DNA of 64,000 nt, from contig JABYQQ010000026.1 of the NCBI GenBank assembly GCA_022605405.1, positions 310,001 through 374,000 on the forward strand. The letters run 5' to 3'. Below the pieces are notes generated by a model that had not been told where the DNA came from, searched no databases, and saw only the letters and a program-made list of their open reading frames with translations. The DNA is from Earliella scabrosa (taxonomy: Eukaryota; Basidiomycota; Agaricomycetes; Polyporales; Polyporaceae). Positions 1 to 64,000 of this stretch are shown in pieces. How positions within the stretch are numbered: position 1 is the first letter of the stretch; the number at the start of each line of letters is the position of its first letter. Position numbers and translations under genes: made by a program.

Positions 1-656
1 ACAGCAATTTGCCGCGGCTGGTCGAGGCCATCGTCAAGTCGTTGGACCCGAACTCGAACGCCACGAGAGAGGCGGTTCTGGACTCTGCGACCGAGATTCT
101 GAGCCATATTGTCCAGACGTGAGTCCGCATTTGATCGCATTGGTGAGCAAGGGGTCTAGACTCAGGCGCTCCACCGTAGGTTCCCGACCGTGGATTTCCA
201 CATGGGGTCTCAACGCCTGGCGGTCGGGACGAGCGAAGGCGCTGTCGTCATGTACGATCTGAAGACTGCGACACGCCTGTACGTGCTGGAAGGCCACAAG
301 AAGAGAACGACGGCCTGCAGCTTCTCTCCGGATGGCCGTCGGCTGGTGACAGTCTCCCTCGAGGAGTCGGACGTGCTGGTCTGGAAGGTGGGCTCGAGCT
401 TCACGAGCTTCTTCATGCCGGGCGCGCCTCCGCGCCAGGGGCATAGCGGGTCCGAGCCGTTCAAGACGCTTAGCTTCAACATCGGCGACGCTGGTGCGTG
501 ATGTCCCGGCTGTCTATCTGGTAGCCATGGCTGATGCGTGTGGCCTCAGCGAGCATGAGCCTGGAAGCTACGCTTGTGAACGTGCAGTTCGAGTGGACGG
601 CTGACAGGAGTGTTAGACTGAAAATCAAGGACAGCACCTTGACATTCAGTACATGA
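1..656 (+). CDS. WDR7-like WD40 protein, 3' end (partial)
   Basis: C-terminal part of a WD40 protein whose 5' part lies outside the window. Three exons are visible (3-118, 180-493, 550-656) joined by short GT-AG introns at 119-179 and 494-549; the stop codon is at 654-656. The translation has a helical stretch (NLPRLVEAIVKSLDP), then a WD40-like blade with FPTVDFH, QRLAVG, YDLKTATRLYVLEGHK and SFSPDGRRLVTVS. This order resembles the C-terminus of WDR7/rabconnectin-3 beta, which in animals works with DMXL proteins in V-ATPase assembly. The fungal role is inferred. The terminal exon adds a beta-rich tail ending LTFST. Frames and splice phases agree throughout. Other WD40 families remain possible because only about 155 residues are visible. 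Confidence 0.7.
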
Positions 657-1962
657 GTAGCTCGTACACATACTTGGCACGCACGCTATGAAAACGCGAC
701 TCGAGCTGCTCACGAGTGCAGTGGCCCTCAGACGCGTGTTAGGCACGACCAATCAGGATCGCGCGTGTTCAAAGCGTGCCGCGTTGCTACGAGTCAGCCT
801 CGATATTTCAAGACAGCACGGGCAGGACGGCGGATTCCAGTTGCCTCGTTCTGGGGGACGGAGGGGCCGGGAAGATCCTGTCGCTGAGAAGCTGGTGAGC
901 ATGTCCAGTATGGTTAATCGTGACTTCCACAGCTTCCATCTACTCATTCTTATCTGAGATCTGTCCGAGGCGTGCGGGTGCCTTCGCACCCCTCCGTCTT
1001 CCGGAAGGCGCCACCTCCGAGGCCGGTGTGTACGTACGAGGGCGTCCGACGGTGCTGCCTTCCGACGATATAGCGTTCGCCTGGCGTGCGCTTCGGATGC
1101 CTTGCGGGCTCTTGCCCGCTCACGCCCAAGGAGTGGCAGAACATCATCTCCGCTCCACGGGATTCTCGGCTTTCCCAGGAATCTCGAATATCGAATACGG
1201 AGCCCATATTTAGACGGCGAGCGAGCGCGAGACTCGAAGGCACCTATTCCGGGTAAGATCGCCATGACGGGTTCCTCCGCTGCGATCTTGGCCAGCGAAT
1301 GGTGATCGGTCCTCAGCGTGCCCGCTGTGATTTTGCACGGTGCTTGCGCCGCTGACATCGCTTGCCATTCAGTTTGTGAAGGGCGAGAATGAAGACAGCC
1401 TCGTCATTGCGCTCCTAGATGGGCTGTTGTGCTCGCCGCTGCGTTCCTGCTACCCATGACGATTTGTCAAGGACGATACCTTGAGGCTAATTGAGGGACC
1501 TGAGTGCATTGAGCTCAAACTGCTCTACCGTGCCTGCACCAGCAGATACATGAACTCTCATGTTGCCACTTGGTACGCATCGCCTCCGCACTTCAGGATG
1601 GGCTATACTGAACTATGGAATCTTTCTATTCAGCTCACTGCGGCACATCATTGAGGCGGGATGTGTCGAAGTTGAAGCGACCTGTCGCTGAGCGGAGCGA
1701 CGTCCAAGTCCTCGGGATCCGATTAATCTTACACACGGACGTGGGATGCCTCTCCTCTCGGCGGTAGAGAGCCCATGATCAAACGGACTGCTCGGATGGA
1801 GCCTCATGGCACATATAAGACATGCAAGATGTTGATCCATTCCCTCCATCCTCGGAGCGTTCCTGGAGAACAGGCTCGAGTTCTCCTTCATCTCGTTTTC
1901 ATTCACGGTAAATCCTCCAACGTATACCCTTGCTCCATTCTTTGTCTCCATATATCCTCGTC
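657..1962. other. Intergenic region with promoter of kinase 1
   Basis: No convincing coding sequence. Long open frames on either strand here are arginine/serine-rich, lack recognisable motifs and overlap each other. A TATA-like TATAAGA lies at 1814-1820, about 150 bp upstream of the kinase start codon. Confidence 0.5.
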
Positions 1963-3357
1963 ATGACTGCCCATGCCGCTACGACCATGCCCGACTTCAC
2001 CGGCTATATGGTGGACCGCCGCTACCAGCTCGTCCGGAAGCTAGGCGCCGGTACATATGGCGTCGTCTACCAAGCCGTCGATACCCAGTCCACGCAAAAC
2101 GGCAACGCACCGTCTCGCGCTGTAAAAATCATACCCAAATACGGTCGGAAACCCGCTGAACTCGCTGCAGCTCGCCGGGAGATCGCACTTCACAGCCTCG
2201 TCTCCGACCATCCGAACGTCGTAACCGTGCACACCGCCTACGAGGACGACCACTACTTCTACATCATCATGGACTTTGTCCGTGGAGGAGATCTCTTCGA
2301 GCCGGTGTGCCGGCAGATCTACGTCGACAACGACGCGCTCCTCCGCAAGGCGTTCATCTCTTTGGTTGACGCCGTGCTCGCGTGCCATAGCTGCCGCGTG
2401 TACCACCGCGATCTCAAGCCGGAGAACATCCTGGTCAGCGAGGATCGCTCCCAAGTGTACCTCGCCGACTTTGGTCTAGCCACCAACCGGTCACTCATTG
2501 AAGAGTTCTACTGCGGGACTGCGGCGTACATGAGCCCAGGTATGTCTATGACATCACCCTTTCTGGAGTCTAGACTGATCGTAGCTTGGACAGAATGTAT
2601 CGGGCACCTGTCCGGCTACAAGCCTTATCATACGTCGCATAGCGACGTATGGGCCCTCGGCGTTATCCTGGTCAATATGATCAGCGGTCGTAATCCATGG
2701 GAGAGGGCAACCCTCGATGACCCTTGCTTCCTCCAGTTCATCGAGAACCCGGACTTCCTTTTCGATGTGCTTCCCATCTCAGAGGGCGCAAACGACATCC
2801 TCCGGCACGCGTTCGTGCTCAACCCACTCTCCCGCATCTCGCTACCCGGGCTCCGTCAAGCGGTCCTTGACCTGGATACTTTCTTCCGGTACGAGGACGA
2901 GCTCTCGGTCATCGACGGCTACGTCCAGGACGCAGCCCACACGTTTGGAGACCCGCAGCCCCGCGCTGATCCCGCGCAGCCCGTCGCGGTCGAGGCCGAC
3001 GTTGCTGGCCTCAAGCCGACACCGTCTGTGCTCGACGCGAAGTCCGCGGTGCCCGTGGCGGCCCAGCCCAGCCTGCGCGTCTCGTGCCATCCCACCCTCC
3101 CGGTTCCGGACTTCCCGGGGTTCTCGTCCGGGTCGGCCACGAGCTCCACGAGCTCGCGCGGCTCCTCGCCTGCAAGCAGTCTGATCGTGACCCCGGCGGC
3201 GACTGCGGTAGGACCTGAACCCGGGTGTGAGGAGGCGGGTGTTGATGTCCAGGATCCAGTTCGTGACTCGGTGCTGCAAGACACCAGGGATCCCGTGTCG
3301 AAGGTGGGATCATCCTTTGTTGCTCGCACGACTCGGATGATCTCGTACAGCTGTTAA
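1963..3357 (+). CDS. Ran1/Sks1-like Ser/Thr protein kinase 1
   Basis: Complete protein kinase of 446 aa in two exons (1963-2539, 2594-3357). Kinase landmarks are all present: glycine loop GAGTYG (28-33), ATP-binding Lys55 in AVKI, catalytic HRDLKPEN (His148-Asp150), DFG (169-171) and SPE in place of APE. The IYHRDLKPENIL-type loop with HPNVVTVH resembles the fungal Ran1/Sks1/Vhs1/Ksp1 group, nutrient- and meiosis-linked kinases. The C-terminal tail (about residue 300 onward) is Ser/Pro/Ala-rich and probably disordered. The intron (2540-2593) is 54 nt, in frame and free of stops, and lies inside the APE codons. The ATG at 1963 is preferred; the frame runs upstream without an earlier ATG. It is paralogous to the kinases at 6243 and 20209. 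Confidence 0.9.
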   Translation: MTAHAATTMPDFTGYMVDRRYQLVRKLGAGTYGVVYQAVDTQSTQNGNAPSRAVKIIPKYGRKPAELAAARREIALHSLVSDHPNVVTVHTAYEDDHYFYIIMDFVRGGDLFEPVCRQIYVDNDALLRKAFISLVDAVLACHSCRVYHRDLKPENILVSEDRSQVYLADFGLATNRSLIEEFYCGTAAYMSPGMSMTSPFLESRLIVAWTECIGHLSGYKPYHTSHSDVWALGVILVNMISGRNPWERATLDDPCFLQFIENPDFLFDVLPISEGANDILRHAFVLNPLSRISLPGLRQAVLDLDTFFRYEDELSVIDGYVQDAAHTFGDPQPRADPAQPVAVEADVAGLKPTPSVLDAKSAVPVAAQPSLRVSCHPTLPVPDFPGFSSGSATSSTSSRGSSPASSLIVTPAATAVGPEPGCEEAGVDVQDPVRDSVLQDTRDPVSKVGSSFVARTTRMISYSC

Positions 3358-3905
3358 GAGAAGGAGGGAGAAGTCCTTGGAAACACGGACACGGACGTGC
3401 CGTAGTGTACAGTAGATATTTATGTGGCCCGGGATGGCGCACCAAGTCCTGGTGGTTCGGACCGAGATGATGAATTCACGACAAGAAATTGGGACATCAT
3501 ACCTCCTTGAGCTACCCGCTACGGGTGGACCCAGAACGCGACCCGGGCCTCGTCCGGCGGTGGCCGGCCCGGGCGCTTCAATTACTTAAAGTGACAAAGT
3601 TCGCGGTTCGCAGGCTCTTTGTCGCCTTCGAACCACCAACCAGTGACCAAGGCACTCGTATGCAGATGCAAGCAGAATTCACTTCACGAGCACGTTCATT
3701 GCAGAGTCGTACTCTCAGATGGGGATTTGAACTTGGAGAGGGTCGAGGGAACACTGTAGCTGACTTGCTATATCTGGGACCTGTGGCTGTCCGACGACAT
3801 AAGCGACAGCTTACCCGGGCTGGCATTATCTCATGATCATCAACTCGAGCTCTCAGCTACTACCAGAACAGACCACGGCCGAGCATCCCCACTCAGTCTC
3901 TCGCA
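3358..3905. other. Intergenic region
   Basis: 548 bp between co-directional kinase 1 and F-box gene 1. No supported gene, RNA or repeat seen. Confidence 0.5.
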
Positions 3906-5601
3906 ATGTCGACCTCGCTCAACCTACTTAATGAAGATTTGATACATACTATCTTCGAGCACTTTAACTCGGGGCTTTTCGATCCACAGGCTCCTGAAAG
4001 ACGGGCCACGTTGGCACGCCTGGCCCGCATTTGCCACGCTTTCTATGGTCCCGCCATCCGTGTCCTATGGCGAAGATTGGACGACATATTCCCTCTTCTT
4101 CTTCTCCTGTCGCCATTCAGGCGCATAGACGACAATAACGGAGTCGCGATCTATGTAAGCTCTTGGCCCCTGTCAGTACCAATATACCAACTTGACCTTC
4201 TTGACGCAGATGCTTACCGATGATGTCTCTCAGAGCGACTGGGAGAAGCTGCAATTCTACGGATCACACATTCGCTGGCTCTGCATGCACTGTTTGCCCT
4301 GGCGCGCGAACGATTTCCACACGAGGAGGTCCATCGCACCTTCGACCTGGACGACCATATCCCACCTGACCTCAGGCGCGCCTCTTCTGCCCAATCTATA
4401 CGAGTTGGTTTACCGATGGGATTCTCCAAACTCCTCGGAGATCCTACACATTGTCCCACCGACCCTCTCACGCCTGCATATCACCGAAATTCCTGATGCC
4501 GTTACCGGAGCGCTCAATTCGAACAGCCGACAAGAATGGGAGGCGTCCTTCCGGATGCTACTTTCGACACTGTTTTCGAAGACTCCCCATCTGAAGTCCC
4601 TCGCTCTCGGCGCCCGCGATTTTCTCCCAGGGTCGATCTCATCTCCAATCGTCAAATTGAGCGGACTCCGGGACTTCACGCTTTGCTTCAACAGTGCGGA
4701 TGTTAACACACTCCGCGTCCTCGCGGCACTGCCTGATCTGCGGGCTATGCGTTTGGACGGCATCAATGTTGCGAGCGAGGTGGATCCAATACCTTCGAGC
4801 TTCCCACATTTGGAGGTGTTGCGTATCGCCGAACATCCTACCACAAACCGCTTCTATGAAGCATTCTTTCCATTGCGGCTCACGGATCTGACTATAAGCA
4901 GATACCCGGGGCACCTGTCATTCCGCCATACTTGCGAGGCTTGGGCACGCTCATGTCCGTCGTTGCAAGCGATCAAGTGCATGGTCGACGATCCCGAGTT
5001 CATCCCACGGAATTGGAACGCGCAGCCCATCTCGCACGTGATCAAGCCACTCTTCAGCATTTCCACCATGGTCTCATTCACTCTCGAATTCGCAGAGGGC
5101 CACTTTGTGGTCCTCGATCACGACATCCTTGAGATCTCCGCCGCCTGGCCGTCGCTGAAGAAGTTACACTTGTACTACACATGCATAGATCCTTCCCCGC
5201 AGTCCTATGCCAGCGGGACGCAACCAGTCCCTCAAAACCCTGGCGTGGCATCACTCCTCTGCTTGGCGGTTCAGATGCCTCATCTGCTAACGCTCACTCT
5301 AACGGGCCTCGAGATTCGCGGCTTCCCGCAGTCGCAGATCGAGCGACTCCCGGTGTGCGATCACTCGCTCGCACATCTGACAGTTGGACGCGTCAAAGCG
5401 GACGACATTGCTTCTGTTGCGGTCATCGTAGACCGTTTGTTTCCTCACCTGCATATTCCGCCGACGGGAGAGGGCGTATTCATGGAGGCCGAAGTGAAGC
5501 AGCTGTGGCATACCGTCTGGGCTTGCCAGATGGCCAGGCGCCAGCAGGAGCAGCGCGGACGAACGGCTGCAATCTCCTTCGCGCAGACTGCTCGGCGGTA
5601 G
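3906..5601 (+). CDS. F-box-like/LRR protein 1
   Basis: Protein of 546 aa in two exons (3906-4154, 4210-5601) with a 55-nt phase-0 intron. The N-terminus (LNEDLIHTIFEHF, then ARICHAFYGPAIRVLWRRLDD) has the shape of an agaricomycete F-box: a short helix-rich segment ending in a V-L-W motif. The remainder is a leucine-rich-repeat-like fold with recurring LxxLxLxx and CPSLQAIK segments. F-box proteins recruit substrates to SCF ubiquitin ligases; these large fungal families are mostly uncharacterised. It is the paralogue of the gene at 20777-22472: same exon structure, intron after a Tyr codon, and second exon beginning ML(T/S)(D/G)DVS. Substrate unknown. Confidence 0.8.
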
Positions 5602-6242
5602 TTCTGCGGGAGGAAGTAATACTCGTAAGAGCTGAAGAGTACGTATCTAGCTTGCAGGACTGCCAATAGACGTCGACGTCTCCACGCTTACTCTTTTGGC
5701 CCGCAGATAATTACGATTAACTATGGTCCTACCATGATGGTCCGGACCGCGAGTGCAGATCCAAATGAGGTATACCCCTTGGCCCGATCACCACATGCCC
5801 GCCAGCAGTCGGGACACCCGTCCGACTCGGAGTCGGATCCGCATGTTCGGATCGCAATCCAGCCTGACCCCGATTAGGTCTATCCAGGACATCAGTCGGT
5901 TGTACCACCGTCGTCAACCCGAACTGACGTACACTAAGACGCCGAATTTGTGGTTATGATCGAGCCCATGCAAGATCGGTTGTCGATACGACCCGTCCGT
6001 CGGGATGGCGTTACCGCACGGTTAGGTTCAGTCCCTCTCATCGTGGATATCCTCCGTTTTCCTCATCCGACGGACACTTGTGCCATTCATGTCCCCTACA
6101 TCCGCTCTGCCAGGGTATATGAAGGGCTCAAATCTCAGTCTTCATCCCCCATTCCTCGTCGTTCCCGGAGAACACACTGGCCACAGTCTCATCCCCACAT
6201 CATTCCTTTACTTCACCATCCCAAGACTCGGTCACTTTCACC
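5602..6242. other. Intergenic region
   Basis: 641 bp between F-box gene 1 and kinase 2, containing the kinase 2 promoter. No clear TATA box; no other gene or repeat seen. Confidence 0.45.
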
Positions 6243-7455
6243 ATGCCTTCTGCCGCTTCCAAAATGCCCAACCTCACCGGCACCATCCTCAATGAGCGTT
6301 TCAAGCTCATTCGCACCCTCGGCTCCGGATCGTACGGTGTCGTATACCAAGCCGTCGACCTCCAAGCCCCCGCAGACGATTGCGACCGTGCGATCAAACT
6401 CGTCAGCAAAGGCGACCGCAAAAACTCTACCTTCTCTGCACTTCGCCGGGAGATGGCCCTCCACAAGCGCGCCTCAGAACACCCGAATGTCATCACGCTC
6501 CACGAGGCATACGAGGACCAGGAGTACTTCGTATTCGTGATGGACTACTGCCGTGGCGGGGACCTCGGCAAGTACCTCACCAAAAAGGGCCCGTACGAGG
6601 ATGGCGAGAAGCTCCGCAAGGCGTTCCTTGGCCTCCTCGATGCCGTCGACTCGCTGCACAAACAAAAGATCTACCACCGCGACTTGAAGCCGCAAAACAT
6701 CCTTGTCAGCGAGGACGGGTCCAAGCTCTTCATCGCCGACTTCGGGCTTTCTAGCGAGAAGAACATATACAGCGGGAGCTGCGGTACGCCGGCGTACATG
6801 CCTCCAGGTACGTTCTCAACGCTCTTCGACAATATAATCCATGTGCTCATTCCATCGTTCGCCAGAGTGTCTCACCGAGGACCGCACGACGGACCGCCGT
6901 GGCTCGCGCTCGGACGCCTGGGCGCTCGGGCTCATCCTGCTCAACATGCTCAGCGGCTCGACGCCCTGGGTGCGCGCAACCCCGGAGCACGCCATTTACA
7001 TCGAGTTCGTGGAAGACAAGCGCTTCCTGCTCGAATGCCTGCCGATCTCGCTCGACGCGAACAGGATCATTCGCCGCATGCTCCGCGCGAACCCGCTCAT
7101 CCGCGCACGCCTACCCGAAGTGCGCGCATGGATCACCGCGCTTGATTCATTCTTCCGTCCGGCTTCTACTGCCGAAGAATTCTATGTACCCTGGGAGGGA
7201 GAGGGAGAGGGTCAGCTGGGGTCCACCATGGCTTCCGAGCTCGATATGCAGAACCTGGACTGGGCGCCGAACACGCGTGAGCGCCAGAACTCAAAGACCT
7301 CAAGCTCGAGGAGCTCGTCTGCGCGGAGCACGCCGATGGTCCTGACTCCCGAAGGAAGCGTCATGATCGTGAAGGGAGGATGTGAGAAGAAGGACATCGC
7401 AGATCGCGTCAGAAACATTGTTTCGCGGCTGAGGACTTGGACTTTGTCGAAATGA
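6243..7455 (+). CDS. Ran1/Sks1-like Ser/Thr protein kinase 2
   Basis: Kinase of 384 aa in two exons (6243-6807, 6866-7455). Glycine loop GSGSYG (27-32), Lys52, HRDLKPQN (His145-Asp147), DFG (166-168), and PPE in the APE position after the splice. A 58-nt phase-1 intron sits at exactly the same codon as in kinases 1 and 3, so the three share an ancestral gene structure. It is closest to kinase 3 (shared DLxAPxxDxxRAIK, HKRASxHPNV, CRGGDLG, and LRANPLIRARLP in the C-lobe). After the kinase domain is a 90-residue Ser-rich tail. Residues for catalysis are complete, so it should be active; pathway unknown. Confidence 0.9.
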
Positions 7456-8167
7456 GGATCGGATACGTACATCATTACACCTCACTATACCCGCGCTGGC
7501 TCGTTGACAAACCACAACAAAAGCCATAGACGTTGCCGGCATCGTCAGCATATGGTACTGTACTTGTATGAAGTTACAAAGAATTGTCATAATCGATCTT
7601 GTTCAAACAATCCCGGTGACAGTGCGCCGCGTTCCTGGGCTGTTGCTCCCTTTGAGCATGAGAGCACAACTCGAGCCTTCAGTATGCCGAGCCACCACCA
7701 AGGATACATAGTGTATGACTCACCTTGAGGATGTCGCCTCCTCAAACGCTGCAGGCTTGTCAGTAGCCGAATCAATCGTGGCTTCTATGGCGCCGTCATT
7801 TAAGTAGTTCGAGTCCAAGCCACCCCTCGGACGACGATTGGTGTGCCATCATCCCGAGATTCACGGCCCTCGCCCAGCACCAGGTTGCAAGGATGGCTGA
7901 CAATGCATATACATTACAATTTGCGTGCGACGTGTATAGCGTGATGTACTCTATGATGAACCAATCCTCCAGAAAATGCGGGGTGCGACGACAGCGGCGG
8001 CGATACAAATACACAAGCATGCACAAAGCGAACGAGAACAGCCCAGATCTAGAACGGTCGACACAAGCACAAATCATTAGTCGCGTCACGGTCGTAATAA
8101 AGCGTTTGTGGTCATGCACGACTCCCCCCTGGTGTAGAAGAGTTGTAAAAATTTGTGAACGCGCCGA
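7456..8167. other. Convergent intergenic region
   Basis: 712 bp between the 3' ends of kinase 2 (+) and the Trk transporter (-). No supported coding sequence, RNA or repeat. Confidence 0.5.
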
Positions 8168-11100
8168 TCATCCTGCGCGCACGCTGCTCTCGCCGCCCTC
8201 GACGCTCGAACCGCGGCTGCCCTCGGCAATATCGTCAGCGACCCACGGGCGGACGAGCACACCTACCTCTCTATCCCTATCCTTCTCCTTCGCCTTCTCC
8301 AGCGCCGCATCGCGCCGTTCCTCGACGACGAGGCTGATCGTCCGCGTGCGCATGCGCATGCGCGCCTCGAGCTCGTCCGGGTCGCGTCGTAACGGGCTCG
8401 GCATGTCTCCGAGCTCCGCATCCCCGTCCGAGTGGTGCGCATCCTTCTCGTCGTCTGCGGCGGCGGGTGACTGCTGAGCGGTTGTGGTTGGCGCGAGGAA
8501 CTCACTCGGCATGAGCACGGCGCGGTCGAGCGCGACGGGGAGCCCGCGGTGTCTGCCGCGCAGCATGACGAGAATGACGACGAGCTTGGAGAGCGTGTGG
8601 AGCTCGCCGGAGAGGGAGTAGTTGCGCTGAGGCGGAGATGCGGGGTGAGCGTTGTGTTATGCTGTTGTGACATCATGTGACTTACTCCGGGGATTCCGAG
8701 CGAGAGGCCAACGGTGCCATACGCGGAGACAAGTTCGAATACTACGTGGTGAATTATCAGAAGACGGATTTCGAGCGAGCGAGGACAGAGCAATAGACGT
8801 ACAGAGCGCGAAGATGTTGAAGTAAGACTGCTTCTCAGGGTCGATCAAATTGTCACGCTATATGAAGACAAAGAAAGTCAGAAACGCGCGCAGATTGTAC
8901 ACACGAAGCGTGCGGTACGCACCTCTATAATGCAGACCAGGAACAGCGCGAGGGCGAGCCACCACATATCTGTGGAACAGAGCCAGGTTGATACCGGATG
9001 ATGCGGGTAAGAAGTGTGCAATACCGAAAGATAGCTGCCGCCGCGCGTGGCGCGCGAGGTATTTGCCCCATATTGCGACACGGGACTCTGACGGCTTGTT
9101 CCAGTGCGCGTCGTCGTTGATCGGGTCGTCTTCCTCCGGATCGGCGTACACCCCCAGGGAGCGCTCCTCGTATACGTTTGTGGACCGAACGCTGTCAGTG
9201 GCAACAAAGCATGAGTGATGAGATGTATAGGAGTTAATAGAGGACTTGCCTCATCGCTATGGGGTAGATGGCAATGTACATCATGATCACGAAGAGCACT
9301 CTGCTCTCTTGTCAGCATGCCAGACAGATGAATGGCGCGATTGACGTACTGCACGGCTGGCATGAGTGCCGCCGCCGGGATCGGCTGGTATCCCGCGTTC
9401 CTGCATGCAGCAGCGAGCAATATTGCGTCTACAAATCTCACGCCAAACGGAAGCTCCTCAGTGACCGGGTTGCCGATATTGAGCGTTAGATCAAATAGCA
9501 GGTTCGTGCAACTAGAAGACGTATTGTGAGTCGACATGACACCTCGAACGACGTTGGGAGACGAATACTACAACGCACTTAAGGAACATGACGATGATGA
9601 AGAGAAGCCACGTCTGCCGCGAAGGGAACAGGTATATCGTGCACCGGCGCGGATGGTCGAGCAAGAAGTGCAAGCATTCTTTCATCCGCGAGCGCCCCGG
9701 GAGCTTTGTGAGGGACCAGCTGCCGATTCTATATGTCAGTATTTTTGTCGCACATAGCCGATGAGAATGGATGAACGTACATGAACACGCGGAGGCTGCG
9801 CGTCATGTTCATCACAACGATCATATCCGCGGACGTCAGAGAGAAGATGATGGACGCACAATATCGGCTGCAAGTCAATTCATGTGAGTCAGCGGAAGCC
9901 GGACGGTCCGGGAAGAAAATGCATACCAGACAGGTATTCCCGGCAAGAACGCAGAACACCAGCGCGAACACGAGAGGGTAGGCTGTCTGGAAGGGTCCCA
10001 TGCCCTGATCAACGAGCGACATTCCTGGAAGAACGTTCAGTCAAGCACGGTAAATGCTGCGTGTCTGCAAGTCACCTGTGTTCCCCCATGCACCCATGAT
10101 CTGAAAGGCAGCGAACCTGCAATGTGTCAGAACACCTGGAGCTCATAGCCGAAGGAATGCTCACCATATCTTGTTAATTTCTCGGTGCTGGAGCGGTGGA
10201 TGAAAGTTCTCGTCCCATTTTGGCAGCGACATGTATGGTGCTGTCACGATGAAGCATATCGCCAGCAATCCCAAGTAGTACTGTTGCCATATCAGTGCAC
10301 TCGAACCATATCCAGGCCTGGAGAAGAAGAGACGCACGACGGGAATGATCCACATGAGGGCTGTTAGCGCGCGGTACTCCACGCCACCTAGTTCTTCTAT
10401 GTTCTCCTGCGTCAAGCCATGGAAGGTCGAGTTCCTTACTGTCGCGCTGAAACTCAGATACGGGACGGGTTTCACAGGGCCTTCAGGGGCTATCACAGCG
10501 CCGCCCGCTCGTGGAACGAGCGTCTCCGTTCGTGGCACTGTGAAGGTCCTTTCCAGCTTGCGCTGGAATTTTGGCGAGATCTTCTCCAGCAGGCGGGAGA
10601 GCAGAGTCTGCGGGCCTGGAAACCCTCCAAAGTCGTCGTCTCCTCGACGCGGCGGATGGGAAGGGAGGGCCATAGACGAGCGCAGCGACCGCCGACTTGC
10701 CGCGCGACTAAGCGTGTCGATGCCGCTCACGTCGAGCACTCCCTCCGACGGGAGGGTGTGCGCCTGAGAGCCCATGGGGTTGATCGGATGGGGTGCGACG
10801 TCCAATCTGCGGACCATGTCCGGACGGATGCTGGTGAGGTCGCGCTGGTGACCACCTTTCTTTGTAGGGCGAGGTCGGTGAGTCGCCCAGCGTGTGGCGT
10901 CGTGTTCGTCCACTTCTCGCTTAAAGCGTGCCAAGGTCTCGCGTATATGGTGGATAGAGGGTGAGACTGGGTGAGACGTGGGATGAGACCTCGATAGCTC
11001 GGCAGCTACGATATGCTTGAGATTGCGGAGAAAGTACCACCTATGCAGGAGAGTGATTAGCTGAATACTGAACTCGACTGCTCCTAGTTGGTACCTTCGC

Positions 11101-11483
11101 AAACATACGACTACCCAGGCAACACAGGCCTGCCGAGAATTTGTATTAGCTGCTGTGCGCCATGTCACAATGTCGTGCGCTTACTTGGTTGCCTATCAGC
11201 TCGCAGATGAATATGATAGCTTGCTGCCATGCCGTCAGTGCACTTAGGTCGGTGGTGATGAGGCCAGTACCAGTCGCGCCGCTGATGCATATGTAGTATG
11301 CGTCGATGAAGTTGATTGGAAACCGCCCTTTCGACGCCCAGAAGATGGTGGCCCAGATGAGAGGAATAGTAGTGCTACGGTCGTGTCAGCAACAGTTGCA
11401 GCCTTGGGTGCAGGATAGGCCTACAATGCGAGAAAGTGGAGACGGTAGAAGTTGAGCGCGGGCTTGATGGATGACCAAACCAT
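8168..11483 (-). CDS. Trk-type potassium transporter
   Basis: Polytopic K+ transporter of 800 aa (TrkH/Trk1/HKT superfamily, plasma membrane). Seventeen exons: 11483-11425, 11374-11185, 11129-11095, 11040-10338, 10280-10165, 10116-10076, 10024-9927, 9867-9860, 9795-9781, 9719-9579, 9511-9350, 9300-9250, 9191-9025, 8969-8923, 8857-8803, 8741-8686, 8626-8168; all phases close. Pore motifs typical of the four M-P-M repeats are present: SGATGTGL (51-58), GAWGNTGMS, then AACRNAGY, and VSAYGTVGLSLG. Conserved family strings include FLLDHPRRC and RSTNVYEE. A long cytosolic loop of about 200 residues separates the first two repeats. Exons 8 and 9 are microexons of 8 and 15 nt; the intron at 9192-9249 has a GC donor. 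The intron at 10281-10337 is 57 nt, in frame and stop-free. Confidence 0.92.
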
Positions 11484-13128
11484 AATTCCGCGCCTCGCGT
11501 ATTCCCAGTCTGCGCAGTTGTGATTCGTAATTCAAAACAGAGGAGTTGGTGAGAGGTATCGCACAAAGAGACGTATGTGGCCTCAACGGCGTCGTTGTGG
11601 TCGAGAAGAAAGGGCACTTCTCGGAGCCGGAAGCGCTCGCCAGTGTTACTATCGCGATCACGTGACGAATCCTATCATAGCGCGCGCGAAGTTCGCCAGA
11701 CATCTGACAATGCGCGCAGCGCATCAGTCGTCAAAATTGATTAGAGTAGATTCAAATGGGGGCACTTACTCAGGGTCGACCAGAAAATCCCAGAATGGAC
11801 CTCATACAAAGTTCCTTCGGCGAGGCTCGAACCCTGGTATCATCATAAGCGCCTAAGTAACATGAACTTCGGATCATCCAGGCTCCTCCCAAGTCAGTCC
11901 GGACTCCGAGTCTCTGGCAGATTCGCACTACGACACTTCGACTCGCATGACCATGCATGTATTCTTGCAAGAGATGCGAAGATTAGCCAGTTATACCTCA
12001 GGCTACGGGTTCGCAGACTACGTAGACGATGACATGGCACGCTCGTCCGAGTTTAGACTCGACTCCAGGAATATTATGCTCGGTACTCACCCCTGACCAT
12101 CGAAGTTCACAAAGCTGACCACTCACAAGAGCTGGTGGCTATAGGCAGAGGAGCGGGAGTCCATTCACCCTCGCCTCCTCAGTGGAATCTTAAGCTTGAA
12201 TACATAGCAAGCAAGTGGCATCATCGCCCTCCTCCTCGGAGCTCCTGACAAGCCCGTGATTGCTCTTGGCGGCAAGTCTCCGTAATCCGACGTCCCTGTT
12301 CCTTGTACTAACGGCTACTCACCAGGAACGTTTCTGCAAACTCGCCCACCATCTGACGTCCGGCCTCAAAACGACCGGTTTCTCTACCAATGCTCCTGGA
12401 AGCCGTGAAGGCACGGTGTGATCCCATGACTAGCCAATCAGCATCGCACAATCACACGCAGCCCTGCCATCACCTCCTCAGGCCGATCGTTCAGCATCAG
12501 AGATCTGCGCTGATCTATAGCTACACAGTGCGGGGTCGCTTACTTTCTGTGCGCACTTACCCCGCGCTTCCCCGCAACGACGCAAAGTTCACCCGCTGTG
12601 GGATTAGGATTCATCGGCATAGCCACCCTCGCCCTTTCGGGTTCCTGCAACGTTCTGCTGTGCATCCTTACTGTGGCCAGAGACAGCTGCAGGGCGAACT
12701 GAGGCAGGCTGCAGCCCATCACTCAGTCGTCTCGATTTGGACCGGGCGGCAGCAATGTGACCTGACTTCGCTCCCGACGCATGCTCGCGCAGTCGTGTGA
12801 TCATTTCAGGTTCGCCGCGTCCTCCATGACATTGATTGCCCGCTCGCTTCTGACTCTCATTCTTCCGTCCGCAGGTTCCCCTTCTTCGGGAGGGCCAGCG
12901 TGATGTCAGTCTCGCACGCTCTTGGCCCGCATCTGACTTGAGCGCACGCAGAGGTCCCTCGGCAACACCGAGAATCGAGCAAACGCGATGACATCCGGTC
13001 CACGCACCTGGGCCGGCCACCCGGGCAACCGCAAGGTGCATAAATATGCCCTGAGACGCGACATGGCTCAGTGAGGCCCTGTAGGCTCCAAGCCCCGTCG
13101 TCGTTCAGCCCGCCCTCTCCCCTGCGAG
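11484..13128. promoter_or_regulatory. Divergent intergenic region, Trk / lipase 1 promoters
   Basis: 1.6 kb between divergently transcribed Trk (-) and lipase 1 (+). A TATA-like ATAAATA at 13040-13046 is about 85 bp upstream of the lipase ATG. A short GTTCGAGCC string on the minus strand near 11830 resembles a tRNA B box, but no cloverleaf closes around it. No open frame here carries a recognisable domain. Confidence 0.45.
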
Positions 13129-15714
13129 ATGTTTGTCCGGTCGCTCTGCCTTCTCCCCTTCCTCGTCAGGGCCGCTCTCGCTGTGCCCACGGATCCCGCG
13201 AAGCGCGCGCCTCCCACCGTCCAGCTCGACCAGGGGACGTTCGTAGGCTCTTCCGACGGCACCACGAGCAAGTTCCTCGGGATCCCCTACGGGAAGGCTC
13301 CGTACGTCGCCCGAGCTCTCGCCTCGCACGTTCACAGACGCTCACGTAGACGCATGCGCATAACAGCGTTGGCAACCTCCGCTTCAACTTGCCCGCCCCC
13401 GTCGACCCTTACACCGGGACGACGACCGTGACGAAGTATGGCCCTGCGTGTCCGCAGCAGGCGTTCGACTTCCCCGACCTCGCGCCGATTGTGCAGGACG
13501 CGGTGGAACTGGTCATCAATGGCATCTATTCGGCCCTGTCTCCGTCTGCCGAGGATTGTGAGTGTGCCAACCTCCGTATGATCTGGTGCTTCCCCTGACA
13601 GGAGGCATGTTGCTAGGCTTGTCCGTGAACGTTGTCGTCCCTGCGGGCACGAAGCCGGGCGCAAGGTTGCCGGTCGCAGTGGTGAGTAACGGAGTGACGG
13701 TTTCCGTGCTTCGAATGTCGTTATGATGAACCCGTGTTGCATTGTACTCACTTGCGACGGTCTGCGCGCAGTGGATCTTCGGTGGTACGTATCAGAACTG
13801 CCACAATGCCTGTAAGGCTAAGTTTAGCTGACGGGCGGTTCAGGTGGCTTCGAGATCGGCTCCACAAACATGTGAGTGCTTGCGCTACTGTCGCCGCTCA
13901 ACGAGCGATGAACGAGTTGCGTGTAGCTACGACGGCGGAAGTATCGTGAAGCGGTCCATCGAGCTCGGCCAGCCTGTGGTGTATGTCAGCATGAACTATC
14001 GGTGAGTGCTCGGCTGTCGAGATGGCACAATTCTTTCACGAGCATCTTGAACTAACGGGATCATGCAGCGTGTCGGGTAGGGATGGCATCATTCGAGCGT
14101 CGTGATCTGCGCTGACAGCACGCATTGTGCAGCATACGGCTTCCTGGCAAGCAAGGAAGTCAAGGATGCCGGCGTCGGCAACCTCGGCCTGCAGGATCGT
14201 GAGTGCACCCCGCCCTCGCATCGCCTCTTGTCCGCGACGAATACTGATCCCGCGCGTGCCGACTTCTTTTCGGCCCACGCCACCAGAGCGCCTCGCGCTT
14301 CGCTGGATCCAGAAGTACATCTCAGCGTTCGGAGGCGATCCCACGAAGGTGACGATGTGCGTTTAGCTATAGCCTCTCCCCCGTCGGCGTCTGTGTGCGC
14401 CTGTGGGTCCCGCGTGCGCGAGCGAGACACTGACATACGTGGTTCTTCGACAGATGGGGCGAGAGCGCGGGCGCGATTTCGGTCGCGCTCCAGATGCTCG
14501 CGAACGGCGGCAACACCGAAGGCCTCTTCCGCGGCGCGTTCATGCAGTCCGGCTCGCCGATCCCAGTCGGCGACATCGAGAACGGCCAGAGTGACTACGA
14601 CACGCTCGTCGCGAAGACCGGTTGTTCCGGCGCGAAGGACACGCTGCAGTGCTTGCGGGACGTGCCATTCGCGACCCTGAAGAAGGCCGTCGACTCGTCG
14701 CCTGGGATCTTCGCGTATCAGGTACGCCGCGCGCGGTTCCGGCTTCTGTGGTTTGCCTGTGGCGGCGAAGGTTCTGACTTTGGCTTTGGCTGTGTTGTGC
14801 GATGTGGGATAGTCTCTCCAATTGGCGTGGCTTCCTCGTGCGGACGGCAATTTCCTCGCGGATGCGCCGCAGAAGCTCGTCCAGCAAGGCAAGGTTGCGA
14901 ACATTCCATTTGTGACCGGTGTAAGTGCACGTGTTACCAGGTGGCGGGCGTGCGCTCAAGGAAGTGTAGGATTGCGATGACGAGGGAACGTTGTTCTCTC
15001 TGTCCAACGTCAATGTCTCGTGAGTCCCGGTTCTCTCTGTGCCGCTGCGCCGTTTGTGACAAATGGTCGTGCAGGTCTGAGAAAGCCGTGCGCCAGTACA
15101 TGAAGACGAACTACATCCCCGGCATCTCGGATACCGACATGAACAACCTCCTTAAGCTGTACCCGGACGACATCCGTGCCGGCTCGCCATTCAACACGGG
15201 CATCTTCAATGCGATCACGTCTCAGTTCAAGCGCCTCGCGGCCATACAGGGCGACCTTGTCTTCACGGCGCCTCGGCGGTTCTTCTTGGAGCAGAGGTCA
15301 AGCAAGCAGCCGACATGGTCTTTCTGTGAGTAAAGCATTGTGTGTGGCGTTTCCTCGAACTCATCATTCCCTTCCAGTGAACACGCGCCTGAAGGCCCTC
15401 CCCATATTGGGAGCAGTACGTGCAGCACTGCCACACCTCTCTCACCCCTCGCTCACTGACTGGGATGCTAGGCACATGGCACGGACATCCTTAACGTGTA
15501 CGGCGGCGGCGACATGGCCGACTACCTGATCTACTTCGTCAACAAGCTCGACCCGAACGGCAAGACGGGCATCGCGTGGCCCAAGTACACGACGTCGGAG
15601 CGCAAGCAGTTGACGTTCAAGGACGGGCTCACCCCGCTCACGATCACGAAGGACGACTACCGCGTCGATGCGATGAAGCTTATCACGAAGCTTTCGCTCG
15701 AGAACCCGCTCTGA
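13129..15714 (+). CDS. Candida rugosa lipase-type carboxylesterase 1
   Basis: Secreted type-B carboxylesterase/lipase (alpha/beta hydrolase) of 548 aa. It starts with a signal peptide (MFVRSLCLLPFLVRAALA). Fifteen exons: 13129-13301, 13367-13557, 13617-13681, 13772-13784, 13844-13871, 13927-14001, 14069-14076, 14133-14198, 14287-14356, 14454-14721, 14813-14920, 14970-15019, 15075-15325, 15378-15415, 15472-15714. The catalytic triad is Ser234 in GESAGA, Glu360 in DDEGT and His470 in AHGTD; GGGFE gives the oxyanion hole and LGLQDQRLALRW is family-typical. Such enzymes hydrolyse triglycerides or sterol esters outside the cell. Two exons are only 13 nt and 8 nt. Tandem paralogue of the next gene. 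Confidence 0.92.
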
Positions 15715-16374
15715 TCCTTCTCCCCATCTCTCCCCTTCTTGGTTTCCCGGCGGTTCTACAGATTGCTGGTTAGGGTATTGCCATGGATTGATGACTTAAT
15801 GACATAAAATGTCCCATGTACATTGTGTCTGTACTTTTTATGTATAACTATAACGCTTCGCTTCCGTTCAGGTTCAAGGTGCGGCCGCTGCGGCGACAGT
15901 GCGACCAAGAACGCTTAAGTTTCGCTCGGAGCTTGGGCCGATCACGGTCACGGGAACAGCGTAGGCGCGGGGTAGGCACAAGGTAGGCGCGCGCGTCATC
16001 GGTCCTCCTTCCTTGAGTACTCCCATCTCACCCTCTCTCTGTATCCTTGACAACTCCCAGAACCTGCAGGTGCCAGTGCGAGTCTGAGACAGCTCTTATG
16101 TGGAATGCTCGGTATTGACCTCAAGTTCGCACTGCAGCCGCACTCAGCGACTCGTCGCCCCACGACCCTCACACGTTGCCGTTCTTGGTCGTCTCAGTAC
16201 TTACGACAGACAAGTGCCACACACTACCTCGACTGATGCGCTTTGCCCACGATGGTATGGCACATAGCTCGACCCTCGAGTCGCTCGCTGACCGCTGACA
16301 TGCTAAAACATTGAGTTGTTGTGCTGAGAAGTTCCTTTCTAGGCATCTGCCAGGTTCCCCGCAGCCCCTTGGAG
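15715..16374. other. Intergenic region between tandem lipases
   Basis: 660 bp with no supported gene. It should hold the terminator of lipase 1 and the promoter of lipase 2; no clear TATA box. Confidence 0.45.
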
Positions 16375-18853
16375 ATGCTCTCTTGGTCATTTTGCCATCT
16401 GTGCCGTCTCCTCCTCGCCCTCCACAGTACGAACGGAGCAGCTCGCAAGGGTCCCCCAACTGTACAACTCGACCAAGCGACGTTTGTGGGGACTACAGAC
16501 GGCGTGACAACCCAGTTCCTGGGCATCCCATACGCGAAGCCTCCGTGGGTCTCTCTCTCCGAGTCAACCCTCTGAGATCACGTATGCACGGGCTGACGTA
16601 TTTGCATGACTTCCAGCATTGGCGATCTCCGGTTCAACCTACCCGTCGCGGTCGACCCGTATGCGGGTTCACACACTGCGTCAGCGTTCGGCCCCGCGTG
16701 TCCGCAACAGGCTATCGAATTTCCACATTTCTTTGGGGTCCCTGCGACGACCGTGGACTTCATTGTGAACCGCATGTACAAAGTGGTCACCCCGGCAGCG
16801 GAGGACTGTGGGTAGTTAATTGCGTGGCTGGCCTCGTGGAGGCTCAGGCTCACGGTCGCGCGTAGGTCTTTCGATCAACGTGGTCGTTCCCGAAGGCACC
16901 GATCCTTCTGCCAATCTTCCGGTGGTTGTAGTGAGTGCCGTCGTTTTGATTCGCTCATGCTTTGCTGACGCGAAACCGGGACTCAGTGGATATTCGGAGG
17001 CAAGTTAATGTCTTCCGCTAGCCTGAAACCGCCGATAACACGAGCTGACGAGGGAAGCCTCATTAGGCGGCTTCGTTGTTGGGGGCACTGAGACGTGAGC
17101 GCGCAGCTTTCTATAACATTCGCGATACTTGACATCTCGACGGGTCTTAGATACGATGGAGGGGTCATTGTGGAGCGATCCATCGACATTGGCAAACCGA
17201 TCATCTACGTGAGTATGAACTATCGGTACGTTACCGCGTCGCGATGCACCGGCATTCATTAATCACACAACGTCAATGATACAGTGTTTCCGGTCGGTGT
17301 CTCCCGTTCATGGTCTAAATTGACACTGACAACAATAACCGTAGCCTACGGTTTCTTGGCCAGCAAGGAAGTAAAAAACGCGGGCGTGGGCAATCTAGGC
17401 TTACAGGATCGTGAGTACGCTGTGCCCGCCGCGACTTGCACTGATAGTGTCCACCCTGCAGAACGTCTCGCTCTGCGCTGGGTGCAAAAGTACATCTCGG
17501 CGTTCGGTGGTGATCCTACGAAGGTGACCATGTATGCGAGGCCTAGGCCTACCTCTCTCTTGTACTTTGCAGATTAGACTCACTGATACTTGCCTCTAGA
17601 TGGGGAGAAAGTGCCGGTGCAATGTCGGTGGCGCTGCACATGCTCACGAACAGCGGGAACACCGATGGTTTATTTCGTGGCGCGTTCATGCAGTCCGGGG
17701 CTCCTATCCCTGTCGGAGACATCACCCACGGACAAGCGCACTACGACGCGCTTGTTGCGCAGACCAAATGCTCCGTGGCAAAGGACACGTTGCATTGTCT
17801 GCGACATGTCCCGTTCGAGACCCTCCAAACGGCCGTAGACAAGTCTCCAGGCATCTTCTCTTACCAGGCCAGTGCTTTTCCTGAGTGTTGTCCGACTCCT
17901 TACTGATACTATCATGTACTATATGTTTAGTCTCTTCGATTGGCTTGGGTTCCGCGAGCCGATGGCCTGTTTCTTCCTGACGCACCACAGCAACTCGTTG
18001 AGCAAGGTAATGTGGCGAAAGTACCATTCGTGTCAGGGGTACGTGAGGGACATCTGTCGTAGAGGGCGTGTCCGTGCTTGCTGATGATATAGCAAGAATT
18101 GCGACGATGAAGGAACCATGTTCTCCTTCTCGACGCTCAATATCACGTACGTCTCTGTTGACGTGTTGCTGTGGTCGGTTGCTTACCTTGATCTTATTGA
18201 CAGCACCGACAAGGAGTTCCGCGAATATATGGTTAGCAACTACGTACCAGATCTGCATCCCGATGATCCCAGGTTGGAGAGGCTGTTCGGGACACTCTAC
18301 CCCGCGGATATCACCAAGGGTTCTCCCTTCAACACGGGTGTCTTCAACGCAATCACCCCGCAGTACAAACGATTCGCCGCCATCCAGGGCGATCTCGTTT
18401 TCCAGGCTCCGCGCAGGTTCTTCCTCCAGCACCGTGCGGATAAACAACCGACGTGGTCTTTCCGTGAGTGATATGCCCGTTCGCGTACGAAAGCTATGGC
18501 TCATCTCTCTCAGTGCACAAGCGCGGGAAAGTCACACCTGTGATGGGAGCAGTGGGTGCCTTCATCATCGCATGGACACTGAACGACTAACAAAGTGATA
18601 GACACACGGCACTGACATTGCGAATATTTACGATGGCGGCGAGTTGACCGACTATCTCATCAACTTCGTGACCCACCTGGATCCTAACGGTGACAGTGGG
18701 ACGAATACGTATTGGCCAAAGTACACACCCTCATCGCCGAAGATGCTCACCCTCCTAGACGACCTATTCTCACCGCTTACGATCACCAACGATAATTACC
18801 GAGTGGATGGTATCAAGCTTCTCTCTGAGCTGTCTCTCGAATTCCCTCTGTAG
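16375..18853 (+). CDS. Candida rugosa lipase-type carboxylesterase 2
   Basis: Tandem paralogue of lipase 1, 553 aa. Exons: 16375-16544, 16617-16807, 16866-16930, 16987-16999, 17067-17094, 17151-17225, 17285-17292, 17345-17410, 17462-17531, 17600-17867, 17931-18038, 18097-18146, 18204-18463, 18514-18551, 18602-18853. Twelve of the 15 exon lengths equal those of lipase 1. Triad: Ser233 (GESAGA), Glu359 (DDEGT), His472 (THGTD), so activity is expected. The N-terminus from ATG 16375 is hydrophobic but a less typical signal peptide than in lipase 1; the true start could be elsewhere. Introns after exons 4 and 10 use GC donors (GCAAGT, GCCAGT); the second is weak, but without it the frame meets a stop. 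Confidence 0.88.
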
Positions 18854-18959
18854 TCAAGCCTCCTTCCCACGCACGTACTGTACATAATGACTTAATGGAG
18901 AGTGTACGATGATTGTCATGTCATTTGCGCTAGTTGACTATATGCCTACATGGTAGTAA

Positions 18960-20209
18960 TCAAAGAGGCTGTCCAGACAGCTTCCGGTTCGCGAACCAGG
19001 AGACGAGTATCCTGACTCTCTCCCCAATGGCCTTTTTCTCCGGCGTGCTCGCGTCCATATCGCTTTTCTTCGGCGTAACAACGACCCACGAGCTCCTCGC
19101 AGAGGAGACGTCTGAGGTGACGGCAGCGTAGCCATCATCGAGCTGCACACTGCTGGTGTCTAGCTGCGCCCAATCGAGGACCATCTCCGATCGGAGTGTC
19201 GACCGCATCTTCTCCAAGTCCTTCCACATGCCTGCAACGTCCAAGCGGTCGCGACCCGAGTATTGATAGAATGAGTCCAGCTCGACAACCCACTGGCGGA
19301 CATCGGGCAGGCGCGCGCGGATGAGCGGGTTCGCGCGGAGCATGCGACGGATGATCCGGTTCGCGCCCGGAGAGAGGGGGAAACAGTTGAGTAGGAACCG
19401 CGGGTCGTCGACGAATGCCGTGTAAATGTCGCTTGCGTGCGTCGCCCGTAGCCATGGCTGGCAGCCGGTCAGCATGTTGATGAGGATCAGGCCGAGTGCC
19501 CAAATGTCGGAGTACTCCCCGCGGCGGTGGACGGAGGGCTCGTCGGCTATGCATTCTACGTATGGGAGGAGAGATGAGCGACAAGGGACGACGGTCATGA
19601 ATGGATGTGGAGCGCACCTGGGGGCATGTAGGCAGCGGTGCCGCAATAATAGGTGTACTCGTTGCGGGTGCTCGACAGCCCAAAGTCGGCGATGAAGAGC
19701 TCAGACCCGTCCTCGCTCACGAGGATGTTGTGCGGCTTCAAGTCGCGATGGTATATGCCCTGCGCATGTAGCGCATGTACGGCGTTCACCAGCTGGAGGA
19801 ACGCTGCGCGAAGCTTGTTTCCGTCGATGTAGGGACCACTGTGCTCGAGGTAGTGGCCGAGGTCTCCGCCGCGACAGTGGTCCATGACGAACACAAAATG
19901 CTTCCTGTCTTCGTACGCATCTTGGAGCGTGACGACGTTTGGGTGCTTCGACGCCCGCTTATGAAGGGTTATCTCCCGTCGGAAGGCGACGTGGGACGGT
20001 GCCTCGCGCGCGGTTTTCATGATAATCTTGATGGCTCGTTCGTTGTCTTCCGGGGGAGCTTTGAGGTCCACAGCCTGGAAGACAGTGCCGTACGAGCCAG
20101 ACCCGAGAATTTGGCCAAGCTTGTAGCGCTTCTTGAGGACGCGGCCGACGTAATCCGACATCCTCGAAGACTCGGAGGGCTTCTTTGTGGAGGGGCGCTT
20201 GAAGGGCAT
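18960..20209 (-). CDS. Ran1/Sks1-like Ser/Thr protein kinase 3
   Basis: Kinase of 395 aa in two exons (20209-19618, 19555-18960). Glycine loop GSGSYG (36-41), Lys61, HRDLKPHN (His154-Asp156), DFG (175-177), and PPE completed across a 62-nt phase-1 intron (19556-19617) at the position shared by all three kinases. Closest to kinase 2 by shared C-lobe and tail motifs, but on the opposite strand, beyond the lipases. An N-terminal extension of about 16 residues is Lys/Ser-rich. It ends 106 bp from the stop of lipase 2 in a tight convergent arrangement. Expected to be catalytically active; pathway unknown. Confidence 0.9.
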
Positions 20210-20776
20210 GATGGAGGAGTGAGAGGGATATAGATGGGCTACTGAGATGGAAGTGTACGTTCTCCAGGAACGTCAAAGGCGTGGTGGGGCATGCATGTAC
20301 AATCGCCGTTTATATGCATTGCTGGTGCGGAAGATGGATCAGACACTGAGTGCACATCGGAATCGGATAGTATGAAGTCGGAAGTCGGCTGCCGGATGGA
20401 CTGGAAACCGAACCGCAGAATGACAGACTCGATCGTAACATCGCGTCTGGACCGACCCGAGAGGTCTATATGCCGGAGTGAATGTGCGGAGCGAGAGCGG
20501 AATAGTCCTAGGTAATGATCGGGCCCATACTGTTGAGAAGTGCTTGAAGCGGCGGACACTATCCCGGTCGACATCCTGGTAGTAAATAGCCGGTGCCTGT
20601 CGTGATCAGGCCTGCCAGTCGGAACCGTCGGCTGTCGGTTCATCTGGGACTTCGGGTGACGGGACAGCCTTACGTGGGGCATATCTATAGATGTGGTTCG
20701 ATTAGAAACCCAGTCTGCGCGGCTACAACTACGTACCGAACTCGTATGTGCGCCGACCGCAGATCTACCCGTTCTA
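20210..20776. other. Intergenic region
   Basis: 567 bp between kinase 3 and F-box gene 2, both on the minus strand. No supported gene or repeat. Confidence 0.45.
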
Positions 20777-22472
20777 CTACTGCGCGATGTCGCATTCCCG
20801 CCTAGAGGTCTGGTATGCGGCAATACTGTCCCACACAGCGCCGTTATTCGCGTCCATGAGTTTGCGCTCTTTGGAGGACGGGATGGTTATGAGATGCGGG
20901 AATAGTCGGTCAATCAGTCCCGCAGCCCGAGTGACGTCCGCGGTATCGACCGCAATGTAGGTTATCCGGAAGTTCCGTAATCTATGCTCAGGAGCCTTCA
21001 AGACGAGCTGTTCCGTCTGCGCCAGGGTGGGATGGCAGATATCAACGCGACCGAGGTGGAGCATCTCCAAGAAAGGGCATTTCGACGCTAGGAGAAAGAG
21101 AGAGCCCACTCCAATGATATCTGGCCCAATCGGGGGGTTGCGGTTTGAGGCTCGAAGGATTAGTTTCTTGAGGCGAGGAAATGCGGTCGCTATCTCTGTA
21201 ATATCGCGATCAGAGACTGTGAACTGGCTGATCGAGGTGTTCCATTCGAAGACAAGACAAAGTTGGGTCAACGTTGGAATATTGGAGAGGGGCCTTACGG
21301 CTTGCGAGATGGGTTGCGGCTGCTCCTCATTGCCCCGCAGCTCGCTTTCCAGAAAACACTTGATGGATTCGAGGGAGTGGAATCGACGAGCCCATGTGTG
21401 GCAGGTATCCTGGAACGATGTGGACAGCGACCTGGTATATTTGGTGATTTGGATATTGCGCAGCCGAGGCGATGAGAAAACATCATAGAAGTTGCGATTG
21501 GTAGGGTGACCGTGATTGAAGATATGCAGCTCCTCTAGATTTCGAAACCCGGAGAAAGGAAGGTCGCTACCAGTGGTCCACAAAATCTGCCCAAAGATGG
21601 CGGTTTTCAACGCTGGCAAGGCGGACAAGAGACGTAACGTCGGAACGCTGACCATGGCGCTCTGGTCAAATGTGATGGTCTGTAGGTGTCGCATGTTCGC
21701 AATGGGCGACGACATGGTGTCAATATCGAGACCCTCGGTCCTGAGTTGGAGGGATGTGAGGTTTGGTGTCATGGAGAACGCGTTATACAGCGTCTTGAGG
21801 GTCGCTTGCCGATGTTCTTCCGCGCTGAGCCCTGCGTTCCTGAGTGAGTCCACAGAGCGTCGAACACGAACGTCAAGAAGACGTAAGGAAGGAGGAACGG
21901 TGAAGAGGATTTCCGTAGACTCCGGTGATCTCCAGATGAAGCGCAATCCTTGGAGATTGGGAAGGAGCGGCGATCCAGCGGCGAGCTCTTCGATGCGCGC
22001 CCAGGTCGAGGGCACGAAAGTTCTCCTGCGGCTATTCCTGTCAGTTAGATGGGGCCATTCCGGAGGAGTGACATATCGAATGAAGGCTGCGTAGTATTGT
22101 AACCTCTGCCAGTCTTGGATGGAAACATCCCCGGAGAGCATCTAGACACGTGGAAAAGTGACCAGTAAGTATGAGGCTGCCACTACTAGCGCAGGTATGC
22201 GTTTAAGTACTCACGTAAGTGTCCCCGTATCTCAGGTTTCCCTCATCCACCTTCATCAACTGCGGTAAAAGGGCAAAGAGGGGGTAGCAATCCTCCAATC
22301 TTCGCCATAGAACACGGATGGCGGGCTCGTAGAAAGCCTTGCAAACACGAGCGGAATGTGCCAAAGTCGCCTGCGTCGCTACATCTGGAGTGGTATAGAT
22401 ACCGGATCCGCCGTGCAGGTCAAACTGTTCGAATATGGCACATCGAACGTCCTCGTTGAGAAAGTCGGACAT
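20777..22472 (-). CDS. F-box-like/LRR protein 2
   Basis: Protein of 540 aa in two exons (22472-22215, 22141-20777) with a 73-nt phase-0 intron. Start chosen at MSDFLNEDVRCAIFEQF, which aligns with the start of F-box protein 1; an upstream in-frame ATG would add about 34 residues. N-terminal F-box-like helix (VCKAFYEPAIRVLWRRLED), then leucine-rich-repeat-like segments. Shares with paralogue 1 the intron after a Tyr codon, the motif SPLLPNLQ, the PxxLRxL blocks and a C-terminal DRLFPHL. Probable SCF adaptor; target unknown. Together with kinase 3 it mirrors the kinase 1/F-box 1 pair on the plus strand. Confidence 0.8.
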
Positions 22473-22635
22473 AGTGTGGCGCAGGGGTTGGAGACTTGGA
22501 TGAGAGTGCACTGCAAGTTCAACGTTTTCGGAGACTTGAACACCAGCGTGGGAAACGTTCATGTGCACCCGCACAGCCTCTGCCAGTGGGACAAATTACT
22601 AACTACATACATACGCACGAAGTACATGAGCCTGT

Positions 22636-25603
22636 TCAAGTTAGAATGATTCGTGTAGACAGGAACATTCCTTCTACCAACGCTAAGTCCGAGGGTTTTC
22701 CCGCAACGATCCCACCACGCAGGCCTGCCCGATATGCGCTGTTCATATGCATCAGCTTGACAGAGAAGAGGTATTCGCATACGACGGGGTGCTCGGAGCC
22801 GGAGTCTTTGTCTATCTGGTCGGTCAAATTGGACCAATGCCGTGGGGATATGTGGACCGCGACCGTATCGATGTAGTTGAATGACTCCTCCGGGATGGTG
22901 GAGAGCTGGCTTGGGAGAGCGAGCAATCCGTTCCATCGTGATCGATGTTGGCGCGCTTCGTTCCCCTCACCCCGGGCTACGTAAGACATGCCCGTGGTCA
23001 CGTTGTCGATCATGATATCCGAGCCTGCATCGACAGGAACATTGACGAAATTGGATGGAGGTAACAGGACGAGTGCCAGCTCGTCGTCGGTCATTAGACC
23101 TTCAGGAGTACACTGAGCCAATCCTGTCCAGGCTCCAGTGACCGTGTTCGTCAGAGTACGAGGAGCCCATCGGAATCCTGGGAACGGTAGTCTTGCGGAA
23201 GAAATCTGAGAGCCAAAGATAATATCCACAGGCAGCGTCTTGAATTCCGTCAGGAATACCCTCATCCTCGCGTCTGCTCCCTCCTGGTCCAGTAACTTCG
23301 AGACGTTCACGTCCATGAGTGCGGCCACCGCGACTGTCTCATCCTCCGGCTTGCTGGTCGTGCGTCTGCCGAGCAAGTAGACGACCTGTCGGAACTGGTG
23401 TCGTCCGCTTGACCACTGGCTGTTCTTCATCAACATCATATTCAAGAGCGTATCGGTGTAGTGCAGTAAGAGGGGGTCGGAAGGTACTTGAATGCCGAGA
23501 GATGACGGGACTGGCTTCATACTGGTTGCCCATGCGTCGCTCAGGCGTGAGTCGGGGAAGAGGCCGTCCGCGAACTCAAAATGCAGTTCACGAGCCAGCA
23601 CCGCCTCTTGCAGGGTCCATATACGCTGCATCCAAGCGGACGTCTGGATACGGAAGGTGATCTCTTTGATTGGGGCCGTAGATGTGCAGAGGGATCGGAT
23701 GCCGTCATCGAACACGACGACCGCGTCCGCACGCCGGTATGTCTCCGCCATGAGCCGAATCGCGCTCTTTCGGAGGTCCTTCTTCTCCGGAACGCACAGG
23801 GAGTCCACCCAGAAGGCTCCGTCGGGAACAAGTTGTCGGGCATACCCAGCGATGCGCGATATCTGGCAGATAGGCAGCCCAGTTTCGGTAGTGCTACCCA
23901 ATCCGTCGGCCCAGACATGAGAGATCGCGACGTAGGGACCGTCGTCCGCGCAGCGCACGGAGAGACTTTGCCCGTCGTACACCATGATAGGGATCCGGTC
24001 GGAGGAAAGGATCCCGTACACGGGAGCTAATGACGGTGAAAGGAAGGCGCATGATGAAGCGGGGCAGGTTGGAGTGTGGCGGGTGACGTACTCGGCGGTG
24101 TCGAGATTATGCCATTCGACGCATCGATCGGACGTGCAGGTTGCATGCTCCGAGTCGTTGGTGGGGTTCCTGTTGTACGGGAAGAATGTGCTCGCATACG
24201 CGAGTGTGAAGAGGTTAGAACGGAGCAACACCGCATATGGGCACCATCCGTTCGCAAGCAGCTTCTTCTGGTACACATCCACACCGACGGCCAAGCTGGC
24301 ATAATTGTCCGTGCCGGTAGAAAGCAGGGACAAGCTGATGTCTGAGTTCATCTGCTGTCTCAGGTCGGGGGAGAACCCATCTTGAACTGAGATCACGAAA
24401 TGGTAGAGCCACTGGGAGAGGGTGGCCAGACTTGCAAAGACTTCGCCAATGCCGTTTTGACAGTGTTCTCCTGCACCACTATCGACGGTGTCCCATCGCT
24501 CGCCATTCCGGGACAGCATCTCCTCATTGATCGCCTGCAGGGCCCAGCTGACCGTGTCCTGCGCACTACGGTACCATCGACTGACCCACTGACTATCCCG
24601 GTTGGAGGGGTGCGCGAAGAGCCAATGGAAAATGAGCGCGGAGATCTTTGCACCTGTCATGACAAAAGCTCCATCGGGTTGAGACGTCAGGAGAAGTGAC
24701 TCGGAGATACGCAAGTCAGTAATGGACTCGAGCACTCCGAAGGATAGTGCGCTCTGCCAGAGCGCCAAATAACCCCTCCGAGTCTTCATGGTAGCACGGC
24801 GGAGCCAGACGTACGCACTGAGGGAGGTGGAACGGGAGTAGCCATCATGCGAGCCTCCGAGCCAGACCATGTCCGGAAGGTACAAGAGGTCGGTGCACGA
24901 CGACTCGTGACAGGGATGGTCCTCGAACGACGCGATGGGCGCATGATCTAACTCTGTGTGAGCACGCACAGCATAGACGGTACAGAGTACTCACCATCGA
25001 AAGACGCAGTAGGCGGAGGAATCCCCTCTTTCTGTGACCGGGCAGACCAGGGCATTGGAGTCCACTTGATGAACTGCACCTCGCTCTGCCAGTGAGCGAC
25101 AAAGCTACCTAAGGCTGCCTCGACGAACGACAGTCCCTTCTCTGCGTCATCACTCCGACTGTATCGGAGGTGCAGAAACGTCACGGGGACGAGGATCAGG
25201 TCCACAAGTTCATCCCTCCGAGTGCGTTGGACTTCTGTGAACCCTTCATTGCACATGCAGAGCAGGCAATCGAGTATGCGGTCCGACGGCGTGGATGTCC
25301 GGCGGGCAGATGAGAATGGGGAAATGAAGTGCCGCTCGAATAGGATGTCAAATAGCGTCGAGACAGCAATGCCGGATCTCGTGTGAGACTTCTGGTCTCC
25401 CGAAGCCAGCTCGTTCGCTACTCGAAGGAGTAACAATACTAGCTCTTTCTCGCTGATGGGTGTAGCTTCGGATGTACGAATGTTCGGGAGTGTACTTTGA
25501 CCGCCTTGCATGGTGTAAGTCTGAGCAGCACACGTGTCAGAGAGTAGAGGTAGAAAGACAATGGAGACGGTGGGGGACTCACGATTCTGCTGGACGACGA
25601 CAT
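22636..25603 (-). CDS. HET-domain (heterokaryon incompatibility-type) protein
   Basis: Protein of about 954 aa. Exons 25603-25583, 25520-24995, 24953-22636; introns of 62 and 41 nt. A HET domain begins near residue 525 with YVAISHVWADG, continues with FWVDSLCVP near 565, then a YRRADAVVVFDDG block and RIWTLQEAVLA. HET domains trigger vegetative-incompatibility cell death in ascomycetes; in agaricomycetes they are abundant and their role is mostly untested. The long N-terminal half is helical with no recognised domain. The first 7-codon exon is inferred from a good splice pair; an alternative start at 25511 skips it. A TATA-like element at 25655-25664 is about 52 bp upstream of the 25603 start. 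Confidence 0.85.
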
Positions 25604-26840
25604 GGCTGGCCTTGAGTGAGGTGGGGCAGGATGCATGCTACGAACACACTCCAGATATATTTATCGCGGAACAATCACCGTGAGCAATGTGCGGCATCCC
25701 TGTGAATATATGGCGTTCGTGAGTTTAAGTTTAGATTCAGCGACTGATAGTGAAAACGGACCCTCCGACGTCCAAGGAGGCATGGAAGCTTCATGTGCAC
25801 CGCAGAACCAAGACCTCATGAGTTTAGAAGTGCTCGAGAGATTAATGACATGATCAACTGGAAAACACCACGTCATAACAGCGCGTACGCTCATGATATA
25901 TGGAAGTGACGACTCTGTTCTCATGGGCCAAAATCCGGCTGTCCACCTTGCGAACCCCAACGAGACATATGGGATGCTCAGAACGATGGTCAATGTGAAA
26001 ATGCACATCAAACGACGACCTGAATTTTCCATCGTGCTGTACATCGATTCGAGTCGTTACGTCAGAATGATACGTGCCAGAGTGCAAGACCCTGCAACTA
26101 ATGGGGGTGTGGCCTCCTGACTGCCCGGACATTCCTTCCATTGTGAGAGGACGGCCGGGAAGAGGTACTCGCAAGTGACTGGTGAGCTGCCTGAGTCCGA
26201 GTCACCCCAGGCAGGGGCTCGGACCACCAGTCAGGTCCCATAGTTGCACATGGGAAACATGCCTGAGGGGTAGTCTACCACTAGGACCAGTGTCCCCTTG
26301 GTTCCAAACCCGGTACGACCGCTTCAGGATGACCGCCCTCTGCATGGTCGTACACTCTGTGCATGATGTCCTTGGGAACCACCCTGAAGACGTCTCCTTC
26401 CTGAGTCATCGGCTCCGTCGCTGTTGACTGGTACCTGTACTCGTAGGTCTATGTACTTGCTCCTCACCAACGTACGCGCGTTGCGTCCGAGGACACTAGT
26501 ACATGGTAGGTATAAGTACTTCGTACTGTCTTCATATGCGCTGCCCGTTCTGTTTTACTCTTCCGTATAGGAGGGTACTCAATAACATACCGCTTGACAT
26601 TGCGTCAATCCGTGACTTTCTGGACAGTATGAACGGAGCATATAATTTACTATGTTCGCCCTCGTATTCTCAGGGCAGCGTAGTATCAGGATTCAATGCT
26701 ACGATAGATAAAATGACATGATGGACTGAGTACACTACAGAATAAGCTCTCAATACCGAAGACATCGTCAGCAGAAACTTCATACTCTTCAAGACGTCCG
26801 AAGCTGATGCATTCTACACATTACACACCGAGACCCCGCA
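25604..26840. other. Intergenic region bordering cassette B
   Basis: 1.24 kb with no convincing gene. It is the left border of the TET/JBP gene region. I saw no obvious terminal inverted repeat here, but its partner would lie outside the window. Confidence 0.4.
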
Positions 26841-27639
26841 CTACCCACCCTCCTCCGCTGATTGCTTTTGTTGCGATGTTGCGCTATCTTGCTGGCGGCT
26901 TGCGTGCTGACCAAACGTCGGAGCCGGCGGCGGATATGGCGGCATTGGCGGCGGTTGGCGATACGGTGGCGGCATGACATTGCCAGGATACGGAGGGAAC
27001 CCATGAGGGGGGCCGTATGCTTGTCCCGGAGCCATGTACCCTCCCGGCACATTCATACCGTAAGGCGGCCGCTGACCTGCGTAGTATGGAGGAGGGGCGA
27101 GATGAGAATAGTGATATGTGCCGGTATATTGGGGATATGGGTGATGGTCATACGGCCCATACGGATGCCCGTGCATGGCTCCCGCTTGACGTCGAATGTC
27201 CTCGCGCGCAACACGCAGACCATACGCGCGCGTCTGTTCCACATCGGGTGGGACATCGCCGCGGGCATGCGGAAGTGGGTCCGCGCCCGCGCGCCATGGG
27301 ACGTCGGTGCGGGGTTCTGAGAGCATGTCGCCGCGGGTGTGCGGTGGCGCGTCGGTACTGGCGTTCGAGGGAGCGTCCGCACGAGTGGTGAAGGGAGCAT
27401 GAGAGCCGGTGTGCGAGGGACCGTCGGCGCGAGCGTGCGTTGTCCCCTCGGAGTGGACGTGCGAGGGACCGTCGGCGCGAGCTTGCCTTGTCGCCTCGGA
27501 GCGGACGTGTGAGGGACCGTCGGAGACGGCGCGCGATGGAATCTCGGTGGGAATGTGCGAGGGGACGTTCGACCGCGCGTGCAAGGGAGCCTTGGCCGGG
27601 ACTTGCGAGAGGGAGTCAGCGGGAGCGTGCGATGGGACG

Positions 27640-27860
27640 TCAGCAGCGACGTCGGCGGGGACGTCGGCGGGGACGTCGGCGGGGACGTCGGCGGGGACGT
27701 CGGCGGGGACGTGCGAGGGGACGTCGGCGGGGACGTGCGAGGGGACGTGCGGGGGGACGTGCGAGGGGACGTCGGCGGGGACATGCGAGGGTACCTTGGC
27801 GGGGACATGTGAGGTGACGTCTGCGGGGACATGTGAGGAAACGTCGACGGGGACGCGCGA
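27640..27860. repeat. 12/24-bp GC-rich minisatellite in coding sequence
   Basis: Tandem units of GGGGACGTCGGC alternating with GGGGACGTGCGA variants. On the minus strand they encode alternating VPAD and VPSH blocks of the large gene. The plus strand is also open across the array. Confidence 0.85.
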
Positions 27861-30800
27861 GGACGTGTCGGCGGGGACGACACCGGTGGCAATACGCGAA
27901 GGGATGTCGGTCTGTTCGCGCCCTGCCTCCGCGTTGTTCGAGACCGGGAGTTGGGAGAGTGGACGATCCCCGTCTTCTGCACCATCCATCCGACGCAATT
28001 TCTTGGGACGCGGCATGGGAGCCTGAGGAAGGAGGAACTGTCAACTGTTGGAGCTACTGGAGATGGAAAGATGGCTCGCTTACCCTGTTTTCAGCCGTCT
28101 GCCCTGGCGCTGACGCAGTAAGATCGGAGCTATCGGGGGAGACTGGGTCGACGGCACGACCCTTGCCCTTACTCTGCGTTGTTGAGCTATGGTCCACCTC
28201 CAGAGCAGAGCTTGGCTTGGGGTGGGCCTTCATACCGAGCATATCGAGCGCATCCGGCATGTCAATGTCGGAGTCTTCCAAGTTCAGCAGGCTATTCGCC
28301 GACGCTTTCCGCTTGAGTGGCTGACCTCGGCGCAGCCCAGATGCGCTGTCGTTCTCGGATGAGTCGTCGCTGATTATCATCGTGTCGGCGGGCCTTCCCT
28401 CACGCGGGGCATCCCTCCGGGGCGTGTCATGGATCCGGACGTTCACGGCGCGGAAGCGGACTCCGGTCTGCTGAGGGGGCCGCGAGCTTTCCGGAGCTGG
28501 AGATGCGCTCTTTGGTAGAGCGGTCTTTGAGGTACGAGGCGGAGGAGTCGACGGAGGAACGTCGTCCTCATCCGCGTCGGCCGTCCTGACCCGGTTGGCC
28601 TTGACGTCGACCTTGGCCTTAGCCTTGACCTTGGCCTTGGCCTTGGTCTTGACTTTCTGCGCGTCCTCGTCCTTGTCCTCGCCCTCGTCCTCGTCCTTGT
28701 CCTCGTTCTTGTCCCGACCCCGGTCTCGGTTCCGGTCCCTTACGTCGTCGTGGTCGTGGTCCTCGCCCTCGTCCTCGTCCTCGTCCTGGTCCTCGTCCTG
28801 GTCGTTCTCGTCCTCGTCCTCGTCCTCGTCCTGATCCCGGGGTCTCCGAGTCTTGCTACGAGCCGTCCGCACTGCGGTTGATGCTACGGCCTCGACATCC
28901 GAGTCTTCCGACGGCAGTGACGGAAGACCGGCGTAGTCTATCTTGCCGTTCACATACTGCCGCACGCCGCATTCATGTAAGGCGTTGGGAGGGGGAGGAG
29001 CGCCGTATATAACGGGATGCAGGGACTTGGTGAGTTCTGCAGAACACGTTAATCGTCGTGCGCCCGTCATGTCATTTGAGAGACTGACCTGTTGTCTGCC
29101 CCTGATGCAGGACAAAACGCAGCGGATGCGGATTGTCGCGGTCCATGATCGCGTCTACCAGAGCCTTCAAAGCCGGACCGCCTAACCCTTGTATACCTTT
29201 GGAACGCTTCTTCGGCTTGTCCTGGTTCGGATTGGGAAACGTGATAGGGTACGGGACGCCATGAAGTTGAATGCCGAGGTTTCCGAGGATGTTGACGAGC
29301 TGCCTGCAGGGAAAGTTGGTGGCGTCGTACAGGGGTTCAGCGCAGGGTCCCAACAGGCCTTCAGGAGAGAGCACGTGGGATGACCGTCGACTATCAGTCA
29401 ACCACAACTAACGCGAGCTTCAACTAGTCGACTTACGGGCTAATCTTCGAAACTGGGCAGTCACGAACTTCGCTCGACCGCTTGTCGGAGGTGCTTTGAT
29501 GTTCTCCGGGAGCTTGTACTGGTCAAGGCCGTCGGTGCCGCTGTTTGAGGCGTGCGTCGGATCGTCCTGCGCCGCTCGAGTCCGAGAGGCCGCATCGCCC
29601 AGTCTATGATTTGTGAGGCGAGCGATCCGGTCCTCCGCAACGTCTGCGTTATCTTCGTAGAGCAAGTCGCCTAGCTCAAGGTCGACATGGTTGCTGCGCG
29701 AGGCATGAGCTCCGGTATACATGACCAATGATCCCACTCACTAGATGTGCGTCTTGAAGCTCCCGATGACTGCGTTGTCGTCAATGCGCAGTCGTGTACG
29801 GAAAAACTGGGTATCGCCTAGTCAGGCCGCGCGAGCATTGTTGAGACAATTGAGACTTACGTCTTTGGCATGGCGGGTAGTAAACAGCTTCGCAAGCCCT
29901 GCGTCGGAGTTGACGTTGCTGCCGGCAACAATCAAGGCGGCGCTGAAGTCATAGATGTCCTCGGCCTCCTTGAGCTACCAGACCTCGGTCAGTTCTGCTG
30001 CTGCTGTAGCATACGCGTGCGACGTACTATGGGTTCGAGCTTTCGCAGCAGCCCGTTGAAGTCCTGCTTGCGCTGGCCAACAGTCGTAACACTAGTGGCG
30101 TTCAGATCTTCGAGAAGGCGGAACTTCTCCAGAATTTTCTTGGCGTTGTCGCCGTAGGCCTCCTTGAATGCGTCGTAGGCAAGAAGGCGCAACTGGACGT
30201 CCTTCTTGGCATCTAGGGGCGGACGTCGATGTTAATCGGTGACTTCGTAGACAATACACCGAGATTATAACTTACTTTCGCGTGCCGCTGTAAACGAAAC
30301 AGATAGTCGTCAGATAGGCGTCAGAGTCAGACGGACATGCAAAGGTCTCACCATCTGACACTCTGGAAAGCTCCTCAAGGGCATTTACCTTGTAATACCG
30401 CTCGTATACGTTCCACATGTTCTTGTGGAGATGCGTCCGGGAGCGTGCGATTGACCACTGGTCGAAGATCTGACCGACGGCAAGTCCGGTCTTTGCAGAG
30501 ACGTCCTTGGCTATCTTGATAGTCTCTTGGAGGCCGTCGGCGAGGATGTCAAGGTTGGCGTTAGAGATACGGCCCGGAGCCCGCGCTTCATCGTCGTCTG
30601 GGATGAGATCGCTGAGTGTGAAGAAGACCGAGTCGTCGACGTCCGCTGCAGCAGAATCCATACTGCTGCCAACGTCCTGCGTGACCGGAGGTCAGGATTG
30701 GATCCAACAGCTCAGGGGGAAAATCTCAGACTTACCCGTGCTTTCCCCTTGTCGATGCGTCTTGTTGGCGTCGGAGAGGCGGAGACGTGCGGAGGATCAT

Positions 30801-32099
30801 GAGCGCTGGCGTAGGAGAGAGTGCTGGAGGATGCCCTAATTTCGGTCTTGTGCGTCCTGGCGCGTAGCTCCTCACGACCGTCCGATGGACCGGGAGTCGG
30901 TTGGTCGTAACTGACGTCCTTGTCCAGATAACCGAAGACGTCCGCAGGGAGGTTCTGGGGTACGTCTTGGTGTTGCTCCCCTGGAGGGTCCGAGCGGCGC
31001 TCCCGGGGAACCTCTGCGAGGGGCTCCCCAGGTACGCCCCCGCGGGGCTCCTCCGGGCCATCCCCGCGGCGGCGAACGAGAGGGTCCTCGAGGATGTCCG
31101 CAGGAGGATGGATGCCATTGTGACCAACGGTGTGCCCTGGTTCACCCTGCGCAAGAGGCGGCGCTGGGTAGAAGTTTGCGCCGAGGTCGACTGGTGGGTT
31201 AAGGAGAGGATCATGGTTAATGTTGGGTGGAAATTCCAAGGGAGGGAGTTGCTCGGGATTGAGGCCGTAATTGTTTTGGCGGGGGTATGGAGGCTCGTAG
31301 CCGTGAGGCGGGTACTGGAGGAGGTCGTTGGGAAACGCCCCGGGATGAACAGGAGCGTAATTGCGGTGATGGTGTAGCGCATGCGCCATCGGATTCCACG
31401 GTTGACCGTGCATCTCTGGAGGCACATGCATTGATGAGTACTCAGTCATAAATTGGTATAAAGCGATGAGCGCACCTGCTTCCCAGAAAGGTACTTGAAT
31501 GGTGCTTCCAGGGCCTCCCGGTGGGTGGTGGCGGATGGCCTCACGAGGCAATGGATGCTGACCGTGATCGACAGTACGCGGATCGAGTTGCGCGCCCGGA
31601 ACCCCTGCGAGCACGTCTGGTTCGTTGTCGTGAGGGGCGGGGTAGGAGGGGGTCCCTGCAGGAAAGACGTAGCGGTTGTCGTTCTGGTCATGACGGGGAT
31701 AGACTTCCTGTCTGTGATGCGTTTGTTCTGCGCGAAATGGCGGGTCCTGGTGTCCAAGAAGATCGCGCCGTTCGTCCGGTTGAGCTCGCGCACCCCGTAG
31801 GGGGGAGGTTACCTTGCCGGCTTGCTTCCCGACGGCTGCGGGGCGGAGGCCAGCATGGAGGTCGTTGGAAGAGAGCTCCTCACCGACACGCCCCGAAGCG
31901 TCCTCGGTGATATCCATGGGATCGTCCCCCCCAGCACTGGCCATCGGACCCTCCTCGCGCACATCCTGGCGGCCGTCCTTGTTGACACCCTGGCCGTCAT
32001 CCACGCGCACATTCTCACCGACTGCCCGGCCTCCCCTGGGTGCCTCGCCGACGTCCATTTGATCGTCGACGCGAACGCTGTCGCCGACATCCATCGGAA

Positions 32100-32550
32100 C
32101 GTCGTTGCGGATGCCGTCGCGGCCGTCGATGGCGAGGTCGTGGCGGGGGTCCTCGGGGACGTCTTTGCGGAGGTTGTCGCGGAGGTCCTTGGGGACGTCG
32201 TCGGGAACGTCTCTGCGGAGGTCATCGCGGAGGTCTTTGGGGACGTCGTCGGGGACATCTCTGCGAAGGTCGTCGCGGAGGTCCTTGGGGACGTCGCTGG
32301 GGACGTCTTTGCGGAGGGTGTCGGGGACGTTATCGGGGACGTCGTCGGGGACATCGATGCGGGCATCGCTGCGGCTGGGATCGTCTCGGACGTCGTGGCG
32401 GAGGTCGCTGCGACTGGGATCGTCTCGGACGTCGTGGCGGAGGTCGTCGCCGACGTCTTTGCGGAGGTCGTCGCCGATGTCTTTGCGGAGGTCGTCGCCG
32501 ATGTCTTTGCGGAGGTCGTCGCCGACGTCTTTGCGGAGGTCGTCGCCGAC
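32100..32550. repeat. 24-bp coding minisatellite, left of the insertion
   Basis: Near-identical 24-bp units (minus-strand reading GDDLRKDV/I) are repeated about five times at 32430-32550, with degenerate related units down to 32100. The same repeat continues on the other side of the KDZ element at 53180-53460, showing that both flanks were one exon. Confidence 0.85.
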
Positions 32551-32559
32551 GTTTCCGGG
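32551..32559. repeat. Target-site duplication, left copy
   Basis: GTTTCCGGG, directly repeated at 53163-53171 on the other side of the element. Read on the minus strand both copies encode Pro-Gly-Asn in the same frame of the interrupted gene. Confidence 0.8.
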
Positions 32560-32565
32560 AGCCCA

Positions 32566-32644
32566 TTCAGTAGAAATCCTCACGTTAGTGTTCGAGCCGG
32601 GCTGACAATTGCCCACTCCAGTGGGCCAGCCGGGCCCGACCGGG
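32566..32644 (+). repeat. Left terminal inverted repeat of the KDZ element
   Basis: Starts TTCAGTAGAAAT and runs through GAGCCGGGCTGACAATTGCC. It matches the reverse complement of 53077-53156 with one single-base indel and a handful of substitutions. Confidence 0.9.
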
Positions 32645-33004
32645 CATAATATATGCCCACATGTATGTCCCGGCCGGGACGTAAATGCATTGACACGAAC
32701 ATATCCCGGCCGGGAACAGCTGCCTGCCCACTGCTGTATACCGGCCGGGAGGAAGTAAAGCACCACTAAGAGTATATAAATAGAGTGTTCTGCTATGTAG
32801 GAGGGTGTGTTATGGTAGTGCTGTAGTGTAGGAACGTGAACGCAGCCTGGCTGGCATGTATTTTCAGCCAGACAACCAATTTACCCTGATGGTGTATCAA
32901 GGTGCTCTGCGGTTGCACCAGCCCAAAATGCGCTACCTGGGCACTGGCTAGCCATCATGAGGTGCTCAAGAATACGCTGCACCCTTGAGCAGCGTGAGAC
33001 ACCT

Positions 33005-33885
33005 CCAAGATGAGTGAGAGATGTGCTCCTACCTCGAGCCGGGTTGACCGGCCTGCTCACACCAGCGGCACCTGGGATACGATCTGGGGGTGCGCCAACC
33101 CTGAAGTCACTACCCAGACACCGTGATGCCTTTTCGGACTGGTTGCACAGCAGACCGGGGCGGTATTCAGCCAGATGGAGAGAGAGATGTGCTTCTGTCT
33201 AGAGCCGGGCGCACCGGCTTGCTCACACCAGCGGCACCTGGGATACGATCTGGGGGTGCGCCAACCCTGAAGTAACTACCCAGACACCGTAATGCCTTTT
33301 CGGACTGGTTGCACAGCAGACCGGGGCGGTATTCAACCAGATGGAGAGAGAGATGTGCTCCTACCTCTAGCCGGGTCACCCGGCTTGCTCACACCAGCGG
33401 TACCCGGAATACAATCTGGGTGTGCGCCGGCCCTGGGCTGACTACCCAGACACCATAATGCCCTCCGAAACTGGTTGCACAGCAGACCGGGACAGTATTC
33501 AACCAGATGGAGAGAGAGATGTGCTCCTACCTCTAGCCGGGTCACCCGGCTTGCTCACACCAGCGGTACCCGGAATACAATCTGGGTGTGCGCCGGCCCT
33601 GGGCTGACTACCCAGACACCATAATGCCCTCTGGAACTGGTTGCACAGCAGACCAGGACAGTATTCAACCAGATGGAGAGAGAGATGTGCTCCTACCTCG
33701 AGCCGGGTCGCCCGGCTTGCTGACACCAGCGGTACCCGGAATAACAATCTGGGTGTGCGCCCATCCTGGGATGATCACCCAGCCACCATAATGCCTTCCC
33801 GCACAAATTGCGAAGCACACCGACAGCACACTCTGCCCCAATGGAGCGTGAGATGTGCTCCTACCTCCAGCCGGGTTGACCGGCT
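33005..33885 (+). repeat. Left subterminal 166-bp tandem array
   Basis: About five head-to-tail units with a period of 166 bp (the string GAGAGAGATGTGCTCCTACC recurs near 33344, 33510 and 33676). Each unit includes a near-perfect palindrome such as AGCCGGGTCACCCGGCT. The same family occurs in the opposite orientation at 51150-52520. It is noncoding; short open frames across it are repeats of one another. Confidence 0.9.
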
Positions 33886-34027
33886 TGGTCAGTCACTGCA
33901 TATCTACACATTTTCCCATCTGAACATTATGTCAAGTTGGATTGTATATTGCTGAGAGAGTAAACACATATATTGGCCGTCCCACATCTGCTTGCTCTGG
34001 CTGGACTACATTCCTGGCAGTGCCGAC

Positions 34028-34415
34028 ACCCCGGCCGGGGTACATGTGTTGCAACTTGGACGGCCCGGCCGGGGTACATCAGCTGCAATGCTAAGAGCCC
34101 GGCCGGGATACATACGTTGCAATGCAGACAGCCCGGCCGGCCTACATGTGTTGCCATGCTGAGACCCCGGCCGGGATACATACGTTGCAATGCAGACAGC
34201 CCGGCCGGCCTACATGTGTTGCCATGCTGAGAGCCCGGCCGGGATACAAACATTGCAACGTATGTATCCCGGCCGGGGTACATGTGTTGCAACTCGGACC
34301 GCCCGGCCGGGATACATACGTTGCAACGCAGACAGCCCGGCCGGGGTACATGTGTTGCAGTGCTGACAGCCCGGCCGGGGTACCGGTGTTGCAACGTGGA
34401 GAGCCCGGCCGGGGA
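34028..34415. repeat. 34-bp tandem array with CCCGGCCGGG palindromes
   Basis: About 11 units of 34 bp, each beginning CCCGGCCGG and continuing with a TACAT-x-x-GTTGCAA block. A looser continuation with the same palindrome runs from 34570 to 35045, with units such as CCCGGCCGGGCGAAACACA also spaced 34 bp. Very rich in CpG. Confidence 0.88.
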
Positions 34416-34569
34416 TGGTGACCAATCAGATTCTCTTATAGCACACTCGTCTATACATCTACATGCTGTCACACTTGTCTCAAGCACAGAATTATTTAGT
34501 GAGTAATATGTCTATACCTCTTTTATATTTGCAGTACTAAACTGTGTCTGTCAGTCACTCAAGGCAACC

Positions 34570-35045
34570 GGTATCCCGGCCGGGATCCCACAGTTAATCG
34601 TTATGCACACCAGCTGGTGAAGTTGCATGACCCAAGTTGAACCCCGGCTGCGCTGACATGGTCTGCACAGGTGTGTACCGGCCGGTGCACACGCCTGAAC
34701 ACGATGGTATCCCGGCCGGGTGTCCAGTAGTGCCATCCATGTTGCCCGGCCGGGCGAAACACATTGTCACCCGGGTAGCCCGGCCGGGCGAAACACATTG
34801 TCACCCGGGTAGCCCGGCTGGGCCAAACACATTGTCACCCAGGTAGCCCGGCCGGGCCGCACACATCGTCATGCTGGTACCCCGGCCGGGTGCACAGTGT
34901 CTCCACAGCAGTGGCCCGGCCGTCTGTGCAGCATTTCCACAGGAGCACACCGACCGGGACAAATGCATCTGTACTCAGGTATCCCGGCCGGGTGCACTCC
35001 ATCTGTACTGTGGTACCCCGGCTGGGTGTACCCCATCTATACACG
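34570..35045. repeat. Second CCCGGCCGGG repeat block
   Basis: About 11 copies of CCCGGCCGGG or one-base variants (for example CCCGGCTGGG), often 34-35 bp apart and followed by CACATTGTCACCCGGGTAG-like sequence. Related to, but diverged from, the array at 34028. Confidence 0.8.
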
Positions 35046-35587
35046 CGTATTCCAGTTCAATGAACTATGTGTCTACGCAACCATTTTGACTTAGAGGAGA
35101 CTACGTTGCGATTATAATTCAGATAGTAGTAGCATCAGTGGGGACAAAGGTGAACTGGGTGATAATGATACTGGAAAACGAGGCAGAAGAAGCAGAGCAG
35201 ACAGCGGTAGGTTTCGCAAGGGAGACGGAGCGGGAGAACAACGGATCGGGGTGTAAGCAGCAATCTTACAGACATACCCTGCTTAGGCACTTCTTTGATT
35301 CATGGGTGTTGCTTGACCAACACCACAAACGCCGCGTAGTTACATTATTTTACTCCTTTTCTGACCGTCTTGTTGCACTTTGTTTACACACGGCCTTGTC
35401 AATATGTCGAAGATTTTTATCGCTTGCGACCCTGTGGCGCATACTAATGCTTCCCTACTCCACTTTCCACTACAATACACAGCCTTTTCCCGGCCTAACC
35501 AAAGCCGTCCAGCCCGGCCGTGCCGCCCCGCCCGATTGTCCCGCCCAGCCCGGTCCACACGCCTGAGGGTTGCCCAATTCCGCTCTC
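35046..35587. other. Noncoding spacer in the KDZ element
   Basis: 540 bp between the left repeat block and the first cargo gene. CCCGGCC motifs cluster at 35495-35560. No gene supported. Confidence 0.4.
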
Positions 35588-36339
35588 TTACTGAGTAGAA
35601 TCACGTTTTCTTTTTGAGCTTCCAGTCGTGGACGTCGATGTGTTGTTAGATCCCGCGGCTTGCATCAGGTCTGTGACAGCATCAAGCCGGTCCTTTGCGA
35701 GATCCTTGATGGTGTCGGCAAGCTGGAGGGTCTCAGAGATGTCGACATGGTAGCTCGTTATAGGGCGATACTGCAGGTGGTCAGCTTATGGACAGCATTG
35801 CCTAGAAGCTTGCACTTACCACCCACGGATCGTCACCACGCCACCAACTGGGCCATCCACTGCCCGGCCCGGCCTGCCCGGCCTGCCCGGCTTGACCGAT
35901 CCACCTCCACCATTGGTCCCGGCCCAGCGAGGTACCAGTAAAGTCAAGACGAGGTGGTCGGTTTTCAATGAGGTCCGGTACGTTGAGGTTTCTCATATCG
36001 ATCTTCAGACTGACATCTTTCCACTCGACTTCCCGCAGAATCGCTTTGAGGAGGGGAGGAGTCCCTCGGTACTTCGGCCGCTCATTGTCATCAACCTGCA
36101 TGAGGGTAACGTTGAGGATACCAATTGCACTAATGGCATACCACTGAATTCCTGTTGTCAGTGAGATATTCATCCATAAACTTCATATCACTTACCACCT
36201 CCCTGCCCAAGCCCTGACTGTACCGATTATTCATCTCCTCATCCGCATCCTCGGGGTAAACCTTGAGGGCATGAAAGATGCGCCAAGCGATGTGCTCCAG
36301 CTCGGCGAATGCGACGCGGCCTGCAGTGCAGAGAGACAT
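35588..36339 (-). CDS. Small conserved KDZ/TET cassette protein (A copy)
   Basis: Protein of 216 aa in three exons (36339-36196, 36143-35820, 35770-35588), both introns phase 0. The first exon ends GLGREV and the second begins WYAISAIGILNV, with PLLKAILREVEWKDVSL in the middle. The C-terminus has a helical DISETLQLADTIKDLAKDRL segment and a basic tail (SSKRKRDSTQ). It aligns with the cassette B gene at 61721-62494 in length, exon structure and motifs (GREL/WIAIGAAG, LLKHVEWKPDRSL). No known domain recognised. A run of GQAGQAGQAG comes from the element's dispersed CCGG motif. It lies 245 bp downstream of the transposase gene on the same strand. Confidence 0.7.
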
Positions 36340-36584
36340 AGTGGTGGACTATGATGGTGGTTGGAGATCAACCCAAATCAGCGGCTTTCTAGTGTGCTGC
36401 GGTTGGGGTTTTTTCTATATCTGGTAACTGATCACCACCTGGTACGTATGCATCCAGAGTCCAACCGAGAGAGCCGTACCGGCCGGCCAGGCCGGCTCAA
36501 ATTCGTGAGCCCACTAATAGCCTTCTTCATTACGCCAAACACTCTGTTGGCCATAAATATATAATCGACATTCTTTACGCTCGA

Positions 36585-39500
36585 CTACAAGGACTGTGGC
36601 TGGTACATATATCGCGCCTTTGTAAACAATGCATCGGCATGGGCATGCATCGCTGCCCACATTTCCGCCTGTGAAGCCGCATATGCACAGCACCCACTGT
36701 TGGGGTCTGCCGACTGGGAGCGTTTTAACCACATGTTAGACCTGCGCTGTAAGTCCCGCAACATATTCTCCATCTCTAAGGGCACCAGCTTGACCTCCTC
36801 CCTCCACCGGGCACACCGTGCATGTGCACGCAACCATATCACACGGTACACTTCAGTTGTACAGCAAGAATGAGCCAATGGTAGGGGAGTGTTGCGTTAA
36901 ATTGACTTACTTTCAGCCATCCAAGGACTGTCGCGTGAATCTCCCTCCACGTCCATGCCCCAAAACCAGGCCAGATGAAGTTTTGAAACTCCCCGCACTC
37001 CCTGCTCAATGAGAGCTGTGTTAGCACGTAGGTCCGACTTGAGGAGTGGACGGTATAGCGCTAGATGTTTGTCGAGGGCAGCTTTCTCTGAGGCAACCGA
37101 GACATCGAAGAGTTGCTGGAAGGCATCCCGGGCAGCTGAATAGACACGGGCACTGTTCGTCACTGCGGCATCGGCAACATGGACTTCATCAAAGCTGCGT
37201 AGTTTTTTTCTTTGGGAGTTCGCCTTGCGGACAGAACTTCGGTAGAGAAAGGATTTGTAGCCTAGACCGACCCGGACACCGTGGAGGGCATCATTCATCT
37301 GGCCAATCCGCAGGCTACGCTCTGCTTGGACTAGAGTAGAGAGCCCATATCTGGAGCATTTGGCAGGACCTAGGGTGGATGGAAGCGGAATTTGCAGTCG
37401 CTCTGGCGGAATTGTGTGGACATTGTGCAGCGAAAAGGATGGGGGTGTAGTGGGCGGTTCGCCCGGGTGGCCCGGCTCGTCAGAGTCGGGCGTCCCGAGT
37501 GTACCGTCTAGCCCGTCCCACTCGGCTCCCAATGGCGAGGTGTCTGGCCCTAGAGTTGCGGCAACGTTTGCCACTTCATGTCTAAGAAAAGTTCTTGCGT
37601 CAACCTGAAAACGCTCGATGTCCTTCAGGAGCTTTGTCCGCATCTGTTCCAAGGCGAGTTTGTCGCCCATCGGGGCATTTGAGGAGGTGGCACGAGCCTT
37701 GGCTGCTACTGTCAAGCTAAAAACATGGCTGCATGAGCAATACATAATAATATAATCATAAAACAACAGACCATGTCTCCTGTATCTTTAAACCGGAGGC
37801 GATCCAGGTGGCAGTTCCCCGTTGGCCTCGCACCTTGGCATTCTCGTCACGGATCATGTCATACTGAATCTGCGCCCGGGAGGGCACTTTGGTGCTCGTC
37901 AGACAATGTACAGACAGATTTAAAATGAGTACGCACACTTCTTGCTCTGTACCTCGTAGATGTCCATTGCTGCGTAGTTGGAAGAACGCTCACGGGCGGC
38001 TTTCTCGGCTTGAGCGGTCCAGGCGGCTTGGTCGTCAGCTCCGGTCCGACGATTGAGAGCCTCGAACGCTTCTTCGGCTGGTCCAATTTCCGAACATGCA
38101 TCTTTCCACTTTCGCACTAGAGCAGGGGCTTGTGGATTGTTAACATCAATGTTCAATGCAGCACACACAGCAAGAAACACACCTAACCGTACAAGTTTCA
38201 TCCAATTTGAGTCCTCAATATGATCGTCTAGCATCTCCTGGCGATGAGCAGTTGACATTCCACGTGTACTGCCCGATATATCGTTTAGCTTGACCCATAG
38301 CGACTCGATCACTTCACCAAGCTGAACTCCGGCACCAGGTATGAAGTTGGGCGAGAACCGAGGGTAACAGGATGACTGGTGCGCATGGACGTGGAACTGA
38401 CCGATGCCACCGGTGAGCTTCAAGCCGTCAGGCAGATGCAGCGCGGGACTCTTGCGGAACCGCTCGGCCAGATGCACAAAGTAGTGACACCAGATGTCGT
38501 AAAGGACAAGGAGCAGTATGATTCCGCTCAGAAAGACGGACGCCTGACAGAGCGAGTAGTCCATGTTCCGCTGTCTGTTATGATCTGTGAGCAAAGGATA
38601 ACTAGAGCAAGAATGCCAATCATACTTCTCTCCTCCGTGAAAGTCACATACGCAGTGTGGAATAAAAAAACCATGGCGGCTACAGGCGGCAGCTGCGATG
38701 CCAGTTGCCTCCAAAGGGGCTCGCTCGGCTGAGGCGGCAAGGACGGCTCGATGCTCGTTGCATTCCAGTTTCTACGTCATAATCATCGACGACAAGGCTC
38801 ACTGGTGGGAAGATTGTCACGCACCTGCTTAATCTCAACTGCATTGCCTAGATGCTCCTTGTAGGGAGCATCAGTGACCATATACCCATGGCCGTCAGCC
38901 AAGCGCACATCATTCTGAGGGTTTTTCATGGCTTGATGCTCAGCTGAAAAATTGCCATCCATGATGATCGACGCCATATACTTCCACCTTGTGCTTCGGT
39001 TAGTCAACGCCACTGAGCATAAGAAAGCCCTTACTGCTCCGGATCATCTTGCCAGCCCTCAGGGAGATTCACACCCGGACGCGGACAAGCCGGACAGGCC
39101 GTAGTCAGTTGACCCGGTCGAACCGGTTCGTCCGGCTCATATCCAACACCGTTGCGTTTGCGTGCTTGCAGATTGCGCCACTGACGGGAGACCCTTAGTA
39201 AATCCCGGTATCGATCCTGAAATATCTCCCTCAGTGCAGGATCAGCATGACATTGATCCATCAACGTACAGGGACACTGTGGGGAAATGTGTTGTTCGTT
39301 AACCGCTGCAGCCGGGTGTAGTATGACAGAGCTGGCGTTTTACACTCCTTGTTGGTAAGAAGAAAATCGTCCAGAACCCTGAAGGTGAAAACAGTCTGAG
39401 GACGCTGAGAAGTTGCAGGATAGAATCCCATGCGAAGAAGCTGCTCGTTGGGGGGAGGTGCATTGCGACAGGTGCAAAAGTCGAAAGGAAGTTCGTGGAT

Positions 39501-41105
39501 TCCCGTGGTGTCGACAACCACTATGATGCGCGATCCCCCAAACCGAAAGACGGGTGCCCAGAGTTGAGAGGGTGTGGCTGCTGGATGGATGATATGGGCA
39601 ATGTCTTGGCCTTCGTCATCTTCGGAGAGTCCATACGGTCTTGCATCACCTACATCCTCCTCATAGTCTTCCTCCATTATCTCTTTGATATCTTCGTCCT
39701 GGAATGGGATCGTTATTCCCTTGAACGGGTCTCCCGGCCCGCCCGGAACCGCCGGGTCCCGAAAGAGCTCCTCTTCTGCTTTACGCTTCTGACCCCCTGT
39801 AGAATGAGATGAAGCGGGGGAATTGGCAGCACTTGCAGAGGGTAGACTTGATGGGGGGGAAGGGGGGGAGGACCCAGCTTGAGCAGCCAGGTGGCGCTGC
39901 AGGGTGGGATGGCGGATGTCCCTCGGGTCCGTGAGGATGATCAGGGGGGGTTTGGTGGCCGCTTGCGAGGCAGTTGAACTGGATAAGTCACCCTGAGAAG
40001 TAGAGTCTCTGCTGCCTAAAGATGTCTCCCTGCTACACAGAGCATTAGTAACAATGTTACAGGGGACCAGCTTCTTCCAAAAGGCGCTCACTGGTTGACA
40101 GCATCAGTGGTACGATGAACCAAGTTTCCCCGGCTCAGAGAATGTGTAGTAGCCGCTGTGGACAGTGGAATATGGGAATTACTTCTTGGCAGGCGGTGGG
40201 GAAGAGGACGGATCAGTCGATGGGTCGGAGTGGATGGCTCTGGCGATGATGAGGCACTGACGAGACCAGCACGTGGCAACGATTTTGGTGTGGGATAGAA
40301 CAACCGTGGAGGGCCGGATAGCGGTGTGTGAATTTCCTCCGAGGTTGACTGTGTGGCTAATGCTCCATTGTCTTCCTCGGATGCGGGCGGTAGGGTTGCC
40401 GGTCTCGGAGAGGGCACCGGCTCCCACGGTCCAGTCGGTGTAACCGGGGTGCCCGGCGTGACCGGTCCACGGCCCATCCCCTGTGCCTGGCTAGCAGGAC
40501 ACAATTCTCCCGCATGGCCCACATGTATCGCAACACCCAGATGTCTCAGAGAGCCCCGTGTATAGTGTGTTCCCGACCATACCTCAACCCGGTGGAATGG
40601 GTCGCGAGTGTGTTCGTCCCGACAGCAGGAAGCACAGCGGGGGGGCGAACCGATGCAATCCACACACCTCCAGTTTGCTACGGAGTATCCACAGCGGCAT
40701 TTGGCATCATGTCCTCCTCCCTCTCTCTCGTAAAGAATTTGGAGATAGGGATCCCGCAGTCTTTCCATCCAAAAACGCTGGTAGTCGTTTGGACTCTGAT
40801 GTGTTCCTCTCAATCACAAGCAGAGCCGAGATAGCCTCTGAACGTACCATCTTGCCGGAGTGCAGCTCCATTGGTGGAGGACAAAACTCATGCTCACGTC
40901 CTGGATCTGGTGGAGGTGATGATGGTGTGGTTGTTCTGGTGCGCTTCTGACGAGGAGGCCGAATGGGGCGCGCATCCGGTGCAACCGGTCTGGACGGTTC
41001 CTTCGGTTTGGTGAGTATGTACTTGGGTCCTCGTCGTGTCCGCTTGGCTGTCACCACTTGTTGATCCAAAACATCGCAAGCATCAATCCGTACACCGCGA
41101 GCCAT
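36585..41105 (-). CDS. KDZ transposase with CxC2-like cysteine cluster
   Basis: Transposase of 1,323 aa. Eleven exons: 41105-40848, 40777-40092, 40029-39270, 39216-39035, 38987-38825, 38771-38626, 38574-38183, 38128-37939, 37894-37772, 37716-36911, 36850-36585; frame closes throughout. The N-terminal cysteine cluster (CRCG, then WRCVDC, CASCC and HTRDPFHRVEVW) is the CxC2 type linked to KDZ transposases. Then come TTGIHELPFDFC, FRVLDDF and ECKTPALSYY. The KDZ core follows: ACSRHGFFIP, RNMDYSLCQA, LYDIWCHY, GIGQFHVHAH, then FIPGAGVQLGE and AHRQEMLDDH. The last third is coiled and basic. It catalyses cut-and-paste movement of the element. No stops or frameshifts, so it is a candidate autonomous transposase. 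It starts only 46 bp after the TET/JBP stop. Confidence 0.93.
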
Positions 41106-41151
41106 TGTGTGGGGGGGAAAGTCACAGTTCAATAGGGTGGAGACAAGGCAA

Positions 41152-42457
41152 TTACAGCGGAAGTGGATACCGGTCTCCACGCATCCAGGAGACCGTCGGT
41201 ATAGACTGGTTTGTATGTACAGCATCAGTCATAAACCACGAGTAGCATAACCGATCAGGGTCCACCTCCGCCACCCCATGATGTAGCAGCAAACTGCTGA
41301 TGAGCGCGATGCTGCCTGGCCGGTAGGCTACCCGGATGCCGATGTTTCGGAGTGCCAGAGTGGCACGTTGATAGCTACCGAGGGTGACCAGAAGGTCGTA
41401 CCATGTGGGTTGCCCTGAGACATCCCGATGGAACGGAGTTTGGCGATTGCTGATAATCTGAACCATGTTGAAGACAGTGGGCCATCGCGCAATCGCCTCC
41501 TTGCAGTTTGGATGATCCGACATGATCTTGATAAGAGAGTTGCGGCCCGCCATGTAGAGATCTGGATGAGTCACCCGGAGAATGGCACTGAGCAGAGCCC
41601 CAGTTTCGCGCATGCGCGCAGCCCATGTCTGTCCAGCTGATGACGCCAGACATGGACTGGGTGATGGGGCAAACTTGGCACTCTACACGAGGTCAGTGAG
41701 ACCTTGCACATGCAAGGCAAAACAGGCTGACCTTGTGACCAACAGCGTATCCACCTGGGCTTGCCAGCCAAGCTCCGCATGGCCATTCATGACCAGGCCG
41801 ATAAAATGTGGGTGAGGTGCGCCACTGCTTCGCCTCCTCCCCTGGGACTGCCGGAGTTCCCTTGGTGTGCAAATTGGGGCGGATGCTCTCGGTGGCGTAG
41901 AGCATTACACCCTGCGAGGATGTTGAGTCAATGAAAATGAGCATTTGGACAGAGATACTTACCTGACGTCTGATGTCGAACATGCCGGGAAGAAACCAAG
42001 CCAGCACATTCTCGTCTCTGTCCAAGAGAATTGCGGGCCGTTGGAGTAGAAGCAGCTCGTTGGCCCGTATCTCATCGATGGAGCAGATTGGAGGAAATTC
42101 GGTGAGAAGCTTATCTTCTATCAATGGATCCATCCCGCTGGGCATCTTGGAGAGCCTGCTTCGGAGGTCATCCGCTCGCCAAGAAACAGATACTAGCACA
42201 CATGAGCATCTCAAAAACACATTCGCTGAAGACTTACCAGAGTGTGTCCATGCGGACGCAAGTATTTTTGCAGCGCGGACCAAGTCGGTCTGGACCTCGT
42301 CGGACCACTGCGGGGCACCACCGGGCTTCAGTCGAAGTGCAGCACGCCATGCCTTCTCGCCTTGGATAATTGCCAGAAAAATATCTTGAAGATACGCAGA
42401 CATCGAGTCTTGCAGGCGTAGGTAATCCTGAAATATATCATCAGGTGAGTGGCTCAT
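41152..42457 (-). CDS. TET/JBP-family 2-oxoglutarate/Fe(II) dioxygenase (A copy)
   Basis: Protein of 386 aa in four exons (42457-42238, 42192-41963, 41911-41732, 41682-41152). Iron-binding residues are His295-x-Asp297 (FHRDVSG) and His345 (HHGV); Arg354 (DRLCYSW) is the expected 2-oxoglutarate-binding residue. The context HRDxxGxPxWYDLLxxxG matches fungal TET/JBP proteins, which oxidise 5-methylcytosine in DNA. It is homologous to the B copy at 59492-60855, with matching exon lengths (220/230/180/531 versus 223/233/177/558) and identical intron phases. The N-terminal 110 residues are helical and specific to this pair. Divergent from the HMG-like gene (471-bp gap). Activity and base specificity are inferred. 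Confidence 0.85.
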
Positions 42458-42928
42458 TGTGTGGGTCGGGGTGCAGTGAGTGGAGGCGACGCTGGGGCCT
42501 GTTGACACCAGCGCCCAAATGCACACCACGCCCCTGCCGCATGATCACAATGCGGTACATTTGGCTGCGGAATGGCATGTGGTTTCATGTGAATAGAGAG
42601 GAGCTTTGATCATTGCAGAACAATTGTGCTGTCCGAAACCGGAAGATCCATTGTCCAAGAAGTGGACATGTATTCAACTTGGCACCAGATAGTGGCTCCA
42701 CACGCAGACCGAGTGTTTGTGAACGGTGCAATCTGTGGTGAGTTGTCAACTTCACCGGCCAGGGCAGGAGGGTGCGTCGGGCAGAGCAGCGAGCATCTAG
42801 TCATGGCATATCGTCCAAATCGACGAATATAAAGTGCGAACCGGGCGACCCGGGTCCTCCGAGCAAGTCGTCTCCTGTCTCTCCTGCTCATCAAATCTCT
42901 CAGTCCCAACTCCCTCACTTCATCGCTC
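42458..42928. promoter_or_regulatory. Divergent promoter region, TET/JBP A and HMG-like gene
   Basis: 471 bp between two start codons facing away from each other. A TATA-like AATATAAAG at about 42826-42834 is roughly 100 bp upstream of the HMG-like gene. CCGG-rich motifs (GAACCGGGCGACCCGGG) lie just downstream of it. Confidence 0.5.
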
Positions 42929-45900
42929 ATGGTCGACATCGACATTCAGCTCACTAAAGAGGAGACGGAGTATCTTGGGACGTTCCTCGACTCCTGGACG
43001 TCCAAGTCACGCAAGGAAAAGAACACTCTCAAGAACACCATCGTGACGAAGATTCTTCAGGATCGGCAGCATGATCCTGAGGACATGTGGGCCCGGGCTT
43101 TCATGAAATTGGTATGTCGCCCCATTTCACAAGCCACATCGAACCATCTAACGTGCATGCCGGGTGTGTATGATCAGAAGGTCGCTTCGTGGATGTCGAA
43201 CCATGTCACCAATCGTAACAACCGCCTCCCGCGCGTTCTCAAGACCCTTTGGACTGGCCGTGAGGTGTACTGTATTAAGCATGTCGACGATGTCGTCGCG
43301 GAGACCGAGCGGATGGTCGCTGCTGGTGTCCACCACATCGCCGCTGTTAACAAAGCCCGTGCGAGTCTCTGGAACGACCTGTCGGACGACGAGAAGCACG
43401 AGTGGGAGACGATGGCCGAGCAGTGGAACATTGAGGGGCCGGATGAGGAGGTGCGTGCTGAGTGAGTATTAACTCTGACTCGGGCGGCACGGTGCACCCG
43501 GGATGGCCGGTCAATGCTGACTGATGTGTTACAAGAATAGCAGAGAAACGGCTGCCAGACTGGGTTCAAGGCTTCACGGCGCTCCTGAGCGATCAAGCTT
43601 CAGCAATCGTGTGGATCTACTTCTACTACTTGGACAAGAACGGGAAGCTGAAGTCTGGACGGTATGTAACCGGCTATACCGGGCAGACCGGTCGCTTATG
43701 TCGGACCTGGCAGGTTTGACTCGACGATGATGTGGCACGACCAGGATCCTTCTGTTCCCTGTTTTGTAGACCTCTATCCTAGCTGGCATAAAGATCCCAG
43801 TCGTTACTATGCCAAGTACTCGATGCGTGCACTTCTCGGTGACGACTCGGACTCGGATTCCGTGCCGGGCCCCCCAGAGGCTGCGGAGTACGAGTTTGAG
43901 TTTTTCGACGACGGACTCCCCATCCTACCTCCAATTTCGCTCTTCCGCACCAAGCCTCCCAAGGAGAAAGTTATGCGGCGCTTCCTCAATGCACACTGGG
44001 GTGAGTGCAGTCGAACCTTGACCCGGGAGGACCGGGCGGACCGGGCTGACCGGTCGATTCAGAACAGGCCAGTGGGGGCTTCAGCGACCAGGTGGCCTGG
44101 GGCGACGTCGCGGCAAACAACGCCACGACCTTCTATGAGGACGTTGTCCCTGAGGGCCTTGTCGTGAAGGATCCCGTCAAGATGCCCGACGCGGATCTTA
44201 CAGCCTGGTGGAGTCGCATCCTTGAGCTCCAGCAATCGCAAGACCCCGACGAGCGGGCCCTGTTCCAGGCGTGGTGGCACAACCACAAGCGCATGGAGCT
44301 TGGTCCGCCTGAGAACGCCCGCAAAAGCAAGAAGAAACAGGGGAAGCGGACGATGGCTGTGCGACCACCCCCTCCCGGCGCACGCAGCCGGCCGACCCGG
44401 GCCCAGAGCGCACCTTCTCCAGAGACCGAAACGAGAAAGTCCAAGGGAAAACCTGGCACCGGGAAGAAGTCTGGCGCATCATCCAAACATCGTGGTCGTC
44501 GCCGGCGCCGGGACAGTGAGGAGGAAGACACAGCACAGAGCTCTGAAGAGTCATCCGAAGATGAGCCGGTCCCGGTTGACTCGGACGGCAGTCCCGACAC
44601 CGTGGACCTGCCACCCCGCAAAGGCACCTCTGGGCGTCCGGTCCGAGCACGTCCTCGCCGCCGTCAGCCATCCCCAGATCCCCCACGACAGGAGCTTCTC
44701 GACGACATCGTGCCAGGGCCACAGAATGCGATCCTTGCTACAGACGATATGACCATCGTCGACCCGCGTGTACCGCCTCTTGACAAGATCGTCACGTTGG
44801 CTCACGGGAAGCCGCCGACGTGGGTGGCACACGATCCGGTTCGGGTGTTTCCCTATCTTTGGTCCCTCGCCAAGGACAAGGAGTACCGGGACTTTCTCAT
44901 CTCGTGGAAGCATATGGTGCGTCCATCCTATACCAAAACAGTCGCAATGCTCAAGTCATGCTAGTTCCGTCGACGGTCCACGCTGCTTAGTGGTGGAGTT
45001 GGGGAGTGGGCGACCTGGGACTCAGGCGATTTCGGCGTGCCTGCCAAGGTTCACAAAACCAGAACCCTCTGGTCCGATCTGCTGGCCTGGGTGTCTGCCT
45101 ATGCCCCAGGCGCATCTTCCTCTGCACGTGAAGTTCAACAATGGTCGCTCGTGGTAGGCCTGATGCTCCGGGATGCCCACATCGCAAACTCGATCGATCC
45201 GACCGACCCGGCCGCACCGGTACCCGGCCAGGGCCCGGAGCATCTCCGCTTGAGCACGTCCAGCTTTGCGGACATCATCAATGTCATCCTTCCAGCATGC
45301 GATCGCTCTCATTGGGATCTGGTCAGCGCGCCGTCAGGCGAACTCCCATCTGCAACAGCCCGGGCAGACCCACCCCGGAAACCGCCCAGCACCAACCGCC
45401 CATCCCAAACCACAGCACGTCCTCCTCCAGTCGTCAAAGGACGGCATGGGAAACCGCCTGGAATTCCTGCTCGAAGTATGGTGTTTGACAGGTCCTCTGC
45501 GGATGAAGTCGAGGACGTCATCATGCGTGACTCCTCTCCCCCTCGGCCGATCCCTGTTACAGCCAAGCTCCCTCCCAAACCGATTGTATACATTCAGAGT
45601 CGACCGCCATCTGGATGGTCGACACCCACGGCTCGTGCTGAGAGTCCATCCACCCCGCCCTCTCCATCCATCTCCCCCACCTCGCCCGCTCCAGCCGCAT
45701 CACCCGGGCCATCCGGTCGTACCTCGCCACCGACCGGCGAATCCATCACAGCAGCCTTACGGGCAATCAAGGCGGGAAAGAGACCGGGTACGTTGGTTGG
45801 TATTTATTTCCTCCTGCTCCCGTACTAAATGTTGCTTATGGGCCGACTGGGATACAACATGGACAGCTGCCGGAGACACCGCTCAAGCCGGTCCCTCCGA

Positions 45901-46090
45901 GGGGCCCGACGGGGGGCCTTCGAACGCAGGGGAGGCTGAGGGGGATCAGATGAACGTCGACGAGGAAATTCCAGAGGTTCCTCAGCAGAAGCCAAAGGGG
46001 GGGAAGAAGGCAGCTGCAGCTGTGCGTGCGGCACAATTGCCTGCGCCAGTCCGTCGGAGCACACGCGTTGGTAAGAAGTCCACCCGGTAA
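42929..46090 (+). CDS. HMG-like uncharacterised protein of the KDZ element
   Basis: Protein of 926 aa in seven exons (42929-43111, 43178-43461, 43536-43661, 43714-44000, 44063-44916, 44965-45787, 45867-46090). Residues about 120-150 (NKARASLWNDLSDDEKHEW) read like part of an HMG-box or related DNA-bending helix, though the first helix is not clear. A globular part follows (IVWIYFYYLDKNGKLKSG, MMWHDQDPS), then a strongly basic/acidic linker rich in Arg, Lys, Ser and Glu, a second globular block and a Pro-rich C-terminus ending VGKKSTR. Chromatin association is an inference from composition. No counterpart is seen in cassette B. The first intron (66 nt) is in frame and stop-free. Confidence 0.7.
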
Positions 46091-46263
46091 CCCTCCTTGC
46101 ATCACACGGTTGTAATTGTACAGAGTTATGAAATCTGCAATTTTGCATCTTGCTCAACTTCCATCTTTGAATTTCTACAAAGTCGTGTAATGCTCAGATC
46201 GAACAGCTTGGGTGAAACACATGTTGCGCGGCAATGATACTACAACACAGAAACTAACGACTT

Positions 46264-48680
46264 CTAATTGTTCTCGATCTCACCAGACTCCTGCTGCTGT
46301 CCATGAGCGTCCTCCCCGGTGTCTCCCTGTGCATCTACATTGTCGATGGCGTCGTTGGGGTGGGGCTCGGGGTTCTGCTCTGGCACAGACAGGTCGGCCG
46401 GGCCATCCGGTTGCGAGTCGGCCGGACCATCCGGCTCCGGGTCGGCCGGGCCATCCGGCTGTGGGTCGGCCGGACCTTCCAGCTGTGGGTCGGCCGGACC
46501 TTCCGGTTGTGGCTCAATCTCCCCTCCCTCCCGCTGCTCTGGATGCCCTTCGGGGGTGGCACGCGGATCTTGTTTGCCTGCTTGTGTGGGGGAGGCAAGT
46601 GGAGTACCAGCGCGCCCAGGGTGTGACGGATCCTTGTTGCTCTGCCCAGATGCAGTGGCCGCCTCCTCCTGATGTGGGCCCAGTTCCCCAGTGCCAACGG
46701 GCTGGACATCGGCGGGCTGTGCATTCTCCGGAACTGCACTGGTAGCATGCGGATGGGTGGCCGGCGAAATGCCAAGTGCCTTCTCCAAGGCGACGAATCG
46801 CGCCATGAGGTCGTTCTGACTGGCCTGCTTATGTTCCAGTGCAGCGTGGAGCCACTTCTGGTGGCCGCGGACAATGTCGATCTCCTGGCGCAGATCCCGA
46901 ACCTCTTCTAGGAGGGCGTCGAGCTGGCTGCTCTGGTCCTCAAAGGGCAGCGCAGGAGATGGGGGATGAGCCGGACCAGCCGACCCGGCCGGTCCACCCG
47001 GTCCACCCGAGGCACTGCGGCGCTGCGTCTGGACCACCTCCATCGTTTTCCAATCAGCTGTATCAAAGACAGATTAGTAGATGAACTCCAAAGATGCTCT
47101 AATAGAAACCTCACCCGGCTCTGGACGGACAATGAGGGCGACTCTGCGTGCAGGTTTCCCTGAGGAGGGCCCGGGTGGGCCGGTGGGACCGGGTGTCTGC
47201 TCATCATCGTTCGCGAGCTCATCGACCTCCTCGTCCTCACTCTCAACAACCATGGCTTCCTTGCGCTTCATAGCCTGTTGCCTCTTGGTGCGACGCTTCT
47301 TCGGCTTGACCTGACTGGCCTTCCCTGTGTGTGCGGACTTGACACTCTGCGGGGGGGCAGCCTCGTCTTCGGAGTCCGAAGTGGGATGCGGACGGGCCGT
47401 GCCAATCCATTTTGAGGGCTTGAGGGCGCGGATCTGGTTCAGGAACCATTTCGGAGGCTTGAAGGTGGGGTCGTCGTCGAACTCATCTGGGAGCTGCTCA
47501 CTGAGAGGGCTGTCCTCTTCAGAAGCGTTCTGGGCCCACGTGTATAGGATCCAGCGCCGCTGCTCGTTCGACCATCGTCCGCCGCGTGGGTGTATTGCAG
47601 AGTGGCTGCACGTCGCCTTCTGCTTGGCACACTTGTTGCAAGTCGTGCCCTGCGCGAAGTTGATGCGGCAGCTGCCTTGACGCTTCATGCAAGCCTTGCA
47701 CCACACCGGCTAGATAGGGAGTGAGTATGTTTGGGAGAGGCGGGAGATACCACGCACCATCGGAACCCAGGTGTCCAGCAATGTTCCGTCAACCGGCTCC
47801 CACTCCGAAGGCAGGGGCCCCAACTCCACCTCCGGGTTCTCGTCCCCGCTGCCGGGATCCGAGCCCTCGTACTCCTCCTCCTCTATGGCCTTCTTCACCC
47901 GCTTGCGGGCAGTGGGTGCATCGTCGCGCTTGCGCTTTCCCTTCTCTGTATTGGGCTTTGCTTTGGGCGGGGGCGAGGGTGGGGGCTTAGCAGAGCCGGC
48001 GGTCTTCTTCTGCGTGGAGGAACGTGTGTTGTGGTGGGGTTGAGTGGGAGGAGCCGGTGGGGGGGAAGCTGGGGGTGGTTTGGAAGCTGCAGCCGGCTTG
48101 GACGGTCTGGCCGGTGGCCCCGGCTGAGCCTTCGCCTTGCCCTTCCGGTCACCAGCCGTAGCTACAGGCGTAGTTTGACATGTATGAATAAAATGAATGA
48201 GAATTGAACTTACAGGGCTGAGCAGACAATGCCCCACTGGTCTTGTGTGAGACTTCCTCCACGGCTGTACATCCAACCCATCATCAGAACTTGGTGCAAC
48301 CAGACAGCAAGTGAAAACGCACCATACTGGCTCCACCAGCCCTTTTTGGGTCGCAACTGGTAGCCCTCGTCGATGATGAAAGGGGGGAGGTCCTTGAGTC
48401 CGTCTTGGGCGGGTTCCAAGGCCTCAATGTTGACCACACGCTTATGGTCGTTCCACGCAGCGTTGTACTCCCGGAGATAGGCGATGACGAATGGCGGGAG
48501 AACGGTAGATGTTGTGACACTTCTGCATAGTGTCGCGATGTGATCGAGTTGTTTGCGGAAAGGGACCTCCCAAGCGGCTCGGGCGGGATGGTCGGGGGCA
48601 GGTCGGACGCACCACGCGGACTGAGCATCTTCACTGGCTGAGATGATGGTGTCGCGGAGGCTCTTGGTGGCGTCGGACAT
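46264..48680 (-). CDS. Zn2Cys6 / coiled-coil protein (A copy)
   Basis: Protein of 733 aa in five exons (48680-48323, 48264-48214, 48161-47758, 47709-47115, 47057-46264). The N-terminal domain has AAWEVPFRKQLDHI and LPPFVIAYLREYN, ending in WWSQY. A Lys/Pro-rich linker follows. Six cysteines at 275, 278, 285, 295, 298 and 305 (C-x2-C-x6-C-x9-C-x2-C-x6-C) fit the fungal Zn2Cys6 binuclear cluster, a DNA-binding domain normally near the N-terminus. Next come acidic/basic tracts (KPKKRRTKRQ) and a coiled coil (QLDALLEEVRDLRQEIDI). The tail has repeated GPADPQPD units. Orthologous in layout to 56359-59330. Head-to-head with the GPFG gene. DNA target unknown. Confidence 0.78.
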
Positions 48681-48938
48681 CGCAGAGACAGAGGTGAGAG
48701 GGAAGAAGAAAGACAGTGATATGTGAAGCAAGAGGAAGGACAGAATCCGGAGGGGACGCGACGCGACGCGACGCGAGAAATTTGAGCGCTTCATTCTGGC
48801 CAAAGTCACGTGACTTCAAACTTAGAGCTTCAACAGCCGTACGACCCATTTCAGTAAGGTCCCGTCAATCGAGCCACACAGAGTGAGTGGCATTGTCAGT
48901 AATTTCGTTTAGCAACTGACGGGCACAACGACACACAG
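48681..48938. promoter_or_regulatory. Bidirectional promoter between Zn2Cys6 and GPFG genes (A)
   Basis: 258 bp separating two opposed start codons. It contains a direct CGACG repeat (GACGCGACGCGACGCGA near 48757-48775) that lies upstream of the Zn2Cys6 gene. The matching gap in cassette B is 256 bp. Confidence 0.6.
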
Positions 48939-50862
48939 ATGGCCTCTCCCCGCAAGTTCAGAGCAATCGCTGACGAATGTGATGAAACCTCGGACTCTGG
49001 CAGCGAATATGAGCCATCTAGGCAAGTCACCCACAAGTGCATTGTAATTTTCACCCTAACCTACGCATGCAGCGGCTCTCTCGACGGTCCATTTGGACAA
49101 CCTGCCCTTCAAGAGGGTCCATTTGGCGAATCTCACGCACGAGCAGAGCCACATTCACCCGACAGGCCGCAGATGGCCCAAGCCCGGCCCAAGCCGCATC
49201 CGCGAAAGGTTGGAGGAAGAGGTAATTTGCGCCGATGCGTCCATTTATTGTTCCGTAGTTAACCGTAATTTGCTAGACACAAAGACGTCCGACAACGCTG
49301 GAAACTTATCTGTGGCCGGCCAATCAGGTTCCGGGCCAGCCGGCTTGACTGGCTCCGGGCCAGCCGGTGGGACCGGCCCCGGTCTGGCCGGTCCCTTCGG
49401 GTTTGCCAACGTGGGTGGTCCATTTGGAGGTGGTGGGTCCTCAGACAGATTGTTTGGAGGGGCTGCATTGGGCACAACGGCTAGTCACTCTTTTGGGCCT
49501 GTGAACATGGCAGGTTCATCTGGATCGGCCCTGCCATCGGGAGGGCTACCAATTGAAGGGCCTTTTGGTATTACCGGTGCCAGCCAGCACACAGGTGGGC
49601 TCAATCTTCATGACTTTTGGGCTTTAATAACTAATCCGATACTGCTCAATGGGTGCAGCGCCACAGCATCCAGTGTATAAGTTGTTCTCCACGCCATCAG
49701 ACCTGTACGGTAGTGCTGGTTCCACCAGGAAGGCCGGGGTCATCGGTCTATTTGGAACTGACACGGTTGGAGTGGCAACCCCCTCAAGCTCTCAAGGTAG
49801 GGACTAACACACTATTCTAGCTGCTGGGATTCGGTACTAATTGTTAAATTGGCTGAAGGCATGCAGGAGAAAGACAGACGGTACCAATTGTCCGGTACCG
49901 GGGTGGCCGGGAGCACCGGCCCATCCGGTGGCACCGGTCTGTTCGGATTTACGATGACAGGCAGTCCTTTGGAGACTTCTCCGGTCTCTCGAGGAATGCT
50001 TGAGATGCAATCAGGGCCAAGGCCCAGTCCTCCCAACCCAAACGCTCCTGTGGGGCCGTTGAAGACACTGGATCAAAGTCCAGCATCCGGGCCGTTTGGA
50101 TGGCAACCCGAGATACATGCACCGGCAATCTCGAATTCTACCATTACCACATCGGAGGGCCCCTTCGGCTTTCCTCCTCTTGTTGGTGAGGAATCCGGGG
50201 CATCCGATGCCCAGACAGCTATGGAGGGTCCGTTTGGATTGCCACAGGAACCGGAGAGTGGACCATTCGGATGGCAAGCCAATGTGAGTCAACACATTGG
50301 CAGCACAAAACAGCCATGCTAACTATGCCACTTGATCTAATCTTTGCAGATACATTCTCACTCACCAGACGGCAATAGTCAGAATGCTCCCACTCCCACT
50401 CCACCCGCTGCTATCCCGGCTCGGCGGTCGGCCCGGCTTGCACAGGAGACCGTTCAGGCCGCTCAGCCCGCATATCATCCCCCATCATCTGTGGCTCCTA
50501 GTGGAGGGTCAGGTGTGCAACCTAAAGTCTTCTCAACGGGTCAGACATGTATTGAGATTGAAAAACCCCTCATCTCAACGGCTGTGCCAGATGATAGGCC
50601 ATCTGGCTCGAAGACCGGGTCGTCCGGTCCATTCGGTATTCCGGCTGAACGCCACCCTGGGGGACCCTTCGACGGTACCATGAACCCTTCGCAATTCCTA
50701 CGCGACGAAAAGCGGGCTTGGGAGCGCGTACTCCGAGCACATGACCGTTTGCACGCTCTGTCAACCCGTGCCTCTATCCGTCAATGGCAAAATTACAATG
50801 ATGCGCTTGTGGAGGCAGTTGCAGGAGACGTGGGCACAGCGATGGTGTTGGACGACGCGTAA
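48939..50862 (+). CDS. GPFG-repeat protein (A copy)
   Basis: Protein of 541 aa in six exons (48939-49021, 49073-49221, 49277-49594, 49659-49796, 49859-50283, 50350-50862). The first intron has a GC donor (GCAAGT). The sequence is low-complexity with at least ten GPFG or G-P-F-G-like motifs spaced irregularly, reminiscent in composition of FG-repeat or phase-separating proteins; that comparison is inference only. The C-terminal 55 residues form a helix (RAWERVLRAHDRLHALST). The cassette B counterpart (55122-56102) has the same place and orientation next to the Zn2Cys6 gene, G-P-I-G-type repeats and a similar C-terminal helix. Function unknown. Confidence 0.7.
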
Positions 50863-51139
50863 GAGACAATGTTTTGACTTTTGCGCGACGAGCGAGCGGA
50901 GTTGCTGAAGCTCTATCAGGTGGACTTACCCTATTCCAATAATTACGTTGGGCCAGACCGCGGCGACGTCGGAGGATGACGATGGGAGCAGTACATCTGC
51001 ATAGTACACCACTTGGCATTGCGACTAAAATATATACACGTCCTTTGATTAATTCATTGTTGGGTAGCCCTGATGCTGTCAGTGCCATGATTGAAATGTC
51101 AACCAGGAAACAACATGTATCCGTCTTGGGCGGTGGCAC

Positions 51140-52520
51140 CGGTGGACCCGGCTGAAGGTAGGAGCACATCTCTCTCTCCATCTGGTTGAATGCCGTCCCG
51201 GTTTGCTGTGCAACCAGTTTTGAAGGGCATTATGGTGTCTGGGTAGTCAGCCCAGGGCCGGCGCACACCCAGATTGTATTCCGGCTCCTGCTGGCGGAAG
51301 CAAGCCGGGCAGCCCGGCTAGAGGTAGGAGCACATCTCTCTCTCCATCTGGTTGAATCCTGCCCCGCTTTGCTGTGCAACCAGTCCAAAAGGGCATTACA
51401 GTGTCCGGGTGGTCACCTCAGAGTCGGCGCACACCCAGATTGTTATTCCGGGTACCGCTGGTGTCAGCAAGCCGGGCGACCCGGCTCGAGGTAGGAGCAC
51501 ATCTCTCTCTCCATCTGGTTGAATACTGTCCTGGTCTGCTGTGCAACCAGTTCCAGAGGGCATTATGGTGTCTGGGTAGTCAGCCCAGGGCCGGCGCACA
51601 CCCAGATTGTATTCCGGGTACCGCTGGTGTGAGCAAGCCGGGTGACCCGGCTCGAGGTAGGAGCACATCTCTCTCTCCATCTGGTTGAATACTGTCCCGG
51701 TCTGCTGTGCAACCAGTTTTGGAGGGCATTATGGTGTCTGGGTAGCCAGCCCAGGGCCGGCGCACACCCAGATTGTATTCCGGCTCCTGCTGGCGGGAGC
51801 AAGCCGGGCAGCCCGGCTCAAGGTAGGAGCACATCTCTCTCTCCATCTGGTTGAATCCTGCCCCGCTTTGCTGTGCAACCAGTCCAAAAGGGCATTACAG
51901 TGTCCGGGTGGTCACCTCAGAGTCGGCGCACACCCAGATTGTTATTCCGGGTACCGCTGGTGTCAGCAAGCCGGGCGACCCGGCTCGAGGTAGGAGCACA
52001 TCTCTCTCTCCATCTGGTTGAATACTGTCCTGGTCTGCTGTGCAACCAGTTCCAGAGGGCATTATGGTGTCTGGGTAGTCAGCCCAGGGCCGGCGCACAC
52101 CCAGATTGTATTCCGGGTACCGCTGGTGTGAGCAAGCCGGGTGACCCGGCTAGAGGTAGGAGCACATCTCTCTCTCCATCTGGTTGAATACTGTCCCGGT
52201 CTGCTGTGCAACCAGTTTCGGAGGGCATTATGGTGTCTGGGTAGTCAGCCCAGGGCCGGCGCACACCCAGATTGTATTCTGGCTCCTGCTGGCGGGAGCA
52301 AGCCGGGCAGCCCGGCTCAAGGTAGGAGCACATCTCTCTCTCCATCTGGTTGAATCCTGCCCCGCTTTGCTGTGCAACCAGTCCAAAAGGGCATTACAGT
52401 GTCCGGTTGGTCACCTCAGAGTCGGCGCACACCCAGATTGTATTCCGGGTACCGCTGGTGTGAGCAAGCCGGTGCGCCCGGCTCTAGACAGAAGCACATC
52501 TCCCACTCCATCTCAGCAGA
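51140..52520 (-). repeat. Right subterminal 166-bp tandem array
   Basis: About eight units of the same family as at 33005-33885, in the opposite orientation. The units form a higher-order repeat of three units: GAATCCTGCCCCGCTTTGC recurs at about 51353, 51852 and 52351, a spacing of 499 bp. Noncoding. Confidence 0.9.
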
Positions 52521-53076
52521 TTCTGATTCAGATATGCTGTGCCACCCACTCTCTACACCTTCCATGATGTTTGGTAATTTTGCCAGACTCCATGGAGAAC
52601 TAGGGCAAACTCCATGCCCTGGGTTAGATTTGGAAGCCGGCTGGTGCAACCCACCCAATCGTGCGAAACATGAAGTACTACTAACAGCGGCAACAGTGTA
52701 GAGTGAACCATATCATAGCATCATTGTGTATGATGAAGTGAGAGATCATTAGACTACAGAGCTCCAACCGCAGCTACTAGGCAGCTGAACATGTCGCCTT
52801 GAGACAGTACAGATACAAGTCGTCATTAAGTACACGGTGTGCTGTCCCTCTGTATGCCTGCTGGTATGCCTGCTGTATGCCCATAACTGTACTATGCATG
52901 CTTAAGATACTGTCCCAGACTCTCATCGTATCCAGTCAATGTGTGCCAAAGTTGAGTGCTCTGACCCGGACCAACCGGTTTTGACCGCATCCCCTGTGAC
53001 CCCGCACCGGCCGGTTCATTTGACTGCAATATGGCAAAACACCCCGGCCGCACCACTCCAGTGCCATAGAAATGGT
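52521..53076. other. Noncoding spacer near the right end of the KDZ element
   Basis: 556 bp of mostly unique sequence with scattered CCGG motifs near 52965-53060. No gene supported. Confidence 0.45.
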
Positions 53077-53156
53077 CCCGGCCGGGCCCGGCTGGTCCAC
53101 TGGAGTGGGCAATTGTCAGCCCGGCTCATACACTACAGTGAGGTATTTCTACTGAA
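53077..53156 (-). repeat. Right terminal inverted repeat of the KDZ element
   Basis: Reverse complement starts TTCAGTAGAAAT, as at the left end; the block GAGCCGGGCTGACAATTGCC is identical in both ends. Confidence 0.9.
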
Positions 53157-53162
53157 GTATGT

Positions 53163-53171
53163 GTTTCCGGG
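53163..53171. repeat. Target-site duplication, right copy
   Basis: GTTTCCGGG, matching 32551-32559. The same 9-mer also occurs in a neighbouring coding repeat unit near 53284, so the target was a repeated sequence. Confidence 0.8.
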
Positions 53172-53179
53172 GACGTCGT

Positions 53180-53460
53180 CGCCGACGCGGTGGCGGGTTT
53201 TGTCGCGGCGGAGGTCGTGGCGGATGTCGTGGCGGACGTCGTTGCGGAGGTCGTCACGGACGTCTTTGCGGAGGTCGTCGCCGACGTTTCCGGGGACGTT
53301 GTCGCCAACGCGGTGGCGGATTTCGCCGCGGCGGGAGTCGTAGCGGAGGTCGTCGCCGACGTCCATGCGGGAGTCGTCGCGGACGTCGTCGCGGACGTCG
53401 TCACGGGAGTCATCCCCGGCGTCGTGACGGATGTCGTGGCGGGAGGAGTGGCGGGCATCC
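53180..53460. repeat. Coding minisatellite, right of the insertion
   Basis: Degenerate 12-24-bp units with CGGACGTCGTCG-like core, continuing the array at 32100-32550 of the same exon. Confidence 0.75.
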
Positions 53461-54706
53461 AGGCGGGAGCCGTCTCCGTCGTGTGCGACAGCCTCTCGGC
53501 CATCCTTGGGGACCTCCCGGGCGTGCTCCGAACTCTTCCCGACGCCCCCGATGCGAGCACGTACGTATGTGGGAGTCTCTCTGTGGACGTCCTGACCAGT
53601 GTCGCTGTCGAGCCCCAGCACTCCCTCGATGATGGGGACGGTCCCTATCGTACATCTGTCGACGTCTATGCTGACACCCTCGCGAACATGATCAGGGACG
53701 TTCCTCCCGACCTCTGAGGTGCCAGCGCTGCTGTCTCCGCCGGGCTCGGTGGGTATCGGAGTGTTAGTACTGCGGCGGCCGATAAAAATTGCTGACACCA
53801 TCCCAGTGCTCCCCTCCACATTCCCGACAGGCGGCTTTCGGCCGCGGCGCGCTGTAGAGACCGATTGCGAAGTAGCCTGACCGGTGACTGTTCGCCAAGT
53901 GAGCTAAGACATACAAACCGATACATTAGCAAGACGTACAGGAATGTTTCGATTCCGATATGAGGTTCTGCTGCTTGCGACGAACCCTCGCGGGGGCGAC
54001 AGCAGCGGATGCCAGTGTCTCTAGTTAAAGGAGTCCGAGGACAATGAGTGATTAATATGAGCCTTACGGGTCTGCAGAACATACCAGTCTCGGCCACGGC
54101 AGCTTCAGCCTTCTTCTGACGTGCACGTGTGTTTCGGGGCTGAGAGTCGTCGATAGTCGACGCAGGAGCGATGTTTGCCGCCCCAAGTAGGTCTGTCGAC
54201 GAGGTAGCCGCAACGGGCATGGTTGAAGAGTCAGCGGTGGTGGAACGCGGGGGTGATACCTCGGAGAAGGCCTGCGGCGCGTCCGCGACGGCGTCCGACG
54301 GGGCGGACGCGCTCAATTGCAGGTCGCTCTCAGGTACGGAGCTGTCTAGTCATAGTTAGGCTGTGATCATACCGGGAGAACGAATGTAAGCTCACCTTGG
54401 CCTGCGCGAGAGACCCGTTCTGTGGCAACGGTCTTGATGAACGGGCTCGCGTGGGGGGTGGCTTTGACACGGCGAGAAGACTGTCTGAGGTTGACCGGAG
54501 GCGGACATTCGGCCGGCAGGGTTCGTTTTGAGAGGCGAGGCTTGGGCGTGGCGGACGCGTCTGGCCGCGACGCGTCGGTCGACGCGTCTGGCTGCGACGC
54601 GTCGGTCGACGCGCTTCCAGGCGCGTCTTGAAGCGGTTTCGACCGTGTCTACAGTATGTTAGGGTCTCTGGGCGAGGGCATTGCAATGATGACTTACTCT
54701 GGGCAT

Positions 54707-55121
54707 TTTTTTGCGATTGAACGCGTCGGAATCTGACGAGATGGCTGCTGAGGATGGTGGTGGTGGTGGTGCGAGGCAAAGGACGGGGAGAACGCCGATT
54801 GATGGGGACCGGTTGTCAAGTCGGGCACGCAGTCCCGGGACTTGCCTTCAGGTCGACGATGCTCAGAGATGAGAAGCTGTCGAAGTGGCATGAAAGTGTG
54901 TTGTGGCAACAGCGAGCGCGCCAGTCGCGCTTTCCTAGGCAAGCCAGATAATAAATTGAGCAGGAATAAAAGGACGTGCTCAGTGAGCTCACCAGCAAAA
55001 TACCGCGGAGATTCCGCCCTGTCGTCGAAGGTTCAATGGATTGGGATTCCCTTCGTGTGGCGTTCCAAACTGCTGCCATCATCGCCGGCCCTGCATTGGA
55101 TGATCAAGATATACATGACTA
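54707..55121. other. Intergenic region in cassette B
   Basis: 415 bp upstream of the split gene and downstream of the G-P-I-G gene. Contains its probable promoter. No other gene supported. Confidence 0.45.
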
Positions 55122-56102
55122 TCATACAGGTCTACTGTTGTCATACCACATTTGCTCAAACATATCTCCTCGGGCGCCGATGATTCCGTTGTACATCTGC
55201 CAATAAGGGTCGCGGGAAGAGATGCGGGACTCCGGGGAGCGAGCGAGCACGCCATCTGCACGGCGGAGGGCAAGAAGTTCAGCATCTAGAGTGGTTAGAC
55301 GCCTACTCAACCTGGCCAGCGCCGTGTCGCTCGTTTCGCATTCATCATCACGCGCGCCGAGGGACGACGCAGTGGGTGTCGGGGAGAAAGTCGGGTTCTG
55401 AACGGGGCTAGGCGACCCTGAAGCGTTGAGGGTGGCGAAAGATGTCGAACGCCTGGCGTCGGGGTCGGTACGACTGGGGAAGGAGCGCTGCTCGCCCTCA
55501 GATTCAAAAGGCAACCCGGCCTCAGAATCGGAGCTGCCGCCGCGCCGCTGACCGATGACTTCTAAGGAGGATGAGCGGTCGGAGTCAGAATACTCGCCCT
55601 CGCCCACCGGACCAATCGGAGAAGAGGATCGGTCGCCGCTATTGGGGCCTCCGATGGGATGGGCGGGGGGCGTGCTCGCATCGTCGTAGGGGAGATCAAG
55701 TCGGTGGGCACCATCAGGAGCGAGGACGATTTCTTCTGTGATGCCTCCATCGCTACTCCACTCGCCGATGGGCCCAAGCTCCGATGAAGGTGTGTCTTCA
55801 CGCTCGTCCGGAGAGTCCGAGCGTTCGGCAATCTCCCCGAGCGGTCGAGCGTGGTCGGGGGACGAGGGTGAACAGGCGAGGAACAATGGAATCGCCTCCA
55901 GTCCTGAAGACAAGTAGTGGTTGGCCTCTCCAACCGGATTGCCGGGAGAAATAGCCCCTGGAGTAGGGGAGCAGATCCGTACCCGCCGCGGAGGCGGTTC
56001 CCCTGGTGTTGCAATGAGCAGCAGCAACGGAGATGAATACAAGGATTGTTACTGACCATGGTCCGCACTCATGAACATTCTTCTGGGGCGCTTTTGAGCC
56101 AT
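55122..56102 (-). CDS. G-P-I-G-repeat protein (B copy of the GPFG protein)
   Basis: Protein of 308 aa in two exons (56102-56057, 56002-55122). Low-complexity Ser/Asp/Glu/Pro-rich chain with recurring motifs such as PLGEI, GPIGEW, HPIGGP and SPIGPVGEGE, and a C-terminal helical segment (LSRRLTTLDAELLALRRAD). It occupies the same head-to-head position relative to the Zn2Cys6 gene as the GPFG gene of cassette A and is likely its fast-evolving homologue. That homology rests on position, repeats and C-terminal helix, not on alignable globular sequence. The last codons could be spliced differently (a GT donor precedes the stop). Confidence 0.62.
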
Positions 56103-56358
56103 GATTCGCAGTGCCGATAGTCTGTGTACTGTTGAGTTAGTTCATCGCCAGGCAACAGCTGCTAAACAATTGCGTACATGCAGTCTGTGGCGAGCGCAGA
56201 TAGCGAAGGGAGAAGCGCCCGTGGGGTGGAGCCTGAACCTGGGTAGGCGCCCGGCCGCCGCGACCATCTGGCAACATACGTCCCTTAGTTGTTGTTCCGT
56301 TCCTTTCCCTCTGCTACTCTCTTCCGCCACAATTAAGACTCCGTCTGCTTGAGTCTCC
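56103..56358. promoter_or_regulatory. Bidirectional promoter between Zn2Cys6 and G-P-I-G genes (B)
   Basis: 256 bp separating opposed start codons; nearly the same size as the equivalent 258-bp gap in cassette A. No clear TATA box on either side. Confidence 0.6.
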
Positions 56359-59330
56359 ATGTCTCAATCTAAGTCACACCCGGCCTGCTCCCGACATGTT
56401 CCTCCGCCTCCTGAAGCCGTCGAGGTAGTCCGAGACTACTGTAGTCAGTTGTACTACGCCTGGAAAGAGCGACCGGCCACGACTGCGCCCGCTCGGATCG
56501 AGTGGAACAAACATTTCGTCAAAACGTGCAAGGGACTTGGGAAGGAGCTCGACAAACACCGCTTCACTTCCCTCCCGCCGTTCGTCATCGGATGCATATG
56601 GGAATTCAACAAGTTCGTTCATAGCAAAGCCGACTTCCTGGATGCTGAAGCCATCACTGAGGCCGTCGATAGAACCCATCCGGCCTTGGATCATCGCTCA
56701 CCGCGGGGTTTGCGATATGCTCCGGCATCGCAGGGGCTGGTCACGCTACGTGAACGGCATGAGATGCGTAACACTTGGTGGGAGATCTACAGTGAGTACA
56801 TTCCTCTTCACCCACCAACATGGCTCTTAGACTGGTTAAGACCGACCGGAGAAGACTTCAACACTCAAGGATCTCGAGGCAGAATCCGCTCCTACGGCTT
56901 TCCCTTCCACGAGCAAGAAAACCCACCCCGCCGGGCCGCCTAACGACGCTGTGGACATAGCCGGCAACATCACGCAAGACCTTCCCGCCGACCACGTCAC
57001 TGCGTTGGAAGCATCCATCTCAGACACGGCGGTCGGTGTCTCATCTCCACGTCGGGGAACGCGTGGTCGATCGGCATCTGTACGCGCGAGAACAGCAGAG
57101 CCTCTGACCCCGCCCGTTACGCGCAAGGGCAAGCGCAAAGCCTCTCGCTCTCCGCCTCAAGACCATGGCCCGCGCGCCCCTTCCGTTACTTCGACAGCCT
57201 CTGACATCCGACCAGAACAGGAGGTGCCGGCGACCGTCATCTTTGTGAGCCACGAACTCTGCGCCCTGTTTCATCACATACTGATTAGAATGTAGCCAAC
57301 TGGAGGCGGATGTGAAGGGTGTCAGAAGGTCGGGGCAGTATGCGAGGTCGATACGTTTGCAGGCACTGTCTGTAAGCATTGCCGAAAGAACAAGGTCAAG
57401 TGCAGTTTCATGCGAGTTGTCTCAAAACCCCTTCGTTGCTATCTGGTCTGGCGATTCTGGAAGTTATCGCACCAGCCTGCAGACGGCGTCGACGTTACCT
57501 TCATTCCATCCGAGTATTCGTCTCCGTCCGCAACGCCGCCGGCCTGGTGGGAGACTGTCTCACCCACCCAGCCTCTCCCAGAGCGCAAGCGCCGTAAAAC
57601 CTCTGAGCCTCGCGTCATGGCTCCGCCGAGTGTTGTTGGCAATAGGTCTCGCTCGCGGTCTCGCTCGCACACGATTCCACCCGCGCCGGCTGCAGCTGAA
57701 GAGCTTTCGGAGCACTTGACAGCTGCAACGCCTCTCCCTGATTGTTCCGACCATCCCGCCGCTGAAGCAGATGGTGCGCAGTCTGCAGGAGAGTCACCTC
57801 AACATCCCGACATATCCGGACCAAACGAACCCGGACCCGACGAAGATCCCACTTGGACTGTCGCTCCCACGCAGATTTTTCCCCCTCCTTCTGCACGCGC
57901 GCTCCGGGCCAGGGCGCGCTCCCGCGCTCCGTCGCAGAACGCATCTGTCGGCACACCTGGAGTTGGCCTTTCCAGTAGCATACCGGTCAATCACGAGTTG
58001 CGCGGCAAGTCAACTACTCCGGTTCTACGCGTCCCCATGGTAGATGGTGAGTTGCATTCCTCGGTCAGCAACCTGTCGGCGGTGGAACTCATTCTTGACA
58101 GGCTCTTGGCGCAACCTGCCGACGTTGCAGAAGAGTTCAGCGCACAGCCTCGGCAGTAGCTCAACGGAGAACCTGCCGCTGACCCGCTCCTATGTCCTAG
58201 ACCCATGGCCGCCCCGCGTTCGTGTCCCCGAAGCCGCTGCCGTTGCCGTCCCGGAACACATTGTTCCTCGCCCCCCGACGCCTCCGGCATCTGCATTCCA
58301 GCCTGGACCCGCTACAATCCAACTGGCCGAGGATGCACAGCAACGCCTTTCACATATCCACGACCTCAGATTCTCTCTTGAACGTGCGGCTGCGGAGGCG
58401 GAGAAACTCGCTCGCGACAGCCACATCAGAACTCAGGCGGAGCAAACGGAGGTTACGCATCCCGAGGCCTCCCAGGAGGCGCTCGCCCTCCTTGCGACGC
58501 AGCATGCAGAATTGGCTGCCAACACTCGTCGATGTGCGGAGGTCCTCGCTCGAGTATCCCGCAGCCTTATGGCAATATGTTCCCTGTTCGACCTCATCCC
58601 ACCTATCCCCATGAATGACCGCGCTCTCCTAGAGATGCTGGACCTGGTCTGTCAACTCCGAAGCCTTTATGGCGCAGTTCAGGAGTCGCACGACCGTGCG
58701 CAAGACAATCTCCGACCCCTCCAGCGGGAGCTTTGCATGGTCCGCGACGAGCAGCAAGTGGTGCTCGATCGGCTGGACCAAATACCCAATGACGTCTCGT
58801 CGGCGGTGTACCCGCTACTTCACAATCTCTATCTACACCTATCCGAAGGTCACCAGACGTCCCGAAGCGATTTCGACAGTATCCTTGCCCGTTCACAACT
58901 TGGAGAGCAGGATCGGGATCGTCTGCTGCAGCTCTTCATGCGCGGAGCCCCCCGTTTCGTCGCGTCCGATGGCGCCTCCAACTCCGCGCCCGCCAGTGAC
59001 CTGACCGATGTATTGACGCAGGTCCTGGCGCTCCGCACCAGGGTGGATGCCGTGGAGAAAGCACGCGGATTCCCCGGCGATAACCGTGAGCGTCAGGGTG
59101 AATCAGGTAGTGAGCTACTCCTTGACCAGAAGCAGTTGCGGGACGAGATAGCAAGTCTTGAGACGCGTGTCACAACGCTAGAGGGGTCGCCGGACATGGG
59201 GACAGCCGTGCAAGCCTACTTAGAGCAGTTGGGACTTGACATTGACACTCTCCGTCGTCTTGCTCAGTACTCTAGCAAGACTGCGTCGTATCCGTTCCCA
59301 GGCTGGTCATGGGCCTCGGGATCGAAGTAG
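56359..59330 (+). CDS. Zn2Cys6 / coiled-coil protein (B copy)
   Basis: Protein of 938 aa in four exons (56359-56791, 56841-57244, 57296-58046, 58102-59330). The N-terminal domain parallels the A copy (AWKERPATTAPARIEW, LPPFVIGCIWEFN, WWEIY). Then a Pro/Ser/Arg linker, then six cysteines at 285, 288, 295, 305, 308 and 315 with the same C-x2-C-x6-C-x9-C-x2-C-x6-C spacing. The C-terminal half is a long helical/coiled-coil region (RDEQQVVLDRLDQIPNDV, LRDEIASLETRVTTLEG), suited to dimerisation. The 404-nt exon 2 has the same length and phase as exon 3 of the A copy. Probable DNA-binding factor; target unknown. Confidence 0.8.
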
Positions 59331-59491
59331 AAAAGCCGTTGTTAGCTTGTAGAATGTCTGTAGTACGTACCTAGCGCCGAATGTTTCCAACAATGATAAT
59401 CGGGTCCGGGAGACGGCGGCAACTAGCAGCTTACCCGCTATTTCCCGCGGTGACGTGTCGATCCTCGTCCCACCACCACTCTCTTGAGATC

Positions 59492-60855
59492 ATGGAACCG
59501 GTTTTCAACAGTGCGCTCGCCGAACGCCGTGCTGAAACCGCTGCGTTCATTGTGTCCCTCTACAATGTCTACCGGGAACAACAGGCCGTTCGCAATGACA
59601 GGGACGCGCCGTCTGCCCTTCAGTTTCCTCCTCCGCCGGCCCATATCAGCACCGTTCTTCACGAGGAGTGCCACCAGGTTGCCCAGGTCCTGGCCTCTGC
59701 GGCTAACAATATTTGTAAGTGCGAGCTGCCGGCGATAGTCAGTATGTGCTGTGTCTAATCACTGATACCCACCGCAGATACTTTAGACTGGGACGCTACA
59801 CAGTATGCCGCGTCGGTTCAGAAAGTTACGATGGGCTCCGAGCAATACGAAGAGAGCCTTTTGCGTCGCTTTCCGCCTCTAATTCCGGTTCAAGATGTCT
59901 TAGACGAGAAGAAACCGTTGCCGGTGATTCCAGACCCCTGTGTCTTCTGCGATATCCGGGGGCGACGGGTATCCTGGAGTCTGCCCTCCATAATGCCTGA
60001 ACGGCTCCAAGTGAGGGCTTGTATATGACCAGCAAAGTCGCAATGCTGATGCTGACTCCTGATACAGGGGTTGATCCGAGATGTCACTGCCGTACTTGAA
60101 GGTCGCCTCAGTTACGATCATGTGTCTCCCTCGGAGCCTCTAGGCAAGAAATGGCGCACCGCCGATCGGTATTTCGGGCAGGGCGATGGGCTACAGCCGG
60201 GCCAAGTGTTTATTGGTGCTGCATGGTTTGAGCAGGGACACTTGGTGCGTCATGATGAGCTGTCTCAAGAGTGTTTGGTCGTTAACTATTCCACTAGCCT
60301 CCGAAGTACGCGCCGATTGTTCTTGCAGCTACCAAGACGACAGAGGCAGAAGTATGGATGTCGGCAATGCAGGAACCTTGTCAAATCCTCGACGGAATCC
60401 TTGCGGTCACTCATCCGACTCTGTACGCAGCCGGGCGTCGACTCATGCAGCGTTTGTATGAAGACGACGCTCGTGCCCGGGCCATCGTGCACCAGTGGCC
60501 CTCGGTGTACCACGCTGTGCACGTCATCGTGAACCGTGAAACCGTATATCATCGCGACATCAACGGTCTTCCTGGATGGTATGATCTACTGCTCTCTGTA
60601 GGCAACTACGGGGAGGAGGCGGTGTTTTCCATGAGGTCTTTAGGCGTTTGTGTGCCGTATGACAGCGGCAGTGTGGTCATGGTCTGCTCGCGTATTGTAA
60701 TGCACGGTGTTCCGCGAGTCTCGAAGGACCGGATCTGTTTGGCATGGCTTATGCGGGACTGTGTTCTTAGTTACCATCATGTACACTGTGCGGAGTGGTC
60801 GTATGTTGGCTCCGAGTTGTTAGGCATGCCTCTGGGGACCGCCGAAGTGCTATAG
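59492..60855 (+). CDS. TET/JBP-family 2-oxoglutarate/Fe(II) dioxygenase (B copy)
   Basis: Protein of 396 aa in four exons (59492-59714, 59778-60010, 60068-60244, 60298-60855). Metal ligands His296-x-Asp298 (YHRDING) and His347 (MHGV), 2-oxoglutarate Arg356 (DRICLAW). Core context HRDINGLPGWYDLLLSVG parallels the A copy. The oxygenase fold's N-terminal part contains GQVFIGAAWFEQGHL and ILAVTHPTLYAAGR, also matched in A (RVTHPDLYMAGR). Expected to oxidise 5-methylcytosine; substrate and product are inferred from the family. It follows the Zn2Cys6 gene on the same strand after 161 bp and precedes the small conserved gene. Confidence 0.87.
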
Positions 60856-61720
60856 TCATGTATGCGTACTGTACGCCGGGACCTTGTAGCTGCCTCGGAC
60901 GCAATTGGTAAACCACGCACTATTAGAATGGCATAACTCGAACATGTCTGACAGTCTCCGACCCATTCCCCCGACCTCCGGCGTGACTCTCAGTCTCTCG
61001 GAGCTCTAAGAATACTGAGCGCCAGCTGGGCCAACTCACACCGAGGTACTGCCGACGTGGCTCCACATCCCCCCCACCCCCTCACACCTGCCGGAAAAGG
61101 AACTATCATACAGCCGCTACATTCCAGACGCTGCCGCGACTGCGTCCCATGGCTCGGAGCACGTATCTCCAGCATCGGAGAGTCGTAGCTGGAGACGCCG
61201 AGATGAGCGCTCCGAAAGATTCCTCATTACTGCAGAAGCCGAAAGCAACTTGTTCCCCTGAGGATACCGCTCCGGAGCAATGACGGTAGCTTGAATCCAG
61301 GTCCGAAGGTATGCAGAACATGTTTTAGAAGGCTCCGGGCCGTTTCGAAATTGCTGTGCAGCTTCCCGGAGGGAGGGCATCGTTCCGAGGAACATTGAAC
61401 GTTCAAATCCACAAGGCCGTCGGACCGGCTCACAAAGTTCACGGAACCTGACGGACACAAGCTCTTTATCTTACGTAGGCTCTATTAAGCGTGGTCCACA
61501 GGCAAGACGATCGACCGCTACCATTTGTACCGCAGGCCCTGGCGATGTCGGACCTGACGATCTGGCTTTCGGACCGTCGGGAACAGGCCGGACGCTTTGG
61601 CATCAGCCGCTAAATAGAGCTCCGACGATGGTCCGCCCGTATAAAAAGCTAATCAGCACTCCGGAGCATCCCTCCATTCCTCCCGCCCTCATCAGGTCCT
61701 CCACGACATTCCCTGCCCCC
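60856..61720. other. Intergenic region with promoter of the small B gene
   Basis: 865 bp without a supported gene. A clear TATA box (TATAAAA, 61640-61646) is about 80 bp upstream of the next start codon. Confidence 0.55.
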
Positions 61721-62494
61721 ATGTCCACTTTCAATCAACCGGCAACTGGGGCCATACGCAGTCGACCTGATCCCACAAATCAGGTGCTGTGGTCATCTCG
61801 TCTAGAACTGCTTCTCTGCGTGTGGAGGATCGCTCAGGCGCTGCGAGCACTTCCGCGCTACCCCGGGGAGCTCATGTGGCGGCGTTGGAGTCATGGTATT
61901 GGTAGAGAGTTAGTAAGTAATGATGCATATCAATTTATCTGTCTACATGCGAGCTGACAGCCGCTCTTAGTGGATCGCTATCGGGGCAGCCGGACTGGAG
62001 TGCTGCACAGGTTGCGTCGTTGAACCCAGGGCTGGTCTCCGACGATGCATCCCCCTTGAACTCCTGCTCAAACATGTCGAGTGGAAGCCAGACCGAAGCC
62101 TGCGATTCAACGCAAGAACGTTTGACCCAGCGCACTACCTCCAGGTCTGCGGATCCATTGCGAACAGCTCCGACCTTGCATCTATGGACGCGGTGTGGAG
62201 CCATCCCAAGTGGTGGATGTGGCCAGAGTCTGGACCGGAGAACTCCCCGAGCTGGTGGTTGAATCCCCCAATGTTTCTAGTAGGATCTCCTGTTCCTGTT
62301 CCGTGATCTGCAGCGCTGACCATTACAAGTCCCATCCTATGCCACTGTACTCCACAGACCTTCACGATCTCAGTCAAGACGCCGAGGGCGTTCGCCGTGA
62401 GTTGCAGGCAGTCATCGAGACTCGCGCGAGCGCAGTGGACAGCGTGCACGTGCGATTCAACGAGCTGGAGCGTCAGCTTTATGGCGACGGATGA
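61721..62494 (+). CDS. Small conserved KDZ/TET cassette protein (B copy)
   Basis: Protein of 221 aa in three exons (61721-61912, 61971-62279, 62330-62494), both introns phase 0. Motifs GIGREL at the end of exon 1, WIAIGAAGLECC at the start of exon 2, and LLLKHVEWKPDRSLRF match the A copy at 35588-36339. A Trp-rich stretch (WSHPKWWMWP) and a C-terminal helix (DLSQDAEGVRRELQAVIE) follow. No known domain recognised. Conservation of this gene beside TET/JBP in both cassettes suggests it is a functional part of the module. An upstream ATG at 61628 is in frame but lies before the TATA box and is rejected. Confidence 0.72.
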
Positions 62495-62653
62495 CGCATA
62501 TCCCCTCCGCAGGTATTGGCGATGTACTGTATAGAATTAGAGCACGCTGGACCGGTGCATCGCTCTACCAATTCTGTGCTGTAGCTCAACCTTACGATGA
62601 ATGAAAAACGTGTTGTACAATAGCTGGGGCTGATATACACAGGGAACCGGAGG

Positions 62654-64000
62654 CTATTCTGGATGCGTGTTCTGCAAGACGAGAGTGAGCAGCCTGGAAC
62701 GGAACCGTCCGATGTCCAACTCAGAGCATGAGACGCATTCGAACCCTCTAAGCAGAGACGCGATGCACGCCAACACCCATACCCCGCAATCGTGTCCGTT
62801 TGTTTGCAACGGATCATTCTAGATTGGTGCAATTGTGAGTCGCGCAACGGATCCTGACGAATGCATAGTTCGCTTACAAGTAGCCGAAACGCACACCACT
62901 CCCCGTCGAGACTAGTCATGCGGTTTCCTCGCTCGGTAGCGAGGCGCTGAAGTCGATGAATCAGACCAAACACCGTCTACTGAGGAATCAGCTGTGAAGA
63001 AAGGTCATAGTAATGTGCATCACACGCACCTGAACGTCTTCCTCCCAAGTCTTCGGATGAGCCAGGCTGTCAAAGTAGGCGATCCGGCATTGACGAAGGT
63101 AGACGATCGCCAGCTCCCAATGTTGAGTCGAAGGCTGGTGTATTGGGATGATCCAGACATCCTTCTCCCAGTAGCGAGAGCGGTGATTGACTCGCCACAT
63201 GCCGTCATCAAGAGATGTGCCGTCGCGTTGTTGCGCCATTGCAAAGCTGGAGAGGATCGCCGGGCGACCGCCGGTGACGTTCTCTGTCCCGAAGTATCCG
63301 GAGAGGAGCTGTGCGCAAGCGTTGACTGAGTTATCGTTCAGCCACCCGGTGGGGTTCCGGAGCCGGCTGATGTCATCCGCAAAGAATGGGATGGCCTTGG
63401 AGTTGGGAACCGGGTTGGGCAGCAGTCGCGTTGCGTTGGGATCATCGACGCTTGGCCGTTGCCCCTTCGGAAGCGTCAATGTCGTATCCATACGGGCGTT
63501 ATACTGAGGAATTAACTGGTCAACATGCGTTCCGGAATCCAGGAAATATACTCACAGGGTCAGGATCCACACAAAGCTGTAGAACTCGGTCAATCATATC
63601 GAGGTGAGGATGTGGCGGACGGGAAGCTTGCTGAGGGTCGCGGCTCGCGGCGCGCCCGGAATGCTCAGTCGAGAGTGGTCCGAATATCTCCGCTGCTTCC
63701 TGATGAGAAGTTCGCTGGGAAGGGCCTGGCCGCGTCAGAAGGGGCAGACCGAAGTCTGGGGCGAGAACTTTGTCGGACGTCTCCCCTGAATGGGAATACA
63801 TTGAACGATCGGGTGAAGTGATGGTGGGGAATGATGCGGCAGCGCCGGTGCCACTGTAGCCATCGTCCGGATCCTCGTCGTCGTCGTCTCCAACAAGCTC
63901 CGCTAGAGCGTCGTGGACGATGATTACCTCGGGGTCAAACCATCTCGAGTCCTCCGGATCCGGCCGGTCGTCGTTATTCTGCCCATCGTGGAAGGCCAGG
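62654..64000 (-). CDS. Ulp1-family (C48) cysteine protease, 5' end outside window
   Basis: C-terminal part of a SUMO/ubiquitin-like protease; exons 64000-63556 (partial), 63503-63030, 62976-62878, 62818-62654. Catalytic features: WLNDNSVNAC (substrate-groove motif), His in PSTQHWELAIVYL, Asp in AYFDSLA, and Cys in NGHDCGVWVLA with an upstream Gln (PLQTNG). The N-terminal visible part is acidic and low-complexity (DDDDEDPDDGYS). Ulp1-like proteases remove SUMO from nuclear proteins and are also carried by several DNA transposon groups, including some KDZ relatives. Here it flanks cassette B; whether it belongs to the module or to another element cannot be decided from this window. Confidence 0.87.

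Follow-up and report, generated by a model that had tools for sequence, protein, structure and literature searches.

The window, the 64-kb stretch of Earliella scabrosa DNA analysed here, holds a complete transposon, element A (32559-53163), nested in a second one, element B (26203-68640), whose right end lies past the window. The sequence-only reading had placed one TET/JBP cassette inside the other, and the element ends and target duplications bear this out. A and B are assigned to types K and Z, which are labels of this analysis, whose trees cover sequences of this genome. C11A and C11B, used below for comparison, are further elements of K and Z type, respectively. The features are, in window coordinates:

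26195..26202, no strand: left 8-bp target duplication of B (right copy at 68641-68648, beyond the window)
26203..64000, no strand: in-window part of element B, Z type, continuing to 68640 (21,833 bp without A)
26841..32558, minus: repeat-rich ORFs of B, including the left part of a large gene split by A
32552..32558, no strand: left 7-bp target duplication of A, TTTCCGG
32559..53163, no strand: element A, Kyakuja-like, K type, complete, 20,605 bp; limits set by aligned copies
33008..33891, no strand: 166-bp tandem array, left subterminal in A
34025..35042, no strand: 34-bp arrays with the palindrome CCCGGCCGGG, in A
35805..36348, minus: gene X of A, two ORF pieces (BLASTP to C11A and C11B, alignment)
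36897..40813, minus: KDZ transposase of A, outer limits from BLASTP against C11A
41152..42544, minus: TET/JBP gene of A; oxygenase core 41152-41682, N-terminal part ("small") 41693-42544
42833..46090, plus: HMG-like gene of A (HMG-like part 42833-43465) and following ORFs
46264..48815, minus: Zn2Cys6-like gene of A; N-domain 48276-48677, cysteine cluster 47431-47709, C-part 46264-47073 (assigned from its position)
48903..50862, plus: GPxG gene of A, divergent from the Zn gene; WQNYN near the C-terminus
51145..52513, no strand: 166-bp tandem array, right subterminal in A, inverted relative to the left array
53164..53170, no strand: right 7-bp target duplication of A, TTTCCGG (rechecked)
53164..54815, minus: right part of the split large gene of B and adjoining ORFs
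55125..56048, minus: GPxG gene of B
56353..59330, plus: Zn2Cys6-like gene of B; N-domain 56398-56838, cysteine cluster 57296-57625, C-part 58044-59330
59375..60855, plus: TET/JBP gene of B; "small" N-part from 59375, core 60298-60855
61295..62303, plus: gene X of B (BLASTP to C11A and C11B, alignment)
62988..64000, minus: Ulp1-like protease of B

Near-identical copies of A on two other contigs (C35:36597-57531 and C37:272-20378) align to its limits. A perfect 7-bp target duplication flanks all three copies, each with its own sequence (CAGAGAA and ACACGAG at the other two), and the DVP-repeat ORF of B is broken by A at the duplicated TTTCCGG. The three copies differ at 36 positions in 17,151 columns, the 166-bp arrays excluded; A is therefore very young, so it may have kept its mobility and lend itself to experiments. 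B is delimited by an 8-bp duplication, GTCCGAGT, and by inverted end bases (11/14). Its relative C11B has an 8-bp duplication, GACTTCAA, and shares its left end. C11A and its C19 copy carry two 7-mers, each once per copy and swapped. The termini are CA..TG in C11A and GA..TG in A, with imperfect inverted end regions in both.

The transposase of A contains a KDZ domain (37920-38771; PF18758, 124.8 bits) and a CxC2 domain (39261-40103; PF18803, 91.2 bits). A transposase had been listed among the genes that A adds to the common set, but B has a KDZ transposase of its own at 64167-68577 (limits from BLASTP against C11B), just beyond the window edge, which rules out B as a transposase-less element. 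Its KDZ domain lies at C26:375365-376061 (window 65.4-66.1 kb), with PF18758 scores of 66.2 bits for one exon and 101.4 bits; both elements pass the cut-off of 26.6 for this catalytic domain. In the genome search, HMG-like matches fall in K-type elements only (11 rows, 9 places), and all 11 Ulp1 matches lie in Z-type elements. The protease of B scores 35.9 bits against PF02902 (C48 catalytic domain; cut-off 20.7), and the HMG box of A is below threshold (PF00505, 19.8 bits against 25.4); we infer that the ORFs after 43465 are part of the same gene. The palindrome CCCGGCCGGG occurs 20 times in the window, always within A (0.11 expected). It was rejected as the target of the shared Zn protein, being present in both K elements (A, C11A) and neither Z element (B, C11B) of the four examined.

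The shared core and its genome-wide association

The core common to A and B consists of TET, the Zn2Cys6-like protein, the GPxG protein and X. The four genes first proposed are thus upheld for TET, Zn and GPxG; X had been overlooked, and the "small" protein is the N-terminal part of TET. In C11A it shares an ORF with the next TET exon, it starts the database TET models P0004 and P0005, and it precedes the TET core in P0011, a model joining the Zn and TET genes. P0004, for its part, runs TET and X together. When B is inverted, the order and strands of TET (-), Zn (-) and GPxG (+) agree with A, as originally described. The same arrangement recurs across the genome and so is not due to chance.

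The TET cores score 62.5 bits in A and 64.3 bits in B against PF12851 (cut-off 34.9), and that of B matches CcTET at E 3e-14. Both retain H-R-D, together with a G and a D aligned with Gly331 and Asp337 of CcTET (by alignment for B, by eye for A), and the AG-type TET residues (HxD, second His, Gly331, Asp337) are found as FHRDVSGQPTWYD in A and YHRDINGLPGWYD in B; the residue roles are taken from Kojima 2025 (PMC12730594). The N-terminal part of the A gene was aligned to C11A; among solved structures, the best match of the TET N-part had E 0.49. A TET structure model from 7 rows (mean pLDDT 45.5) was set aside.

The N-terminal domain of the Zn2Cys6-like protein is new, and its predicted fold (mean pLDDT 64) has no PDB match at E <= 0.001. 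The six cysteines of the CX2CX6C..CX2CX6C pattern are invariant in all four aligned rows. The protein is named Zn2Cys6-like because its PF00172 score falls under the cut-off (20.5 bits against 21.0 in B; no match in A). In B the whole gene is spanned by a single database model, P0010. Clear similarity over the whole length was not found between the GPxG ORFs of A and B, which agree in place, strand, GPxG repeats and a near-C-terminal W-x-x-Y-N motif. This motif recurs, placed and oriented as expected, in 6/6 further K elements examined; three also match the GPxG profile, and in two of the six (C4 and C14:277) the motif-bearing ORF is without the GPxG repeat.

In a genome profile search, the Zn N-domain was found upstream of TET and on the same strand at 24/24 TET loci of one clade, at a distance of 3.3-10.0 kb for 23 loci and 20.8 kb at C19, an interrupted copy. 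At the remaining 15 TET loci, ten of which score under the Pfam cut-off, it was not detected (Fisher p 4e-11, with copies that are non-independent). The domain has 26 places in the genome, 24 of them in TET elements; outside these it was found in an orphan pair alone. That pair and a single C6 place are likewise the only GPxG matches beyond TET elements. No TET lies within 20 kb of 54 of the 83 KDZ places, and no cassette genes were found in the 10 kb upstream at one third-lineage TET-bearing KDZ locus. Co-inheritance of a module, as had been proposed, is therefore strongly borne out within the E. scabrosa genome, but for one TET clade and with TET (including "small"), Zn, GPxG and X as its unit. 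Protein searches with the Zn protein, each scoring about 8,000 candidates, returned 3 and 4 matches, all from E. scabrosa; a search with TET returned 6, two of them from E. scabrosa.

Match positions for this association were transcribed by hand, and the KDZ count was hand-reduced from 129 rows to 83 places by dropping extra pieces of one gene. The TET tree includes 7 of the 15 other TET loci. Ten were sliced, of which C16:514, C6:1118 (no BLASTP match) and C28:49 were left out of the tree; C35:281, C16:475, C35:85, C24:465 and C23:274 lay outside the slicing.

Transposase lineages bearing the cassette

The module had also been proposed to travel with KDZ elements. It does ride on KDZ transposons, but it is tied to no single lineage, since the cassette-bearing transposases apparently fall in two non-sister clades in the sequence trees. 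In the KDZ tree, the 11 Z transposases and the 7 of K type each make up a clade with 100/100 support, and either clade has nearer relatives among KDZs without the cassette than in the other clade. A single group of Z and K transposases was rejected (p-AU 0.012; 0.013 after omitting five long-branch KDZ rows); with strict columns and LG+G4 the result was borderline (p-AU 0.055). The target duplications also differ by type, with 7 bp at A (K) and 8 bp at B and C11B (Z). All trees used one row per near-identical set, giving 20 cassette rows for 24 loci, and two K loci with TET at which no KDZ was found (C14:277 and C6:92) are absent from the KDZ tree. Branches are long for the K1 and C4 rows.

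Cassette and transposase identities run in opposite directions. C4 and C11A are 77% identical in the transposase and 36% in the cassette, against 23% and 44% for C11A and B, and the core was therefore probably reassorted between transposons. The cassette alignment rejects a C4+K2 grouping (p-AU 0.030), and the transposase rejects a K2+Z grouping (p-AU 0.001). A derivation of the Z cassettes from within K, considered from TET alone, was unsupported (p-AU 0.34).

A proposed anti-silencing role

The cassette would probably help its elements to evade silencing through DNA methylation. Our main reading, to which we give a probability of roughly 0.6, is that the four genes likely shift together from one transposase backbone to another and would form a kit against silencing. 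The Zn2Cys6-like protein would bind DNA and recruit the TET enzyme to element sequences, where TET would oxidise 5-methylcytosine and perhaps 6-methyladenine. Cytosine would then be restored by the host base-excision pathway, making the transposase genes or element ends usable again. GPxG and X may be partners or regulators of the demethylation step, and reassortment could proceed by recombination between adjoining or nested K and Z elements, such as A within B. A bolder version, which we put forward tentatively, is a self-contained, aimed DNA-demethylation kit in which a Zn2Cys6-like guide, TET and two dedicated partners would be handed on in one block among unrelated transposases, in the way that phages exchange counter-defence islands.

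Exchange is not the only way to arrive at this pattern. An old KDZ element may already have carried the cassette, with the K and Z transposases diverging later and many lineages losing it. The identical gene order and strands in K and Z would follow from such descent; in the cassette tree, which is unrooted, a single branch can part K from Z cassettes (69/72), TET alone does not reject a single K clade (p-AU 0.34), and C4+K2 is not rejected once TET is left out of the cassette (p 0.25). We nevertheless regard common ancestry without exchange as rather doubtful, because it requires several losses and sits poorly with both the rejection of a joint Z and K group, borderline under strict columns, and the opposed identities of C4, C11A and B.

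Two further explanations concern function. The Zn protein, GPxG and X might serve transposition itself, for instance by adding another DNA-binding subunit at the element ends, and leave TET alone to counter silencing. The repeated CCCGGCCGGG palindromes at the ends of A suit this idea, being a CGG/CCG arrangement of the kind bound by Zn2Cys6 proteins; their restriction to the K members of the four elements examined, when K and Z alike have the Zn gene, speaks against it, and we consider it unlikely. We judge it still less probable that the cassette is captured cargo, hitch-hiking and serving the host or nothing. The many KDZ places with no nearby TET agree with this, but order, strands and conserved residues are kept at a cassette identity of only 28-56% (seven pairs measured), which suggests selection, and the near-confinement of ZnN and GPxG to TET elements is likewise at odds with it.

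The base composition of A fits a history of methylation. In A, CpG observed/expected is 0.78 (0.56-0.68 in subterminal stretches) and TpG/CpA 1.25, against 1.09 in the host DNA left of B. CpG depletion was absent from B, from C11A and C11B, and from most of the other slices, so methylation of cassette elements is not general in this record. Ongoing CpG decay among the three A copies was also considered and set aside, as the changes are too few (4 of the 8 C-to-T changes lie at CpG).

Comparison with known systems

TET-bearing fungal transposons are already known, and Iyer 2014 is reportedly a further source on TET-bearing Kyakuja transposons of Agaricomycetes. With its fixed set of four genes, a likely DNA-binding partner among them, the cassette is a specific candidate for how demethylation could be guided outside animals. 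Its apparent reassortment across two transposase lineages offers a testable model in which the evolution of anti-silencing modules is uncoupled from that of the transposases they serve. Plant Vandal transposons, which PMC12730594 cites, encode a sequence-specific anti-silencing protein, and the cassette, with its putative DNA binding, would resemble them in transposon-coded, sequence-specific control of its own silencing; Vandal transposons are not known to have a TET oxygenase.

The following comparisons draw on parts of the published accounts. The TET-bearing Kyakuja transposons of Agaricomycetes have 7-bp target duplications and no inverted end repeats (PMC12730594). The K elements resemble them in the KDZ transposase, the AG-type TET, the 7-bp duplications and the CA..TG ends of C11A, but A starts with GA, and inverted ends, though imperfect, are present in both A and C11A. 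That account describes no shared accessory block for Kyakuja, and the terms Ulp1, HMG, zinc and accessory are absent from its main text. B and C11B, in turn, have the 8-bp duplication expected of Zisupton or Dileera, and with their AG-type TET they are like the TET-bearing Zisupton transposons described from Auriculariales and Agaricales (PMC12730594). In the portions drawn on, TET-bearing elements of Polyporales are Kyakuja only and AG-type TET is without transfer between superfamilies; in the polypore E. scabrosa, by contrast, 11 loci are of Z type and there are indications of transfer, and reassortment as read from the sequences is in apparent contradiction with that lack of transfer. KDZ1 of Cryptococcus has CxC1 and 8-bp target duplications, as B does, but is smaller at about 11 kb, with only a transposase described in the part consulted (PMC12810828). 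The rust-fungal TET-bearing IS3EU elements have a fixed order with TET between the transposase and another gene (PMC12730594, section 4.1). They share with the cassette a fixed gene order that includes TET, and differ in their alpha-kinase partner, their transposase and their PU-type TET.

Limits and nesting of the two elements

The assembly of the polypore Earliella scabrosa (Polyporales) is 51.7 Mb in size, and the window, C26:310001-374000, carries two elements with a KDZ transposase, combined with CxC2 in A and with CxC1 in B. The KDZ name and its TET link were reportedly introduced by Iyer in 2014. The proposal that one element is nested in the other was borne out, as the limits of A and its 7-bp duplications lie inside the large gene of B. 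The delimited elements are:

32559-53163: A, inner K-type (Kyakuja-like) element; limits shared by copies on C35 and C37 (alignment)
26203-68640: B, outer Z-type element, right end beyond the window; 8-bp duplication GTCCGAGT
C11:448244-477781: C11B, Z-type relative of B; left end same as B; 8-bp duplication GACTTCAA

Each of the three A copies is flanked by a different, perfect 7-bp target duplication (TTTCCGG, CAGAGAA, ACACGAG). Only 36 of 17,151 columns differ among them (166-bp arrays left out), indicating that A moved recently. Its insertion site is the repeat-rich large gene of B. The inverted ends of B (CACCCCAGGCAGGG / CACCTAGGGCAGGG) match at 11 of 14 bases, and we estimate that a B-type end and duplication pair would arise by chance far less than once in the search space. 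Two HET-domain genes (22636-24990 and 68602-70941, 49% identical) flank B, which appears to have landed in the tail of the right one; the reading frame of that gene continues across the joined flanks. The palindrome CCCGGCCGGG occurs 20 times near the ends of A (32669-34992 and 53077) and four times in its K-type relative C11A, and is absent from B and C11B, searched alongside; it is perhaps a candidate binding site of the K transposase.

Shared genes of the cassette

When A and B were compared with a K-type and a Z-type relative (C11A and C11B, respectively), four gene families common to both elements emerged. The sequence-only reading had also counted four; its TET, Zn2Cys6-like and GPxG genes stand, while its "small" gene is the N-terminal part of TET and the fourth family is instead X. 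This assignment follows because "small" and the next TET exon form a single ORF in C11A, the database models P0004 and P0005 start with "small", and in P0011 it precedes the TET core. These three models end before the second half of the oxygenase core or leave it out, although in B the DNA frame is open there; P0011 is a fusion of Zn2Cys6-like and TET genes, and P0004 of TET and X.

Single models (P0001, P0002, P0003, P0010) of the Zn2Cys6-like protein span a new N-terminal domain (N-domain), the cysteine cluster and a C-part, with all six cysteines invariant in four aligned rows; against the Zn2Cys6 Pfam profile, B falls just below the cut-off and A has no match. The GPxG gene is divergent from the Zn2Cys6-like gene. 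The gene in A is recognised by its position and strand, its repeats and a W-x-x-Y-N motif close to the C-terminus; whole-length similarity gives no support. The motif occurs at the expected place and strand in all six further K elements examined; three (C9, C24:26, C4) match the GPxG profile, and in two (C4, C14:277) the motif-bearing ORF lacks the repeat. X lies on the TET strand, between TET and Ulp1 in B and past the transposase in A, and is also present in K elements C18 and C24:594. An HMG-like gene is additional in A, and Ulp1 in B.

Genomic association and transposase lineages

PF12851 (TET/JBP) matches 39 places in the genome, 29 above the cut-off, and searches with the N-domains of B and A found 26. 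The suggested co-occurrence within about 20 kb holds in this genome for one TET clade: the N-domain lies upstream on the same strand within 20 kb at 23 loci, and 20.8 kb away in an interrupted copy at a 24th (C19). All 24 TETs score above the cut-off; in the TET tree, the 20 distinct ones group together on one side (support 100/100), and the other four are copies (C35 and C37, TET identical or with one change; C19 and C24:91038, judged from score and neighbours alone). Near the other 15 TET places (five above the cut-off, ten below), no N-domain was detected in single-protein searches that could miss distant forms. The other two N-domain places, C21:242896, with no TET in the 10 kb downstream, and C24:15769, form an orphan pair. 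A second nested case, at C24:14542-38086, is an orphan cassette in which no TET was detected and whose GPxG/X and Zn2Cys6-like parts are separated by a K element (C24:18784-31606).

Of the 14 GPxG places, 11 belong to Z elements and two to the orphan pair, and one lies next to an isolated X on C6. X has 20 places: Z elements account for 11 and K elements for six, the others being that C6 place and the orphan pair. All 11 Ulp1 places are in Z elements, and all nine HMG-like places, two of them weak, in K elements. At Z elements C6 and C1, 22-32 kb separate TET from Ulp1 and the transposase, and we infer that in each case these are parts of one interrupted element. TET lies within 20 kb at 29 of 83 KDZ places; the one third-lineage locus of this kind examined has no cassette gene in the 10 kb upstream (X would be expected downstream). 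Nine TET/JBP places outside the clade (C24:646731, C13:1519178, C35:281785, C28:49132, C16:514458, C1:993481, C16:475341, C24:465042, C23:274022) have no KDZ within 20 kb and perhaps sit in other transposons.

A KDZ tree built from 48 domains places the 11 Z and seven K transposases in two clades (each 100/100) set apart from each other, nearest to nine (100/99) and eight other (91/87) cassette-less KDZs, respectively. Constraining Z and K together was rejected (p-AU 0.012; 0.013 without five long rows) and was borderline (p-AU 0.055) when strictly chosen columns and a simpler model were used. The differing target duplications (7 versus 8 bp) agree with two separate lineages. The concatenated cassette tree instead sets K subgroup K2 with Z against K1 with C4 (95/94). 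C4 and C11A are 77% identical in transposase and 36% in cassette, versus 23% and 44% for C11A and B. The cassette rejects C4+K2 (p 0.030) and the transposase rejects K2+Z (p 0.001); C4+K2 is not rejected by the accessory genes minus TET (p 0.25), nor a single K clade by TET alone (p 0.34). Exchange of the cassette between transposase backbones is thus likely but not proven. For this TET type, PMC12730594 found no transfer between superfamilies.

Z and K elements also adjoin at C14:256158-277883; no N-terminal part of the Z transposase was detected in the 2.7 kb containing the start of the K element, so the K element may have inserted in the Z element. Two copies of one K element (C11:632159-647986, C19:266380-295467) have swapped 7-bp flanks, CATTGCA and CTTACCG each occurring once at either copy, a pattern expected from either a reciprocal exchange between contigs C11 and C19 through the element or a join made in assembly.

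Possible methylation traces and known TET systems

CpG dinucleotides are under-represented in A (o/e 0.78; 0.56-0.68 in subterminal stretches) and TpG/CpA is raised, as past methylation would leave; a foreign origin of its lineage would explain the same numbers. Depletion resembles A in C18 and C6:92, is only mild in C24:594, and is absent from C14:277, B, C11A, C11B and host DNA.

No description of the four-gene block was found in the literature searched, including passages of PMC8889193 and PMC12810828; Iyer 2014 may mention single linked genes. PMC12730594 gives Kyakuja as the sole TET-bearing element of Polyporales, and the words Ulp1, HMG, zinc and accessory do not occur in its main text. 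Both TET cores exceed the PF12851 cut-off, and that of B matches Coprinopsis CcTET (E 3e-14), which oxidises 5mC and 6mA; the residues named for CcTET are preserved here (PMC12730594). The same source proposes that transposon TETs take off silencing marks. The gene content of the cassette hints at a possible targeting mechanism: the Zn2Cys6-like protein, a putative DNA binder, would direct the TET enzyme, with GPxG and X as possible partners in this step.
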